Source: an uncultured Pelagibacteraceae bacterium (GTDB lineage Bacteria > Pseudomonadota > Alphaproteobacteria > Pelagibacterales > Pelagibacteraceae). From it: a DNA stretch of 47,482 nt. Within the stretch, counting starts at the first letter, position 1; each line of letters begins with the position of its first letter. Under the pieces are notes generated by a model. That model searched no databases and was not told the origin of the DNA. It saw only the letters and a list, made by a program, of their open reading frames with translations. The DNA is taken from positions 1-47,482 of the forward strand of contig CACGTU010000007.1 of assembly GCA_902576045.1 (NCBI GenBank). The letters are read 5' to 3'. Below, in pieces: positions 1 to 47,482 of the stretch. The position numbers were made by a program, and so were the translations under genes.

Positions 1-667
1 GCGAGGAGATTTTTTCACCAATACTAAGCTTATATGTTCGATTTTTTTTATTTATTAACTCTCTTATAAATAAAATTCTTCTTAAGTTATTATTTATAAA
101 GCCTACTGTTTGAAAGAATAAGCTATTCTTACCAAAAAAACGTACAGGAATAATTTCCGCCTTGGTTTTATTAATTATAGATCCAATTAATGGTTTCCAT
201 CTTCTTTCATTAGCCTCATTAAAAATAAAAGAAGATGTAGCAACTTCTCCTGAAGGAAAAGTTATTAAAATTCCATTTGCATTTAAGTGTTCAATTGCCT
301 TCTTTTTAGAAATGATATTTTTTTTTATATCCTCTGTAAATTTTGAAAATTTAATTGGCAATAAGTACTCTCTTATTTGATCAATTTGTGAAAGTTCTTC
401 GTTAATTAAAATTTTATAATCCTGTCGGATATCACAAATTATTGAACAAATTATAAGTCCATCTAATAATCCAAATGGATGATTTGCAACTATTATACTT
501 GATCCTTCTTTAGGTATATTGGCAACATTTTCTGCAATGTAATTAATGTTAAAAATATCTAAAGTTTTTTTCCAAAAATTCTTTGACTGTTTTAACTCTT
601 CATAATTAACTTTATATATAGATTTGATTTCATCAATTTTTGAAATTTTCTCTAAAATTTGCTGCAT
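1..667 (-). CDS. olsA: PlsC-type acyltransferase, likely lyso-ornithine lipid O-acyltransferase (3' end cut by window)
   Basis: The frame stays open from an ATG at 667 to the window edge, so the C-terminus is missing. The product begins MQQILEKISK. It carries the acyltransferase motif NHPFGLLDG near residue 60, with the catalytic His and the Asp six residues later, and FPSGEVA further on, as in the hemolysin-like PlsC domain of bifunctional OlsF. Its ATG overlaps the olsB stop by one base (TAATG), so the two are probably translationally coupled. By family knowledge the partner of OlsB adds the second acyl chain to lyso-ornithine lipid at the inner membrane. The substrate is inferred from this pairing; a lysophosphatidate acyltransferase is the alternative. 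Confidence 0.68.
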   Translation of the reverse strand, partial: MQQILEKISKIDEIKSIYKVNYEELKQSKNFWKKTLDIFNINYIAENVANIPKEGSSIIVANHPFGLLDGLIICSIICDIRQDYKILINEELSQIDQIREYLLPIKFSKFTEDIKKNIISKKKAIEHLNANGILITFPSGEVATSSFIFNEANERRWKPLIGSIINKTKAEIIPVRFFGKNSLFFQTVGFINNNLRRILFIRELINKKNRTYKLSIGEKISS

Positions 668-1494
668 TAGTCTAAAATTTTATTAACATATTCTTTATTT
701 ATTTTTTCAATTGGTAAAAAAACAAAAACATCAGTTGTCTTAAATTTATTATCAATTACTGCACCTGTCCCAATAGAAGCGTTAAACTTTATATAAGCTT
801 TAATTAAAGTTGGTAATTTTGAAATTAATTTAATATTCACATTAATGTTTTTTTGATAATCAATATTTAGTCTACATTTTGGTAAAGCACTGACTGTGAT
901 GTTGCCTGACATTTTATGATAATTGTTAAGATATATCAATTGATCTTCAATCTTGTTAATATTAGTACTTAAGAAACTGGCCGTACCAAACAAAGCATCT
1001 ATATTATTTCTGTTAATATAATTATATATTTCTTTCCACATTAATTTAAGAACATTTTTATTTCTAAATTTATAAGATATACATGATCGACTTAATTCTA
1101 GCATATTGTCGTAAACTCCAGAATTTAGTAAATTATCTAAATTAAATTCATCGCAACTATAAAAACCTGATTTTTTTTCCGCAACAGATTGCTTAAGTAA
1201 ACGATAAGTTCCTATTACTCTTGTTTTGGAAAATTTTGATTTTTTGTGGGTCACAATTATATGATCTGCATAATTGTCAAATTTATCAGAGTCTCTTCTA
1301 AAATTTCCTATATTATATAAAGGGTTTTTAATTCTTTCGGAGAAGAAAACTTTATACCTAAGTTTTTGTGCGAGTTTTACTTCTCCTCTGCTTTCAGCTA
1401 GTTTGACGTTAAACGAGGGCTTAAAAAAATCATAGGTATTTATATTAAACCTTTTATTCTGGTTAACTTTTCTAAATAATGTATTTATTGGCAC
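667..1494 (-). CDS. olsB: L-ornithine N-alpha-acyltransferase (OlsB-like, GNAT fold)
   Basis: The 275-aa product resembles OlsB, which transfers a 3-hydroxyacyl group from ACP to ornithine in the first step of ornithine-lipid synthesis. Visible features are the substrate-proximal stretch with KLRYKVFFSE near residue 45, the FDNYADHIIV segment, the VIGTYRLL core strand and the ELSRSCI motif typical of the family. It is a little shorter than many OlsB proteins but complete. The next gene, joined by a TAATG overlap, is the acyltransferase expected for the second step. Ornithine lipids replace phospholipids during phosphate starvation in many Alphaproteobacteria, which fits the phosphorus genes that follow and the Pho-like half-sites upstream. 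Confidence 0.82.
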   Translation of the reverse strand: MPINTLFRKVNQNKRFNINTYDFFKPSFNVKLAESRGEVKLAQKLRYKVFFSERIKNPLYNIGNFRRDSDKFDNYADHIIVTHKKSKFSKTRVIGTYRLLKQSVAEKKSGFYSCDEFNLDNLLNSGVYDNMLELSRSCISYKFRNKNVLKLMWKEIYNYINRNNIDALFGTASFLSTNINKIEDQLIYLNNYHKMSGNITVSALPKCRLNIDYQKNINVNIKLISKLPTLIKAYIKFNASIGTGAVIDNKFKTTDVFVFLPIEKINKEYVNKILD

Positions 1495-1527
1495 GAATCC
1501 TTAGTAAAAGATTCACATGTATTTAAT

Positions 1528-1556
1528 GTTAAATAATTATTTCAAATTCATTACAA
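1528..1556 (-). promoter_or_regulatory. Candidate Pho box (three half-sites) upstream of olsB
   Basis: Read on the minus strand there are three 7-base half-sites, TTGTAAT, TTGAAAT and ATTTAAC, each separated by 4 bases (11-bp period). The last ends 33 bases before the olsB start. ATTTAAC also occurs in the candidate box of the arsenic operon. The first two match the CTGTCAT consensus at 5 and 4 of 7 positions. This AT-rich genome produces weak matches easily, so the call is tentative. Confidence 0.35.
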
Positions 1557-1655
1557 AGTTTAATTATAATTTACATTAAAATTAAACAATATCTTAATAA
1601 TTTTTAAACAAATGTTTTACATAAATATTTTAAAGTAATCTAATTAGGAAATATT

Positions 1656-1988
1656 ATGAGTTACAGTAAAATTGAAAAAGCAACCAAAGAATTTTTTAAA
1701 TCAAATATTGAACCTTTCAAAGATATAGTTTCTAAGGAAGTACATTGTGAGGCTATACATAAATCAAGTTTTGGCGGTAACATAAAGAACTACGATGAAA
1801 TGATGGAAATGATAAAAGATGCGATGACTAGTTGGAACACAGAACCAGAAATTAAGTGTTTAATTGATACTCCAGAGGTCGTAGTTAAAACTGTTAAAGG
1901 ATTTGATCCTAACTTTACTTATCTTGAAATAGATCAACTTAAAGATGGTAAAATTATTAAACATTTTTATGGCAAAGTTCCAAAATAG
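1656..1988 (+). CDS. Small protein of unknown function, possibly NTF2/SnoaL-like
   Basis: A 110-aa soluble protein starting at an ATG preceded by a purine-rich TAGGAA. There is no signal peptide or membrane segment. The size and the pattern (N-terminal helices with EFFKSN, a central HKSSFGG loop, a C-terminal strand-rich half ending in KHFYGKVPK) resemble small alpha+beta barrel proteins of the NTF2-like superfamily, such as SnoaL or ketosteroid-isomerase relatives. I see no decisive motif. It is transcribed away from olsB and ends just before the left copy of the repeat that brackets the phosphonate region. Function unknown. Confidence 0.6.
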   Translation: MSYSKIEKATKEFFKSNIEPFKDIVSKEVHCEAIHKSSFGGNIKNYDEMMEMIKDAMTSWNTEPEIKCLIDTPEVVVKTVKGFDPNFTYLEIDQLKDGKIIKHFYGKVPK

Positions 1989-1993
1989 ATAAA

Positions 1994-2090
1994 TCAAGGT
2001 TTAAGGGATTATGGCGGAAGATAATCGGCGTAAACTGTGGACTTTAATAAAGGAAGCTGGCGATTATTTACGGGATTAGAGGTTCACATT
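1994..2090 (+). repeat. Left copy of imperfect direct repeat bracketing the phosphonate region
   Basis: The segment matches 16984-17080 in the same orientation. Over 2011-2090 versus 17001-17080, 67 of 80 bases are identical, and a shared TCAAGGTTT sits 17 bases before the ATG in both. Its core is about 41% GC (29 of 70 bases), visibly richer than its surroundings. Similarity continues weakly downstream (a CACATTA, then CCACATTAAAC here against CTACATTAAAC there). It contains a 22-codon ORF described separately. It is not a tRNA, terminator or known REP element that I can recognise. Confidence 0.75.
2011..2079 (+). CDS. 22-aa micro-ORF inside left repeat copy
   Basis: It runs ATG to TAG with a highly charged, probably helical product containing EDNRRKLW, then EAGDYLRD at the C-terminus. 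An AAGGG sequence lies just upstream. The copy at 17001 has the same length and stop, with changes that look protein-conserving: CTG/CTC (Leu), ATA/ATT (Ile) and TTA/TTG (Leu) are silent, and Leu/Ile and Lys/Gln are conservative. That pattern favours a translated ancestor. It may be a genuine small peptide or the N-terminal stub of a longer lost gene. No function is assigned. Confidence 0.35.
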   Translation: MAEDNRRKLWTLIKEAGDYLRD

Positions 2091-2236
2091 AATCCACATT
2101 AAACGGCATTATCCCACACGAACAAAATCATCTTTTGATAGACCAAAAAAAATAAACCTTTATTAACAAATTTTTCATTACAAATACCGATAATGATAGC
2201 AGGTATAATTAAATATTCTTATACAACCGGAATATT

Positions 2237-3373
2237 TTAACTTACTTGGATTCCGTTTGACCAAACGTTTTTCACAACAGGTAAATTTTGATAAACTTTA
2301 AACCTTACTAAATCTGCTCTTTTATTGTTATCAATTAAACCCCTATCATTTAAATTTGTAGCTATAGATGGAGCGTGACTAGCTGCTGCAAATGCTTTTG
2401 GAAGATTATCAATTTCTAAACCCCATTTGACAACAGATATAATTAATGATGATGGAATATAATCTGAGCTTAAGATATCTAAACAATCATTTTCTAAGAG
2501 TTCTTTTGCAGATATATTGCCAGAGTGTGAACCTCCTCTAAGTAAATTAGGAGATCCCATCATAACTTTAATATTGTAATCTTTAGAAGTTTTGGCTGCT
2601 TCTAATGTTGTTGGAAATTCAGCCAATTTTACTCCATATTTATATGAATTATGAACATCATTTTCTGTGGTATCGTCGTGACTAGCCAAAATACAATCAT
2701 ATGATGATTTAAATTCTAAAATTTTATCTATGTGTTTCTTGCTATTTTTTTTTGAAAGATTTTTTAAGTGATCAAAATGAATTTCCATTTCATTTTCTGT
2801 CATACCGTATTTAATTGAAAGATATTCTTTGTACTTATCTATAACTCTAAATTGCCTCTGACCTGGTGTATGATCCATTATACTAATCAGTTTTACATCG
2901 TGAGTTTCATTGTATTCGTCTAATTCATCAATCAAATTCTCCGAACAAGTTTCAGCTCTTAAATGTATTTTGTGATCAATCTTGAGAATATTATCTTTTT
3001 TAAAACTTGAAATTATATCCGAACAGTTTTTTGCATATTTTTTATATTTTCCTGTTTTTTCAATAGAACCAACTCTTAATGCATCAAAAACTGTAGTTAT
3101 TCCAACAGATGCTAATTCTCTATCATGAGATAAAATTGCATTTTCTACTGGAAATGAAACTTTAGGTCTTGGTGTCATGTGTCTTTCAAGATTGTCAGTA
3201 TGTAATTCAACCAATCCTGGCGAAATATAATCTTTTTCGCAGTCTATAGAACTTTTGTTATTACTTAATCCACTACTTATATCGACAATCTTGTTATCTT
3301 TAATCCTGATATGACCATGAACGATTTCATCTTTTTTAATTATCATGGCATTGTTTAAAATATATTCATGCAT
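2237..3373 (-). CDS. phnM: Alpha-D-ribose 1-methylphosphonate 5-triphosphate diphosphatase (PhnM)
   Basis: The 378-aa amidohydrolase-superfamily product has the PhnM hallmark SPGLVELHTDNLERH near residue 50 (metal ligands), then MDHTPGQ, ASHDDTT and MGSPNLLRGGSHSGN, and ends with the usual ADLVRF beta-sandwich strand. PhnM removes diphosphate from the ribosyl-phosphonate triphosphate made by PhnGHIL, giving the substrate of the C-P lyase PhnJ. I place the start at the ATG at 3373; a GTG one codon upstream is also possible. It is separated from the other phn genes by a reverse-oriented DUF1045 gene, so it probably has its own promoter in the 3374-3448 gap. Confidence 0.95.
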   Translation of the reverse strand: MHEYILNNAMIIKKDEIVHGHIRIKDNKIVDISSGLSNNKSSIDCEKDYISPGLVELHTDNLERHMTPRPKVSFPVENAILSHDRELASVGITTVFDALRVGSIEKTGKYKKYAKNCSDIISSFKKDNILKIDHKIHLRAETCSENLIDELDEYNETHDVKLISIMDHTPGQRQFRVIDKYKEYLSIKYGMTENEMEIHFDHLKNLSKKNSKKHIDKILEFKSSYDCILASHDDTTENDVHNSYKYGVKLAEFPTTLEAAKTSKDYNIKVMMGSPNLLRGGSHSGNISAKELLENDCLDILSSDYIPSSLIISVVKWGLEIDNLPKAFAAASHAPSIATNLNDRGLIDNNKRADLVRFKVYQNLPVVKNVWSNGIQVS

Positions 3374-3395
3374 CACTTTTTAATACACATGAATT

Positions 3396-3413
3396 GTTAC
3401 AAATATTTTAAAT
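3396..3413 (-). promoter_or_regulatory. Candidate Pho half-sites before phnM
   Basis: On the minus strand ATTTAAA and TTGTAAC are separated by 4 bases, and the proximal half ends 22 bases before the phnM ATG. TTGTAAC differs from the central pstS half-site CTGTAAC at one base. The gap also serves the divergent DUF1045 gene, so the site could act on either or neither. Weak evidence. Confidence 0.27.
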
Positions 3414-3448
3414 TAGAGAAAATTTATATAAGTATTATAAGTTGAATT

Positions 3449-4162
3449 ATGAAAAAATATTCTAGATACGCTATTTATTATGCACCTCCAAAAGAGAGTA
3501 GTCTAGAAGAATTTGGCAGATATTGGTTCGGTTGGGATCCACTTAATGCAAAGTTAATAAATAACAAACATAGAATTAATTATCTAAACAGATTTGGAAT
3601 TAAAAACTTAATAAACATAGATAAAAATGTTTTAATTGCAAAGAAATATGGGTTTCACGGCACACTTATTCCTCCTTTTAAACTAAACAAAAATTATAGT
3701 ACCAATACATTATTTAAAAAAACTGAGGAAATAGCAAAAAAATTCAAAAAATTTAAATTTTATAAATTTAAATTAAAAAAAATGAATAATTTTTATGCTT
3801 TTGTTCAAAATAAAAAAAATAATAACATTAATAAGTTATCAAATAGACTAGTTAGAGAATTATTTAAATTTAGGTCACCTCTTACAAAAAAAGAAATTGA
3901 TAGAAGAAATCCCTCTAAACTAAGTAAATTACAATTAAATATTTTATATAAATGGGGATACCCCTATTTAATGTCAGAATTTAATTTCCATATGACCCTT
4001 GCATCAGAGGTCACAGGAAACAAATTGTACCTTGAGTTAAAAAAAATTGAAAGAAACAAAGAAATCATTTTAAATGAAATAAATAATTTTGATAAAATAT
4101 ATATATTTGGTGAAAACCAAAAAGGAATGTTTGAGAATTTAGAAAATTTTTCACTTAGCTAA
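3449..4162 (+). CDS. DUF1045 phosphonate-metabolism protein, 2H phosphodiesterase family
   Basis: This is the 237-aa protein often found in C-P lyase clusters (DUF1045). It begins with RYAIYYAPP, has WFGWDP near residue 26, and shows the two His-x-Thr motifs of the 2H phosphoesterase superfamily, HGTL at H70 and HMTL at H181. A plausible role is opening the 5-phosphoribosyl 1,2-cyclic phosphate released by PhnJ, the job of PhnP elsewhere; no phnP is visible here. It runs opposite to the flanking phn genes: divergent from phnM with a 75-base gap, and overlapping the 3' end of phnN by 12 bases. The role is inferred; the family call is firm. Confidence 0.85.
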   Translation: MKKYSRYAIYYAPPKESSLEEFGRYWFGWDPLNAKLINNKHRINYLNRFGIKNLINIDKNVLIAKKYGFHGTLIPPFKLNKNYSTNTLFKKTEEIAKKFKKFKFYKFKLKKMNNFYAFVQNKKNNNINKLSNRLVRELFKFRSPLTKKEIDRRNPSKLSKLQLNILYKWGYPYLMSEFNFHMTLASEVTGNKLYLELKKIERNKEIILNEINNFDKIYIFGENQKGMFENLENFSLS

Positions 4163-4687
4163 AATTATTTTTTTCAATTTATTTGCACCTATAGCTATTG
4201 ATTTATTATTATTTATAGTAATTATATTTTTCGGTAGTAAATTAATTTTTCTTTTTATCCTTTTATTAATTGATTTTTTGTCTTCTCTAGCTCGATTTAC
4301 AAGTCTCTTTTTAATAATTGTTGATGGGGCAAAAATATTAATTATTTTAACGTTATTAACTTTTTTTTTTACTTTAAAAAGTACTTTTCTTGATCCATTA
4401 AAAATTACTGTTTTACCTTCCTCTATTTTTTTTATTTCCTTAAATGGAATACCGTATGAAAAACCATGAGCTTTCCAGTAAACAAAGAAATGTTTTTTTA
4501 AAATCTTATCTTCAAAATTTTTAATTGATATGCTGTAATGATCTTCATTTTTAATATCTTTTTTCCTAGTAATGTACCTTTTTACCAAAATGGAATTAGG
4601 AATTTTTTTAATTACTTTTTTTAATAAAGTATCTTTTCCTGATCCTGATGGTCCAACGACTACGATAAGCTGACCGTTATTTTGCAT
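4151..4687 (-). CDS. phnN: Ribose 1,5-bisphosphate phosphokinase (PhnN)
   Basis: The 178-aa product is a P-loop kinase of the guanylate-kinase type with GPSGSGKDT at residues 12-20 and VKRYITRK near residue 36. PhnN phosphorylates ribose 1,5-bisphosphate to PRPP, returning the ribose carrier of the C-P lyase route to central metabolism. It overlaps the 3' end of phnL by 11 bases on the same strand, and its own 3' end overlaps the oppositely oriented DUF1045 gene. Length is close to the roughly 185 aa usual for PhnN. Confidence 0.93.
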   Translation of the reverse strand: MQNNGQLIVVVGPSGSGKDTLLKKVIKKIPNSILVKRYITRKKDIKNEDHYSISIKNFEDKILKKHFFVYWKAHGFSYGIPFKEIKKIEEGKTVIFNGSRKVLFKVKKKVNNVKIINIFAPSTIIKKRLVNRAREDKKSINKRIKRKINLLPKNIITINNNKSIAIGANKLKKIILAK

Positions 4688-5354
4688 CTGATATTTTTGT
4701 AATATCTATTTCCCTAGCATTTAAATATTTACGTGAATATTCATCATGAAAAATACCAATTATTGAAGATCCACTATCTTTTTTTTCATTAATCAAATTC
4801 AAAACAATATCTTTGTTAACACTATCTAAACTAGCAGTTGGTTCATCTAGTAATAAACATGGATAATTTCTAATCAGTCCCCTAGCAACATTAACTCTTT
4901 GTTGTTCTCCACCTGAAAAAGTTAGTGGCGATAAATTCCATAAGTTTTTATCTATATTAAGTTTTAGTAAAATTTTTTCAGCTTTTTCACGAACTTCATC
5001 TTGATCTGAATTTATTTCTAATAAGGGCTCCATAACAATTTCAATTGTAGGAACACGAGGTATCACTCTTAGAAATTGACTAACATATCCTATTATATTT
5101 TTTCTAAGTTCAATAATATTTCTCGGATATGTATGATCTATGTTGTGATTATTAATTTTAATTTGTCCTGATTGAAAAACATAGTTTCCGTAAATCATTT
5201 TTAAAATACTAGACTTTCCAACACCTGATGGTCCTGTTAACGCTACAATTTCTCCAGGATTAATTTTCAAATTCAAATTATTAAAAACTAATATGTTTGT
5301 TTTGCCCTGATTATGAAGTGTAAATTTTTTTGTAATTTTATTTAGTTCAATCAT
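4677..5354 (-). CDS. phnL: C-P lyase accessory ABC-type ATPase PhnL
   Basis: The 225-aa ABC ATPase has Walker A GPSGVGKSS near residue 41, signature FSGGEQQRVNVAR near residue 146 and Walker B CLLLDEPTASLDS. PhnL is required with PhnG, H and I for coupling phosphonate to the ribose of ATP; it is a soluble ATPase of the complex and not a transporter subunit. It lies 2 bases downstream of phnK and overlaps phnN, consistent with one transcript. Length matches the family. Confidence 0.93.
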   Translation of the reverse strand: MIELNKITKKFTLHNQGKTNILVFNNLNLKINPGEIVALTGPSGVGKSSILKMIYGNYVFQSGQIKINNHNIDHTYPRNIIELRKNIIGYVSQFLRVIPRVPTIEIVMEPLLEINSDQDEVREKAEKILLKLNIDKNLWNLSPLTFSGGEQQRVNVARGLIRNYPCLLLDEPTASLDSVNKDIVLNLINEKKDSGSSIIGIFHDEYSRKYLNAREIDITKISDAK

Positions 5355-5356
5355 AT

Positions 5357-6124
5357 TTAAACCTGTAATACTGAACTAACTAATAACTGAGTATAAGAAT
5401 GTTGCGGATCATCTAATACCTGATCACAAAGTCCAGACTCAACAGCCTCCCCATTTTTCATAACAATAATTTTATCAGCTAACAATCTAATCACTGCTAA
5501 ATCGTGAGAAACGATTACAACTGATAAATTTAATTCTCTAACTAATTTTCTTAACAAATCTAAAATTTTTGCTTGAACAGAAACATCAAGACCTCCTGTT
5601 GGTTCGTCCATGAAAATTATTTTAGGACTCGTAACTAAATTTTTTGCTATTTGTAATCTTTGCAACATTCCACCAGAAAATGTTCTTGGAAAATCATCTA
5701 CTCTACTTTTATCGATTTCTACTTTATCTAACCATTTAAAAATAGTTTGCCTAATATTTCCATAATTTCTTTGTCCAATCGACATTAATCTTTCACTAAT
5801 ATTTCCACCAGCACTTACATCTAATCTTAAACCGTCTCTAGGATTTTGGTGAACAAAAGCTAATTCAGTTCTTATCAATAACCTTTTCAATGACTCAGAT
5901 ATTTCTAGAAAATCAATCGTTTCATTACCTGTTTCAATTAAGATTTTTCCACTATCAGGAATAAGATTGCCTGATATGGAATTTATAAAAGTTGTTTTTC
6001 CTGAGCCAGATTCTCCTACTACACCAACGACTTCCCCAGGATATAATGTCAAATTCATATTTTTGCATCCCACTTGATTACCGTAATATTTGTTTAAATT
6101 ATGAACTGACAAAATTGGTTGCAT
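5357..6124 (-). CDS. phnK: C-P lyase complex ABC-type ATPase PhnK
   Basis: The 255-aa product has Walker A GESGSGKTT near residue 36, signature FSGGMLQRLQIAK and Walker B IIFMDEPTGGLDVS, close to oligopeptide-transporter ATPases as PhnK is. In E. coli PhnK docks on the PhnGHIJ core through PhnJ. It abuts phnJ directly (phnJ stop at 6125, phnK start at 6124). Its coding order J-K-L is the canonical one. Confidence 0.94.
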   Translation of the reverse strand: MQPILSVHNLNKYYGNQVGCKNMNLTLYPGEVVGVVGESGSGKTTFINSISGNLIPDSGKILIETGNETIDFLEISESLKRLLIRTELAFVHQNPRDGLRLDVSAGGNISERLMSIGQRNYGNIRQTIFKWLDKVEIDKSRVDDFPRTFSGGMLQRLQIAKNLVTSPKIIFMDEPTGGLDVSVQAKILDLLRKLVRELNLSVVIVSHDLAVIRLLADKIIVMKNGEAVESGLCDQVLDDPQHSYTQLLVSSVLQV

Positions 6125-7006
6125 TTAATTATTTTCCATTCTTTGATTACAATAATTTGTATCTGAACATATAAATGATCTATTACCGTCATCATCAGTA
6201 ATTATTTCATCTAAAAAACTCTCATTTGATCCACAAATAGAACATTTATGAGGTGCCTTTGAGGGATCAAATGGATAATCCTCAAAATCAAGACTCGTTA
6301 CTTCAGTATATGGTGGTATTGCATAAATTCTTTGCTCTCTTCCTGCTCCAAATAATTGAATAGCAGGGTTATTGTTCATTTTTGGGTTATCAAATTTTGG
6401 AATAGGTGATGGGTCCATTATATATCTTTCATTTGTCTTTACTGGATAAGCATATGCTGTTTCTATATGACCATTTTTGGTAATATCTTCATATAACTTT
6501 ACATGCATAATTCCATATTCTGATAGTGCATGCATTTTTTTAGTTTCTTGATATCTTGGTTCTAAAAACGCAAGAGGTTCTGGTATTGGAACTTGATAAA
6601 CAAGTATTTGTTTTTCTTTTAACTTTTCTTCTGGAATTCTGTGTCTTGTCTGAATTATCGATGCTTGGCTTGTTTTTTCTGTGGTCTCAATATTAGCAGT
6701 TTTTTTAAAGAAATTTCTAATTGAAACTGCGTTTGTAGTATCATCTGCTCCTTGATCAATAACTTTTATCACATCGTCAGTTGTTAAACATGACGATGTT
6801 ACTTGAACCCCTCCTGTTCCCCATCCATATGGCATAGGCATTTCTCTAGATGAAAATGGAACTTGATAACCTGGTATGCAAAGAGCTTTAATCAAAGCTC
6901 TTCTTATCATTCTTTTTGTATTTTCGTCTAAATAAGCAAAATTATATATTTCATCTTGAGCTGCAACATCAGTTTTTTTATTTTTAAATTTAAGTACGTT
7001 GTTCAT
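6125..7006 (-). CDS. phnJ: C-P lyase catalytic subunit, radical SAM enzyme PhnJ
   Basis: The 293-aa protein shows the unusual C-terminal iron-sulfur motif of PhnJ: C255, C258 and C280 in CX2CX21C spacing, followed by C286 after five residues. This equals the E. coli arrangement of three cluster ligands plus the catalytic cysteine. GYQVPFSSREMPMPYGWGTGGVQ near residue 47 is also characteristic (quoted in part: VPFSSREMP, YGWGTGG). It cleaves the C-P bond of ribosyl-5-phosphate phosphonate, releasing the hydrocarbon (methane from methylphosphonate). The start overlaps the phnI 3' end by 17 bases. All key residues are intact. Confidence 0.97.
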   Translation of the reverse strand: MNNVLKFKNKKTDVAAQDEIYNFAYLDENTKRMIRRALIKALCIPGYQVPFSSREMPMPYGWGTGGVQVTSSCLTTDDVIKVIDQGADDTTNAVSIRNFFKKTANIETTEKTSQASIIQTRHRIPEEKLKEKQILVYQVPIPEPLAFLEPRYQETKKMHALSEYGIMHVKLYEDITKNGHIETAYAYPVKTNERYIMDPSPIPKFDNPKMNNNPAIQLFGAGREQRIYAIPPYTEVTSLDFEDYPFDPSKAPHKCSICGSNESFLDEIITDDDGNRSFICSDTNYCNQRMENN

Positions 7007-8069
7007 TTTTTTTATACTCTTCTCTAATTTTTCTTACTAAATCCAATTCCGCTTGAAAATCTACATAATGAGGTAATTTGATATGTTCTAAAAAACCTGT
7101 GGCTTGAATATTATCACAATGAGATATAACAAATTCTTCATCTTGAGCAGCAACACCCAAATACTCCTCACCAAATTCTTTCCATCTCATTGATCTATCA
7201 ACTAAAGCCATAGAAATAGCTTTTCTTTCTAATTGACCAAAAACTAAACCATATCCACGGGTAAATTGAGCAGGTATTTTTTTACTACCTTTAAATTGGT
7301 TTACTGACTCACACTCAGTAAACATGACATCAGCAATATTTATTTCTATTCCTAATTCTGGAATTTCAAATTGAACCTCAACGTAACCAGTTCTTAATTC
7401 ACCAACAAATGCATGATTTCTAGCATACCCTCTCTGTGTTGAATAAGCTAAACCAAGAAGAAAACCTTCATCTCCTCTTGAAAGAGATTGCAATCGTTCA
7501 GATCTTGTTAAAGGAAAATTAATTGGGTTTCTTGTAATATCTTTAGATGTCTTGCCACTAGGTATTTCTTTCTGAATTAATCCTTCTTTATTTAAAAAGC
7601 TTAAAACATGTGGGATTTCTTTATCATCATATTTTTCAATCTTAGCTTTTTCATACTCTCCATCAGCAAGAAGCTTGAAATCAAGTAAACGGTGTGTGTA
7701 GTCAAATGTTGGGCCTAACTTTTGTTTACCTGGGATATCTTTAAATGTTGCAGATATTCTTCTTAGACATAACATTTTGCCAGTTTCGATAGGTTTGCTT
7801 GAACCAATTCTAGGTAAAGTAGTTCTATAGGCTCTCATTAGAAAAATTGCTTCAATCAAGTCACCTCTAGACTGTTTGATTGCAAGAGCAGACAAATCTT
7901 TGTCATATAAAGATCCTTCTGACATAACTCTATCAACACTTAAAGTTAGTTGTTCACTAATTTGTTTAATATTTAGTTCTGCTATATTTACATCCCCTCT
8001 TCTTATTTCGGATAACCAGGAATGTGCGTTATTTATTGCCTTTTCCCCACCTTTTACTGATACATACAT
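6990..8069 (-). CDS. phnI: C-P lyase core subunit PhnI (nucleosidase/transferase)
   Basis: The 359-aa protein starts MYVSVKGGEKAI, the conserved PhnI N-terminus, and includes PITFP-like PINFPLTRSERLQSLSRGDEGFLL (key part RSERLQSLSRGD) and the GYGLVFGQ and ALVDRSM segments. PhnI with PhnG, H and L replaces the adenine of ATP by phosphonate. Length is close to the E. coli protein (354 aa). It begins one base after phnH ends and runs into phnJ with an overlap, so this is the central part of the minus-strand operon. Confidence 0.96.
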   Translation of the reverse strand: MYVSVKGGEKAINNAHSWLSEIRRGDVNIAELNIKQISEQLTLSVDRVMSEGSLYDKDLSALAIKQSRGDLIEAIFLMRAYRTTLPRIGSSKPIETGKMLCLRRISATFKDIPGKQKLGPTFDYTHRLLDFKLLADGEYEKAKIEKYDDKEIPHVLSFLNKEGLIQKEIPSGKTSKDITRNPINFPLTRSERLQSLSRGDEGFLLGLAYSTQRGYARNHAFVGELRTGYVEVQFEIPELGIEINIADVMFTECESVNQFKGSKKIPAQFTRGYGLVFGQLERKAISMALVDRSMRWKEFGEEYLGVAAQDEEFVISHCDNIQATGFLEHIKLPHYVDFQAELDLVRKIREEYKKNEQRT

Positions 8070-8070
8070 T

Positions 8071-8625
8071 TTATAGCTCTCCTATTTTCAATGATCTTGG
8101 TATTGAATAAAATTTATCATTATCAACAAAATAAAAATCAAGTCCTAATGGAAATTGCTGGTTATTTTTTTTTATAACCTCTCTATCAGGTAAAAATATA
8201 CTTTTAGAACTTTTAATACCAGGGCCAGAAATTATGGCATTTGGTTTTTCAAATTGGGACTGGCAAATAATTGTACACGATTGATCAGGATTTTGCTCGT
8301 CCCCCTTTTTAAATTCATCTAATGGTAAAAGATCATCCCAAGTACCAATTGCAAAATTTGCATTTTTTTTATCTGTAATGTTTGCACCTGTATTAAATTT
8401 AATCCAATCAATAGTTTCTTGATTGTTAACTTCACCACCTAAAAAAATATTTGAATAACTATCACAAAAAGTTTTTATTATTGAACAACTAGCTGAAAAC
8501 ATATTCGAAGGGGGATCTATATTTTTTAATGTCTCAATTGAACCGGGATATGAGGTTGCAAACAAAATACTTCTAAAATAATCAGCACTTACTTGAGAAT
8601 TATTTTTTTTAGAAACAACTTCCAT
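8071..8625 (-). CDS. phnH: C-P lyase core subunit PhnH
   Basis: The 184-aa product is PhnH, a PLP-transferase-fold subunit of the C-P lyase core that has lost PLP binding. Supporting segments are YFRSILFATSYPG near residue 16, ATSYPGSIETL, NFAIGTW and ISGPGIKSS, followed by the GLDFYFVDNDKFYSIPRS C-terminal core (key part DFYFVDN, SIPRS). It is slightly shorter than the E. coli protein (194 aa). It starts 3 bases after phnG ends. Confidence 0.93.
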   Translation of the reverse strand: MEVVSKKNNSQVSADYFRSILFATSYPGSIETLKNIDPPSNMFSASCSIIKTFCDSYSNIFLGGEVNNQETIDWIKFNTGANITDKKNANFAIGTWDDLLPLDEFKKGDEQNPDQSCTIICQSQFEKPNAIISGPGIKSSKSIFLPDREVIKKNNQQFPLGLDFYFVDNDKFYSIPRSLKIGEL

Positions 8626-8628
8626 AGA

Positions 8629-9072
8629 TTATTTATCCTCACCTCTTACCAAGGTAAAAAAATCAACTTTAGTAGCTTCTGTTTTAGATAATATTTCATT
8701 TCTTTTGTTATTTTTATATTTAATTAATTTATCAATTATATTTCTTTTAATTATTTCTTTTTTTTCAGTTTGCATCAATGCATCACACAAAGCTGCAATT
8801 TTGGATTTATATTTATTTCTACCTTGAACATAACCATGTCCTTGAATTTTTTTATCTAAACTTAATGAACATCTCGTTATAGTTACTTCTCCAACATTAA
8901 AATTATCACCTGTGACGCCTGCTTTTCCTTGAACCATAACACTGCCAATCTCAGGTTCTCTTAACCAATTATATTCTATTTTCATATTTAAATTGTCCCA
9001 AAGCGATATTAGATAATTTTCATCTGCTGTTGCTAAATAACTTAACCATTGTTTTCTTGATTTATTTTTCAT
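8629..9072 (-). CDS. phnG: C-P lyase core subunit PhnG
   Basis: With the ATG at 9072 the protein is 147 aa, like E. coli PhnG (150 aa). A TTG four codons upstream (9084) could extend it but adds nothing conserved. KQWLSYLA at the N-terminus, VQGKAGVTGDNFNVGEVTITR in the middle (key part GDNFNVGEVT), ALCDALMQ and the C-terminal VDFFTLVRGED are diagnostic. It is first in the minus-strand phnGHIJKLN series and is divergent from phnF. No clear Shine-Dalgarno sequence precedes it. Confidence 0.94.
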   Translation of the reverse strand: MKNKSRKQWLSYLATADENYLISLWDNLNMKIEYNWLREPEIGSVMVQGKAGVTGDNFNVGEVTITRCSLSLDKKIQGHGYVQGRNKYKSKIAALCDALMQTEKKEIIKRNIIDKLIKYKNNKRNEILSKTEATKVDFFTLVRGEDK

Positions 9073-9084
9073 AATACTATACAA

Positions 9085-9093
9085 CTAGACAAG
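9085..9093. promoter_or_regulatory. Possible PhnF (GntR/HutC) operator half-site
   Basis: The phnG-phnF intergenic region holds CTAGACAAG on the plus strand (CTTGTCTAG on the minus), like one arm of HutC-subfamily operators, which often take a TTGTCTA/TAGACAA form. The other arm is poorly kept. It lies 12 bases upstream of the phnG ATG. Only a suggestion. Confidence 0.25.
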
Positions 9094-9138
9094 TACTAAA
9101 ATTAAAAATAATTTCAATATATTATTTATTAAAATTTT

Positions 9139-9849
9139 ATGACAACAAAAGATTTGCTTTGGAAGGAAATATACAATTCAATCAAAAGAGAAATTGTTTT
9201 AAATAAGTACAAAATTAATAAAAAGTTAGATTCTGAGAATGACTATGCAAAACAATTCAATGTCAATAGACACACTATAAGAAGAGCTTTTAAAGAACTT
9301 AAAGATGATAATTTAATATATTCAAAAAGAGGTCTTGGAGTATTTGTTAAATCATCAAAAATTAATTACTCAATTAGTAAAAACGTACGATTTACTGAGA
9401 ATATACTTCAAGAAAACCAATCAGTAAGAATTGAAATAAAAAGTTTTGATATTGCTGAATGCAATCTTTTTGAAAAAAAAGAACTCAACTTAAAAAAAAA
9501 TGACAAAGTTACACGCATAAATAGCATAGGTTTTGTCAACAATTCACCTTCTGTAATAACTTTCAGATCGATTCCTTATAAAAAATTTCCAAAATTTATT
9601 AATTATTTTGTTAAAAAACAATCAGTAACCAAAGCTTTTAATTTATTGAATATCAAACTAATTAAAAGATCAAAAACTCTAATCAATGCTGAAATTGCAG
9701 ACAAAATAAAATCAAATTTATTAAATATAAATGAGGGGGAAGCACTATTAAAAACTACATCTGTTAATGTCGATTTTAAAAACAATCCTATAGAGTTAAG
9801 TGAAAGTTATTTTATTGGATCTAAAATTCAATTTTTAATAAAAAATTAG
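9139..9849 (+). CDS. phnF: GntR-family transcriptional regulator PhnF (HutC subfamily)
   Basis: A 236-aa regulator. Residues about 8-75 form a GntR winged helix with NVNRHTIRRAFKELKDDNLI (recognition helix RHTIRRAF) and the wing SKRGLGVFV. The remainder matches a UTRA ligand-binding domain ending with ELSESYFIGSKIQFLI. It sits between and diverges from phnG and is co-oriented with the phnCDEE transporter genes 107 bases downstream. PhnF proteins repress phosphonate genes and respond to a small ligand or phosphate status. The ligand here is unknown. Confidence 0.9.
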   Translation: MTTKDLLWKEIYNSIKREIVLNKYKINKKLDSENDYAKQFNVNRHTIRRAFKELKDDNLIYSKRGLGVFVKSSKINYSISKNVRFTENILQENQSVRIEIKSFDIAECNLFEKKELNLKKNDKVTRINSIGFVNNSPSVITFRSIPYKKFPKFINYFVKKQSVTKAFNLLNIKLIKRSKTLINAEIADKIKSNLLNINEGEALLKTTSVNVDFKNNPIELSESYFIGSKIQFLIKN

Positions 9850-9956
9850 ATTTTCTACCTTAGGTTTAAATTTCATATAACTTAAACAAAATTTAAAAGA
9901 TTCATTAATAATATTTTAACATTTATTAAAGATTAGAGGGTTAACAAATTCCTCAA

Positions 9957-10781
9957 ATGATTATTGAAAAAGTTAACAAATTTTTCGGTGATAATCATGC
10001 CGTTAAAAACGTTTCTTTTGAGGTTAACAAACCTCAAATGATAGGAATCATAGGTAGATCTGGGGCTGGTAAATCAACATTACTAAGAATTATAAATCGA
10101 CTTACCGACGCAACAGATGGGTCTATTGAAATTGAAGGTCAAAATATTCTAGATTTAAAAAGTAAGGAAAAGAGATCATGGCAAAGAAACTGTGCAATGA
10201 TTTTTCAACAATTTAATTTAGTTCCACGATTAGATGTTCTAACAAATGTAATATTAGGCAGATTAAATTATCAGGGCTCATTTAGAGCATCTTTAAAAAT
10301 GTTTTCTCGAGATGAAAGAGCTGATGCTCTGATTTTACTCAATAACTTAGGTATGGCTAACACTGCCCTTCAAAGAGCTGAAACGTTATCTGGAGGTCAA
10401 CAGCAACGTGTAGCTATATGTAGAGCTTTGATGCAAAATCCTAAAATGATTTTAGCAGATGAACCAATTGCATCTTTAGATCCAATGAATGCAAGAATGG
10501 TAATGGAATCATTAAGAAAAATTCATGACGAAAAAAATTTAACAGTTATTTCAAATCTTCATACACTTGATACAGCAAAAACTTATTGTGATCGAATTAT
10601 TGGAATGAAAGATGGTGAAATAGTCTTTGATGATTTGCCTGAAAAATTATCACATAAACTTGCAAGAGAAATTTATGGTGCAGAGGCTGATGAAGCTTTT
10701 GAGCCACAAGTAACATCTACAGAGCTTAAAACAAAAAATAAATTAAATGGAGATGTTGAGAAAGAATTTGCAACTGCATGA
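9957..10781 (+). CDS. phnC: Phosphonate ABC transporter ATPase PhnC
   Basis: The 274-aa ATPase has Walker [10 protein letters not shown] near residue 32, a Q-loop in [11 protein letters not shown], signature LSGGQQQR and Walker [14 protein letters not shown]. It energises PhnE-type permeases for phosphonate uptake. The start is the ATG at 9957; there is no close Shine-Dalgarno, GAGGG lying about 17 bases upstream. It is followed after 60 bases by phnD with a strong AAGGAG. A TTTTAAC (9914-9920) resembling pstS half-sites lies upstream but lacks a convincing partner. Confidence 0.95.
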
Positions 10782-10841
10782 GATCAATAACTCATCGTTA
10801 CAAATAAGTCGTTAGACTAAAATTATAAAAAGGAGATAATT

Positions 10842-11792
10842 ATGTTTAATAAACTAACAAGAGTTATTGCACTTTTGGCTATGGTGTTTTTTTCAACTCA
10901 AGCTAATGCAGTAACTTACACAGGTCCAAAAATGGACTTAAGTAAATACCAACCAGAATTTAGAGTTGGTTTTTTAGGTGACGAAGCAGCTCAAGATATT
11001 ATAGCTAGAAATGAATGTTTCATGCCGTATATCGAAGCCGCTTATGGTGTACCAGCTAAATTTTTTACTTTTAAAGACTACGCTGGAACAATGGAGTCGA
11101 TGCTAGGTGGTAATCTAGATTACACTTGGTTCGGTTCTTCAGGATATGCGGGTATGTATTTAAAAGATCCAACTGCAGTAGTACCAGTACTAACAAGAAT
11201 GCAGCCAACTGGTGATATGGGTTACTACTCTGTTGCAGTAGCAACTAAATCATCTGGAATTAAATCAATGGAAGACCTTAAAGGTAAATCCTTTGGTTGG
11301 GCTGACCCTAACTCTACATCAGGTTTTTTAATTCCGTCAATTGAATTAAAGGCTATGGGTATGGATCCAGATACATATTTTTCAAAAACACAGTTTTCTG
11401 GAGGACATGAAAACAATGTATTAGCGGTAATGAATGGTGATGTTGATGCTGGTGTAACATGGGTATCTGGTGTTGGTAGCTGGGAAGAAGGATATTCGTC
11501 AGGGAATTTAAGAAAAATGGTTGATAAAGGGATTTTAAATATGGACGACATTGTTCAAATTTGGTCTTCAAAATTAATTCCTAATGGTCCAATTGTGATG
11601 CCTACTTTTTTACCTGTTAGAGCACACCAAGTAATGATTGGTTTAAAGCAATGGATACACGAGAACGATCCAAAATGTAGCGAAAACGTTGCAAACGGGA
11701 TTGTAAAAAAATGGGTTCCGGTGGATCATTCTTTTTACGAGTCAGTTGTAGCTGCAAGAAAAGCTAAAATTGAAGCGCAAAAAAATAATTAA
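10842..11792 (+). CDS. phnD: Phosphonate-binding periplasmic protein PhnD
   Basis: The 316-aa protein has a signal peptide over about residues 1-23 ending TQANA. The mature part is a PhnD/SsuA-like two-lobe binding protein: FRVGFLGDEAAQD, GGNLDYTWFGSSGYAG (quoted: DYTWFGSSG), SFGWADPNSTSG and GHENNVLAVMNGDVDAGVTW (quoted: NGDVDAGVTW). It captures phosphonate in the periplasm for PhnCE. A strong AAGGAG lies 9 bases before the ATG, and a perfect hairpin follows the gene, fitting high expression of the binding protein relative to the permeases. Confidence 0.95.
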   Translation: MFNKLTRVIALLAMVFFSTQANAVTYTGPKMDLSKYQPEFRVGFLGDEAAQDIIARNECFMPYIEAAYGVPAKFFTFKDYAGTMESMLGGNLDYTWFGSSGYAGMYLKDPTAVVPVLTRMQPTGDMGYYSVAVATKSSGIKSMEDLKGKSFGWADPNSTSGFLIPSIELKAMGMDPDTYFSKTQFSGGHENNVLAVMNGDVDAGVTWVSGVGSWEEGYSSGNLRKMVDKGILNMDDIVQIWSSKLIPNGPIVMPTFLPVRAHQVMIGLKQWIHENDPKCSENVANGIVKKWVPVDHSFYESVVAARKAKIEAQKNN

Positions 11793-11809
11793 TTAAACCC
11801 CCTATAATT

Positions 11810-11849
11810 AGAGGCAAAGACTGTAAATCTTTGCCTCTGATTTATTTTT
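11810..11849 (+). terminator. Attenuating terminator between phnD and phnE
   Basis: A perfect 11-bp stem (AGAGGCAAAGA at 11810-11820, TCTTTGCCTCT at 11828-11838) encloses a 7-base loop and is followed by the T-rich run GATTTATTTTT. It sits inside the transporter operon 18 bases past the phnD stop, so it probably stops part of the transcripts (or protects the phnD 3' end) and lowers permease expression. Confidence 0.85.
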
Positions 11850-11856
11850 AAAAATT

Positions 11857-12711
11857 ATGGCAAAAGCCTTACCTGCCAACCTAGAACAAATTGAAGTTAA
11901 TTTAAAAAAATTAACAAACCAGAGAACTAGGTCCTCGCTACTTGGAATTGCAATTCTAATATTAATTTTTTTTGGTGGTACCTTGGTATCGTTAGAAGCA
12001 AATGCAGGGTCTTTTGGAAGAGGTATAGCTAATTTTTTTAACTACCCTAGAGATTTATTTGTAGACACTTTTGAGATGGGATGGAAATATTGGCCAAGAG
12101 TTATTAAGTATATTCCTGAATTAATTATTACTTTAAATATTGCTTTATTTTCAACTTCTATAGGTTTTATTTTAGCAATTATATTTGCAATTTTTTCAAG
12201 TAGGAACCTAATTAGAAACAAAAGAGTTATTCAATTTACAAAATTTTTAATGGATGTGACAAGATCATTTCCAACATTAATAATAGCAATGGTGTTTTTA
12301 TATCTAATGGGTAAATCATCTTTACCAGCTGTAATTGCTATAACAATACATACTGCTGGAGCACTTGGTAAATTATTTACAGAGGCTATAGAAAATTGTG
12401 ATGGAAAACCTATTGAAGGTTTAAGTTCTGTTGGTGCAACTTGGACACAGAAGATAAGATTTTCAGTTCTTCCCCAGGTACTACCTTTGTTTTTAAGTTA
12501 TGGAATATTGAGGTTAGAAATTAATGTTAGAGAATCTACAATATTAGGTTTTGTTGGTGCAGGTGGAATTGGAGAAATGTTAGCGGCTCTAATTCAGTGG
12601 AATTATGGAGCTGATGTTTTAGCGTGTATGTTCTTACTGGTTGGTACGATAATTGCATTAGATTATTTGTCTGCATATTGGAGACATAAATTAATTGGAG
12701 CAAATCAATGA
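11857..12711 (+). CDS. phnE: Phosphonate ABC transporter permease PhnE
   Basis: The 284-aa inner-membrane permease has an N-terminal segment at about 28-48 and a BPD-type permease core with further helices. The EAA-like loop is EAIENCDGKPIEGLSSVGAT (core EGLSSVGA), followed by GILRLEINVRESTILGFVGAGGIG (core STILGFVGAGGIG). It forms the channel with the next gene and is driven by PhnC. Its stop overlaps the phnE2 ATG by four bases (ATGA). Confidence 0.94.
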   Translation: MAKALPANLEQIEVNLKKLTNQRTRSSLLGIAILILIFFGGTLVSLEANAGSFGRGIANFFNYPRDLFVDTFEMGWKYWPRVIKYIPELIITLNIALFSTSIGFILAIIFAIFSSRNLIRNKRVIQFTKFLMDVTRSFPTLIIAMVFLYLMGKSSLPAVIAITIHTAGALGKLFTEAIENCDGKPIEGLSSVGATWTQKIRFSVLPQVLPLFLSYGILRLEINVRESTILGFVGAGGIGEMLAALIQWNYGADVLACMFLLVGTIIALDYLSAYWRHKLIGANQ

Positions 12712-14108
12712 GTTCTAGTTTAGCTATTCAAAGAGAAAATATTCGTAAATTATTTCCTGACACATTTAAACAAGCCAGAAAGAGTAGATTAAGAGGCCAA
12801 ATAATTTTTTTTCTCGTCTTAGTATATTTAATAGTAGGTTTTTTTACTTTAGATGTTGTTGATATCCCAAAAAAATGGAAACCACAAAATGCTGCTATGT
12901 TTGTCTTAGACACATATGCACACAAAGATCATGTAACAATGAAATGGGAAAATCATGAGGATATTAAAATAGCTTTTGAAGGAAATTATAGAAGTGTTTA
13001 TGGAAGAGATAATCTTGATAAATCAATTCCAGATTGGTTTTACAAAAATTCTGATAATGTTGGCAATGTAGTTGAGTTTAATAATAAAGGTAAGGCAATA
13101 TTATACAAAGATAAAGTCGAGATTGTAAATTTTCCAAAATATGAGAGAGATTTTACCATAAAATTAAATTCTAATGGTAAACCTTACCTTGTAGGTTCAG
13201 AGGATTTGGTCATAGAAGATTTAAAAGGTTTTAGAATCACAGAAAATAGAGTTGAATTTAGACCCACTTTGTATGAGAGAATTCAAGTATATCCAAAAAA
13301 AGTTGAAATTCATCGTTACAGTATCGGATGGAAATATTTTTGGTTTGATTTCTCAAGTCCTTTAGAACCATATAGCTTTTTCGAAGCATTAGGTTTGACT
13401 TTTTCTAAAGAAAGAGTTGTTCCTGAAATGTCTAATTTAAAACTTTTCTTAACAGAGATTAAGGATAATGAAGCATTTATGCACGGTAGAGTTTGGTGGG
13501 CAATGCTCGAAACAATAGTTATGGCTGTACTTGGGACAATGTTTGCTACAGTAATGGCTCTGCCCTTGTCATTCCTTGCTGCATACAACGTTACACCTAT
13601 TAAAGCTCTAAGATTTACGTTAAGAAGATTATTTGATACTTTAAGAGGAATAGACTTTTTAATTTGGAGTTTAATATTTTTAAGAGCTTTTGGTCCAGGA
13701 CCCTTCACTGGTATTTTTGCGATTGGTTTTACTGATACAGGTACTTTAGGTAAATTATATTCTGAAGCAATTGAAAATACTGAGAAGAAACAACAAGAAG
13801 GAGTTCAATCTACAGGGGCTAGCAAATTTCTACAACATAGATTTGGTATAATTCCTCAAATACTTCCAATTTTTGTATCTCAATCCTTATACTATTTAGA
13901 GTCAAATACTAGAGGAGCCGTAATAATAGGTGCAATGGGCGCAGGAGGAATTGGTTTACAATTTTTAGGTGCACTAGGTACTGGAAATGATTTTGAAAAT
14001 GTCGCCTACATGGCAATATTAGTTTTGGCTGTAGTAATATTTATGGATAGATTATCTGCTTGGCTTAGAAGAATATTAATTGGATCAGATCAATTAATTG
14101 TAAGGTAA
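12708..14108 (+). CDS. phnE: Second phosphonate ABC permease PhnE2 with large N-terminal insertion
   Basis: At 466 aa this is far longer than a typical PhnE (about 260-290 aa). One membrane helix at about 31-50 is followed by roughly 180 residues of hydrophilic, strand-rich sequence (from VDIPKKW to about WKYFWFDFSSP) that should face the periplasm. The permease core then starts near residue 255 and contains the loop GVQSTGAS and the segment GAVIIGAMGAGGIG. The core is closely related to the preceding PhnE, so the two likely form a heterodimer. The role of the inserted domain is unknown; contact with PhnD is a possibility. Confidence 0.9.
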   Translation: MSSSLAIQRENIRKLFPDTFKQARKSRLRGQIIFFLVLVYLIVGFFTLDVVDIPKKWKPQNAAMFVLDTYAHKDHVTMKWENHEDIKIAFEGNYRSVYGRDNLDKSIPDWFYKNSDNVGNVVEFNNKGKAILYKDKVEIVNFPKYERDFTIKLNSNGKPYLVGSEDLVIEDLKGFRITENRVEFRPTLYERIQVYPKKVEIHRYSIGWKYFWFDFSSPLEPYSFFEALGLTFSKERVVPEMSNLKLFLTEIKDNEAFMHGRVWWAMLETIVMAVLGTMFATVMALPLSFLAAYNVTPIKALRFTLRRLFDTLRGIDFLIWSLIFLRAFGPGPFTGIFAIGFTDTGTLGKLYSEAIENTEKKQQEGVQSTGASKFLQHRFGIIPQILPIFVSQSLYYLESNTRGAVIIGAMGAGGIGLQFLGALGTGNDFENVAYMAILVLAVVIFMDRLSAWLRRILIGSDQLIVR

Positions 14109-14175
14109 ATAGAAAAAATACCTTTATCAAAAATTTTTCTAGAAATTTTAATTTAAGAATTTAAAAAGATAAAAA

Positions 14176-14604
14176 TCAATCTTTCCAGAATTTCCACCAA
14201 GGTTTTTCTTCCTTTGTTATCTCATTATTGTCAACAACAACTTTAGTTATAGATGGATCCTCTCCATCTACTAATCCTGCTCTAGCAGTTGTTTTAGCGT
14301 CTTCTAATTTTAGTTTTGCCTCAAAAACTCTGTTTTCATTACACAATTTCATGCCCTCTTTCATTAATGCTTCTGCCTCAGATGCTTTTTCGGGACTAGA
14401 TCTTGAAATATCATTTTTAACAGTGGCTCTTAACATAAGTACTCCAGGGTCTTCACAATTCCCTATTTCATTTTTAAATGTATCCTCAGTATTTTGTGAA
14501 TAACTACTGCCGGCTTGTTGCTCTGTTATTTTAGCATGATTGTCAGCTTGAGTAATAGAAATTGTGGATAAAGTTAATATAAATGAGATTAGGATTTTAT
14601 TCAT
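14176..14604 (-). CDS. Small secreted protein of unknown function
   Basis: The 142-aa product has a clear signal peptide (MNKILISFILTLSTISITQA) and a hydrophilic mature part rich in Glu, Lys and Asn with two cysteines (in IGNCEDPG and KLCNENR). A helical middle (SEAEALMKEGMKLC, AKLKLEDAKTTA) looks like a short TPR-type or coiled helix pair, and the tail is aromatic and basic, KPWWKFWKD. It lies opposite to the flanking phnE2 and MFS genes. Candidate Pho half-sites lie 22 bases upstream, so it may be a phosphate-starvation-induced periplasmic protein. I do not recognise the family. Confidence 0.72.
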   Translation of the reverse strand: MNKILISFILTLSTISITQADNHAKITEQQAGSSYSQNTEDTFKNEIGNCEDPGVLMLRATVKNDISRSSPEKASEAEALMKEGMKLCNENRVFEAKLKLEDAKTTARAGLVDGEDPSITKVVVDNNEITKEEKPWWKFWKD

Positions 14605-14626
14605 AATAATCTATTAACTTACTTTT

Positions 14627-14644
14627 GTTAAAAAAATGTTAAAG
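14627..14644 (-). promoter_or_regulatory. Candidate Pho half-sites before the 142-aa secreted protein
   Basis: On the minus strand CTTTAAC and TTTTAAC are separated by 4 bases (11-bp period) and end 22 bases before the start codon. CTTTAAC also occurs in the arsenic-operon box and TTTTAAC in the pstS box. Match to the enteric CTGTCAT consensus is weak. Confidence 0.32.
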
Positions 14645-14658
14645 AAATAAAAAAATTT

Positions 14659-15831
14659 GTGAAATATTTGTCTGCATTTTTAATAGGTATATCAGTTACC
14701 TTTTGTTACAGCAGTTGTATGTACCTGTTCTCAGCGTTGTTGCTAACTTGGGAAAACGAACTAGGTATTTCAAGAAACAACTTAACTTTTATTTATTCCC
14801 TAGGCTTAGTTGTGCATAGTTTACTTTTACCTTTTCTAGGTAAGATTGTAGATAGAAATCTAAGTTTTCCAATGATGTGGACCAGTCCTATACTGTTAGG
14901 ACTAAGTGTAATTTATCTTTCATCAGTAGATACATATGGTGGATTTTTACTTGCTTGGATACTTGTCAGTGCAACCTCGGGTGGCTGTCTTTATACGATG
15001 CTTTTTAGTGTCATTACTATTAATTTAAAATCAAAGGCCAAAACATCTATTGCAATAATTACTTTGTTTGCTGGATTTGCAAGCACATACACATTTCCTA
15101 CTGCTACTTATTTAACAGAACAATATGACTGGAGGTTTACTGTATTTATTTTTGGAATATTAAATATATTGATTAGTTCACCAGCTAATTATTTTGGTTT
15201 CAAAAATATAATTATAAAAGAATTTAAAAAAATTGAAAAGAAAACAGATCAAAATTCAAAGCTTAAAATAATACTTAAAGATTATAGATTTTGGTTATTT
15301 AGTTTTTCATTGTTTGTTATTGGATTTAATATTGGTGCTATTACAACTCATGTAATTCCAATGTTGCAGGAAAAAGGGATGAGTCTATCCCAAGCTGTAT
15401 TGACAGCATCTCTGTTTGGACCAGGACAAGTAATAGGTAGAATTTTAGTTATGATATATGGAGGTGATAAGTCAAATTTAAAATTATTTGTAATTTGTTT
15501 TTACTCGATGGTAATTGGAATGATATTTTTATACTTTATAAATATTAATCATTACTTAGCATTTTTATTTGTTTTATTTAATAGTTCAGCATATGGCAGT
15601 ATGGCTATTTTAAAACCTTTGGTTCAAAATGATACTTTTGGCCAAAAAAACTTTGGCAATATTCATGGTATTTTAGCTTTACAATATATGATTGGTAGTA
15701 TTGCTGGTCCATGGATAGGTTCCTTGATATGGAATGTAGGGGGGTATGATTTGTTAATATTAGTATTTTTTGTTTTAGCAATATTTGGTAACTCGACAGC
15801 AATTTTTCTAAACAAAAAAAAATTTATTTAA
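14659..15831 (+). CDS. MFS transporter
   Basis: The 390-aa protein has about 12 hydrophobic segments, a central hydrophilic loop near residue 195 (KKIEKKTDQNSKLK) and the MFS pattern with GLVVHSLLLPFLGKIVDRN (core LGKIVDR) after TM2. It starts at GTG and resembles the monocarboxylate/oxalate-formate branch of MFS. Its last 8 bases overlap the convergent PhnZ-like gene. The substrate is not readable from sequence. Its place inside the repeat-bounded phosphonate region makes an organophosphorus compound or its carbon product possible, as inference only. Confidence 0.82.
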   Translation: MKYLSAFLIGISVTFCYSSCMYLFSALLLTWENELGISRNNLTFIYSLGLVVHSLLLPFLGKIVDRNLSFPMMWTSPILLGLSVIYLSSVDTYGGFLLAWILVSATSGGCLYTMLFSVITINLKSKAKTSIAIITLFAGFASTYTFPTATYLTEQYDWRFTVFIFGILNILISSPANYFGFKNIIIKEFKKIEKKTDQNSKLKIILKDYRFWLFSFSLFVIGFNIGAITTHVIPMLQEKGMSLSQAVLTASLFGPGQVIGRILVMIYGGDKSNLKLFVICFYSMVIGMIFLYFININHYLAFLFVLFNSSAYGSMAILKPLVQNDTFGQKNFGNIHGILALQYMIGSIAGPWIGSLIWNVGGYDLLILVFFVLAIFGNSTAIFLNKKKFI

Positions 15832-16375
15832 AACTGCTTTCCACATGTTTATAAAAAAAATTTATATTTGGAATTTCTAAATTTTCAACTTTAGCAAGAT
15901 CATCATATTTCCTTAGTCTAACTGCATCTTGCATAAAAGGTTGTTTAATAAATTCGTTTGCCTCTTCTTCAGAAAAACTACCACCTTGAACATCCAAACT
16001 TCTTTTTGAGGCAATAGATAGAGCCTCATAATATCCTTTCTCATAATAAACTAAATATCTTTTAGCTGGCACATGCCCTTTAATTAGTCTTGTAACATCT
16101 TCTGGAAAAAATTTAGAAAGAAAAAAGGATCCTGAATTCTCATGCTTTTTATCTACTCCTTTTTTGATGGCTTCTTTATCATTATTAATTAAGTGACCAA
16201 TATCATGGAATAGAGCTGCAGTTATAAAAAAATTGTTTTCATTATTTTTTTTTGCCAATAATGCACATTGAATTGCATGTTCTAGTTGTGAAACTTTTTC
16301 ATTTCCATATTGTTTGTCTGATCCAATTTCTTCTATAATTTTAAATAAATTGGTTATATTTGATTTAATATCCAC
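15824..16375 (-). CDS. phnZ: PhnZ-like HD-domain di-iron oxygenase
   Basis: The 183-aa protein (GTG start) belongs to the phosphonate-associated HD family. It retains the ligand pattern of PhnZ, each position shifted by one to three residues from the published enzyme: Y23 and E26 in QYGNEKVSQLEH, H33, H57-D58 and H61 in FHDIGHL, H78, H101 and K105 in GHVPAK, SLDVQGG at 126-132, and D158 in RKYDDLAK. PhnZ oxidatively cleaves the C-P bond of 1-hydroxy phosphonates made by the 2OG-dependent PhnY; no PhnY is in this window. It is convergent with the MFS gene and divergent from the ArsC-like gene. Substrate (2-AEP, methylphosphonate or other) unknown. Confidence 0.82.
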   Translation of the reverse strand: MDIKSNITNLFKIIEEIGSDKQYGNEKVSQLEHAIQCALLAKKNNENNFFITAALFHDIGHLINNDKEAIKKGVDKKHENSGSFFLSKFFPEDVTRLIKGHVPAKRYLVYYEKGYYEALSIASKRSLDVQGGSFSEEEANEFIKQPFMQDAVRLRKYDDLAKVENLEIPNINFFYKHVESSFK

Positions 16376-16397
16376 AATGTTACTTTAAATTAAGAAT

Positions 16398-16415
16398 GTT
16401 TCAGTTTTGTTACAA
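16398..16415 (-). promoter_or_regulatory. Candidate Pho half-sites before the PhnZ-like gene
   Basis: On the minus strand TTGTAAC and CTGAAAC are spaced by 4 bases and end 22 bases before the GTG start. Each differs from the pstS half-site CTGTAAC at a single base, making this the best pair after pstS and the arsenic operon. Confidence 0.42.
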
Positions 16416-16472
16416 TTTAGATTTAGCATTCATTAAGTATAGAAAAATAATATATAGTAATAAAAGTTAAAA

Positions 16473-16922
16473 ATGAAAAAACTTTTATTTGTTTGTACCG
16501 GCAATTCTCATAGAAGTATATTGGCTGAAAGTGTAGTTAACAAATATCATAAAGATAAATTTATTGGCTACAGTGCAGGTAGCAAACCATCTGGAATAAT
16601 TAATAAATATGTCATTAAATATCTTAATGAAAATAATTTTGATACAAAAAATCTATCTTCTAAAAACTTTAATAAATTTTTAGATGAAAAAACAATATTT
16701 GACCAGGTATTTACCGTATGCAACAATGCCAGTGATGAAGTTTGTCCAGTCTGGCCATCTCCTGAAAAAATAGTTCATTGGGACATTGAGGATCCTGTTC
16801 ATATCATTAATGAGTTAGAAAATAGTGATAAACCAAATAAAGAAGAGCTGATTTCAACAGAAATACATAAAACTTATTCCAATTTAGAAACCAGAATAAA
16901 TGATTGGATTAAAAATTATTAG
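16473..16922 (+). CDS. arsC: ArsC-like arsenate reductase, low-molecular-weight phosphatase fold
   Basis: The 149-aa protein has the P-loop CTGNSHRS with nucleophile C8, then VCNNASDEVCPVWP carrying the second redox cysteine pair and HWDIEDP with the general-acid Asp, as in thioredoxin- or mycothiol-type arsenate reductases. It is a paralogue of the gene at 30609-31040 (same motifs, CTGNSARS there). It stands alone here, next to the PhnZ-like gene and just inside the right repeat. It likely reduces arsenate that enters through phosphate transporters; a plain phosphotyrosine phosphatase is less likely given the extra cysteines. Confidence 0.85.
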   Translation: MKKLLFVCTGNSHRSILAESVVNKYHKDKFIGYSAGSKPSGIINKYVIKYLNENNFDTKNLSSKNFNKFLDEKTIFDQVFTVCNNASDEVCPVWPSPEKIVHWDIEDPVHIINELENSDKPNKEELISTEIHKTYSNLETRINDWIKNY

Positions 16923-16983
16923 CTTAAAGACTCATCAATTTTACTGTCAAACTAGAACCACAACTAGAACTTTTGGAGATGTT

Positions 16984-17080
16984 TCAAGGTTTTGTAGTAA
17001 ATGAATGAAGATAATCGGCGTAAACTCTGGAAAATTATTCAGGAAGCTGGCGATTATTTGCGGGATTAGAGGGACACATT
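16984..17080 (+). repeat. Right copy of imperfect direct repeat
   Basis: This partner of 1994-2090 has the same orientation and lies 14,990 bases downstream. It falls in the 346-base gap between the ArsC-like gene and phoR, which otherwise holds only a gene remnant (17136-17234). The conserved blocks are AAGATAATCGGCGTAAACT, GGAAGCTGGCGATTATTT and CGGGATTAGAGG. Short arms GATAATCG and CGATTATT could pair over a loop of roughly 33 bases, but the loop is not conserved as structure while the reading frame is. Confidence 0.75.
17001..17069 (+). CDS. 22-aa micro-ORF inside right repeat copy
   Basis: ATG to TAG, 22 residues, differing from the left copy at Ala/Asn, Thr/Lys, Leu/Ile and Lys/Gln, with EDNRRKLW and EAGDYLRD unchanged. 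Three further codon differences are silent. No good Shine-Dalgarno is visible (AAGG lies 12 bases upstream). Expression is unproven; it may equally be the conserved stub of a lost gene carried within the repeat. Confidence 0.35.
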   Translation: MNEDNRRKLWKIIQEAGDYLRD

Positions 17081-17135
17081 ATTCTACACTAACCTACATT
17101 AAACTAAAGTATTTATGCGGATACTAAAAAGTTAG

Positions 17136-17234
17136 CTTAAAATAAATCGAGATGATTGTTTAGAATTTGCTAAAAAATATAGTTGGGAAGAAACAGCAAA
17201 AATTTTCTTTAAAAATATTTCACCTAATAACTAA
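17136..17234 (+). pseudogene. C-terminal remnant of a glycosyltransferase
   Basis: An open frame without a start codon, ending TAA, encodes about 32 residues including CLEFAKKYSWEETAKIFFKN. This strongly resembles the last helix of family-4-type glycosyltransferases (a CxxFA-KYSWE-TA pattern). Stop codons lie immediately upstream (TAG at 17133), so only the tail survives. It suggests that a surface-polysaccharide gene once lay here and that this intergenic spot has seen gene replacement. Confidence 0.5.
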
Positions 17235-17268
17235 AGACAATATTAGTTACATTTGTTAAAACATATCC

Positions 17269-18417
17269 ATGTTTTGGACAGAGTTGATACTTATATTTAT
17301 AGTAATTGTTTTATTATATTTTTTATTTAAAAAAAATATTAAGCCAGAAAACATTGCTCCTACTATTAATAAGACAAATAAAGACGACTTAGGTAAAAGA
17401 ATAATAATAGAGGAATTAGAGGATCAATTTTTTGCTTTAGACAAATATAACTTAATTAAATATCTTAACAAAAGCGCAAAACAACGTTTTGGAGAAGGTT
17501 TAATTGATAAAAATATTTCAAGTGTAATAAGAGATACAAAATTACTTGAAACAATCGAAAATGCTATTAAAGATCAAACTACAAAAAATGTAAATGTAGA
17601 AATAAATTTACCATCTTATCAACTTTACAAAATTTATGTTATACCTGGCCCCACTCATTTGTTTCCAGAAGCAGATTCTGTCGTATTATTTTTAAAAGAT
17701 TTTACAGAAATAACAAAAGCACAAAAATTAAAAACTGATTTTGTTGCTAACGTAAGTCATGAGTTAAGAACCCCTTTAGTATCAATCAAAGGTTCTTTAG
17801 AAACTATTCTTGGACCAGCTTCAAATGATCAAGAAGCGCAAAAAAAATTTATGTCGATCATGTCTGATCAAGTATTAAGAATGGAAAATCTTATCAACGA
17901 TTTATTGATTTTAAGTAGAATTGAACTAGAAGAACACATTAAGCCTAATAAAATAATCAACTTAAATGATATTTTTACAAATATAAAAAGTAATTTTGAA
18001 ATAATATTAAAAAAAAAAAGTATTAATTTGCATCTAGATCTTATGAAACCAACCTTAGTGTTTGGTGATAATGATAAATTGTTAACTGTGTTTTCAAATT
18101 TAATTGATAATTCAATAAAATACTCTCAAAATGGCAAAAATATATATGTAAATAGTCAAAATAGCGAAGGTAAATTAATTGATAAAAATATTGTAATTAG
18201 CATTAAAGATGAAGGTGTTGGAATACCTCAACAATTAATTCCAAGAATAACTGAAAGATTTTTTAGAGTAGATGAAGAAAAAAGTAAAAAGGCTGGTGGT
18301 ACAGGTTTAGGTTTAGCTATCATGAAACATATTATATCTCAACATAGAGGTGATTATGAGATTCTCAGTAAAGTAGATAAAGGTACTGAAGTAAAGATAT
18401 ATCTTCCAACAAAATAA
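17269..18417 (+). CDS. phoR: Phosphate-regulon sensor histidine kinase PhoR
   Basis: The 382-aa kinase has a single N-terminal membrane helix (about residues 4-20), a PAS-like region (about 45-140), an H-box with H164 in NVSHELRTP, an N-box NLIDNSIKYS, and G-boxes DEGVGIP and GTGLGLAIMKHI. PhoR phosphorylates PhoB when Pst-PhoU signals low phosphate. It lacks a large periplasmic domain, as is usual for PhoR. It is separated from phoB by the pst genes, the common alphaproteobacterial layout phoR-pstSCAB-phoU-phoB, here with one extra gene inserted after phoR. Confidence 0.93.
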   Translation: MFWTELILIFIVIVLLYFLFKKNIKPENIAPTINKTNKDDLGKRIIIEELEDQFFALDKYNLIKYLNKSAKQRFGEGLIDKNISSVIRDTKLLETIENAIKDQTTKNVNVEINLPSYQLYKIYVIPGPTHLFPEADSVVLFLKDFTEITKAQKLKTDFVANVSHELRTPLVSIKGSLETILGPASNDQEAQKKFMSIMSDQVLRMENLINDLLILSRIELEEHIKPNKIINLNDIFTNIKSNFEIILKKKSINLHLDLMKPTLVFGDNDKLLTVFSNLIDNSIKYSQNGKNIYVNSQNSEGKLIDKNIVISIKDEGVGIPQQLIPRITERFFRVDEEKSKKAGGTGLGLAIMKHIISQHRGDYEILSKVDKGTEVKIYLPTK

Positions 18418-18511
18418 TAAATTTAAAAACTTGTTTAAAATTAACACTTATTCAATCAATTTTTAACAAATCTTTTGTTGATTAGTATCTTAGTTAAATT
18501 AAAATTTTAAT

Positions 18512-19120
18512 ATGACTAAGGTGTTAAATTGTATTTTGATTATTATATATTTTTCAATATCAATGATTGCGAAAAGTAATGCATCTGATATTTCTACAAT
18601 TTTAAAAAACCAGCAATTAACCGTTTTTGATATTGGTATTTTTAGATTGCACGAAGACTTAAAGAGTGCATATCCTGAAATTAAAAAACATAAAGATGTA
18701 CCATACGAAGATATATACATAGATGTTCTTAGTTCCTATTGGAGAAATACAGTAGATTTAATTGTTTCAATTCCAGTAAATGAAAATTTAAAAAAAGAGA
18801 ACTACATGTCAGATTCATTGAGATGTCGAAACATATTTAATTCTGTTAGAGATCATTTACTGAGAAATGAAAATATGAGTAATTATAGGTTTACTATGGC
18901 GACAAGCTATTTAACAACTATCTTTTCTACTCCATCTAGTTGGCCAAAATGGCGTTTTGATCAAAGCGTGCTTGAAGAATTGGTTAATTTGGTAAAACTG
19001 GAAGTTGTTTTAAGACCTACTCCAGATCTTGCTTTTAAGGATAATGTTAATCCAGTCTCATGCAAAGGTGGTTTGGAAACCGAAAATAACGAGATTATTT
19101 TCTCAATGAAATACAACTAA
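18512..19120 (+). CDS. Periplasmic protein of unknown function between phoR and pstS
   Basis: A 202-aa protein with a signal peptide of about 24 residues (hydrophobic ILIIIYFSISMIA, cleavage near SNA-SD). The mature part is mostly helical with two cysteines (RCRNIF and VSCKGG) that could form a disulfide. It includes the conserved-looking WPKWRFDQSVLEEL. No known domain is recognised. It starts 94 bases after phoR and ends 105 bases before pstS, upstream of the pstS Pho box, so it has its own transcription start or reads through from phoR. A role in phosphate sensing or scavenging is inferred from position only. Confidence 0.72.
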   Translation: MTKVLNCILIIIYFSISMIAKSNASDISTILKNQQLTVFDIGIFRLHEDLKSAYPEIKKHKDVPYEDIYIDVLSSYWRNTVDLIVSIPVNENLKKENYMSDSLRCRNIFNSVRDHLLRNENMSNYRFTMATSYLTTIFSTPSSWPKWRFDQSVLEELVNLVKLEVVLRPTPDLAFKDNVNPVSCKGGLETENNEIIFSMKYN

Positions 19121-19130
19121 AAGGTTATGT

Positions 19131-19159
19131 TTTTAACAAAACTGTAACAATTCCGTAAT
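19131..19159 (+). promoter_or_regulatory. Pho box upstream of pstS
   Basis: Three direct half-sites, TTTTAAC (19131), CTGTAAC (19142) and CCGTAAT (19153), repeat at exact 11-bp steps with AT-rich spacers. The latter two each match CTGTCAT at 5 of 7 positions, normal for Alphaproteobacteria. Position (66 bases before the pstS ATG) and the gene downstream make PhoB control likely. Confidence 0.75.
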
Positions 19160-19225
19160 ATTTAAGATTCAATTAATTTATAGGAGTCTAAAATCTTTTA
19201 ATAAACTATGAAAGGATTAAAGATA

Positions 19226-20257
19226 ATGAAAAAACTAACTATAATAATTGCTTCGCTTGTTGCTTTAACGGTCGCAACAGTTGCTCAAGCAAGAGATCAA
19301 ATTAAAATAGTTGGTTCATCTACAGTATTCCCTTACGCAACTGTTGTTGCTGAAAGATTCGGTGGTTCAGGATTTAAAACTCCTGTAATCGAATCTACTG
19401 GTACTGGTGGAGGAGCTAAACTATTCTGTGCTGGTGTTGGTGAGCAACATCCAGATATTACAAATGCATCAAGAGCTATGAAAGATAAAGAGAAAGCTCT
19501 ATGTAAGAAAAACGGTGTAAATGAAATTGTTGAGATTGTGATTGGTAACGATGGTATCACACTAGCTTACAGCAAAGATGCAAAACCAGTAAATTTTACT
19601 AAAGAACAATTATATTTAGCACTAGCTGCTCATACAGTTGTTGATGGTAAATTAGTTCCAAATATTTATAAAACTTGGGACCAAATTGACCCTAGCTTAC
19701 CAAAACAAAAAATTTCAGTGATGATCCCGCCAGGAACATCAGGAACTAGAGATGCTTGGAATTCTTTAGTAATGAAAAAAGGTATGACTAAAGAAGCTAA
19801 AGCTCTTTATAAAGCTGGTTTTGAAGCTGGAAATAAAAAATATAAAAAACCACAAAAACTTTACAGAGAAGATGGTGCTGCTATTGAAGTAGGAGAAAAC
19901 GATAGTTTAATCATCCAAAAGTTAACTCAAGATAAAGATATGTTTGGTTTCTTTGGTTTCAGTTATTTCTTGGCTGCTAAAGATAAATTACAAGCTGCTA
20001 GCATAGATGGTGGACAACCCTCTCTAGCGAGTATTCAAGACTACAGTTATGCAGTTGCAAGACCATTATTTTTCTATGTGAAAAAAGCTCACGTTGGCGT
20101 TATTCCAGGATTACATGAGTTTGTGAAAGAATTCACAACAAAGAAAGCTATTGGAAAAGGTGGTTATCTAGCAGACATTGGTTTAGTGCCATTAGATAAA
20201 ACGTTGTATAAAACAACCAGAACTAATGCCACCAAACTAGTTGCTATGGGAGATTAA
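19226..20257 (+). CDS. pstS: Phosphate-binding periplasmic protein PstS
   Basis: I place the start at the ATG at 19226, since AGGA lies 9 bases upstream and the product then begins with a standard signal peptide (MKKLTIIIASLVALTVATVA, cleavage after QA). An in-frame ATG at 19208 would add six residues. The 343-aa protein shows IKIVGSSTVFP, ESTGTGGG, GNDGITLAYS and PGTSGTRDAWN, the phosphate-cradling loops of PstS. It is followed by a terminator before pstC. In SAR11 this is among the most abundant proteins under phosphate limitation, which fits the Pho box. Confidence 0.96.
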   Translation: MKKLTIIIASLVALTVATVAQARDQIKIVGSSTVFPYATVVAERFGGSGFKTPVIESTGTGGGAKLFCAGVGEQHPDITNASRAMKDKEKALCKKNGVNEIVEIVIGNDGITLAYSKDAKPVNFTKEQLYLALAAHTVVDGKLVPNIYKTWDQIDPSLPKQKISVMIPPGTSGTRDAWNSLVMKKGMTKEAKALYKAGFEAGNKKYKKPQKLYREDGAAIEVGENDSLIIQKLTQDKDMFGFFGFSYFLAAKDKLQAASIDGGQPSLASIQDYSYAVARPLFFYVKKAHVGVIPGLHEFVKEFTTKKAIGKGGYLADIGLVPLDKTLYKTTRTNATKLVAMGD

Positions 20258-20280
20258 TTATTTCTTTAATAACAAATGAT

Positions 20281-20312
20281 AAAAAAGGGGTCTTTTTAGG
20301 CCCCTTTTTTTT
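20281..20312 (+). terminator. Attenuating terminator between pstS and pstC
   Basis: The stem GGGGTC (20287-20292) pairs with GGCCCC (20299-20304, one G-T pair) across a six-base loop, with A6 upstream and T8 downstream that can extend the stem. It lies 24 bases after the pstS stop and probably lets pstS be made in excess over pstCAB. Confidence 0.88.
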
Positions 20313-20347
20313 ATAAACAGAGTAAAGTCTTTATTAGTGGAGATTCT

Positions 20348-21733
20348 TTGAACTTAATATTATTTACATTTATTGTTCTTCTTGGTTTCACAAGTTATTA
20401 TTTTGGACGAAAAAAAGCATACACAATTCAATATACAAAAAAAAGATTAACTGCATTACCTCAATTTTATGGTTATTATCTTGCGATTTGGTGTGCAATA
20501 CCGGCTTTTATAATTTTTTCTTTATGGGCAATTTTTGAGCCTACAATTGTAAAATTGCTTATCTTAAGTGATTATTCAAATCAAGGTTATCTTGATAATG
20601 AATTAAATTTAATTTATGAAAAAACAAAATCATTGTCTCGAGGTCAATTTACTGGAGAAATTACACCCTTCATTGAAGCTTCAGCTAAAAAATACATAAA
20701 TCTTCGATCAATAGCCCAAAGTTCAAAAGTTGTTATAGTGTTATCAGCAATTATTGCGTCTGGGGCCTACGCTTATAAAAGAATTTCATCTAATTCTAGA
20801 ACAAGAGAGCCAGTTGAAAAATTTTTGAAAGCAGTTTTATTTACAGCTTCTTTAGCTGCAATATTAACTACTGTTGGAATAATTTTCTCACTTATATTTC
20901 AAACTATAGATTTTTTTAAAGTAATCCCATTATTTGATTTTGTCTTTGGAACTCATTGGTATCCTGCAAAAGCTTTTGTTAGAGATTCATCTGAGGCTTT
21001 AGATCCGTCAATGTACTCCGATACTTTTGGAGCAGTCCCTATTTTTGCGGGAACTTTTTTTATTGCTTTCATAGCTATGTGTGTTGCTATTCCTATTGGA
21101 TTAATGAGTGGAATTTATTTGGCTGAGTATGCATCAGTTAAAGTTAGACAATACGCAAAACCTTTAATTGAAATTTTAGCAGGTATACCAACAGTTGTTT
21201 ATGGATTTTTTGCTGCTCTAACAGTTGGACCTTTTTTAAAGGAAATAGGTAATAGCATGGGTTTAGACGTTTCAGCTGAAAGCGCTTTAGCGGCAGGCGG
21301 AGTAATGGGCATTATGATTATACCATTCATTTCAAGTTTAAGTGACGATGTGATTACAAGTGTACCTCAAAGTTTAAGAGATGGAAGTTATGCCATGGGA
21401 GCAACCAAATCAGAAACAATAAAAAAAGTTATTTTTCCTGCAGCATTACCAGGTATTGTTGGTTCTATTTTATTAGGTGTTTCAAGAGCTATTGGAGAAA
21501 CAATGATAGTTGTTATGGCCTCTGGTTTAGCTGCTAATTTAACTTTAAATCCATTAGAATCTACTTCAACAATTACAGCGCAAATTGTTGTAATATTAAT
21601 TGGAGATCAAGCTTTTGGCGACCCAAAAACGCAAGCTGCATTTGCTTTAGGTATGTCATTATTTTTAGTAACGCTCTGTTTGAATATTGTGGCCTTACGA
21701 GTAGTTAAAAAATATAGAGAAAAATATGAATAA
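20348..21733 (+). CDS. pstC: Phosphate ABC transporter permease PstC
   Basis: The 461-aa permease starts at TTG, with GGAG six bases upstream. An N-terminal hydrophobic pair and a hydrophilic stretch (about 70-115) precede the permease core, which contains GIPTVVYGFFA, the EAA loop YAMGATKSETIKKVIFPAALPGI (core GATKSE) and RAIGETMIVVMASG. The N-terminal extension is usual for alphaproteobacterial PstC. It forms the phosphate channel with PstA, which it overlaps by 8 bases. Confidence 0.95.
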   Translation: MNLILFTFIVLLGFTSYYFGRKKAYTIQYTKKRLTALPQFYGYYLAIWCAIPAFIIFSLWAIFEPTIVKLLILSDYSNQGYLDNELNLIYEKTKSLSRGQFTGEITPFIEASAKKYINLRSIAQSSKVVIVLSAIIASGAYAYKRISSNSRTREPVEKFLKAVLFTASLAAILTTVGIIFSLIFQTIDFFKVIPLFDFVFGTHWYPAKAFVRDSSEALDPSMYSDTFGAVPIFAGTFFIAFIAMCVAIPIGLMSGIYLAEYASVKVRQYAKPLIEILAGIPTVVYGFFAALTVGPFLKEIGNSMGLDVSAESALAAGGVMGIMIIPFISSLSDDVITSVPQSLRDGSYAMGATKSETIKKVIFPAALPGIVGSILLGVSRAIGETMIVVMASGLAANLTLNPLESTSTITAQIVVILIGDQAFGDPKTQAAFALGMSLFLVTLCLNIVALRVVKKYREKYE

Positions 21734-22994
21734 AAAAAAAGAACAATTATTAAATAAAAGATATAAAGCTGAAAAGAGATTTCGATTATACGGTCAAAGT
21801 GCAATTTTTATGGCACTTTTATTTTTAATAATCTTTATTTTTAAAATTTTTTCGACAGGCTATTCAGCCTTTCAAAAAACTTGGCTTATTGTTCCAGTTA
21901 CTTTTGATGCTGAATTAATGATGTTAGAGCAAAATCCTTCTAAAGAGGATTTAAAAGATGCTGATTATTACGATATAGCATTAAAATCAATGGCTGATTT
22001 AGATCCAAATGCTAATGAGAATCAAGAAAATGAGCTGAAGAGAATGGTTTCTTACTTTTTCGAAAGAGAGATTAAAAGAGAACTTTTAAATGACCCTTCA
22101 TTAATTGGAAAAACTAAAGATGTTTATTTAACTGCCTCAGATGATTTAGATCAAGTATTCAAAGGCAATTATCCAAGAGATTTACCTGAAGATCAAAGAA
22201 GAGTTACGGATTATCAATTAAAGATTTTCGATCAACTTGTAGAACTAGGAAAAGTTGAAAGTAAATTCAATTTAAGTTTTTTTACATATCCTGATTCAAG
22301 AGAAGCTGAATTAGCTGGTATAGCAAGCTCATTTATGGGATCAATATTTTCTATACTTGTTTGTTTAATGATAGCGTTTCCTGTAGCAGTTCTAGCAGCT
22401 ATTTATTTAGAGGAATTTGCTCCTAAAAACAGATTTACTGATTTTATTGAGGTAAATATAAATAATTTAGCAGCAGTACCTTCAATTGTTTTTGGTCTTT
22501 TAGGACTGGGTATTTTACTTGCTGTATTTCAATTACCTAGGTCAACACCTTTAGTCGGTGGAATAACTTTATCGTTGATGACTTTACCAACAATTATTAT
22601 TGCTTGTAGAGCATCTTTAAAAGCAGTTCCTCCAAGTATAAGAGAGGCAGCACTTGCAATGGGTGCTAGTAAAATGCAAACTACAATGCATCATACAGTT
22701 CCGTTATCTATGCCAGGGACTTTATCCGGTACAATAATTGGTTTGGCCCAAGCATTAGGCGAAACGGCACCTTTGATATTGATTGGCATGGTGGCTTTTG
22801 TAAATACAATACCAGGATCTCCTTTAGATCCAGCTGCAAGTTTGCCAGTGCAAATTTATATTTGGGCAGAGAGTGCTGAAAGAGGTTTTGTCGAGAAAGT
22901 TTCTGCCTGTATTATGGTTCTATTAGGATTTTTAATTATAATGAACTTATTTGCACAAATAATTAGACATAAATTTGAAAAAAAATGGAGTTAA
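21726..22994 (+). CDS. pstA: Phosphate ABC transporter permease PstA
   Basis: The 422-aa permease has a first helix at about 22-43, then a hydrophilic stretch of about 140 residues, then a core of five or six helices with [13 protein letters not shown], the EAA loop [16 protein letters not shown] (core AMGASK) and [13 protein letters not shown]. The long region between the first helix and the core is the alphaproteobacterial form. It overlaps pstC at its start and ends just before pstB. Confidence 0.95.
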
Positions 22995-22995
22995 G

Positions 22996-23751
22996 ATGAT
23001 AAAGATAAGTTCAAAAAATGTAGATGTTTTCTATGGAAAAAAACAAGCTCTATTTAATATAAATTTAGATATTGAAGAAAATCAAGTTACAGCACTAATT
23101 GGGCCTTCAGGTTGTGGTAAATCTACTTTTTTAAGATGTCTAAACCGAATGAATGACGTAATTGATATATGTAGAGTAAAAGGGCAGATTATAATCAATG
23201 ATTTTGATATCAATGACAAAAGTTGTGATGTTGTTAGATTAAGAGAAAAAATTGGGATGGTTTTTCAAAAACCAAATCCTTTTCCCAAAACTATTTATGA
23301 AAATATTTCTTATGGTCCAACAATTCATGGTATGGCTCAATCAAAGAATGAAATGGATGAAATAGTTGAAACTAGCTTAAAAAAGGCAGCATTATGGGAA
23401 GAGGTTCAAGATAGACTTCATGAGCCGGGCACAGGGTTATCAGGAGGTCAACAGCAAAGATTATGTATAGCAAGAGCTATTTCAGTTAAACCTGAAGTTA
23501 TTCTCATGGATGAGCCTTGCTCTGCTTTAGATCCCATTGCTACAGCTCAAATTGAAGAATTAATTGATGAACTAAAAAAAGACCATACTATCATAATAGT
23601 CACTCACTCAATGGCACAAGCTGCAAGGGTCTCTCAAAATACAGGTTTTTTTCACTTAGGAGAATTGATTGAACATGGCTCTACTGATAAAATATTTAAG
23701 AATCCTGAAAATAAAAAAACTCAGGATTATATCACTGGGAGGTTTGGATAA
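22996..23751 (+). CDS. pstB: Phosphate ABC transporter ATPase PstB
   Basis: The chosen ATG at 22996 gives 251 aa and has GGAG five bases upstream; a longer start at 22975 would overlap pstA and add seven unconserved residues. Walker [11 protein letters not shown]-loop [10 protein letters not shown] (the PstB-type sequence), signature LSGGQQQR and Walker [14 protein letters not shown] are complete. It powers PstCA and takes part in signalling to PhoR through PhoU, whose ATG overlaps the pstB stop (TAATG). Confidence 0.96.
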
Positions 23752-24458
23752 TGACCGAAGCACCGCATACTGTAAAGTCTTACGAAGAAGAGCTTAAAAA
23801 TTTAAATAGCAATATAATTAAAATGGGTGGTTTTTGTGAAAAGTCTTTAGGGAAGGCTATTCAAGCTATTACCACTAGAAACAGTGATAATGCGGAAGCT
23901 GTTATAAAGGATGACGAAAAAATAGATAAGTTTGAAACTTTAATAGAGCAACAGGTAGTAAATCTTATTGCTTTAAGACAGCCAATGGCTATAGATCTTA
24001 GAGAAACAGTTACTGCTTTAAAAATATCTTCTGATCTTGAGAGAATAGGTGATTTAGCAAAAAATATTTCCAAAAGAACCCTTTTGTTAAATGAGAATTT
24101 ACCAAAAAATTTAGTAGATGCTATCATAAGAGTCTCTTCTGATGTTCAAAAACAATTAAAATCAATATTGGATGCATACCTAGAAAGATCTTCGGCTATG
24201 GCAATTAATGTATGGGAAAGCGACGAACAAATTGATGATTTAACCAATTTATGCATGCAAGAAGTGATTAAATATTTAAAAGAAAATGAAAAAAACTTAA
24301 GTGATGGAACGCACTTATTATTTGTAACTAAAAATATAGAGAGGATAGGTGACCATACAACTAACATTGCAGAGCAAATATACTATTTAGTTAAGGGAGA
24401 ATATCTTGAGGGTGATCGACCTAAAGGTACAGAACCTATTGTTACAGGAGAAAAGTAA
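23751..24458 (+). CDS. phoU: Phosphate signalling protein PhoU
   Basis: The 235-aa all-helical protein has two PhoU repeats. The paired motifs RIGDLAKNISKR (about residue 97) and RIGDHTTNIAEQ (about residue 201) carry the acidic E/DxxxD metal-binding pattern. It connects Pst transport activity to PhoR and prevents phosphate overaccumulation. It is coupled to pstB by a one-base overlap and is followed 3 bases later by phoB. Confidence 0.95.
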   Translation: MTEAPHTVKSYEEELKNLNSNIIKMGGFCEKSLGKAIQAITTRNSDNAEAVIKDDEKIDKFETLIEQQVVNLIALRQPMAIDLRETVTALKISSDLERIGDLAKNISKRTLLLNENLPKNLVDAIIRVSSDVQKQLKSILDAYLERSSAMAINVWESDEQIDDLTNLCMQEVIKYLKENEKNLSDGTHLLFVTKNIERIGDHTTNIAEQIYYLVKGEYLEGDRPKGTEPIVTGEK

Positions 24459-24461
24459 AAT

Positions 24462-25145
24462 ATGCCGGCTCACATTTTTATAGCTGAGGACGAAACTTCG
24501 ATAATAACCCTTCTAAAGTATAACCTTGAAAAAGAGAGTTACAAAGTAAGTTTCTGTGAAAATGGTGAACAAGCGCTTAAACAAATTAAAGATAAGCATC
24601 CTGACTTAATTTTAATGGATTGGATGTTGCCTGATTTATCGGGTGTTGAAGTATGTAAGAATTTAAAGAAAGACAATAAGTATAACGACATACCAATAAT
24701 AATGTTGACAGCAAAAGGTGAGGAAGAGGACAAATTAAGAGCCTTTGACACAGGTGCTGATGATTATGTTACAAAGCCGTTTAGTCAAAAAGAACTTAAT
24801 GCAAGAATTAAATCACTACTTAGAAGATCAAAACCATATTCTTCAGTTGATGTTGTTGAGTTTACAGATCTAAAAATAGACAGAATAACAAAAAGAGTTT
24901 ATAGAAATAACGTTGAAATCTCTTTGGGTCCTACAGAATTTAAATTATTAGATTTTTTTATTAAAAATCCAAAAAGGGTATACTCACGAGAACAGCTTTT
25001 AAATAATGTTTGGGGTGAAAATATTTATGTAGAAACTAGAACCGTCGATGTACATATTAGAAGATTAAGACAGGCTATTAATATAGATAAAACTAAGCCT
25101 TTAATAAGAACCGTAAGATCAGCAGGTTATTCTTTAGAAACTTGA
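24462..25145 (+). CDS. phoB: Phosphate-regulon response regulator PhoB
   Basis: The 227-aa OmpR-family regulator has an acidic pocket E9-D10, phosphoacceptor D53 in LILMDWMLPD, T82 of MLTAKG and K104-type lysine in VTKPFS. The C-terminal winged helix has LGPTEFKLLDFF and the recognition helix RTVDVHIRRLRQ. It binds Pho boxes such as that of pstS. Its last 19 bases overlap the 3' end of the convergent sixA. Confidence 0.95.
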   Translation: MPAHIFIAEDETSIITLLKYNLEKESYKVSFCENGEQALKQIKDKHPDLILMDWMLPDLSGVEVCKNLKKDNKYNDIPIIMLTAKGEEEDKLRAFDTGADDYVTKPFSQKELNARIKSLLRRSKPYSSVDVVEFTDLKIDRITKRVYRNNVEISLGPTEFKLLDFFIKNPKRVYSREQLLNNVWGENIYVETRTVDVHIRRLRQAINIDKTKPLIRTVRSAGYSLET

Positions 25146-25651
25146 AGGTCTTTAGGTCTCATAAATTCCTTAATTAAACCATTTCCATCTATTTTATTCC
25201 ATTCATTAAAATCAAAATAAATTTTTGCAAAAGCAGATGTTGGAAATTTAAAGTTTAATAACTTAAAATGGTTGTTGTTATGATTTTTTGTCAGTGACTG
25301 GACTAGATTTCTAACAGCAGGCTCGTGATTAATTAAAAGCACAGATTTAAATTTTTTAGGTATTTTTTTTATTATATCTATAATTTTATCTTCACTTGTT
25401 AAGTATAATTTTTTTGAGGAAGTAATTTTTTTCGGTTTTTCAATTTTTTTTAATAAAATTTTTAATGTTTTCTTTGTTCTTTTTGATGATGAAAGTAATA
25501 TATAATCAAATTTATATTTTTTTTTAACAAAAAATTCACAAATCTTTTTTGCATTTTTCTTGCCACGCTTACTTAAAGTTCTTTCATGATCGTCAAGATT
25601 TGGATGGTCCCAGCTAGATTTTGCATGACGCATAACGTATAATTTGAGCAT
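25127..25651 (-). CDS. sixA: Phosphohistidine phosphatase SixA (histidine phosphatase family)
   Basis: The ATG at 25651 gives 174 aa beginning MLKLYVMRHAKSSW, with catalytic His in the RHAKS motif. LSKRGKKNAK and the second catalytic His in LLINHEPAVRNLV follow. SixA-type enzymes dephosphorylate phosphohistidine proteins. A longer frame to 25744 only adds unrelated hydrophobic sequence. Its start lies 13 bases from that of ppk on the other strand, and its end overlaps phoB, so both promoter and terminator must overlap neighbouring genes. Confidence 0.85.
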   Translation of the reverse strand: MLKLYVMRHAKSSWDHPNLDDHERTLSKRGKKNAKKICEFFVKKKYKFDYILLSSSKRTKKTLKILLKKIEKPKKITSSKKLYLTSEDKIIDIIKKIPKKFKSVLLINHEPAVRNLVQSLTKNHNNNHFKLLNFKFPTSAFAKIYFDFNEWNKIDGNGLIKEFMRPKDLQVSKE

Positions 25652-25664
25652 AAAGTTTAAATAT

Positions 25665-27815
25665 ATGACTGCATTAAAAAAACAAGATAAAGAAATACTT
25701 AAATCTAAATATATAAATAGAGAATTATCTTGGCTTAAATTCAATGACAGAGTTCTTCTAGAGGCTCAAAATATAGAAAATCCTCTTTACGAAAGAATTA
25801 AATTTTTATCTATAGCTGGATCAAATTTAGATGAATTTTTCATGGTACGTGTTGCAGGTTTATATAGTCAAATCAAGCAAGACGTAGACTCTCTTAGTTC
25901 TGATGGTCTTACTCCTGATGAACAAATGAATGAAGTTATTTTGGAAACTAACAATCTTCTTAATAAACAAAATAAAATATATAAAGATTTAATTCTTCAA
26001 TTAAAAAAAGTAAATATAAGTATAGTTAAACCTGAAAATTTAAGTAAATCGGATCAGAAAAAATTATTTAAAGTTTTTAACGAAGAAATTTACCCCTTAC
26101 TAACACCATCAGCAATAGACCCAGCTCATCCATTTCCATTTATTGTCAATCAAGGAAGAGCATTAGTTATGAGATTAAATAAGAAAAATAAAAAAAGAGT
26201 TTTAAATGCAATAATAGTAATTCCAAAAGCTTTATCAAGATTTATTGAAATAGATGGAAACAAAAGTTTTAAAAAATTTTTAATTATTGATGATGTTATA
26301 AGTTTTTTTGCTTCTGAAATTTTTCCCGATCATGATTTAGATAAAAAAATGTTATTTAGAGTTATAAGGGATAGTGACGTAGAAATACAAGAGGAAGCTG
26401 AAGATTTAGTAAGATCTTTTGAATTGGCATTAAAAAGAAGAAGAACAGGTGACATAGTACGTTTAGAAATTTTAAAAAATAGTAATAATGACTTAATTAA
26501 GTTTATAACAAATAAGTTAAACGTAAATTCTGAATATATCTATGAAACCGAAGGTATTGTTGGAATTCAAGATATCGATCAAGTTTGTAAAATTAAAAAT
26601 TCTAAATTAAGATTTAAAAATTTTAATCCCAGGGAGGTTGAGAGATTAAAGGAATTTAATAATAATTTTTTTGATACTATAAAAAAAAAAGATTTAATAG
26701 TTCATCATCCTTTTGAAACATTTGATGCTGTAATTGAGTTTTTAAATCAAGCTGCATATGATAAAAAAGTTATAGCAATTAAACAAACTCTATACAGAAC
26801 AACGTTAGACTCTCCAATTGTTAAAGCCTTAATAACAGCAGCCGAAAACGGAAAGACAGTGACTGCTTTAATAGAGATCAAAGCAAGATTTGATGAAGAA
26901 GCAAATATTCAACTTTCCAGAAGTTTAGAAAAGGCAGGAATTCAAATACTTTATGGTTTTGCAAAATATAAAACACATGCAAAATCATCTTTAATATTAA
27001 GAAAAGAGCAAGGAAAAATTCAAACCTATATACATCTGGGAACTGGCAATTATCACCCAGTTAATGCAAAAATTTATACTGACTTATCTTTATTTAGCTC
27101 TGACAAAAAAATAGCAACTGATGTGGAAAAATTTTTTAATTATGTAACTGGTTATTCAAAACCGCGAAACCTTAATAAAATATCCATATCACCAATAAAT
27201 CTTAGGGAAACTTTAAACAAATGTATTGCTAATGAGATAGCAAATGTCAAAAAAGGAAAAAACGGTGAAATATGGGCAAAAATGAATTCCTTAGTAGACC
27301 CAGTGATAATTGATAAATTTTATGAAGCTTCAAATGCTGGAGTGAAGATATTTTTATTTGTAAGAGGTGTTTGTTGTTTAAGACCTGGAGTTAAAGATAA
27401 ATCAGAAAATATAATAGTTAAAAGCATGATAGGAAGATTTTTAGAACACTCAAGAATTTATTGTTTTGCAAATGGAAAAATAATGCCTAGTAGAGATGCA
27501 AAAGTCTTTATTTCATCAGCGGACTTAATGCCAAGAAATTTAAATCGAAGAGTAGAACTTCTAGTTCCAATTGAAAACCAAACAGTCCATGAGCAAGTTC
27601 TTGATCAAATTATGCTAGCTAATTATTTAGATAAAAAACAAAGTTGGGAACTCGATGCGAGTGGAAATTATAAAAAAATTAAATATATTGAAAATGATTC
27701 TTTTTCAGCTCACGATTATTTCATGAATAATCCTAGTTTATCTGGAAGAGGTAAAGCTAAATTAAAAATGAAACCAAAAAAATTAAACTTAAAATTAATT
27801 AAAAGTGGAAATTAA
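25665..27815 (+). CDS. ppk: Polyphosphate kinase PPK1
   Basis: The 716-aa enzyme (ATG at 25665; a TTG seven codons upstream is a poorer choice) starts with the PPK N-domain INRELSWLKFNDRVL. It contains the catalytic region YRTTLDSPIV, then H438 in YKTHAKSSL (autophosphorylated His), HLGTGNYHP and the C-terminal domain with FLEHSRIYCF and SSADLMPRNLNRRVE (core SSADLMPRN). It makes polyphosphate reversibly from ATP. It is followed by ppx with an 11-base overlap, so synthesis and breakdown are co-encoded, right beside the phosphate uptake genes. Confidence 0.96.
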   Translation: MTALKKQDKEILKSKYINRELSWLKFNDRVLLEAQNIENPLYERIKFLSIAGSNLDEFFMVRVAGLYSQIKQDVDSLSSDGLTPDEQMNEVILETNNLLNKQNKIYKDLILQLKKVNISIVKPENLSKSDQKKLFKVFNEEIYPLLTPSAIDPAHPFPFIVNQGRALVMRLNKKNKKRVLNAIIVIPKALSRFIEIDGNKSFKKFLIIDDVISFFASEIFPDHDLDKKMLFRVIRDSDVEIQEEAEDLVRSFELALKRRRTGDIVRLEILKNSNNDLIKFITNKLNVNSEYIYETEGIVGIQDIDQVCKIKNSKLRFKNFNPREVERLKEFNNNFFDTIKKKDLIVHHPFETFDAVIEFLNQAAYDKKVIAIKQTLYRTTLDSPIVKALITAAENGKTVTALIEIKARFDEEANIQLSRSLEKAGIQILYGFAKYKTHAKSSLILRKEQGKIQTYIHLGTGNYHPVNAKIYTDLSLFSSDKKIATDVEKFFNYVTGYSKPRNLNKISISPINLRETLNKCIANEIANVKKGKNGEIWAKMNSLVDPVIIDKFYEASNAGVKIFLFVRGVCCLRPGVKDKSENIIVKSMIGRFLEHSRIYCFANGKIMPSRDAKVFISSADLMPRNLNRRVELLVPIENQTVHEQVLDQIMLANYLDKKQSWELDASGNYKKIKYIENDSFSAHDYFMNNPSLSGRGKAKLKMKPKKLNLKLIKSGN

Positions 27816-29316
27816 AGTTTATAAAAATAAACAAAATTTAAAATTAAAAACTGCTAAATTAGCAGTTATAGATATAGGATCTAATTCAATTAGGATGCTG
27901 ATTTATGAAGATTTTAGCTCTTCTCGTGTACCATTTTTTAATGAAAAAGCTGTTTGTGAACTTGGTAAAAATTTAGATAAATCAAGAAGGCTTAATAAGT
28001 CAGGCGTTGATTATGCTCAAAAAGTTTTAAAAAGATTTTCGGAGATTTTAAATATTTCTAAAATTGATAATTTAAAAATAATAGCAACTGCTGTATTACG
28101 TGAGGCAACAGATGCAAAACCATTTGTAGAGTATGTAGAGAGCCTTTTTAAAAAAAAAATCGAAATTTTAAGTGGTGAGGAAGAAGCAATTTGTTCAGCA
28201 GAAGGAGTTAAAATTGGATTTGATAATGTTGATGGGTTAGTTGCAGATCTCGGTGGAGGTAGTTTAGAATTATCGAGAGTTGAAAACGGTATGATCACCA
28301 ATAAAACATCTCTACCCTTAGGTGTTTTAAGATTAATTAATAATCCAATTGTAAAAAAGAGAAACCTTTACAAATATGTAAAAAAACTTTTGAGAGAGGA
28401 GAAATGGTTATCTAAAAAAAAATTTGAAAATCTTTATTTAGTTGGCGGAACATGGCGAGCTTTATTTAAACTTCATCTTTTTCAAAACAAACACCCTGTC
28501 CACATAATCCATCAATATTCAGTAAATTATGAAGATTTATCATTATTTGTGGAAAAAATTTCTTCATTCAATAAAGCAAAATTAAAAACAGTTGAATATA
28601 TATCTAAATCTAGAACTCCCTATCTACCTTATAGCTCCATTATTTTAAATGAGATCATGACAGTAACAAATCCAAAAAACATAATATGCTCTATAAGTGG
28701 TATCAGAGAGGGGTCTCTCGCAAAAGATTACTTTAAAGATATTGATAACTCTCAAGTTTTTGAAAAATCATTAGAATACATTTCAAAAAAAAGAGGTGAT
28801 TTGGGACTAACTTACAAAAAATATCACGAATTTATCAAACCTGTTTTTGATGGTAATGAACATTTTGATGAAAAATTGCTTAACTTGGCTTGTGTTTTAA
28901 GTCATATGGATTGGGGACTTGGTGCTTTTCAAAAGGCAGAATTAGTTTTTCAAGAAACATTAAATACTCCTTTATTGAGACTTTCACATAAAGAAAGAAT
29001 TCAAATAGCTCTTTCATGTTATTGGAGGTACTGTAGCATTAAATACAACCCTAAAATAGAATATTTGACTTTTTTAAATAATAATGAAATTTTTTCTAGT
29101 AAACAAGTTGGTGCAGCTTTAAGATTTGCTCACTCCCTAACATCTATTTCAACTATTTTTTTAGAGGAATTTAAATTATATAAAAGAGGTAACTCTGTAT
29201 TTTTAAAAATTCCATCACAACATCAAGAAATAATTTCCAAACAAGTTACAAAAAGATTTAAAGCTCTTGCGCGAGAATTATTTTTAGAGCCGAGAGTAAT
29301 TTACTCAAATAATTAA
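27805..29316 (+). CDS. ppx: Exopolyphosphatase Ppx/GppA
   Basis: The 503-aa member of the Ppx/GppA (actin-like ATPase) family starts at GTG inside ppk. AVIDIGSNSIRMLIYE near residue 20, SGEEEAICSAEG, VADLGGGSLELSRV (phosphate-binding loop) and LVGGTWRALFK are all present; the C-terminal 200 residues form the HD-like helical domain. It hydrolyses terminal phosphate from polyphosphate and possibly pppGpp. The transcript ends at the hairpin at 29461. Confidence 0.93.
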   Translation: MEIKVYKNKQNLKLKTAKLAVIDIGSNSIRMLIYEDFSSSRVPFFNEKAVCELGKNLDKSRRLNKSGVDYAQKVLKRFSEILNISKIDNLKIIATAVLREATDAKPFVEYVESLFKKKIEILSGEEEAICSAEGVKIGFDNVDGLVADLGGGSLELSRVENGMITNKTSLPLGVLRLINNPIVKKRNLYKYVKKLLREEKWLSKKKFENLYLVGGTWRALFKLHLFQNKHPVHIIHQYSVNYEDLSLFVEKISSFNKAKLKTVEYISKSRTPYLPYSSIILNEIMTVTNPKNIICSISGIREGSLAKDYFKDIDNSQVFEKSLEYISKKRGDLGLTYKKYHEFIKPVFDGNEHFDEKLLNLACVLSHMDWGLGAFQKAELVFQETLNTPLLRLSHKERIQIALSCYWRYCSIKYNPKIEYLTFLNNNEIFSSKQVGAALRFAHSLTSISTIFLEEFKLYKRGNSVFLKIPSQHQEIISKQVTKRFKALARELFLEPRVIYSNN

Positions 29317-29460
29317 AATTTAATTTAATCTATTACAACTTATAAGTTAGTGGCGTTACTCCCGTAATAAATTTTTAATTTTATTGAAATATATCATTAA
29401 TCCAAATGTCATATTTTTATGTGAGGTTTAGAATTGGTTAATTAACAATAGACCCCTGAA

Positions 29461-29495
29461 ATACGCTCGATAATTTATCGAGAGTATTTTTTTTT
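29461..29495 (+). terminator. Strong hairpin terminator after ppx, shared with the convergent Nudix gene
   Basis: The arms CTCGATAA and TTATCGAG, extended by ATAC and GTAT after one mismatch, form a stem of about 12 pairs, followed by T9 on the plus strand. The Nudix stop codon lies inside it. The 144 bases between ppx and the hairpin hold no gene; I see only a GTTAATTAAC palindrome at 29437-29446 and a GC-richer patch around 29350-29370 of unknown meaning. Confidence 0.85.
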
Positions 29496-29963
29496 ATAAA
29501 ATAAAAACATACCGATATGAGAAGCATTATTAAATTTGCCATTCTTAACTAATTTAATTATTTGTTGATCTGAAACTAAGTGTATTTTTATTCCTTTTTC
29601 AGGCTTTGAAATTTTAATAAGATTATTACAAAAAAAACCAGTAATTTTAGTGGTGAGTCGACCTGGCTCAGAATAAAACGAGGTAATTTTTCTCAATTTA
29701 TTTCTTGATTTATATCCCGTTTCTTCAATTAATTCTTTTTTAGCAGATATTAAGGCTGTTTCATGTTTTTCAATGATACCAGATGGAAACTCAAAATTAA
29801 TTTGATTTATAGGAATTCTTTTTTGTGAAACCAAAATATACTTGTTTTTAATTTTAGGTATTACAATTGAAAGATTTGGAGTTTTAAAAAAATGATAAAA
29901 TTCATTTTTTTTAAATTTTTTATTAATTAATTTAATATTGTTTGTTAGTCTTAAATTTTTCAA
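29475..29963 (-). CDS. Nudix hydrolase
   Basis: I place the start at TTG (29963), overlapping the aquaporin stop by four bases; the frame is open further upstream but there it runs in a shadow frame of the aquaporin gene. The 162-aa product has a Nudix box GIIEKHETALISAKKELIEETGY (core KELIEETGY), with Lys in place of the usual Arg before Glu. EFPSGIIE precedes it, as in ADP-ribose pyrophosphatases. The substrate is unknown. It is the last gene of the arsenic operon, perhaps only by co-transcription. Confidence 0.78.
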   Translation of the reverse strand: MKNLRLTNNIKLINKKFKKNEFYHFFKTPNLSIVIPKIKNKYILVSQKRIPINQINFEFPSGIIEKHETALISAKKELIEETGYKSRNKLRKITSFYSEPGRLTTKITGFFCNNLIKISKPEKGIKIHLVSDQQIIKLVKNGKFNNASHIGMFLFYKKKYSR

Positions 29964-30619
29964 TTTTTTTCTAAGAATAATTTTTTTGCAATATAAACAG
30001 CAATTACCATACCAATTAGTTCTGCAACTATATAAAAAGGAGTGTTTAAATAACTTATACCAGTAAAGGACTCTGTGAATGTTCTTGCTATTGCAACAGC
30101 AGGATTTGCAAAAGAAGTTGAAGAGGTAAACCAATAACCAGCTGTAATATATAACCCAACAGATGCAGCTACAGTAATTTTACCTGACTTCATGGATCCA
30201 AAAATAATGATTATTAGTCCTAATGTTGCAACAATTTCTGATACAAAAATATAGATACCATCTCTTGATTTTGTCGATAATTCAAAAATCTGATGTTCAA
30301 AAAAGAAATTAGCTAATGCTACACCTAGTAAACATCCAAGTATCTGAGCGGAAATATAAAAGGGTAGAAGTTTTTTTTTTAACTTTCCTGTAATTGTCAT
30401 AGCAATACTTACAAATGGATTGAAATGAGCCCCGGATACATCAGCAAATACTGTTATTAGCACAAACAAACCAGCTCCAGTTGCTATAGTATTTGCAATT
30501 AGCATTACCGCTGTATCATTGGTCATATTTTCTGCCATTAAACCTGATCCAACTATGATCATTACGAGAAAGCAACTTCCAATAAATTCTGAAAGAAAAT
30601 ATTTATTTTTATTTTTCAT
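29960..30619 (-). CDS. aqpS: MIP-family aquaglyceroporin, likely AqpS-type arsenite channel
   Basis: The 219-aa protein has six hydrophobic segments and two half-helix loops. The second loop has the canonical ANPAVAIARTFT; the first is HFNPFVSIAMT, with Phe in place of the Ala of NPA. FLGSC-like EFIGSCFLVMIIVGSG near the N-terminus is typical of the family. It overlaps the arsC 3' end by 11 bases. In Sinorhizobium meliloti AqpS lets arsenite made by ArsC leave the cell down its gradient, and the same pair is present here without an ArsB pump. Function inferred from this pairing. Confidence 0.85.
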   Translation of the reverse strand: MKNKNKYFLSEFIGSCFLVMIIVGSGLMAENMTNDTAVMLIANTIATGAGLFVLITVFADVSGAHFNPFVSIAMTITGKLKKKLLPFYISAQILGCLLGVALANFFFEHQIFELSTKSRDGIYIFVSEIVATLGLIIIIFGSMKSGKITVAASVGLYITAGYWFTSSTSFANPAVAIARTFTESFTGISYLNTPFYIVAELIGMVIAVYIAKKLFLEKN

Positions 30620-31040
30620 CTAGCCAATCTTTAATTTTATTACTTATAACATTGAAAGTGTTTCTAATGATTATTTGCTTTTCTTCATCATTTGCATTTT
30701 GAAGTTTTTTTACTGGATCTTCAATATCCCAGTGTATAATTTGATTTTTATCAGGCCAAATAGGACATACCTCATTATTTGCGTTGTTGCATACTGTTAT
30801 TACATGATCCATTTTTAATTCTTTATTGATAAATTCTTCAAAGTTTTTAGAACTATAATTAGTTAGATCATAACTTTTATTTTTCTCTAAAAAACTTTTA
30901 ACATCTTCATTGATTTTTCCAGATGGATTACTACCAGCACTGAAAGCATTAAATTTATTTGAGTATTCGTTATTAATAATACTCTCAGCAATAATGCTTC
31001 TCGCTGAATTTCCTGTGCATACAAATAAAATATTTTTCAT
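30609..31040 (-). CDS. arsC: Arsenate reductase ArsC, low-molecular-weight phosphatase fold
   Basis: The 143-aa protein has nucleophile C8 in CTGNSARS, the redox cysteines in VCNNANNEVCPIWP and the HWDIEDP general-acid loop. It reduces arsenate to arsenite, which the adjacent channel would release. The start codon overlaps the stop of the upstream small membrane gene. It is a clear paralogue of 16473-16922 and the more standard of the two because it is in an arsenic operon. Confidence 0.92.
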   Translation of the reverse strand: MKNILFVCTGNSARSIIAESIINNEYSNKFNAFSAGSNPSGKINEDVKSFLEKNKSYDLTNYSSKNFEEFINKELKMDHVITVCNNANNEVCPIWPDKNQIIHWDIEDPVKKLQNANDEEKQIIIRNTFNVISNKIKDWLDEK

Positions 31041-31261
31041 TAAAAAATAATTTTATAAATACCGATTACAAATAATGGAATTTGCAATCCAAAGTTGGTT
31101 AAAATAGCCTTATCTTTTGATAAAAATCCTGCGACAGTCCAACCGACAACTCCTAAACCATGAAAATATATATTTATCGGATATATATTTAAATTTGTTA
31201 ATAATATTCCAATTAGGACTAAAAATGTACTTATCCACTTAAGATATTTTTTTAAAAACAT
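31040..31261 (-). CDS. Small membrane protein leading the arsenic operon
   Basis: The 73-aa protein has two or three hydrophobic segments (about 8-26, 33-48 and 55-71) and a GVVGWTVAGFLSKD loop. A good Shine-Dalgarno AGGAG lies 5 bases before the ATG at 31261. It overlaps arsC by one base. The family is not recognised; small proteins of this shape occur widely in marine Alphaproteobacteria. It is the first gene after the Pho-like box, so it is likely co-induced with arsC and aqpS. An accessory role for the channel is possible but unproven. Confidence 0.75.
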   Translation of the reverse strand: MFLKKYLKWISTFLVLIGILLTNLNIYPINIYFHGLGVVGWTVAGFLSKDKAILTNFGLQIPLFVIGIYKIIF

Positions 31262-31282
31262 ATAACTCCTTTCGTATTACTT

Positions 31283-31311
31283 ATGACACTTATGTTAAAG
31301 ATTTGTTAAAT
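31283..31311 (-). promoter_or_regulatory. Candidate Pho box (three half-sites) before the arsenic operon
   Basis: On the minus strand ATTTAAC, CTTTAAC and GTGTCAT repeat at exact 11-bp steps and end 21 bases before the start codon at 31261. GTGTCAT matches CTGTCAT at 6 of 7 positions, and CTTTAAC plus GTGTCAT together match 10 of 14, equal to the pstS box. The architecture mirrors pstS. It suggests that PhoB induces arsenate detoxification during phosphate starvation. Confidence 0.6.
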
Positions 31312-31320
31312 ATGTTAACT

Positions 31321-31659
31321 TTATAAGAAATTAACTATGTATCTATGGATAATATATCCACCGATTAGAAACATTAAACCTGCAATATAAATTATGAAAA
31401 AATTCATATTAAAAGATTTTGCAAAAAAGAAGGGCACAAAGAATAAATAACTTGCTGGTACTGCAATAAATATACTTTTCGTAAACATTACTGTTTTTTC
31501 TGTATCATTGTGCTCATAATACGAAAACAGTATCGCTATTAGTGATACCAAAGGTAATGCTATAATAAATCCAGCCAGCTTAGGATTTTGACCAGCCAAC
31601 CAACTCGAAAAAGCAACAATTAAACCTGCTGCTATAACTTTAAAAAGAAAGAATAACAT
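31321..31659 (-). CDS. DUF3147-like small integral membrane protein
   Basis: The 112-aa, four-helix membrane protein has KLAGFIIALPLVSLIAILF (key part GFIIALPLVS) and a conserved-looking YYEHND loop, resembling DUF3147 family proteins of unknown function. It lies between the arsenic operon's promoter and zur on the same strand, 29 bases after zur. It may be co-transcribed with znuCB-zur or stand alone. Confidence 0.7.
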   Translation of the reverse strand: MLFFLFKVIAAGLIVAFSSWLAGQNPKLAGFIIALPLVSLIAILFSYYEHNDTEKTVMFTKSIFIAVPASYLFFVPFFFAKSFNMNFFIIYIAGLMFLIGGYIIHRYIVNFL

Positions 31660-31688
31660 TTGTGAAAATATTTTTTGTAATATGTAAA

Positions 31689-32105
31689 TTATTTAACTGA
31701 ACATTTCTTGCAAAGTCCAAAAAATTCAAGGTTATATTTTTTAAATTTCATGCCAGCTTTATTTTGAAAACTTTCTAAATATTTGGATAATTTATTATCG
31801 CTTATTTCACTTACCTCTTCACAACTTTCACATATGGAGAAGGCAGTTGCTTTTGATATTTGGCAATTAGAGTTTTTACATGCAACGAAAGAATTTCTAC
31901 TCTCAATTTTGTGAATTTTTCCAATTTCAACTAATTTATCTAAGGCTCTATAAACCTGTAAAGGTGCCTTAATTCCCTTTTTTTGTACATTGAATAATAT
32001 TGAATATGCTTTAATTGGCTCTTTTGCTTTTTCAATTATATCAAAAATGATTTGCTGATTTTTTGATAGTATTTGCTGTTTATCCATATTTTGCATTTTA
32101 TTCAT
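31689..32105 (-). CDS. zur: Zinc uptake regulator Zur (Fur family)
   Basis: The 138-aa Fur-family repressor has an N-terminal winged helix (about 15-80, with APLQVYRALDKLVEIGKIH), and the C-terminal domain contains the metal-binding SFVACKNSNC and the structural-zinc cysteine pairs CESC and CKKC. Its genomic position at the end of znuCB and the palindromic boxes before znuA/znuC identify it as Zur rather than Fur. The first of three nearby N-terminal Met codons is used here; Met7 is an alternative. Confidence 0.93.
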   Translation of the reverse strand: MNKMQNMDKQQILSKNQQIIFDIIEKAKEPIKAYSILFNVQKKGIKAPLQVYRALDKLVEIGKIHKIESRNSFVACKNSNCQISKATAFSICESCEEVSEISDNKLSKYLESFQNKAGMKFKKYNLEFFGLCKKCSVK

Positions 32106-32111
32106 AGTTGA

Positions 32112-32915
32112 TCAGTTTTTCAATTGAACAGATTGTTTAATTTTAAATAATGACAGTATAAATAAAAATAAAGCTGCAGCTATTATTGATGGACCTGAAG
32201 AAGTATTAAATTCTAAAGATGTAAATAATCCAATTATTACTGACAATACTCCGCCAATAATTGAAAATATAACCATTTTAATTGGACTGTCCGAAATATT
32301 TCTGGCCATAGCAGCTGGGATAATTAACATTCCTGTAATTAATAATAACCCAACCATTTTTATTGAGATAGCAATAATTGCAGCCATTAAAATTGTAAAT
32401 ATTGCTTTTGCTCTATCAGGATTAAGTCCTTCAGCTTCTGCAAGTTCATAATTTACTGTAGATGCAAATAACGGTCTCCAAATTAACTTTAAGATTAGTA
32501 AAATAAGAGCTCCGCCAAACCATATTATAATTATATCATTTAATGTTACTGCTAATATATCACCAAAAAGTAATCCCATTATATCAAATCTAATAAATGT
32601 TAAAAATCCAACCACAACTAATCCAACTGCTAATGATGAGTGCGCTAACAATCCTAACAAAGCATCTCCAGGTAAATTAGTTTTTTTTTGAAGTTGAATT
32701 AAAATTATAGCAATTATAGATGAGATGATAAATACCGATAAAGCGATATTAAATTGAAAAGAGTAAGCCATTGTAACACCTAGCAGCGCAGAGTGTGCAA
32801 GAGTATCTCCGAAATAAGATAATCTTCTCCAAACTACAAAACAACCAAGAGGCCCAGTAACGATAGCAACACCTAATCCTGCAACTAAAGCTCTTATAAA
32901 AAAATCATCAAACAT
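32112..32915 (-). CDS. znuB: Zinc ABC transporter permease ZnuB
   Basis: The 267-aa ABC-3 family permease has about eight helices: GPLGCFVVWRRLSYFGDTLAHSALLG near the N-terminus (core SYFGDTLAHSALLG, the family signature) and AEGLNPDRAKAIF with KMVGLLLITGMLIIPAA (core LLLITGMLIIPAA) later. It moves Zn2+ across the inner membrane with ZnuC and ZnuA. It abuts znuC directly and is followed after 6 bases by zur. Confidence 0.95.
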   Translation of the reverse strand: MFDDFFIRALVAGLGVAIVTGPLGCFVVWRRLSYFGDTLAHSALLGVTMAYSFQFNIALSVFIISSIIAIILIQLQKKTNLPGDALLGLLAHSSLAVGLVVVGFLTFIRFDIMGLLFGDILAVTLNDIIIIWFGGALILLILKLIWRPLFASTVNYELAEAEGLNPDRAKAIFTILMAAIIAISIKMVGLLLITGMLIIPAAMARNISDSPIKMVIFSIIGGVLSVIIGLFTSLEFNTSSGPSIIAAALFLFILSLFKIKQSVQLKN

Positions 32916-33656
32916 TTAATTTTTTTTTATTTCTCCATCGTTGGAGTGAGTATGATCATGTTTATGTTCATAAATAGCTAATGTTTTAGAGGCTTGTTCA
33001 CCAAACAGCGCTTTATATTCATTGTTTCTTGCAACATCAATTGGAGAACCTGAGCAACACACATGACCATTGAGACAAACTACATGATCAGTAGCACTCA
33101 TAACTGTGTGAAGATCATGGGATATAAGTAAGATACCACAATTTAATTCATCAGATATTTTTTTAATTAATTCGTAAAGGGCAATTTCACCTGTAAAATC
33201 TACTCCTTGAACAGGCTCATCTAAAACTAGCAATTCGGGTTTTTTTGAGATTGCTCTTGCGAGTAAAACTCTTTGAAATTCTCCTCCTGATAGACTTCCT
33301 AAATTTTTATTTTTGAGATGGATAACACCAGTTAATGATAATGCTTCATCTATATCTTCATTTTTAATATTTTCAGTTAACACCATAAAATCACTTACTC
33401 TTAGAGGTAGGGTCCAATCAATTGAGATTTTTTGTGGTACATAGCCAACTTTATTAGTATATTTTTCAACTTCACCTTCAATTTTTTTGAAAATTCCCAA
33501 TGCTATTTTAGCGGTTGTACTCTTTCCAGATCCATTAGGACCTATAAGTGTAACAATTTTACCTTTTTCAACTTGAAAGGACACACTTTGTACAAGCCAC
33601 TTATTCTTTATTCGAAAACCTGCATTTTTTAATTTAACTAAAATATTATCGTTCAT
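32916..33656 (-). CDS. znuC: Zinc ABC transporter ATPase ZnuC
   Basis: The 246-aa ATPase has Walker A GPNGSGKST near residue 39, VGYVPQKISIDWTLP as the Q-loop region (typical of ZnuC/MntB), signature LSGGEFQRVLLAR and Walker B LLVLDEPVQGVDF. The C-terminus is His-rich (EHKHDHTHSN), as in ZnuC. It is divergently transcribed from znuA over a 75-base region with Zur boxes. Confidence 0.95.
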   Translation of the reverse strand: MNDNILVKLKNAGFRIKNKWLVQSVSFQVEKGKIVTLIGPNGSGKSTTAKIALGIFKKIEGEVEKYTNKVGYVPQKISIDWTLPLRVSDFMVLTENIKNEDIDEALSLTGVIHLKNKNLGSLSGGEFQRVLLARAISKKPELLVLDEPVQGVDFTGEIALYELIKKISDELNCGILLISHDLHTVMSATDHVVCLNGHVCCSGSPIDVARNNEYKALFGEQASKTLAIYEHKHDHTHSNDGEIKKN

Positions 33657-33676
33657 ATATTTTCACTTGACTTCAG

Positions 33677-33713
33677 AATGTTATATTATTACATAATGTT
33701 ATAATATAACATT
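33677..33713. promoter_or_regulatory. Tandem Zur boxes between znuC and znuA
   Basis: A perfect palindrome AATGTTATAATATAACATT occupies 33695-33713 and equals the alphaproteobacterial Zur operator core. A second copy with two mismatched positions in its right arm (AATGTTATA at 33677-33685, TATTACATA at 33687-33695) abuts it, sharing base 33695. Both divergent znu promoters would be covered, so znuA and znuCB-zur are likely repressed together when zinc is sufficient. Confidence 0.9.
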
Positions 33714-33731
33714 AATTAAAAACCATAAAAC

Positions 33732-34739
33732 ATGAAATATCTTAAAAAAACACCTTTAATAATATCTTTTTTATCATTTATTACATTTATAACATCAGTT
33801 AATGCGGAAGTTAAAGTAGTTGCATCTATAAAGCCTATACACTCTCTAGCCAGTTATTTAATGGATGGAGTAGGAAAACCCGATTTAATTGTAGATGGAT
33901 ATGCATCTCCACATGGATTTGCTATGAAACCTTCTCACGCAAAAATGCTTCAAGAAGCTGATTTAATTTTTTGGGTTGGTGAAGACCTAGAAGCATTTCT
34001 AGAAAAGCCTTTAAAATCTATTGGAAAAAAAGCTGAAAAAATTGAATTAATGGAAATTAAAAAACTTACTAAATTAAAATTCAGAGAAAGAAATATTTTT
34101 GATGATCACGGTGATCATGGTCATGACGAACATGCAAAAAAAGATGATCATGACGATCACGACCATGACGAACATGCAAAAAAAGATGATCATGACGATC
34201 ACGACGATCATGATGGACACGAAGGGCATCACCACGGTGAATTTGATCCACATATATGGTTAGATCCAATGAATGCTAAAGTTATATTAAATGAAATGAC
34301 AGAACATTTAATTGAAAACGATGCTAAAAATGCCTCTAAATATAAAAGCAACTTAAAGAAAGCATTAAAAGATATTGATAAACTTGTAAGTAATGTTTCC
34401 TCTGAATTAAATCAGAGTATAGCATCAATTGTTTTCCATGATGCTTATCAATATTTCGAAAAAAGATTTGATGTTAATATATTGGGCGCTTTTACAGTCA
34501 ATACAGATGTAATGCCAGGAGCAGAACAATTAGCAGAAATTAGAGAAATAATTGAACATGATAAAGTTGCTTGTGTATTTTCAGAGCCCCAATTTAACCC
34601 CGATATCATTAAAGCAGTTGCTAGGGATATGAATATTAAAACTGGTGTTGTAGATCCATTAGGAGCTACTTTGGATCCTGGAAAAGACTTATATTTTGAT
34701 TTAATCAAAAATATGTCTAGTTCTTTTAAAGGATGTTAA
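33732..34739 (+). CDS. znuA: Zinc-binding periplasmic protein ZnuA
   Basis: The 335-aa protein has a signal peptide of about 25 residues ending SVNA. The fold is that of metal-binding cluster A-I proteins: ASIKPIHSLASYLM, the ligand His in YASPHGFAMKPS, HIWLDPMNAK after the loop, FHDAYQYF and GVVDPLGA. Between about residues 124 and 170 lies a long His/Asp-rich loop that includes an exact 14-residue duplication; such loops gather Zn2+ for the transporter. It is followed 8 bases later by the COG0523 GTPase gene. Confidence 0.95.
   Translation: MKYLKKTPLIISFLSFITFITSVNAEVKVVASIKPIHSLASYLMDGVGKPDLIVDGYASPHGFAMKPSHAKMLQEADLIFWVGEDLEAFLEKPLKSIGKKAEKIELMEIKKLTKLKFRERNIFDDHGDHGHDEHAKKDDHDDHDHDEHAKKDDHDDHDDHDGHEGHHHGEFDPHIWLDPMNAKVILNEMTEHLIENDAKNASKYKSNLKKALKDIDKLVSNVSSELNQSIASIVFHDAYQYFEKRFDVNILGAFTVNTDVMPGAEQLAEIREIIEHDKVACVFSEPQFNPDIIKAVARDMNIKTGVVDPLGATLDPGKDLYFDLIKNMSSSFKGC
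34122..34205 (+). repeat. Exact 42-bp tandem duplication in the znuA His-rich loop
   Basis: Unit 1 is 34122-34163 and unit 2 is 34164-34205. By base-by-base reading they are identical, including the A7 run. Each encodes 14 residues beginning HDEHAKKDDHDDHD, so the change is in frame and simply lengthens the zinc-gathering loop. Perfect identity points to a recent duplication or ongoing slippage. Confidence 0.92.
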
Positions 34740-34747
34740 ATTAATTA

Positions 34748-35722
34748 ATGGAAGTGAGTAACAAACAAGTGCCAGTTACCGTTTTAACTGGTTTTCTTGG
34801 TGCAGGTAAAACCACTCTCTTAAATAGAATATTAACTGAACAGCACGGAAAAAAATATGCTGTAATAGTTAATGAATTTGGCGAACAAGGCATAGATAAC
34901 GATCTTGTAGTTGACGCTGATGAAGAAGTTTTTGAGATGAACAATGGTTGCATATGTTGCACTGTTAGAGGCGACTTAATACGTATTTTAAGTGGACTCA
35001 TGAAACGAGCTGATAGACTTGATGCCATTATTGTAGAAACTACTGGATTAGCTGATCCAGCTCCTGTAGCACAAACATTTTTTGTGGACCAAGATGTTGC
35101 TGATCGTACGAAGTTAGATGCAATTGTTACTGTTGCTGATGCTGTTCATTTAAGTACTCAATTAACAGATCATCATGAAGCAGAAGAACAAATTGCATTT
35201 GCAGATGTTGTATTATTAAATAAAATCGATCTTGTTGAAGAAAGTGGTTTAAATATAGTTAAGGATAGAATTAAAAAAATAAATCCTTTTGCAAAAATCA
35301 TCAATACCAAGAAATGTGGAGTGCCTCTTAATGAAATACTTGATCTTGATGCATTTAGTCTAAAACGTGTTTTAGATGTTGAGCCTGATTTTCTAACATC
35401 AGATCATGACCATGAACATGACGATGATGTAACTAGCTTGTCGTTTGTCACCGATACACCTTTGGATATGGAAAAATTTCAAGATTGGTTTAGCAAACTA
35501 TTACAGACTAAGGGTCAGGATATATTAAGAACAAAAGGCATTCTTGACTTTAAGGGAGAAAGTGATCGATATGTATTTCAAGGTGTACATATGCTGATGG
35601 ATGCTTCACCAATGGGTAAATGGCCTGAGGGAAAAGATCGTAGTTCACGTCTTGTATTTATTGGTCGAAATCTTGAAAATATGAACTTAAAAGAGGGATT
35701 TGAAAACTGTAAATCAGCATGA
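34748..35722 (+). CDS. COG0523 (CobW-like) GTPase, probable zinc metallochaperone
   Basis: The 324-aa G3E GTPase has Walker A GFLGAGKT at residues 15-22, the metal-binding CxCC motif C68-I-C70-C71 in NNGCICCTVRGDL, ETTGLADP (Walker B region) and LNKIDLV (guanine specificity). A short HDHEHDDD stretch precedes the CobW C-terminal domain. Its position right after znuA and the Zur boxes points to zinc allocation under zinc shortage (ZNG1/ZigA-like), not cobalamin synthesis. The stop overlaps the next ATG (ATGA). Confidence 0.9.
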   Translation: MEVSNKQVPVTVLTGFLGAGKTTLLNRILTEQHGKKYAVIVNEFGEQGIDNDLVVDADEEVFEMNNGCICCTVRGDLIRILSGLMKRADRLDAIIVETTGLADPAPVAQTFFVDQDVADRTKLDAIVTVADAVHLSTQLTDHHEAEEQIAFADVVLLNKIDLVEESGLNIVKDRIKKINPFAKIINTKKCGVPLNEILDLDAFSLKRVLDVEPDFLTSDHDHEHDDDVTSLSFVTDTPLDMEKFQDWFSKLLQTKGQDILRTKGILDFKGESDRYVFQGVHMLMDASPMGKWPEGKDRSSRLVFIGRNLENMNLKEGFENCKSA

Positions 35723-36753
35723 AAGCTGACACAAGCCAATTTCCACAACTAGATAAAACTAAGTTTGAGCAAAGAGGAAAAGAATTTGAGTTTGGAATTC
35801 CAATTACTAACTCAGTTTGCCTAGGAAATTCAATTGCAGTAGGTTTTGGAGATGGAACTGTAAGAATTTTTCGATCAGGCAAAAATTTAAAAACTATAAA
35901 AGCACATAACGGTGTCGTTCTATGTATGGCCGAGGATGGAAATAATATTTTAACAGGTGGTGATGATGGTCGATTTTTAAAAATTTCAATTGATGGTCAA
36001 ATAAATGAAATTTATAATTTTGGTACACGGTGGGTAGACCATGTGGAAGCAATTAATGGGAATATAGCATGTTCATCTGGTAAGGATGTTTATTATTGGG
36101 CAAAGACTAGTAACCAACCAAAAATATTTAGTCACAACAGCACTGTTGGAGGCTTATCGTTTGATACTAAAGGAAGAAGATTAGCCGTTTCAAGATATGG
36201 AGGAATAACTCTATGGAAGAAAGATTATACCAATAAATGGACATCATCTAATTTACTTTGGAAAGGCTCACATAATAAAGTAATTTTTAGCAAAGACGGA
36301 AAATATTTGATATCTTCAATGCAAGAAAATCAACTTCATTGCTGGCGTTTAAAAGATAAAATTGATTTTGCTATGTCAGGATACGGTTCAAAAATAAAAA
36401 GTTTTTCCTTTACAGATAACTCAAAATACTTAGCTACATCAGGTGCAATAGATGCTATTTGTTGGCCATTTGATGGAGACGGACCAATGGGTCGTAAACC
36501 TGTCTGTATTCCTTATGTAGGAAATAAGAAAGTTTCATTTGTTGAAACGTTCCCAAATGAAAATGCAGTTTTTACAGGCTTAAGCGATGGATCAGTTTTT
36601 TTATCTGAAATTGATAAAGAGGATAACACAATTATTATAAGAAGTTTTACAGAACATGAAGTATCAGCAATTTCAATTACTAATGATTGCTCAAATTTAT
36701 TAATTGGTGATATGGGCGGCAACATCTTATGGACTTCAGTTTGGGATAAATAA
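35719..36753 (+). CDS. WD40-repeat protein of the zinc cluster
   Basis: The 344-aa protein consists of about six or seven WD40-like blades, for example GFGDGTVRIFRSGK, ILTGGDDGRFLKIS, RRLAVSRYGGITLWKK, YLISSMQENQLHCWRL, YLATSGAIDAICW and AVFTGLSDGSVFLSEID. There is no signal peptide, so it is a cytoplasmic propeller, probably a scaffold. It is translationally coupled to the COG0523 GTPase; this GTPase-WD40 pair next to znu genes recurs in Alphaproteobacteria, from general knowledge. Molecular function unknown. Confidence 0.85.
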   Translation: MKADTSQFPQLDKTKFEQRGKEFEFGIPITNSVCLGNSIAVGFGDGTVRIFRSGKNLKTIKAHNGVVLCMAEDGNNILTGGDDGRFLKISIDGQINEIYNFGTRWVDHVEAINGNIACSSGKDVYYWAKTSNQPKIFSHNSTVGGLSFDTKGRRLAVSRYGGITLWKKDYTNKWTSSNLLWKGSHNKVIFSKDGKYLISSMQENQLHCWRLKDKIDFAMSGYGSKIKSFSFTDNSKYLATSGAIDAICWPFDGDGPMGRKPVCIPYVGNKKVSFVETFPNENAVFTGLSDGSVFLSEIDKEDNTIIIRSFTEHEVSAISITNDCSNLLIGDMGGNILWTSVWDK

Positions 36754-36763
36754 TAATTAATTT

Positions 36764-37027
36764 ATGTTTAACAAAAAAAAACCAAATGTTGACAATATTA
36801 GAAATTTAAAAATAATAATTTCAGAAAAATATAATATTCCAGAAAATTCAACTTTAAGTATAGCTGAGCTAGCCTGTCATGAACCTAATTGTCCACCTAT
36901 TGAGACAATAATTACTGAGAGAAATGAAAATGGAAAAGTAAGAAATTGGCGTATAGCTAAACCAATAAATGATATTCAAGAATCTGATATTAATAATTTA
37001 AATAACTCAGAAAACCATAATCATTAA
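36764..37027 (+). CDS. Small conserved protein ending the zinc operon
   Basis: An 87-aa soluble protein starting 10 bases after the WD40 gene. The core ELACHEPNCPPIETIITE has two cysteines in CHEPNCPP spacing, and the tail is NSENHNH, both consistent with metal binding. It continues VRNWRIAKPI, a pattern I associate with small proteins in znu/COG0523 clusters, but no domain name can be given with confidence. It could be a client or donor for the GTPase. Confidence 0.65.
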   Translation: MFNKKKPNVDNIRNLKIIISEKYNIPENSTLSIAELACHEPNCPPIETIITERNENGKVRNWRIAKPINDIQESDINNLNNSENHNH

Positions 37028-37098
37028 AAAAATTTAATTTTAAATATAATACTGGATTATAATTGATCTTTTAATTTAAATGAGATCTAATATTATTT

Positions 37099-38097
37099 AT
37101 GGCAACTGTATCTCTATCACTTGATGAAATCTATAAATTAGCCAATAAAACATTACTAGCTAATGGATGTGATCAAGAAACAGCTGATATTTTATCAGAA
37201 CTAATTACCAATGCTGAAAGGGATGGTTCACTTTCACATGGCTTATTTCGTTTACCTGCATATGTTTCAGGTTTAAAAAGTGGAAAAATTAATGGAAAAC
37301 AAAAACCAGATATAAAAAAATTAACACCTTCAGTAATTAAAGCTGATGGTAAAAATTGTTTAGCACCAGTTGTGTTAAATAAATCGATACCAGAGTTAGT
37401 AAAAGCTGCTAAAGAAAATGGTGTAGCGGTTCTTGCTATAATTAATTCACACCACATGGCCGCTATGTGGCCTGAAACTGAAAAAATAGCTGAAGAAGGT
37501 TTGGTGGCATTTGCATGCACATCATATAAACCCGCAGTTGCTCCTGCAGGGGCTATTAAACCATTATTTGGTACAAACCCAATATCTTTCGCTTGGCCAA
37601 GAAAAAATAATACACCAGTTGTTTATGATATGGCCACAGCTTCAATGGCTATGGGAGAAGTGCAAGTTGCGAAGCGAGAGGGACACAAAGTTCCATTAGG
37701 TACTGGACTTACAAAAGATGGCAAAGATACAACTGATCCAGCAGAAATTGCAGATGGAGGAGTTTTATTACCTTTTGGAGGTTATAAGGGTTCAGGAATT
37801 GCAATGATGGTTGAGTTATTAGCAGGAGCTTTGGTTGGAGATAATTTTAGTTACGAAACAGCAGCTAAAGATAATAATGATGGCGGACCTCCAAGTGGTG
37901 GAGAATTCATATTAGCAATATCTCCAGATAAACTCTCAGATAAGGATTGGGATAAACATGCAAATGAATTTTTTGAAAAAATGAAATCAATGGGTGAGGT
38001 CAGATTACCTGGTGAGAGAAGACACAAAAATAGATTGGATAAAGGACCAAGAAATATAAACGAGGAACTTGTTAATAAAATTAGATCTTTAAGCTAA
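37099..38097 (+). CDS. Malate/L-lactate dehydrogenase family (Ldh_2) oxidoreductase
   Basis: The 332-aa NAD(P)H-dependent dehydrogenase of the Ldh_2 family has HGLFRLPAYV near residue 49, the active-site His in NSHHMAAMWP, GTNPISFAWP and VYDMATASMAMGEV (cofactor-site segments), and LLPFGGYKGSGIAMMVELLAG (core FGGYKGSG). Members act on malate, sulfolactate, ureidoglycolate or cyclic imino acids, and the substrate cannot be told here. Its 3' end overlaps that of the convergent xth by 9 bases. Confidence 0.88.
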   Translation: MATVSLSLDEIYKLANKTLLANGCDQETADILSELITNAERDGSLSHGLFRLPAYVSGLKSGKINGKQKPDIKKLTPSVIKADGKNCLAPVVLNKSIPELVKAAKENGVAVLAIINSHHMAAMWPETEKIAEEGLVAFACTSYKPAVAPAGAIKPLFGTNPISFAWPRKNNTPVVYDMATASMAMGEVQVAKREGHKVPLGTGLTKDGKDTTDPAEIADGGVLLPFGGYKGSGIAMMVELLAGALVGDNFSYETAAKDNNDGGPPSGGEFILAISPDKLSDKDWDKHANEFFEKMKSMGEVRLPGERRHKNRLDKGPRNINEELVNKIRSLS

Positions 38098-38865
38098 TTC
38101 AATTTCTATAGGAGTGTGATCGGAAGGCTTTTCTCTTCCACGAGGATATTTATTAATTTTTACGTTTTTAACTAAATTGATAATTGAATTAGAAACTAAG
38201 AAATGATCAATTCTCATTCCATTATTTTTTTGCCAAGCACCACTTGTATAATCCCAAAATGTATAACCTTCTTTATCAGGATATTTGTATCTATATGCAT
38301 CATGGAAGCCTAAATTAATCATTTCTCTTAATCTTTTTCTAATTTCTAATCTGAACAAGGCGTCGTTTTCATAACTTTTTGGATTATGAACATCTTCTGC
38401 TGCTGGTATTATATTAAAATCTCCACCAATAATTATATTTTCGTTTTTATTTAAATAAGATTTAAGTTTTTTGATTAAACTATCTAACCAATAAATCTTA
38501 TAAGAATATTTATCTGTATCAACTGGATTACCATTTGGAGTGTAAATATTTATCAGCTTTATAGTTTTAGATTTATGTTTTATATTTGCAGTAATTATTC
38601 TTGATTGCTTATTTTTATCTTTAAAAATATCCTTCTCAATTTTTTCAATTTTTTTTTTTGAAATAATAGCAACTCCATTATAACTTTTTTGACCGAATAC
38701 ATGACTTTCATATTTTAGCATTGATATATCATCAAAAGGATATGTCTCCTCTTGTGTCTTTATTTCTTGCATCATTAATACATCAGGTGAGAATTTCTTT
38801 AGGTATTCTTGAATATTAATAATACGTGCTCTTACAGAATTTACATTCCATGAGCTAATTATCAT
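38089..38865 (-). CDS. xth: Exodeoxyribonuclease III / AP endonuclease
   Basis: The ATG at 38865 yields 258 aa starting MIISSWNVNSVRAR, the standard N-terminus. The EEP-family catalytic motifs are all present: QEIKTQE (Glu), IGGDFNIIP (Asp/Asn) and SDHTPIEIEL (Asp-His). It removes abasic sites and 3' blocks in DNA repair. The start overlaps the erpA stop (TAATG), so the two are co-transcribed. Confidence 0.95.
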   Translation of the reverse strand: MIISSWNVNSVRARIINIQEYLKKFSPDVLMMQEIKTQEETYPFDDISMLKYESHVFGQKSYNGVAIISKKKIEKIEKDIFKDKNKQSRIITANIKHKSKTIKLINIYTPNGNPVDTDKYSYKIYWLDSLIKKLKSYLNKNENIIIGGDFNIIPAAEDVHNPKSYENDALFRLEIRKRLREMINLGFHDAYRYKYPDKEGYTFWDYTSGAWQKNNGMRIDHFLVSNSIINLVKNVKINKYPRGREKPSDHTPIEIELA

Positions 38866-39182
38866 TAAAGTGAGAATGAGACGCCACAACCACACGAGGA
38901 TTTGCTTTGTGGGTTGTTAATTTTAAATGAATCTCCGATTAATTCTTTAACAAAATCTACCTCAGAACCTTTTAGTAGGTCAGCTGAAGTTTTATCTATG
39001 AGTATATTTTCATGTCTTAAATCATCTTCATTTTGTGACTTATCAAAAGAAAAATCGTACTGAAAACCTGAGCAACCACCACCTTTAATTGCGATTCTAA
39101 AAAAAGAACCGTTATCTTTTGAGGATAGAAGGTGCTTTATTTGTTTTAAAGCATTTTCTGTAAATTTAATTTCTTTAATCAT
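38865..39182 (-). CDS. erpA: A-type iron-sulfur carrier ErpA/IscA family
   Basis: The 105-aa protein has three conserved cysteines, one in KGGGCSGFQYDF and two in SCGCGVSFSL, which hold and deliver Fe-S clusters. The size and C-terminal CGCGxSF identify the HesB/IscA/ErpA family; ErpA is the likeliest by its lone position next to xth and dgt in Alphaproteobacteria. Divergent from dgt with a 50-base gap. Confidence 0.92.
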   Translation of the reverse strand: MIKEIKFTENALKQIKHLLSSKDNGSFFRIAIKGGGCSGFQYDFSFDKSQNEDDLRHENILIDKTSADLLKGSEVDFVKELIGDSFKINNPQSKSSCGCGVSFSL

Positions 39183-39232
39183 GATTTAACACTGATAATA
39201 CTAATATAATGTCATTTTACCAAATTTAAAGA

Positions 39233-40348
39233 ATGAAAAATTATTCAAATTTAGGACTGTTTAAATCTAAAGGTAGATTGATTTTTGAGCCTAAGAATAA
39301 ATACAGATCACCATTTCAAAGAGATAGAGATAGAATTATTCATTCAGCTTCATTTAGAAGATTAAAGCACAAGACCCAGGTATTTGTTAATACAGAAGGG
39401 GATCATTATAGAACAAGAATTACACATTCTATAGAAGTTGCACAAATTGCACGATCTATTGCTAAGTACCTAAATGTAAATGACGATTTAGCAGAAACAT
39501 TAAGTCTTGCTCATGATTTGGGACATACGCCATTTGGACATGCTGGCGAAATCGCATTAAACGAATGTATGTCAAAATACGGTGGATTTGATCATAATTT
39601 ACAAACTTTGAGAATTGTTATGTTTTTAGAGCATAAGTACTTAAAGTTTAAAGGATTAAATCTATCTATTGAGACACTTGATGGATTAATTAAACATAAC
39701 GGCCCCTATCATGAAATTTCCAAACTTAATAAAATTATTGGTAAAAAAAATTTTAAAAGCAAACTTAATTTTAACAAAAATACATCATTAGAGGCACAGA
39801 TATCAGCAATATCAGATGATATAGCTTATAATAATCATGATATACAAGATGGAATTAAAGCCAACCTATTTAAATTAGAAGATTTAATTGAAATCCAATT
39901 TTTTAAAGAAATTTACAAATCCTATAAATCAAATATAAAAAAAAAGGAGAAAAACATAATAATTTATCAAATTATTAGAGATTCTATTAATCTTATGGTT
40001 GAGGATGTAATCAATAATACTTTATTAAATATAAAAGATAATAAAATTAAAAAGTATAGTGATATTATTAATGATAAAAAACAAATAGTATCATTTTCAA
40101 ATAAATTTAAATCAATTGAGCAAGAAATTAAATTATTTTTAAGGTTAAAAATGTATAACAATAGAAGTGTATTAAACAAAAATAATAATGGAAAAAAAAT
40201 AATTACGAAATTATTTTTTGAGATTTCTAAAAAACCAAAAAAATATATAAATAATTATCAAAATAAAGATCAATTTAGATCAATTTCTGACTATATATCA
40301 GGAATGACCGATCGCTATGCTATTCAACTTCATAAATCATTAAAATGA
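39233..40348 (+). CDS. dgt: Deoxyguanosinetriphosphate triphosphohydrolase-like HD protein
   Basis: The 371-aa HD-domain dNTPase has SPFQRDRDRIIHSASFRRLKHKTQVF (core RIIHSASFRRLKHKTQV), the metal-binding RITHSIEVAQIAR and LAHDLGHTPFGHAGE, then DDIAYNNHDIQDG. It hydrolyses dNTPs to nucleoside and triphosphate. The C-terminus RSISDYISGMTDRYAIQLH is typical. Its stop overlaps the argS start (ATGA). Confidence 0.93.
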   Translation: MKNYSNLGLFKSKGRLIFEPKNKYRSPFQRDRDRIIHSASFRRLKHKTQVFVNTEGDHYRTRITHSIEVAQIARSIAKYLNVNDDLAETLSLAHDLGHTPFGHAGEIALNECMSKYGGFDHNLQTLRIVMFLEHKYLKFKGLNLSIETLDGLIKHNGPYHEISKLNKIIGKKNFKSKLNFNKNTSLEAQISAISDDIAYNNHDIQDGIKANLFKLEDLIEIQFFKEIYKSYKSNIKKKEKNIIIYQIIRDSINLMVEDVINNTLLNIKDNKIKKYSDIINDKKQIVSFSNKFKSIEQEIKLFLRLKMYNNRSVLNKNNNGKKIITKLFFEISKKPKKYINNYQNKDQFRSISDYISGMTDRYAIQLHKSLK

Positions 40349-42069
40349 ACATTTTTTCAGATTATCTAATAAAAATATTAAAATTAATTCAAAAAGCATC
40401 TAACGATAATCAACTTAAACTTCCAGAAAAATTATCTAGTATAAATGTTGATATACCACCAAATAAATTTGATGGAGATTTATCAACAAATGTAGCCATG
40501 GTGTTATCAAAACCCAACAATGCTCCTCCCATGGAAATTGCCAAAACAATTAGCAAGCTACTTAAAGAAAATGACGATAATATCGACTCTATAGAAATAA
40601 TTAAACCAGGATTTATAAATATAAAATTTAATCACAACTTTTGGGGTGTGTTTTTAAATAATATAATTAATCAAAAAAATTATGGATCTACTAGCGGAAA
40701 AAATAAAAAATATTTAATTGAATTTGTGTCTGCCAACCCAACTGGGCCTTTACATGTAGGTCACTGCAGAGGAGCAATACTAGGTGATGTTATCTCAAAT
40801 TTATTAATATTTAATAATAACACTGTTACAAAGGAATATTACGTAAATGATCATGGAAACCAAATATTACATTTTACAAAGTCTGTTTATTTTAGAATTC
40901 GTGAAATTTTATTTAAAGAAAATTTCCCATCTGATAATCCTGATCTTTATCCAGGGGAATATCTAATAGATATAGCAACAAATATTTTAAACCAAAAAAA
41001 AGATATCGATTTTGAAAATTATGAAAATATAAAAAGCGAATTAACAATTTTATCTGTCGATGAGTCTTTAAAGTTAATTAAGCAAAATCTTAAAAAACTC
41101 GGAATTAACCATGATAACTTTGCTAGTGAAAGAAATTTAGTTCAAGAAAAAGAAGTAGAAAAAGTTATTGAAAAGCTTAAATCAAAAAAATTTGTTTATA
41201 CTGGAAAAATTAAAGCACCAGAGGGGGAAGATACGAAAAATTGGGTAGAAAGGGATCAATTATTATTTAAATCAACAGAATTTGGTGATGACAAAGACCG
41301 TGCTTTACAAAAATCTGACAATACATGGACGTACTTTGCAGGTGACGTTGCATACCACAATAACAAGCTAAACAGAAATTATGATATTTTAGTAAATATT
41401 CTAGGAGCTGATCATGCAGGTTATATAAAAAGAATTACCTCAGTTGTGGAGGCATTATCAGGAGATAAAAATAAATTAATTTGCAAAGTCAGCCAATTAG
41501 TAAAATTAATAAAAGACGGCAAACCTTTTAAAATGTCCAAACGTAAAGGTGATTATATAACTGTCGATGATTTAATAAGCGAAGTTGGAAAAGATGCTAC
41601 TAGATTTATTATGCTTAATAGAAGTAGTGATGCAGAATTAGATTTTGATTTTACCAAAGTAAAAGAAAAATCAAAAGACAATCCACTTTATTATGTTCAA
41701 TATTGTTATGCTCGGATTTCATCAGTATTTAGAAATATAAGTAAAAATTTAGAAGATGAAATTTTAATTAAAAAAGAACTTAAATATTCTAAAGATGAAA
41801 TTAAGATTTTTAGAAAAATATCTGAGTGGCCGAAATGTATAGAAATTGCAAGCAATAAATTAGAACCTCATAGACTACCAGTCTATCTTTATGAATTATC
41901 ATCTGAATTTCACTCGTATTGGAATATGGGAAGAGATGATAAACATAAAAGATTTATTGAAGAAGATGGTACTATAAAAATTGATAAATTGGTTTTTTTA
42001 AAATCTATCGCAAATGTAATTAAAACTGGAATGAATATTCTAGGAGTTGATACTCCACAAAAAATGTAA
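40345..42069 (+). CDS. argS: Arginyl-tRNA synthetase
   Basis: The 574-aa class I synthetase has an N-terminal Add-1 domain, the HIGH-type motif in SANPTGPLHVGHCRGA, the YVNDHGNQ segment and the KMSKS-type FKMSKRKG, then the DALR anticodon-binding domain (DNPLYYVQYCYARI). Length is standard. It is coupled to dgt upstream and to a short membrane protein downstream by one-base overlap. Confidence 0.96.
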   Translation: MNIFSDYLIKILKLIQKASNDNQLKLPEKLSSINVDIPPNKFDGDLSTNVAMVLSKPNNAPPMEIAKTISKLLKENDDNIDSIEIIKPGFINIKFNHNFWGVFLNNIINQKNYGSTSGKNKKYLIEFVSANPTGPLHVGHCRGAILGDVISNLLIFNNNTVTKEYYVNDHGNQILHFTKSVYFRIREILFKENFPSDNPDLYPGEYLIDIATNILNQKKDIDFENYENIKSELTILSVDESLKLIKQNLKKLGINHDNFASERNLVQEKEVEKVIEKLKSKKFVYTGKIKAPEGEDTKNWVERDQLLFKSTEFGDDKDRALQKSDNTWTYFAGDVAYHNNKLNRNYDILVNILGADHAGYIKRITSVVEALSGDKNKLICKVSQLVKLIKDGKPFKMSKRKGDYITVDDLISEVGKDATRFIMLNRSSDAELDFDFTKVKEKSKDNPLYYVQYCYARISSVFRNISKNLEDEILIKKELKYSKDEIKIFRKISEWPKCIEIASNKLEPHRLPVYLYELSSEFHSYWNMGRDDKHKRFIEEDGTIKIDKLVFLKSIANVIKTGMNILGVDTPQKM

Positions 42070-42329
42070 TGTTTAAGGAATTTAAATATCTTTTATTTCT
42101 AATTGTTATTTTTTTCTTTATTTTTTTTACTGTGAGATATTACTTTTCAGATGAAAATAAAAAAAAGTCATATAGATCTTTCAATCAAATTGATAAAAAA
42201 TTAGAAATTTCTACAAAAGATTTAATTATATTAAAAAGCGATACTGAGAACATTATCGATTTTGTAGAATATAAAAACAATAAAAAAACAGAAAAATATT
42301 CATTTTGGGAACTTCTCTATAATGATTAA
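42069..42329 (+). CDS. Short membrane-anchored protein between argS and nagZ
   Basis: An 86-aa protein with one N-terminal membrane helix (about residues 7-27, LFLIVIFFFIFFTVRYYF region), then a basic, Lys- and Asn-rich tail. In many Alphaproteobacteria the argS-nagZ interval holds a longer SPOR-domain protein; here no SPOR domain is seen, so it may be a shortened relative or an unrelated anchor protein. It overlaps argS by one base and nagZ by 8 bases, so it is surely part of the operon. Confidence 0.7.
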   Translation: MFKEFKYLLFLIVIFFFIFFTVRYYFSDENKKKSYRSFNQIDKKLEISTKDLIILKSDTENIIDFVEYKNNKKTEKYSFWELLYND

Positions 42330-43275
42330 TAAGAATACTAGATCATTTATATGTGGTATTAAAGGTTACAAGCTATCTAAATCTGAAATAAAATTTTTAC
42401 GTAAATATAAACCTTGGGGTATAATTCTTTTTTCGAGAAATATAAAAGATATAAAACAAACTCAATTATTAACAAAATCATTAAAAAATATTTTGCAAAA
42501 TCCTACACTCCCAATTTTAATTGATGAAGAGGGTGGTAGAGTTTCACGATTAAGAAAATTTATAGATAATTCTGTATTTACAAATAAATATTTTGGAGAT
42601 CTTTATAAAAAAGATAAAAAAAAATTTAATTTGTATTTTGATGTCTACGTTAAACAAATTTCATATTTATTAAGGCTTCTTGGTATTAATGTTAATACAG
42701 TTCCAGTTTTAGATATATTAAGAAAAAATTTACATCAAATAGTGGGTGATAGATCTTTTTCTTCAAATAAAAAAATTGTTTCAAAAATTGGTGATATTTG
42801 TATTGATAAATTTCATAAAAACAAAATTGCAACAATAACAAAGCATATACCTGGACACGGTCTAGCCAAGGTAGATAGTCATTTGAAACTGCCAATTATT
42901 GATAAAAATCAAGCTTATTTGCTTAAAAACGATTTTAGTGTGTTTTCTAAAAAGAAATCTAAAATAACCATGACCGGTCATTTAATGTTTAAAAAATTGG
43001 ATAGCCAATATCCAGTAACACACTCCAAAAAGATAATTAAGATAATCAGAAACAAAATAAGATTTAATGAATTGATTATAACAGACGACATTTCGATGAA
43101 AGCATTAAATAACAATATTGAAGATAATGTTATAAAATCGTTCAGTGCAGGTTGTAATTTAGTTTTACATTGTAATGGAAAAATGAGTGAAATGCTTAAG
43201 GTAGCCAAAAATTCACCTAAAATTAATAACTTTGTAATTAAAAAAACATCACAAATAACTAATATTATAAGCTAA
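42322..43275 (+). CDS. nagZ: Beta-N-acetylhexosaminidase NagZ
   Basis: The 317-aa glycoside hydrolase family 3 enzyme has WGIILFSRNI, LIDEEGGRVSRLR and the catalytic His loop KHIPGHGLAKVDSHLKLP (core KHIPGHG). The nucleophile Asp lies in LIITDDISMKAL. It trims GlcNAc from anhydromuropeptides in the cytosol during peptidoglycan recycling. It is followed by scpA after 9 bases. Confidence 0.95.
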   Translation: MINKNTRSFICGIKGYKLSKSEIKFLRKYKPWGIILFSRNIKDIKQTQLLTKSLKNILQNPTLPILIDEEGGRVSRLRKFIDNSVFTNKYFGDLYKKDKKKFNLYFDVYVKQISYLLRLLGINVNTVPVLDILRKNLHQIVGDRSFSSNKKIVSKIGDICIDKFHKNKIATITKHIPGHGLAKVDSHLKLPIIDKNQAYLLKNDFSVFSKKKSKITMTGHLMFKKLDSQYPVTHSKKIIKIIRNKIRFNELIITDDISMKALNNNIEDNVIKSFSAGCNLVLHCNGKMSEMLKVAKNSPKINNFVIKKTSQITNIIS

Positions 43276-43284
43276 ATTTATTTA

Positions 43285-44019
43285 ATGAATGATTCTTTAG
43301 AATTTAATGTTGAGTTAAATGCTTACAATGGTTCTCTAGAAGTATTGTTAGATCTAGCTAAATCTCAAAAAGTTGATTTAGAACAAATATCTATTACTAA
43401 ACTTGCTGATCAATTTCATGAGTTCATTACCAACTCAAAGAATCTTAACCTTGAAATTGCTTCTGAATATTTATTGATGGCAACTTGGCTCACATATTTA
43501 AAATCAAAGTTACTGTTACCTGAAAGTGAAGAGGAAGAATTTAAAGCTTTAGAAGTTGCAGAAAAATTAAAATTACAATTAAAAAAACTGGAGTTAATAA
43601 GACTTCTCTCTTCACAGATGTTAAGCAGAAAAAGACTTGGAAGAGATGTTTTTATGCGAGGTTCAAAAAGTGGTATTAAACCCATTTACGACTCTAAATA
43701 TACTTTAACATTATTTGAGGTTTTAAAAACTTATGCAAATATAGTTATGACCAAAGATTTTCAAAGAATGAATATTCCAAGATTACCAGTTCTTACAACA
43801 GAAGAAGGCATTAAAAGAATAAAAGAATTTTTTGGCAAATTAACTGATTGGAAAGATATATCTGAATTAATTCCAAATAATTTTAAATCAACAAAAAATC
43901 TAAAACGAACTGGAAAAGCAGGAATTTTTGCTGGCTCTTTGGAGCTAGCTAAAGAGGGTAATATTTCTATAAAGCAAAAAGAATTATTTGATAATATCTA
44001 TATTAAAGAGAAAATATGA
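43285..44019 (+). CDS. scpA: Segregation and condensation protein A
   Basis: The 244-aa kleisin subunit has an N-terminal YNGSLEVLLDLAKSQKVDLEQISI (core DLAKSQKVDL), the MATWLTYLKSKLLLPE helix and a short C-terminal winged helix. It bridges SMC heads with ScpB in chromosome condensation. Its stop overlaps the scpB ATG by four bases. The length is normal for Alphaproteobacteria. Confidence 0.93.
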   Translation: MNDSLEFNVELNAYNGSLEVLLDLAKSQKVDLEQISITKLADQFHEFITNSKNLNLEIASEYLLMATWLTYLKSKLLLPESEEEEFKALEVAEKLKLQLKKLELIRLLSSQMLSRKRLGRDVFMRGSKSGIKPIYDSKYTLTLFEVLKTYANIVMTKDFQRMNIPRLPVLTTEEGIKRIKEFFGKLTDWKDISELIPNNFKSTKNLKRTGKAGIFAGSLELAKEGNISIKQKELFDNIYIKEKI

Positions 44020-44708
44020 ATAAATTAAAAAAAGATAACGTTTTAAATTTTCCTTCAAAAATGACTGAAATAGAAAGAGAAGTTGAAGCTATTGTTTTTG
44101 CAGCTGCAGAACCACTAAGTATAGAAACAATAGAAACTAAAATTTCAAAAAATACTGATGTTTTAAAAATATTACAAAAACTACAAACATTCTATACAAA
44201 CAGAGGCATTAATTTAGTTTGTATTTCAAATAAGTGGTCTTTTAGAACGGCACAAAATTTATCATCATTAATGTCTCAACAAAAAACTGTTGAGAAAAAG
44301 CTATCAAAAGCGGCTATAGAAACATTAGCAATCATTGTGTATCACCAGCCGGTTACACGAGCGGAGATAGAGGAGATACGGGGTGTTGCCTTTGGCACTA
44401 ATACTTTAGAAATCCTAATGGAATTAAATTGGGTTAAGCCACAAGGCCGAAAAGATATTCCAGGGAAACCTATACAGTATGGAACTACAGATGACTTTTT
44501 AAGCCATTTTAATCTTCAAAAATTATCTGATCTTCCAACAGTGGATGAACTAGGGACTGCTGGACTTATTGATACATCTTCTGTTGATGCATCGATCTTT
44601 GGTACCGGAAAGTTTTATAAGGAAAAGCAAGAAGACAAAAAGGAAAACATATATTCTGATATCGATGAAATGTTAAATAGCACTCTCAAAACTGAAAGTG
44701 AGGAGTGA
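44016..44708 (+). CDS. scpB: Segregation and condensation protein B
   Basis: The 230-aa protein has two winged-helix domains: EREVEAIVFAAAEPLSIETIE at the start, ETLAIIVYHQPVTRAEIEEIRGV (core YHQPVTRAEIEEIRGV) and GRKDIPGKPIQYGTTDDFL (core PGKPIQYGTT). It partners with ScpA and SMC. It is followed 44 bases later by tatA, as commonly seen in Alphaproteobacteria. Confidence 0.94.
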   Translation: MNKLKKDNVLNFPSKMTEIEREVEAIVFAAAEPLSIETIETKISKNTDVLKILQKLQTFYTNRGINLVCISNKWSFRTAQNLSSLMSQQKTVEKKLSKAAIETLAIIVYHQPVTRAEIEEIRGVAFGTNTLEILMELNWVKPQGRKDIPGKPIQYGTTDDFLSHFNLQKLSDLPTVDELGTAGLIDTSSVDASIFGTGKFYKEKQEDKKENIYSDIDEMLNSTLKTESEE

Positions 44709-44752
44709 AAAAGTTTCTTTAAAAAAACAACTATTAAGGGTATAAATAAAGT

Positions 44753-44965
44753 ATGAGTATAGGATTTTGGCAGATAGCAATTGTAGTTATACTAGTAGTT
44801 TTACTGTTTGGGAGAGGTAAAATCTCTAGTTTGATGGGCGATGTCGCTAAAGGGATTAAAAGTTTTAAAAAAGGTATGGCAACTGACCCTACAGAAGATA
44901 CACAACCAAAAAATATCACAGAAAACGAAGACTCTAATAATCAAGACTCCAATAACAAAGAGTAA
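44753..44965 (+). CDS. tatA: Twin-arginine translocase subunit TatA
   Basis: The 70-aa protein has a short N-terminal helix, [21 protein letters not shown], the FGRGK hinge, an amphipathic helix ([14 protein letters not shown]) and an acidic tail rich in Asn. It forms the variable-size Tat pore. An AAGGGTATAAATAAAG region precedes the ATG, with an imperfect Shine-Dalgarno. tatB follows after 3 bases. Confidence 0.95.
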
Positions 44966-44968
44966 TAA

Positions 44969-45208
44969 ATGCCACAAATTGGCTGGTTAGAAATTTTAAT
45001 AATAGTTTCTATAGCAATTATTGTTGTAGGACCTAAAGACTTTCCTTTAATGTTAAAAAAAATGGGATCTTGGATTGGATCAATTAAAAGATATTTAAGT
45101 GATGTGCAAAATCAAGTATCAGAAATTACAGATAACTCAATAGAAGATGAAAATAGTATAAAAAAATCATCTGAAAAAAATGAAAAAGTAAAAGATATAA
45201 ATGGATAA
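44969..45208 (+). CDS. tatB: Twin-arginine translocase subunit TatB
   Basis: The 79-aa protein has IGWLEILIIVSIAIIVVGPKDFP (membrane helix and the VGPKDFP hinge with Pro that separates TatB from TatA), then an amphipathic helix and a charged tail. It recognises Tat substrates with TatC. Shorter than E. coli TatB, as usual in SAR11. Overlaps tatC by 8 bases. Confidence 0.94.
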   Translation: MPQIGWLEILIIVSIAIIVVGPKDFPLMLKKMGSWIGSIKRYLSDVQNQVSEITDNSIEDENSIKKSSEKNEKVKDING

Positions 45209-45959
45209 AGAAACAGGATTCATAAGCCACTTAGCTGAACTTAGAAAAAGATTAATACATTCATTAATATTTTTATCTGTATTGTTTGTAATTTGTTATT
45301 TTTTTTCAGAGTACATTTATGGGTTTTTAGTTAACCCATATGCTGAAGCAGTTAGAGATGATGGTATTGAAAGAAGATTAATATTTACAGCCTTACAGGA
45401 AACTTTTTTAACTTATTTAAAAGTATCTTTTTTTGCAGCTTTTTTTATCACTAGTCCATTTATTTTGATACAAATTTGGAAGTTTATTGCACCTGGACTT
45501 TATACTCATGAAAAGAAAGCAATTATGCCTTATTTAATTATTACTCCAATTTTATTCCTTTTAGGGGGAATGCTTGTCTATTATTTAATAATGCCACTTG
45601 CGATAAAGTTTTTTTTATCATTTGAAAGTTTAGGAGCAAGTACAAATTTACCTATTCAGCTTGAAGCAAAAGTTAATGAATATCTATCATTAGTAATGAA
45701 ATTAATATTTGCTTTTGGTTTGAGTTTTCAATTACCTGTAGTTTTAAGTTTATTAGCAAGAATTGGAGTTATTAATTCAACTTTTTTAAAAGAGAGAAGA
45801 AAATATGTTGTAGTAATGATATTTGCAGCTGCAGCAATTTTAACTCCACCTGATCCAATTACACAAATTGGCTTAGCTGTTCCGCTGCTAATTTTATATG
45901 AATTATCAATTTTTTCTGTAAATATAATCGAGAGAAAAGCAGAAGAAAAAAATGCATAA
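45201..45959 (+). CDS. tatC: Twin-arginine translocase subunit TatC
   Basis: The 252-aa protein has six membrane helices. FISHLAELRKRLI at the N-terminus, PFILIQIWKFIAPGLYTHEKK (core WKFIAPGLY), FGLSFQLPVV and TPPDPITQ are TatC signatures. It is the core receptor for twin-arginine signal peptides. It overlaps serS by 8 bases, showing operon structure through to serS. Confidence 0.95.
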   Translation: MDKETGFISHLAELRKRLIHSLIFLSVLFVICYFFSEYIYGFLVNPYAEAVRDDGIERRLIFTALQETFLTYLKVSFFAAFFITSPFILIQIWKFIAPGLYTHEKKAIMPYLIITPILFLLGGMLVYYLIMPLAIKFFLSFESLGASTNLPIQLEAKVNEYLSLVMKLIFAFGLSFQLPVVLSLLARIGVINSTFLKERRKYVVVMIFAAAAILTPPDPITQIGLAVPLLILYELSIFSVNIIERKAEEKNA

Positions 45960-47208
45960 TTTAAAACAAATAAGAGAAAATTTAGAATATTTTAAAAAAT
46001 CTCTCAGTCATAGAAATTCTGAAGTTAATTATGAACAAATTTTAGATCTTGATAAAAAAAATCGACAGTTAATTCAAGAAAAAGAAAAATTTGAAATGGA
46101 GAAAAAAAATATCTCTAAATCAAAAGATGAATCTTTATTTGAAAAATCTAAAGAAATATCCAAGCAAATTGAAAATTTATCAAAAAAACAAAAAATTATT
46201 AAAAGTGAACTTGATAATTTACTAAGTTCAATACCTAATTTACCATTGGATGAGGTTCCTATTGGTAAAGATGAAAATGATAATATTGAAGTTACTAAAT
46301 CGGGTGAAATCAAAGATTTCAAATTTAAACCATTAAGTCATTATGAATTAGGTGAAAAACTAAATATGCTAGATTTTGATTTAGCTACAAAAACTACTGG
46401 TTCTAGATTTGTATTTGTTAAAGATAAGTTAGCTGCTCTTGAAAGAGCAATTTCTAATTTTATGATCGATACACATATTCAAAAAAATGGATATACAGAA
46501 ATATCACCTCCTTTGATGGCAACTGATGAAACTATGTTTGGAACTGGACAATTACCAAAATTTGAAAATGACCAATTTGAAATTAAATTTGATGATAAAA
46601 ATGATAGAAAATTTTTGATACCTACAGCCGAAGTAATATTAACAAATATGGTTAAAAACCAAATTATTGATAAAAAAAAACTTCCTATGAGGTTAGTTGC
46701 ATCAACACCTTGTTTTAGAAAAGAAGCCGGCAGTTATGGAAAAGATACAAAAGGAATGATTAGACAACATCAATTTTATAAAGTTGAACTTGTAAGCATT
46801 GTCGAAAATAATCAATGCATGCAGGAACTTGAGAGAATGACGGAATGTGCAACTAAAATATTAGATGATCTAAAATTACCTTATAGAAAAATTATTTTAT
46901 GTACTGGTGACATGGGTTTTGGAGCAGAAAAAACATATGATTTAGAAGTTTGGCTTCCTTCAGAAAACAAATACAGAGAAATTTCAAGCTGTTCTTCATG
47001 TGGATCTTTCCAAGCCAGACGAATGAAAGCTAGATATAAAAATAATAATAATATCGAATTTGTAGGTACTCTTAATGGTAGTGGTTTAGCAGTAGGTAGA
47101 ACCCTTATTGCCATTCTTGAAAACTATCAATTAGAGGACGGCTCAATTACAATTCCAGAAGTCTTGAAACCCTATATGGGAAATATTGATAAGATTTCGA
47201 ACAATTAG
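45952..47208 (+). CDS. serS: Seryl-tRNA synthetase
   Basis: The 418-aa class II synthetase has an N-terminal coiled-coil arm (about 30-100, rich in Lys/Glu/Ser). The catalytic core has GTGQLPKFE, FRKEAGSYGKDTKGMIRQHQF (core TKGMIRQHQF), SSCGSFQARRMKARY and the class II motif 3 GSGLAVGRTLIAILENYQ (core GLAVGRTLIA). It charges tRNA-Ser and tRNA-Sec-like acceptors. It is followed directly by yajC, 54 bases later. Confidence 0.96.
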   Translation: MHNLKQIRENLEYFKKSLSHRNSEVNYEQILDLDKKNRQLIQEKEKFEMEKKNISKSKDESLFEKSKEISKQIENLSKKQKIIKSELDNLLSSIPNLPLDEVPIGKDENDNIEVTKSGEIKDFKFKPLSHYELGEKLNMLDFDLATKTTGSRFVFVKDKLAALERAISNFMIDTHIQKNGYTEISPPLMATDETMFGTGQLPKFENDQFEIKFDDKNDRKFLIPTAEVILTNMVKNQIIDKKKLPMRLVASTPCFRKEAGSYGKDTKGMIRQHQFYKVELVSIVENNQCMQELERMTECATKILDDLKLPYRKIILCTGDMGFGAEKTYDLEVWLPSENKYREISSCSSCGSFQARRMKARYKNNNNIEFVGTLNGSGLAVGRTLIAILENYQLEDGSITIPEVLKPYMGNIDKISNN

Positions 47209-47262
47209 GAGTTGTCATTAAAAATTAGATAGTATAAATAATCTTAAACTTTAGAGGATCAT

Positions 47263-47482
47263 ATGGACAGTGGAATTGGACAATTTATACCGTTAATTTT
47301 AATATTTGTTATTTTTTATTTCTTTTTAATTAGACCGCAACAAAAGAAAGTTAAAGAACATAAGGCAATGGTTGAAAATTTAAAAAGAGGGGACAAAGTT
47401 GTAACTTCAGGTGGAATTGTTGGCACTGTTGAAAGAATAATTGATAATGACAAAGTTGAAGTACAAATCGCCGAAAATATTA
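47263..47482 (+). CDS. yajC: Preprotein translocase accessory subunit YajC (5' part, cut by window)
   Basis: The frame opens at the ATG at 47263 and runs off the window. The visible 73 residues show one membrane helix (FIPLILIFVIFYFFLI), RPQQKKVKEH, and the YajC core LKRGDKVVTSGGIVGTV, followed by VEVQIAENI. YajC works with SecDF, whose genes usually lie downstream. AGAGGA precedes the ATG by about 5 bases. Confidence 0.93.
   Translation, partial: MDSGIGQFIPLILIFVIFYFFLIRPQQKKVKEHKAMVENLKRGDKVVTSGGIVGTVERIIDNDKVEVQIAENI

Follow-up and report, generated by a model that had tools for sequence, protein, structure and literature searches.

Integron gene cassettes are small tandem cargo units without a recombinase that are captured at one chromosomal site. 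The SAR11 cassettes described here are likewise recombinase-less tandem cargo at one chromosomal site; unlike integrons, their sites carry a core and two sets of arms, as in lambda-type systems, and the family has a full-size integrase relative. Islands and prophages associated with dusA encode their own DAI integrases and typically span 30-60 kb, according to PMC4482086. As described there, they resemble the SAR11 cassettes in inserting close to a conserved gene's 5' end, with a replacement start borne by the element, and in leaving behind imperfect direct repeats (attL/attR), whereas the SAR11 cassettes have a median of ~2 kb, no recognised integrase, tandem stacking and an unnamed 75-aa target. 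Prochlorococcus tycheposons, as described in PMC10872708 and PMC12416821, share nutrient-gene cargo, tyrosine recombinases and streamlined ocean hosts with the SAR11 family, but tRNA genes form their borders, and the 5' end of a protein gene forms those in SAR11. In the additive flexible island fGI-2 of Methylophilaceae, repeated copies of the end of a target gene likewise delimit the cargo; the mark there (PMC10872708) is the last 20 bp of tRNA-Lys, whereas the SAR11 mark is the start of a protein gene with arm-like repeats.

A SAR11 phn cluster of the same kind as the one studied here has been placed in a flexible genomic region, on the same island as phosphate genes (PMC7318151). The words repeat, recombinase, transposon and mobile are absent from the main text of that paper, and repeats are not described in its passages on the cluster. 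Our own literature search, judged mostly on titles and abstract openings, found no description of the present SAR11 cassette system among the matches listed. The cassette analysed here comes from a 47,482-nt stretch of Pelagibacteraceae DNA (the window).

A repeat pair around the phn region

Two same-orientation repeats (1987-2111 and 16977-17101) were aligned by a repeat search at 77% identity over 125 nt with a spacing of 14,990 nt, and by BLAST at 83% over 95 nt (2017-2111 against 17007-17101). The top match between the two regions scored 100 bits; across 200 order-2 Markov shuffles the highest score was 31.9 bits. The preliminary description was right about these direct repeats and their distance, and gene calls bear out its statement that they enclose the phn, MFS and PhnZ-like genes and one arsC, from phnM to arsC, with olsB to the left and phoR-pst to the right. 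The gene remnant that it placed by the right copy corresponds to the end of a glycosyltransferase-like gene, and, as it stated, no integrase was recognised inside the interval (ORFs of at least 60 aa, read by eye, some of them also searched against a library). The parts of the window are as follows.

2011..2079, plus strand: left att-like core, a 22-codon ORF, MAEDNRRKLWTLIKEAGDYLRD followed by a stop, truncated start of the 75-aa target gene
2085..2119, plus strand: left P'-type arm, CACATTA-like repeats at 2085, 2095, 2105 (2115), spacing 10
2152..16919, no strand assigned: cargo block, phnM to arsC plus 85 nt past the phnM stop codon
2237..9084, minus strand: phnM (family match), followed by phnN, L, K, J, I, H, G
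3449-4162, plus strand: DUF1045 gene (family match)
9139..14108, plus strand: phnF, phnC, phnD, phnE1, phnE2 (phnF and phnD by family match)
14176..14604, minus strand: 142-aa protein without Pfam match
14659..15831, plus strand: MFS transporter (family match)
15824..16375, minus strand: PhnZ-like HD oxygenase (TIGR03276, 3.2e-60, slightly below its cut-off)
16473..16922, plus strand: ArsC-like protein of the low-molecular-weight phosphatase family (family match)
16950..16969, plus strand: right P-type arm, AACTAGAA at 16950 and 16962, spacing 12
17001..17069, plus strand: right att-like core, MNEDNRRKLWKIIQEAGDYLRD followed by a stop
17075..17101, plus strand: right P'-type arm, CACATTA-like repeats at 17075, 17085 and 17095, P' score 17
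17138..17234, plus strand: glycosyltransferase-like remnant (named by eye), ~last 32 codons of a 335-aa gene intact in genome G286

The names phnN, L, K, J, I, H and G and phnC, phnE1 and phnE2 presumably apply; they were given from gene order. The left P' arm scores 21 of 21 (background 99% quantile 16) and the right P arm 24 of 24 (background 99% quantile 18). The cargo block is also present at its usual, native site in other SAR11 strains, and BLAST comparison with seven such loci set its start at 2152 in six and at 2147 in L142, and its end at 16919 in all. The flanks match different relatives, of G210 type on the left and of G286 type on the right, where the window is 99.1% identical to G286 from 17143 onward. 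No tRNA was found in the window, which rules out a tRNA-based island, and an Rfam scan of the window gave no match at the gathering score.

The target gene and its truncated copies

The 22-codon ORF in each repeat copy (2011-2079 and 17001-17069), overlooked in the preliminary description, shares homology with the N-terminal end of a 75-aa protein; the first 20 residues of the right core are those of the intact protein at locus L140 of AG-918-C15. Each repeat consists of approximately the first 20 codons of the 75-aa gene, a stop two codons later and CACATTA-like repeats at 10-nt steps. The terminal direct repeats copy part of a target gene, as in integrative elements of the 5'-end type; this target is a protein gene, not the tRNA gene of tycheposons, and the right repeat in the window is not joined to an intact copy of it. 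The 75-aa protein had no Pfam, NCBIfam or PHROG match, its AlphaFold model (three helices, pLDDT 86) had no PDB match at E <=0.001, and the best E value of a profile search was 0.36.

At least two matches to the protein were found in 48 of 300 genomes of the genus. Truncated copies lay upstream of the intact gene on the same strand in 20 cases out of 20 (15 regions holding both), 18 of the 20 fetched regions having been picked for an already listed truncated copy. Core-to-core intervals (n=34) ranged from 749 to 15,009 nt with a median of 1,989, and some have cargo in common. This arrangement, in which cargo separates the truncated copies from a downstream, co-oriented intact gene, points to an integration site at the 5' end of the gene. 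Unoccupied targets are represented by G012, G098 and the window's own genome (G000:C4), with an intact gene, P scores of 14, 13 and 13, respectively, and no truncated copy in the stretches fetched.

Arm repeats beside the cores

The arm motif was set by eye from a set of truncated copies and the alignment of the window with L140, before the regions upstream of intact genes were examined. P' scores of at least 16 were reached by 37 of 40 truncated copies (the set counts near-duplicates and also L055, whose sequence is that of the window's right copy), against one of 64 intact genes; the P' arm is absent from one truncated copy (L212, 10541). For the P arm, 37 upstream regions were used (three of 40 were dropped for having <6 kb upstream), some from genomes that had already supplied a truncated copy. 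Scores of at least 17 were found in all seven intact genes with a truncated copy upstream and in seven of the 30 without a visible one (rank test p = 2.4e-4); the cut-off was picked after the scores were known, whereas the rank test does not depend on it. In selected regions, all 18 intact genes with an upstream truncated copy scored at least 18. Inner truncated copies matched expectation, with P scores of at least 17 in eight of nine. The outermost copies should be plain attL sites without a P arm, but 13 of 28 (a count that leaves out free elements and the contig-cut L055) scored at least 17.

Integrase-bearing relatives

Two contigs, L194 (9,070 nt) and L203 (9,003 nt), end in exact terminal repeats, of 29 and 81 nt respectively, and are therefore probably circles. 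Both carry the core and both arms immediately before a tyrosine recombinase gene, and in G175 an integrase-type element lies directly upstream of the intact target gene. The L194 recombinase matched the phrog_1 integrase at 1e-22, and R396, K423, R520 and Y554, which we take to be the catalytic residues of tyrosine recombinases, are invariant across seven aligned integrases. Its model, with a mean pLDDT of only 73, gave nine Foldseek matches at E <=0.001, of Xer, Tn1549 or integrase type, and its Pfam score fell just below the cut-off; the R, K, R and Y residues and the fold both identify it as a tyrosine recombinase.

Matches to the L194-type integrase occur in only five of 300 genomes of the genus, and the broken copy in G175 is the only one found at the target gene. 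The protein had no match among phage records, and no core copy was present in the stretches fetched around distant integrases (27-33% identity) in G136, G184, G218 and G174. No integrase was recognised by eye in the cargo lists of 11 regions; eight cargo proteins, from three of these regions and L212, were also searched. An element-encoded tyrosine recombinase is thus present in L194, L203 and G175 and was not recognised in the window cassette, which we therefore class as a non-autonomous relative and not as a dusA-type island.

The phn block in other genomes

In AG-918-C15 the primary site reads truncated copy, phn block, intact gene. Every 50-nt bin of 2037-2436 and 16700-17049 matches this locus at 100%; one bin further out identity drops to 60% and 44%, so that similarity stops at the cores. 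Over the whole block, identity is 96.0%. The same block with the same ends at the primary site, and the loss of similarity at the cores, support the reading that the window holds, beside phoR, an integrase-less cassette with all phn genes. At locus L139, too, the phn block occupies the primary site, but the left copy is absent. The complete window arrangement recurs in three other SAG assemblies (L114, L116 and L117, each separate and 99.8-99.97% identical to the window over 20 kb), and its right half in a fourth (L115). The interior is a mosaic, nearer the native locus L122 than L140 for 10 of the 11 bins between 7987 and 13486; to judge from these sequences, homologous recombination (RecA exchange) has also altered the block interior.

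The preliminary description had proposed a cassette moved by its recombining repeats. The shared ends in AG-918-C15 uphold this for the present cassette, and the repeats form part of a genus-wide set of att-like sites, in line with its view of them as recombination sites. As a general rule the proposal fails: in 28 of 35 SAR11 phn loci, drawn from the best 80 of 142 relatives and leaving out L149 with its far diverged cluster (76% PhnC identity, different gene order), the block is sited elsewhere and lacks the repeats. This is the outcome, phn boundaries falling elsewhere, that was named beforehand as contrary evidence; it leaves the generality of the cassette claim unsupported and rules out these repeats as general markers of phn boundaries. 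The expected single repeat between olsB and phoR in strains lacking phn did not appear either, with no repeat copy in any of 20 phoR regions whose genomes had no PhnJ match (six have <3 kb upstream of phoR, and that of G128 is centred on a 38% match), which rules out a single-repeat empty site at phoR. Viral contigs scanned once with an exact pattern and once with phnJ yielded no excised phn circle; terminal repeats point to circles for the autonomous relatives only.

Discussion

We consider it likely that the two repeats are att-like scars of an integrase-less 15-kb phn cassette, a member of a SAR11 element family served by a recombinase in trans. The anatomy, the shared ends, the two chromosomal locations, the arm repeats and the integrase-bearing relatives are read directly from the sequences; catalysis, arm function, mobilisation in trans and direction of movement are what we infer here. 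Elements of the family would insert into the first ~20 codons of the conserved 75-aa gene, which would gain a new start and a P arm, while the far end would keep the truncated start with a P' arm; repeated insertions would yield tandem cassettes. The tyrosine recombinase of the autonomous 9-kb relatives may recognise the core and both sets of arm repeats, and would act in trans on the cargo cassettes, which lack one. AG-918-C15 has the phn cassette at the primary site; in the window lineage the cassette lies next to phoR, followed by what would be the truncated end of a second cassette (tail and glycosyltransferase remnant). The left repeat would then be attL-like, and the right one attP-like or a tandem-junction site. 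Since the right copy precedes a P' arm and not the target gene, the phoR site is not a textbook attB insertion.

It is unlikely that RecA-type homologous recombination alone produced this arrangement, with the truncated copies serving as 60-95-nt homology patches for island replacement by incoming DNA and no integrase acting on the cargo cassettes. RecA could act on the core, given its 60-95 nt of good homology, and the mosaic interior, the flanks from different relatives, the imperfect arm classes and the failure to recognise an integrase in the cassettes examined all agree with such exchange. Yet it leaves unexplained both the arm repeats beside the cores and the integrase-bearing elements that share this core and these arms. 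Where the preliminary description spoke simply of recombination at repeats, these are truncated gene starts with arm-like repeats, the shape that integrase-mediated insertion leaves, and not generic homology patches.

Far less probable is a functional 22-aa protein duplicated for its own sake, with the phn region flanked incidentally. An ATG-to-TAG frame is open in both copies with four residue differences, but homology runs past the stop into the arm-like repeats, the stop is not universal (L062 5996 continues to 57 aa), the copies mark cargo boundaries, and similarity to L140 ends at the cores. Chance or an assembly artefact, which the start of the window contig only 666 nt left of olsB might suggest, is refuted by the independent SAG assemblies with the same arrangement and by a match score well above that of any shuffle.

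Beyond the att-like reading of this one cassette, the family may constitute an integron-like system built from ordinary integrase parts, in which integrase-less cassettes, from one gene to the whole C-P lyase pathway, would be taken up, stacked and moved at copies of a single att core by a recombinase supplied in trans from 9-kb satellite-like elements. We put this forward tentatively, at close to an even chance; the unexpected P arm in nearly half of the outermost copies lowers our trust both in the integrase reading and in this trans-supplied, integron-like one.

SAR11 bacteria rank among the most abundant in the ocean, and phosphonate use can release methane, from methylphosphonate. To our knowledge, how these streamlined genomes swap nutrient genes is poorly explained. 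A candidate vehicle is now defined in sequence terms, with a landing site, arm sequences, a recombinase and phosphonate-use cargo, so that junction sequences, countable in metagenome reads, would allow gain, loss and relocation of the trait to be predicted. The phn repeats and the cassette family suggest a route by which a methane-releasing nutrient pathway may move between strains as one block.

Direct repeats and their origin

The phn block, running from phnM to arsC with olsB on its left and phoR-pst on its right, lies between two direct repeats that are 77% identical across 125 nt and spaced 14,990 nt apart. The relevant features of the window are:

1987-2111, left repeat copy
16977-17101, right repeat copy
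17138-17234, remnant of a glycosyltransferase-like gene, approximately its last 32 codons
29960-31041, where other strains have their native phn site; phn-free here
30712-31041, arsC-like stretch at that site, 70% identical in DNA to the cassette arsC

The repeats lie where the preliminary description placed them and are slightly longer than it stated; it had also noted no integrase inside, and none of the ORFs there was recognized as one (a by-eye reading, with part of the ORFs searched). A search of the genome returned a 95-nt core match (83% identity, E ~1e-22), and the repeat match scored 100 bits, versus a maximum of 31.9 bits in 200 order-2 Markov shuffles of both regions. No tRNA or Rfam family was detected within the window. 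Each copy contains a 22-codon ORF, of which the first 20 codons correspond to the beginning of a 75-aa protein, the intact gene for which lies elsewhere in the same genome (G000:C4:12348-12572). Past the stop, both copies retain a tail with CACATTA-like repeats at 10-nt steps.

A probable genus-wide integration site

The 75-aa protein, which has no match in Pfam, NCBIfam or PHROG, was matched in 183 of 300 genus genomes, with a best E of 1e-29 or lower in all but five (G139, G155, G158, G168 and G304, weak matches only). Truncated copies bearing the same tail are widespread in the genus. They were present in 18 of 20 fetched regions; these 18 had been picked for listed truncated copies, so the count gives no prevalence. 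The intact gene is also found in 15 of the 18, where every one of the 20 truncated copies is upstream of it and on the same strand. The remaining two regions (G012 and G098) hold just the intact gene. The enclosed cargo varies, including TetR regulators, a short-chain dehydrogenase, a TRAP transporter, an amidohydrolase and many unknowns, and the same 370-371-aa ORF lies downstream, near the intact gene, in all 11 regions listed. Core-to-core intervals span 749-15,009 nt (median 1,989, n=34), the largest being the two phn cassettes. Taken together, truncated copies and intact gene are best read as a genus-wide integration site.

Side-by-side comparison of the copies revealed a P arm upstream of the core, made of two AACTAGAA-like repeats with a spacing of 11-13 nt, and a downstream P' arm in which CACATTA-like repeats occur three or four times. 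P' scores of at least 16 were found in 37 of 40 truncated copies versus 1 of 64 intact genes, and P scores of at least 18 in all 18 intact genes of the regions selected for truncated copies (99% quantile at random positions of fetched sequence: P 18, P' 16). In 37 further regions, each with more than 6 kb upstream, P reached at least 17 in 7/7 intact genes with an upstream truncated copy versus 7/30 without (Mann-Whitney p = 2.4e-4). Inner truncated copies, the expected two-armed junctions, have P of at least 17 in 8 of 9 cases. The same holds for 13 of 28 outermost copies, which counts against a simple reading, since attL is expected to lack P; another cassette farther upstream, decayed or not seen, might account for them. 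By its arm scores, the left copy of the window is attL-like (P 12, P' 21), and the right one (P 24, P' 17) carries both arms, as in attP or at a tandem junction.

Elsewhere in the window's genome, a P arm and core with neither P' arm nor target gene follow a 322-aa dihydrodipicolinate-synthase-like gene, named by eye (G000:C10:5449-5511, L216); it may be the end of a cassette at a secondary site. Another element (IMGVR_UViG_3300025425_002733), which carries a 557-aa integrase and differs from the L194-type element described below, has residues 40-75 of the 75-aa protein duplicated at its other end (L205:7228-9108, L204:584-811) and appears to be inserted in the target gene's 3' half.

The phn block at different chromosomal sites

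PhnJ was detected in 10 of 300 genomes at 95-100% identity, versus 57-87% identity to the window PhoR in seven other phn genomes (G295 and G307, with no PhoR listed, are omitted), a difference that we interpret as horizontal spread. Among 35 SAR11 phn loci (L114-L148, named records, some from the same assemblies as the genus genomes; a far-diverged 36th, L149, was left out), the full window arrangement occurs in three and its right half in one, and in two the phn block immediately precedes the intact 75-aa gene; one is too short for placement. In the other 28, the block occupies the native site, beside homologues of one or both of window ORFs 29960 and 31040, and no repeat accompanies it; such phn boundaries elsewhere had been named in advance as evidence against a repeat-bracketed cassette, and they count here against the claim as a general one.

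The cassette itself is borne out by identical ends at two chromosomal places. Locus L140 (AG-918-C15) reads truncated copy, phnM to arsC, intact gene, and is 100% identical to the window in every 50-nt bin of 2037-2436 and 16700-17049, dropping to 60% and 44% in the adjoining outer bins. In the seven native loci tested, the match to the window starts only at 2152 (in one, 2147) and stops at 16919, so the arms belong to the cassette and not to the native block. In locus L139 the left copy is absent and the P arm is different. The phn block seems to move with repeat-marked ends. Its interior is mosaic: of the 11 bins covering 7987-13486, 10 show the window nearer to native L122 than to L140; homologous recombination therefore acts as well.

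At the phoR site, the window right of 17143 is 99.1% identical to G286, a genome with no PhnJ match, in which the glycosyltransferase-like gene is intact at the matching place and comes after a metallophosphoesterase-like (plcP-like) gene; these names, and a role in lipid renovation, are presumed. No other match to the glycosyltransferase-like gene was found in G000 (83% complete). Since the right copy's tail continues into what is left of this gene, a second cassette end was probably truncated there. On the other side, window 3-1574 matches G210 (89%), where olsA-olsB adjoin phoR. The single repeat predicted at phoR in phn-less strains was seen in 0 of 20 phoR regions from genomes without a PhnJ match (six show <3 kb upstream, and G128 is centred on a 38% match). 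In G276 (L101), another phnD/phnC/phnE-like transporter (23-39% identity) lies ~3.8-6.2 kb upstream of phoR.

A candidate recombinase

On a 9,070-nt viral contig (L194), the core and both arm types immediately precede the gene for a 581-aa protein that matches the phrog_1 integrase (E 1e-22) and falls slightly below the cut-off for Pfam Phage_integrase (8.6e-6). A second contig (L203, 9,003 nt) has the same layout and an integrase 61-62% identical; exact terminal repeats of 29 nt (L194) and 81 nt (L203) suggest that both are circles. Seven aligned integrases share R396, K423, R520 and Y554, which we take to be catalytic. A search with the L194 model (pLDDT 73) gave nine PDB hits with E <=0.001, to Xer-type recombinases, Tn1549 Int and a staphylococcal integrase. 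Weaker hits were to lambda Int (0.004) and, from 0.01 upwards, to arm-binding domains of P4-like integrases. Sequence and model make it a candidate recombinase for these sites. In G175, a related element sits immediately upstream of the intact gene, where the contig ends; seven of its ORFs match L194 (36-72%), and two of these are integrase pieces. Beside an integrase-bearing element of G218, six near-tandem prepilin-like genes share a FTLIELLVVVAIIGILAAVGVVAYNGYT start (L210:418-4074, G218:C16). The L194-type integrase was matched in only 5 of 300 genomes; elsewhere, therefore, it would have to be supplied in trans.

The SAR11 phn cluster has been placed in a flexible region alongside phosphate genes, in an account whose main text contains neither "repeat" nor "recombinase" (PMC7318151). 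For a different operon, phnCDE-ubiE, transfer is described in another report, with tyrosine recombinases and tRNAs nearby (PMC12416821), and a study of Methylophilaceae describes islands marked by repeats (PMC10872708). Of the mechanisms considered here, integration at dusA (PMC4482086) is the closest to the cassette insertion proposed.

The main rival, RecA exchange between cores, we consider rather unlikely. The repeats, their origin in a gene, the arm repeats, the enclosed cargo, the identical ends at two places and the integrase-bearing relatives that carry the same site are established from comparison of sequences. As we picture cassette insertion by integrase, the enzyme, supplied in trans, would act on the cargo cassettes, with the crossover falling within the core.
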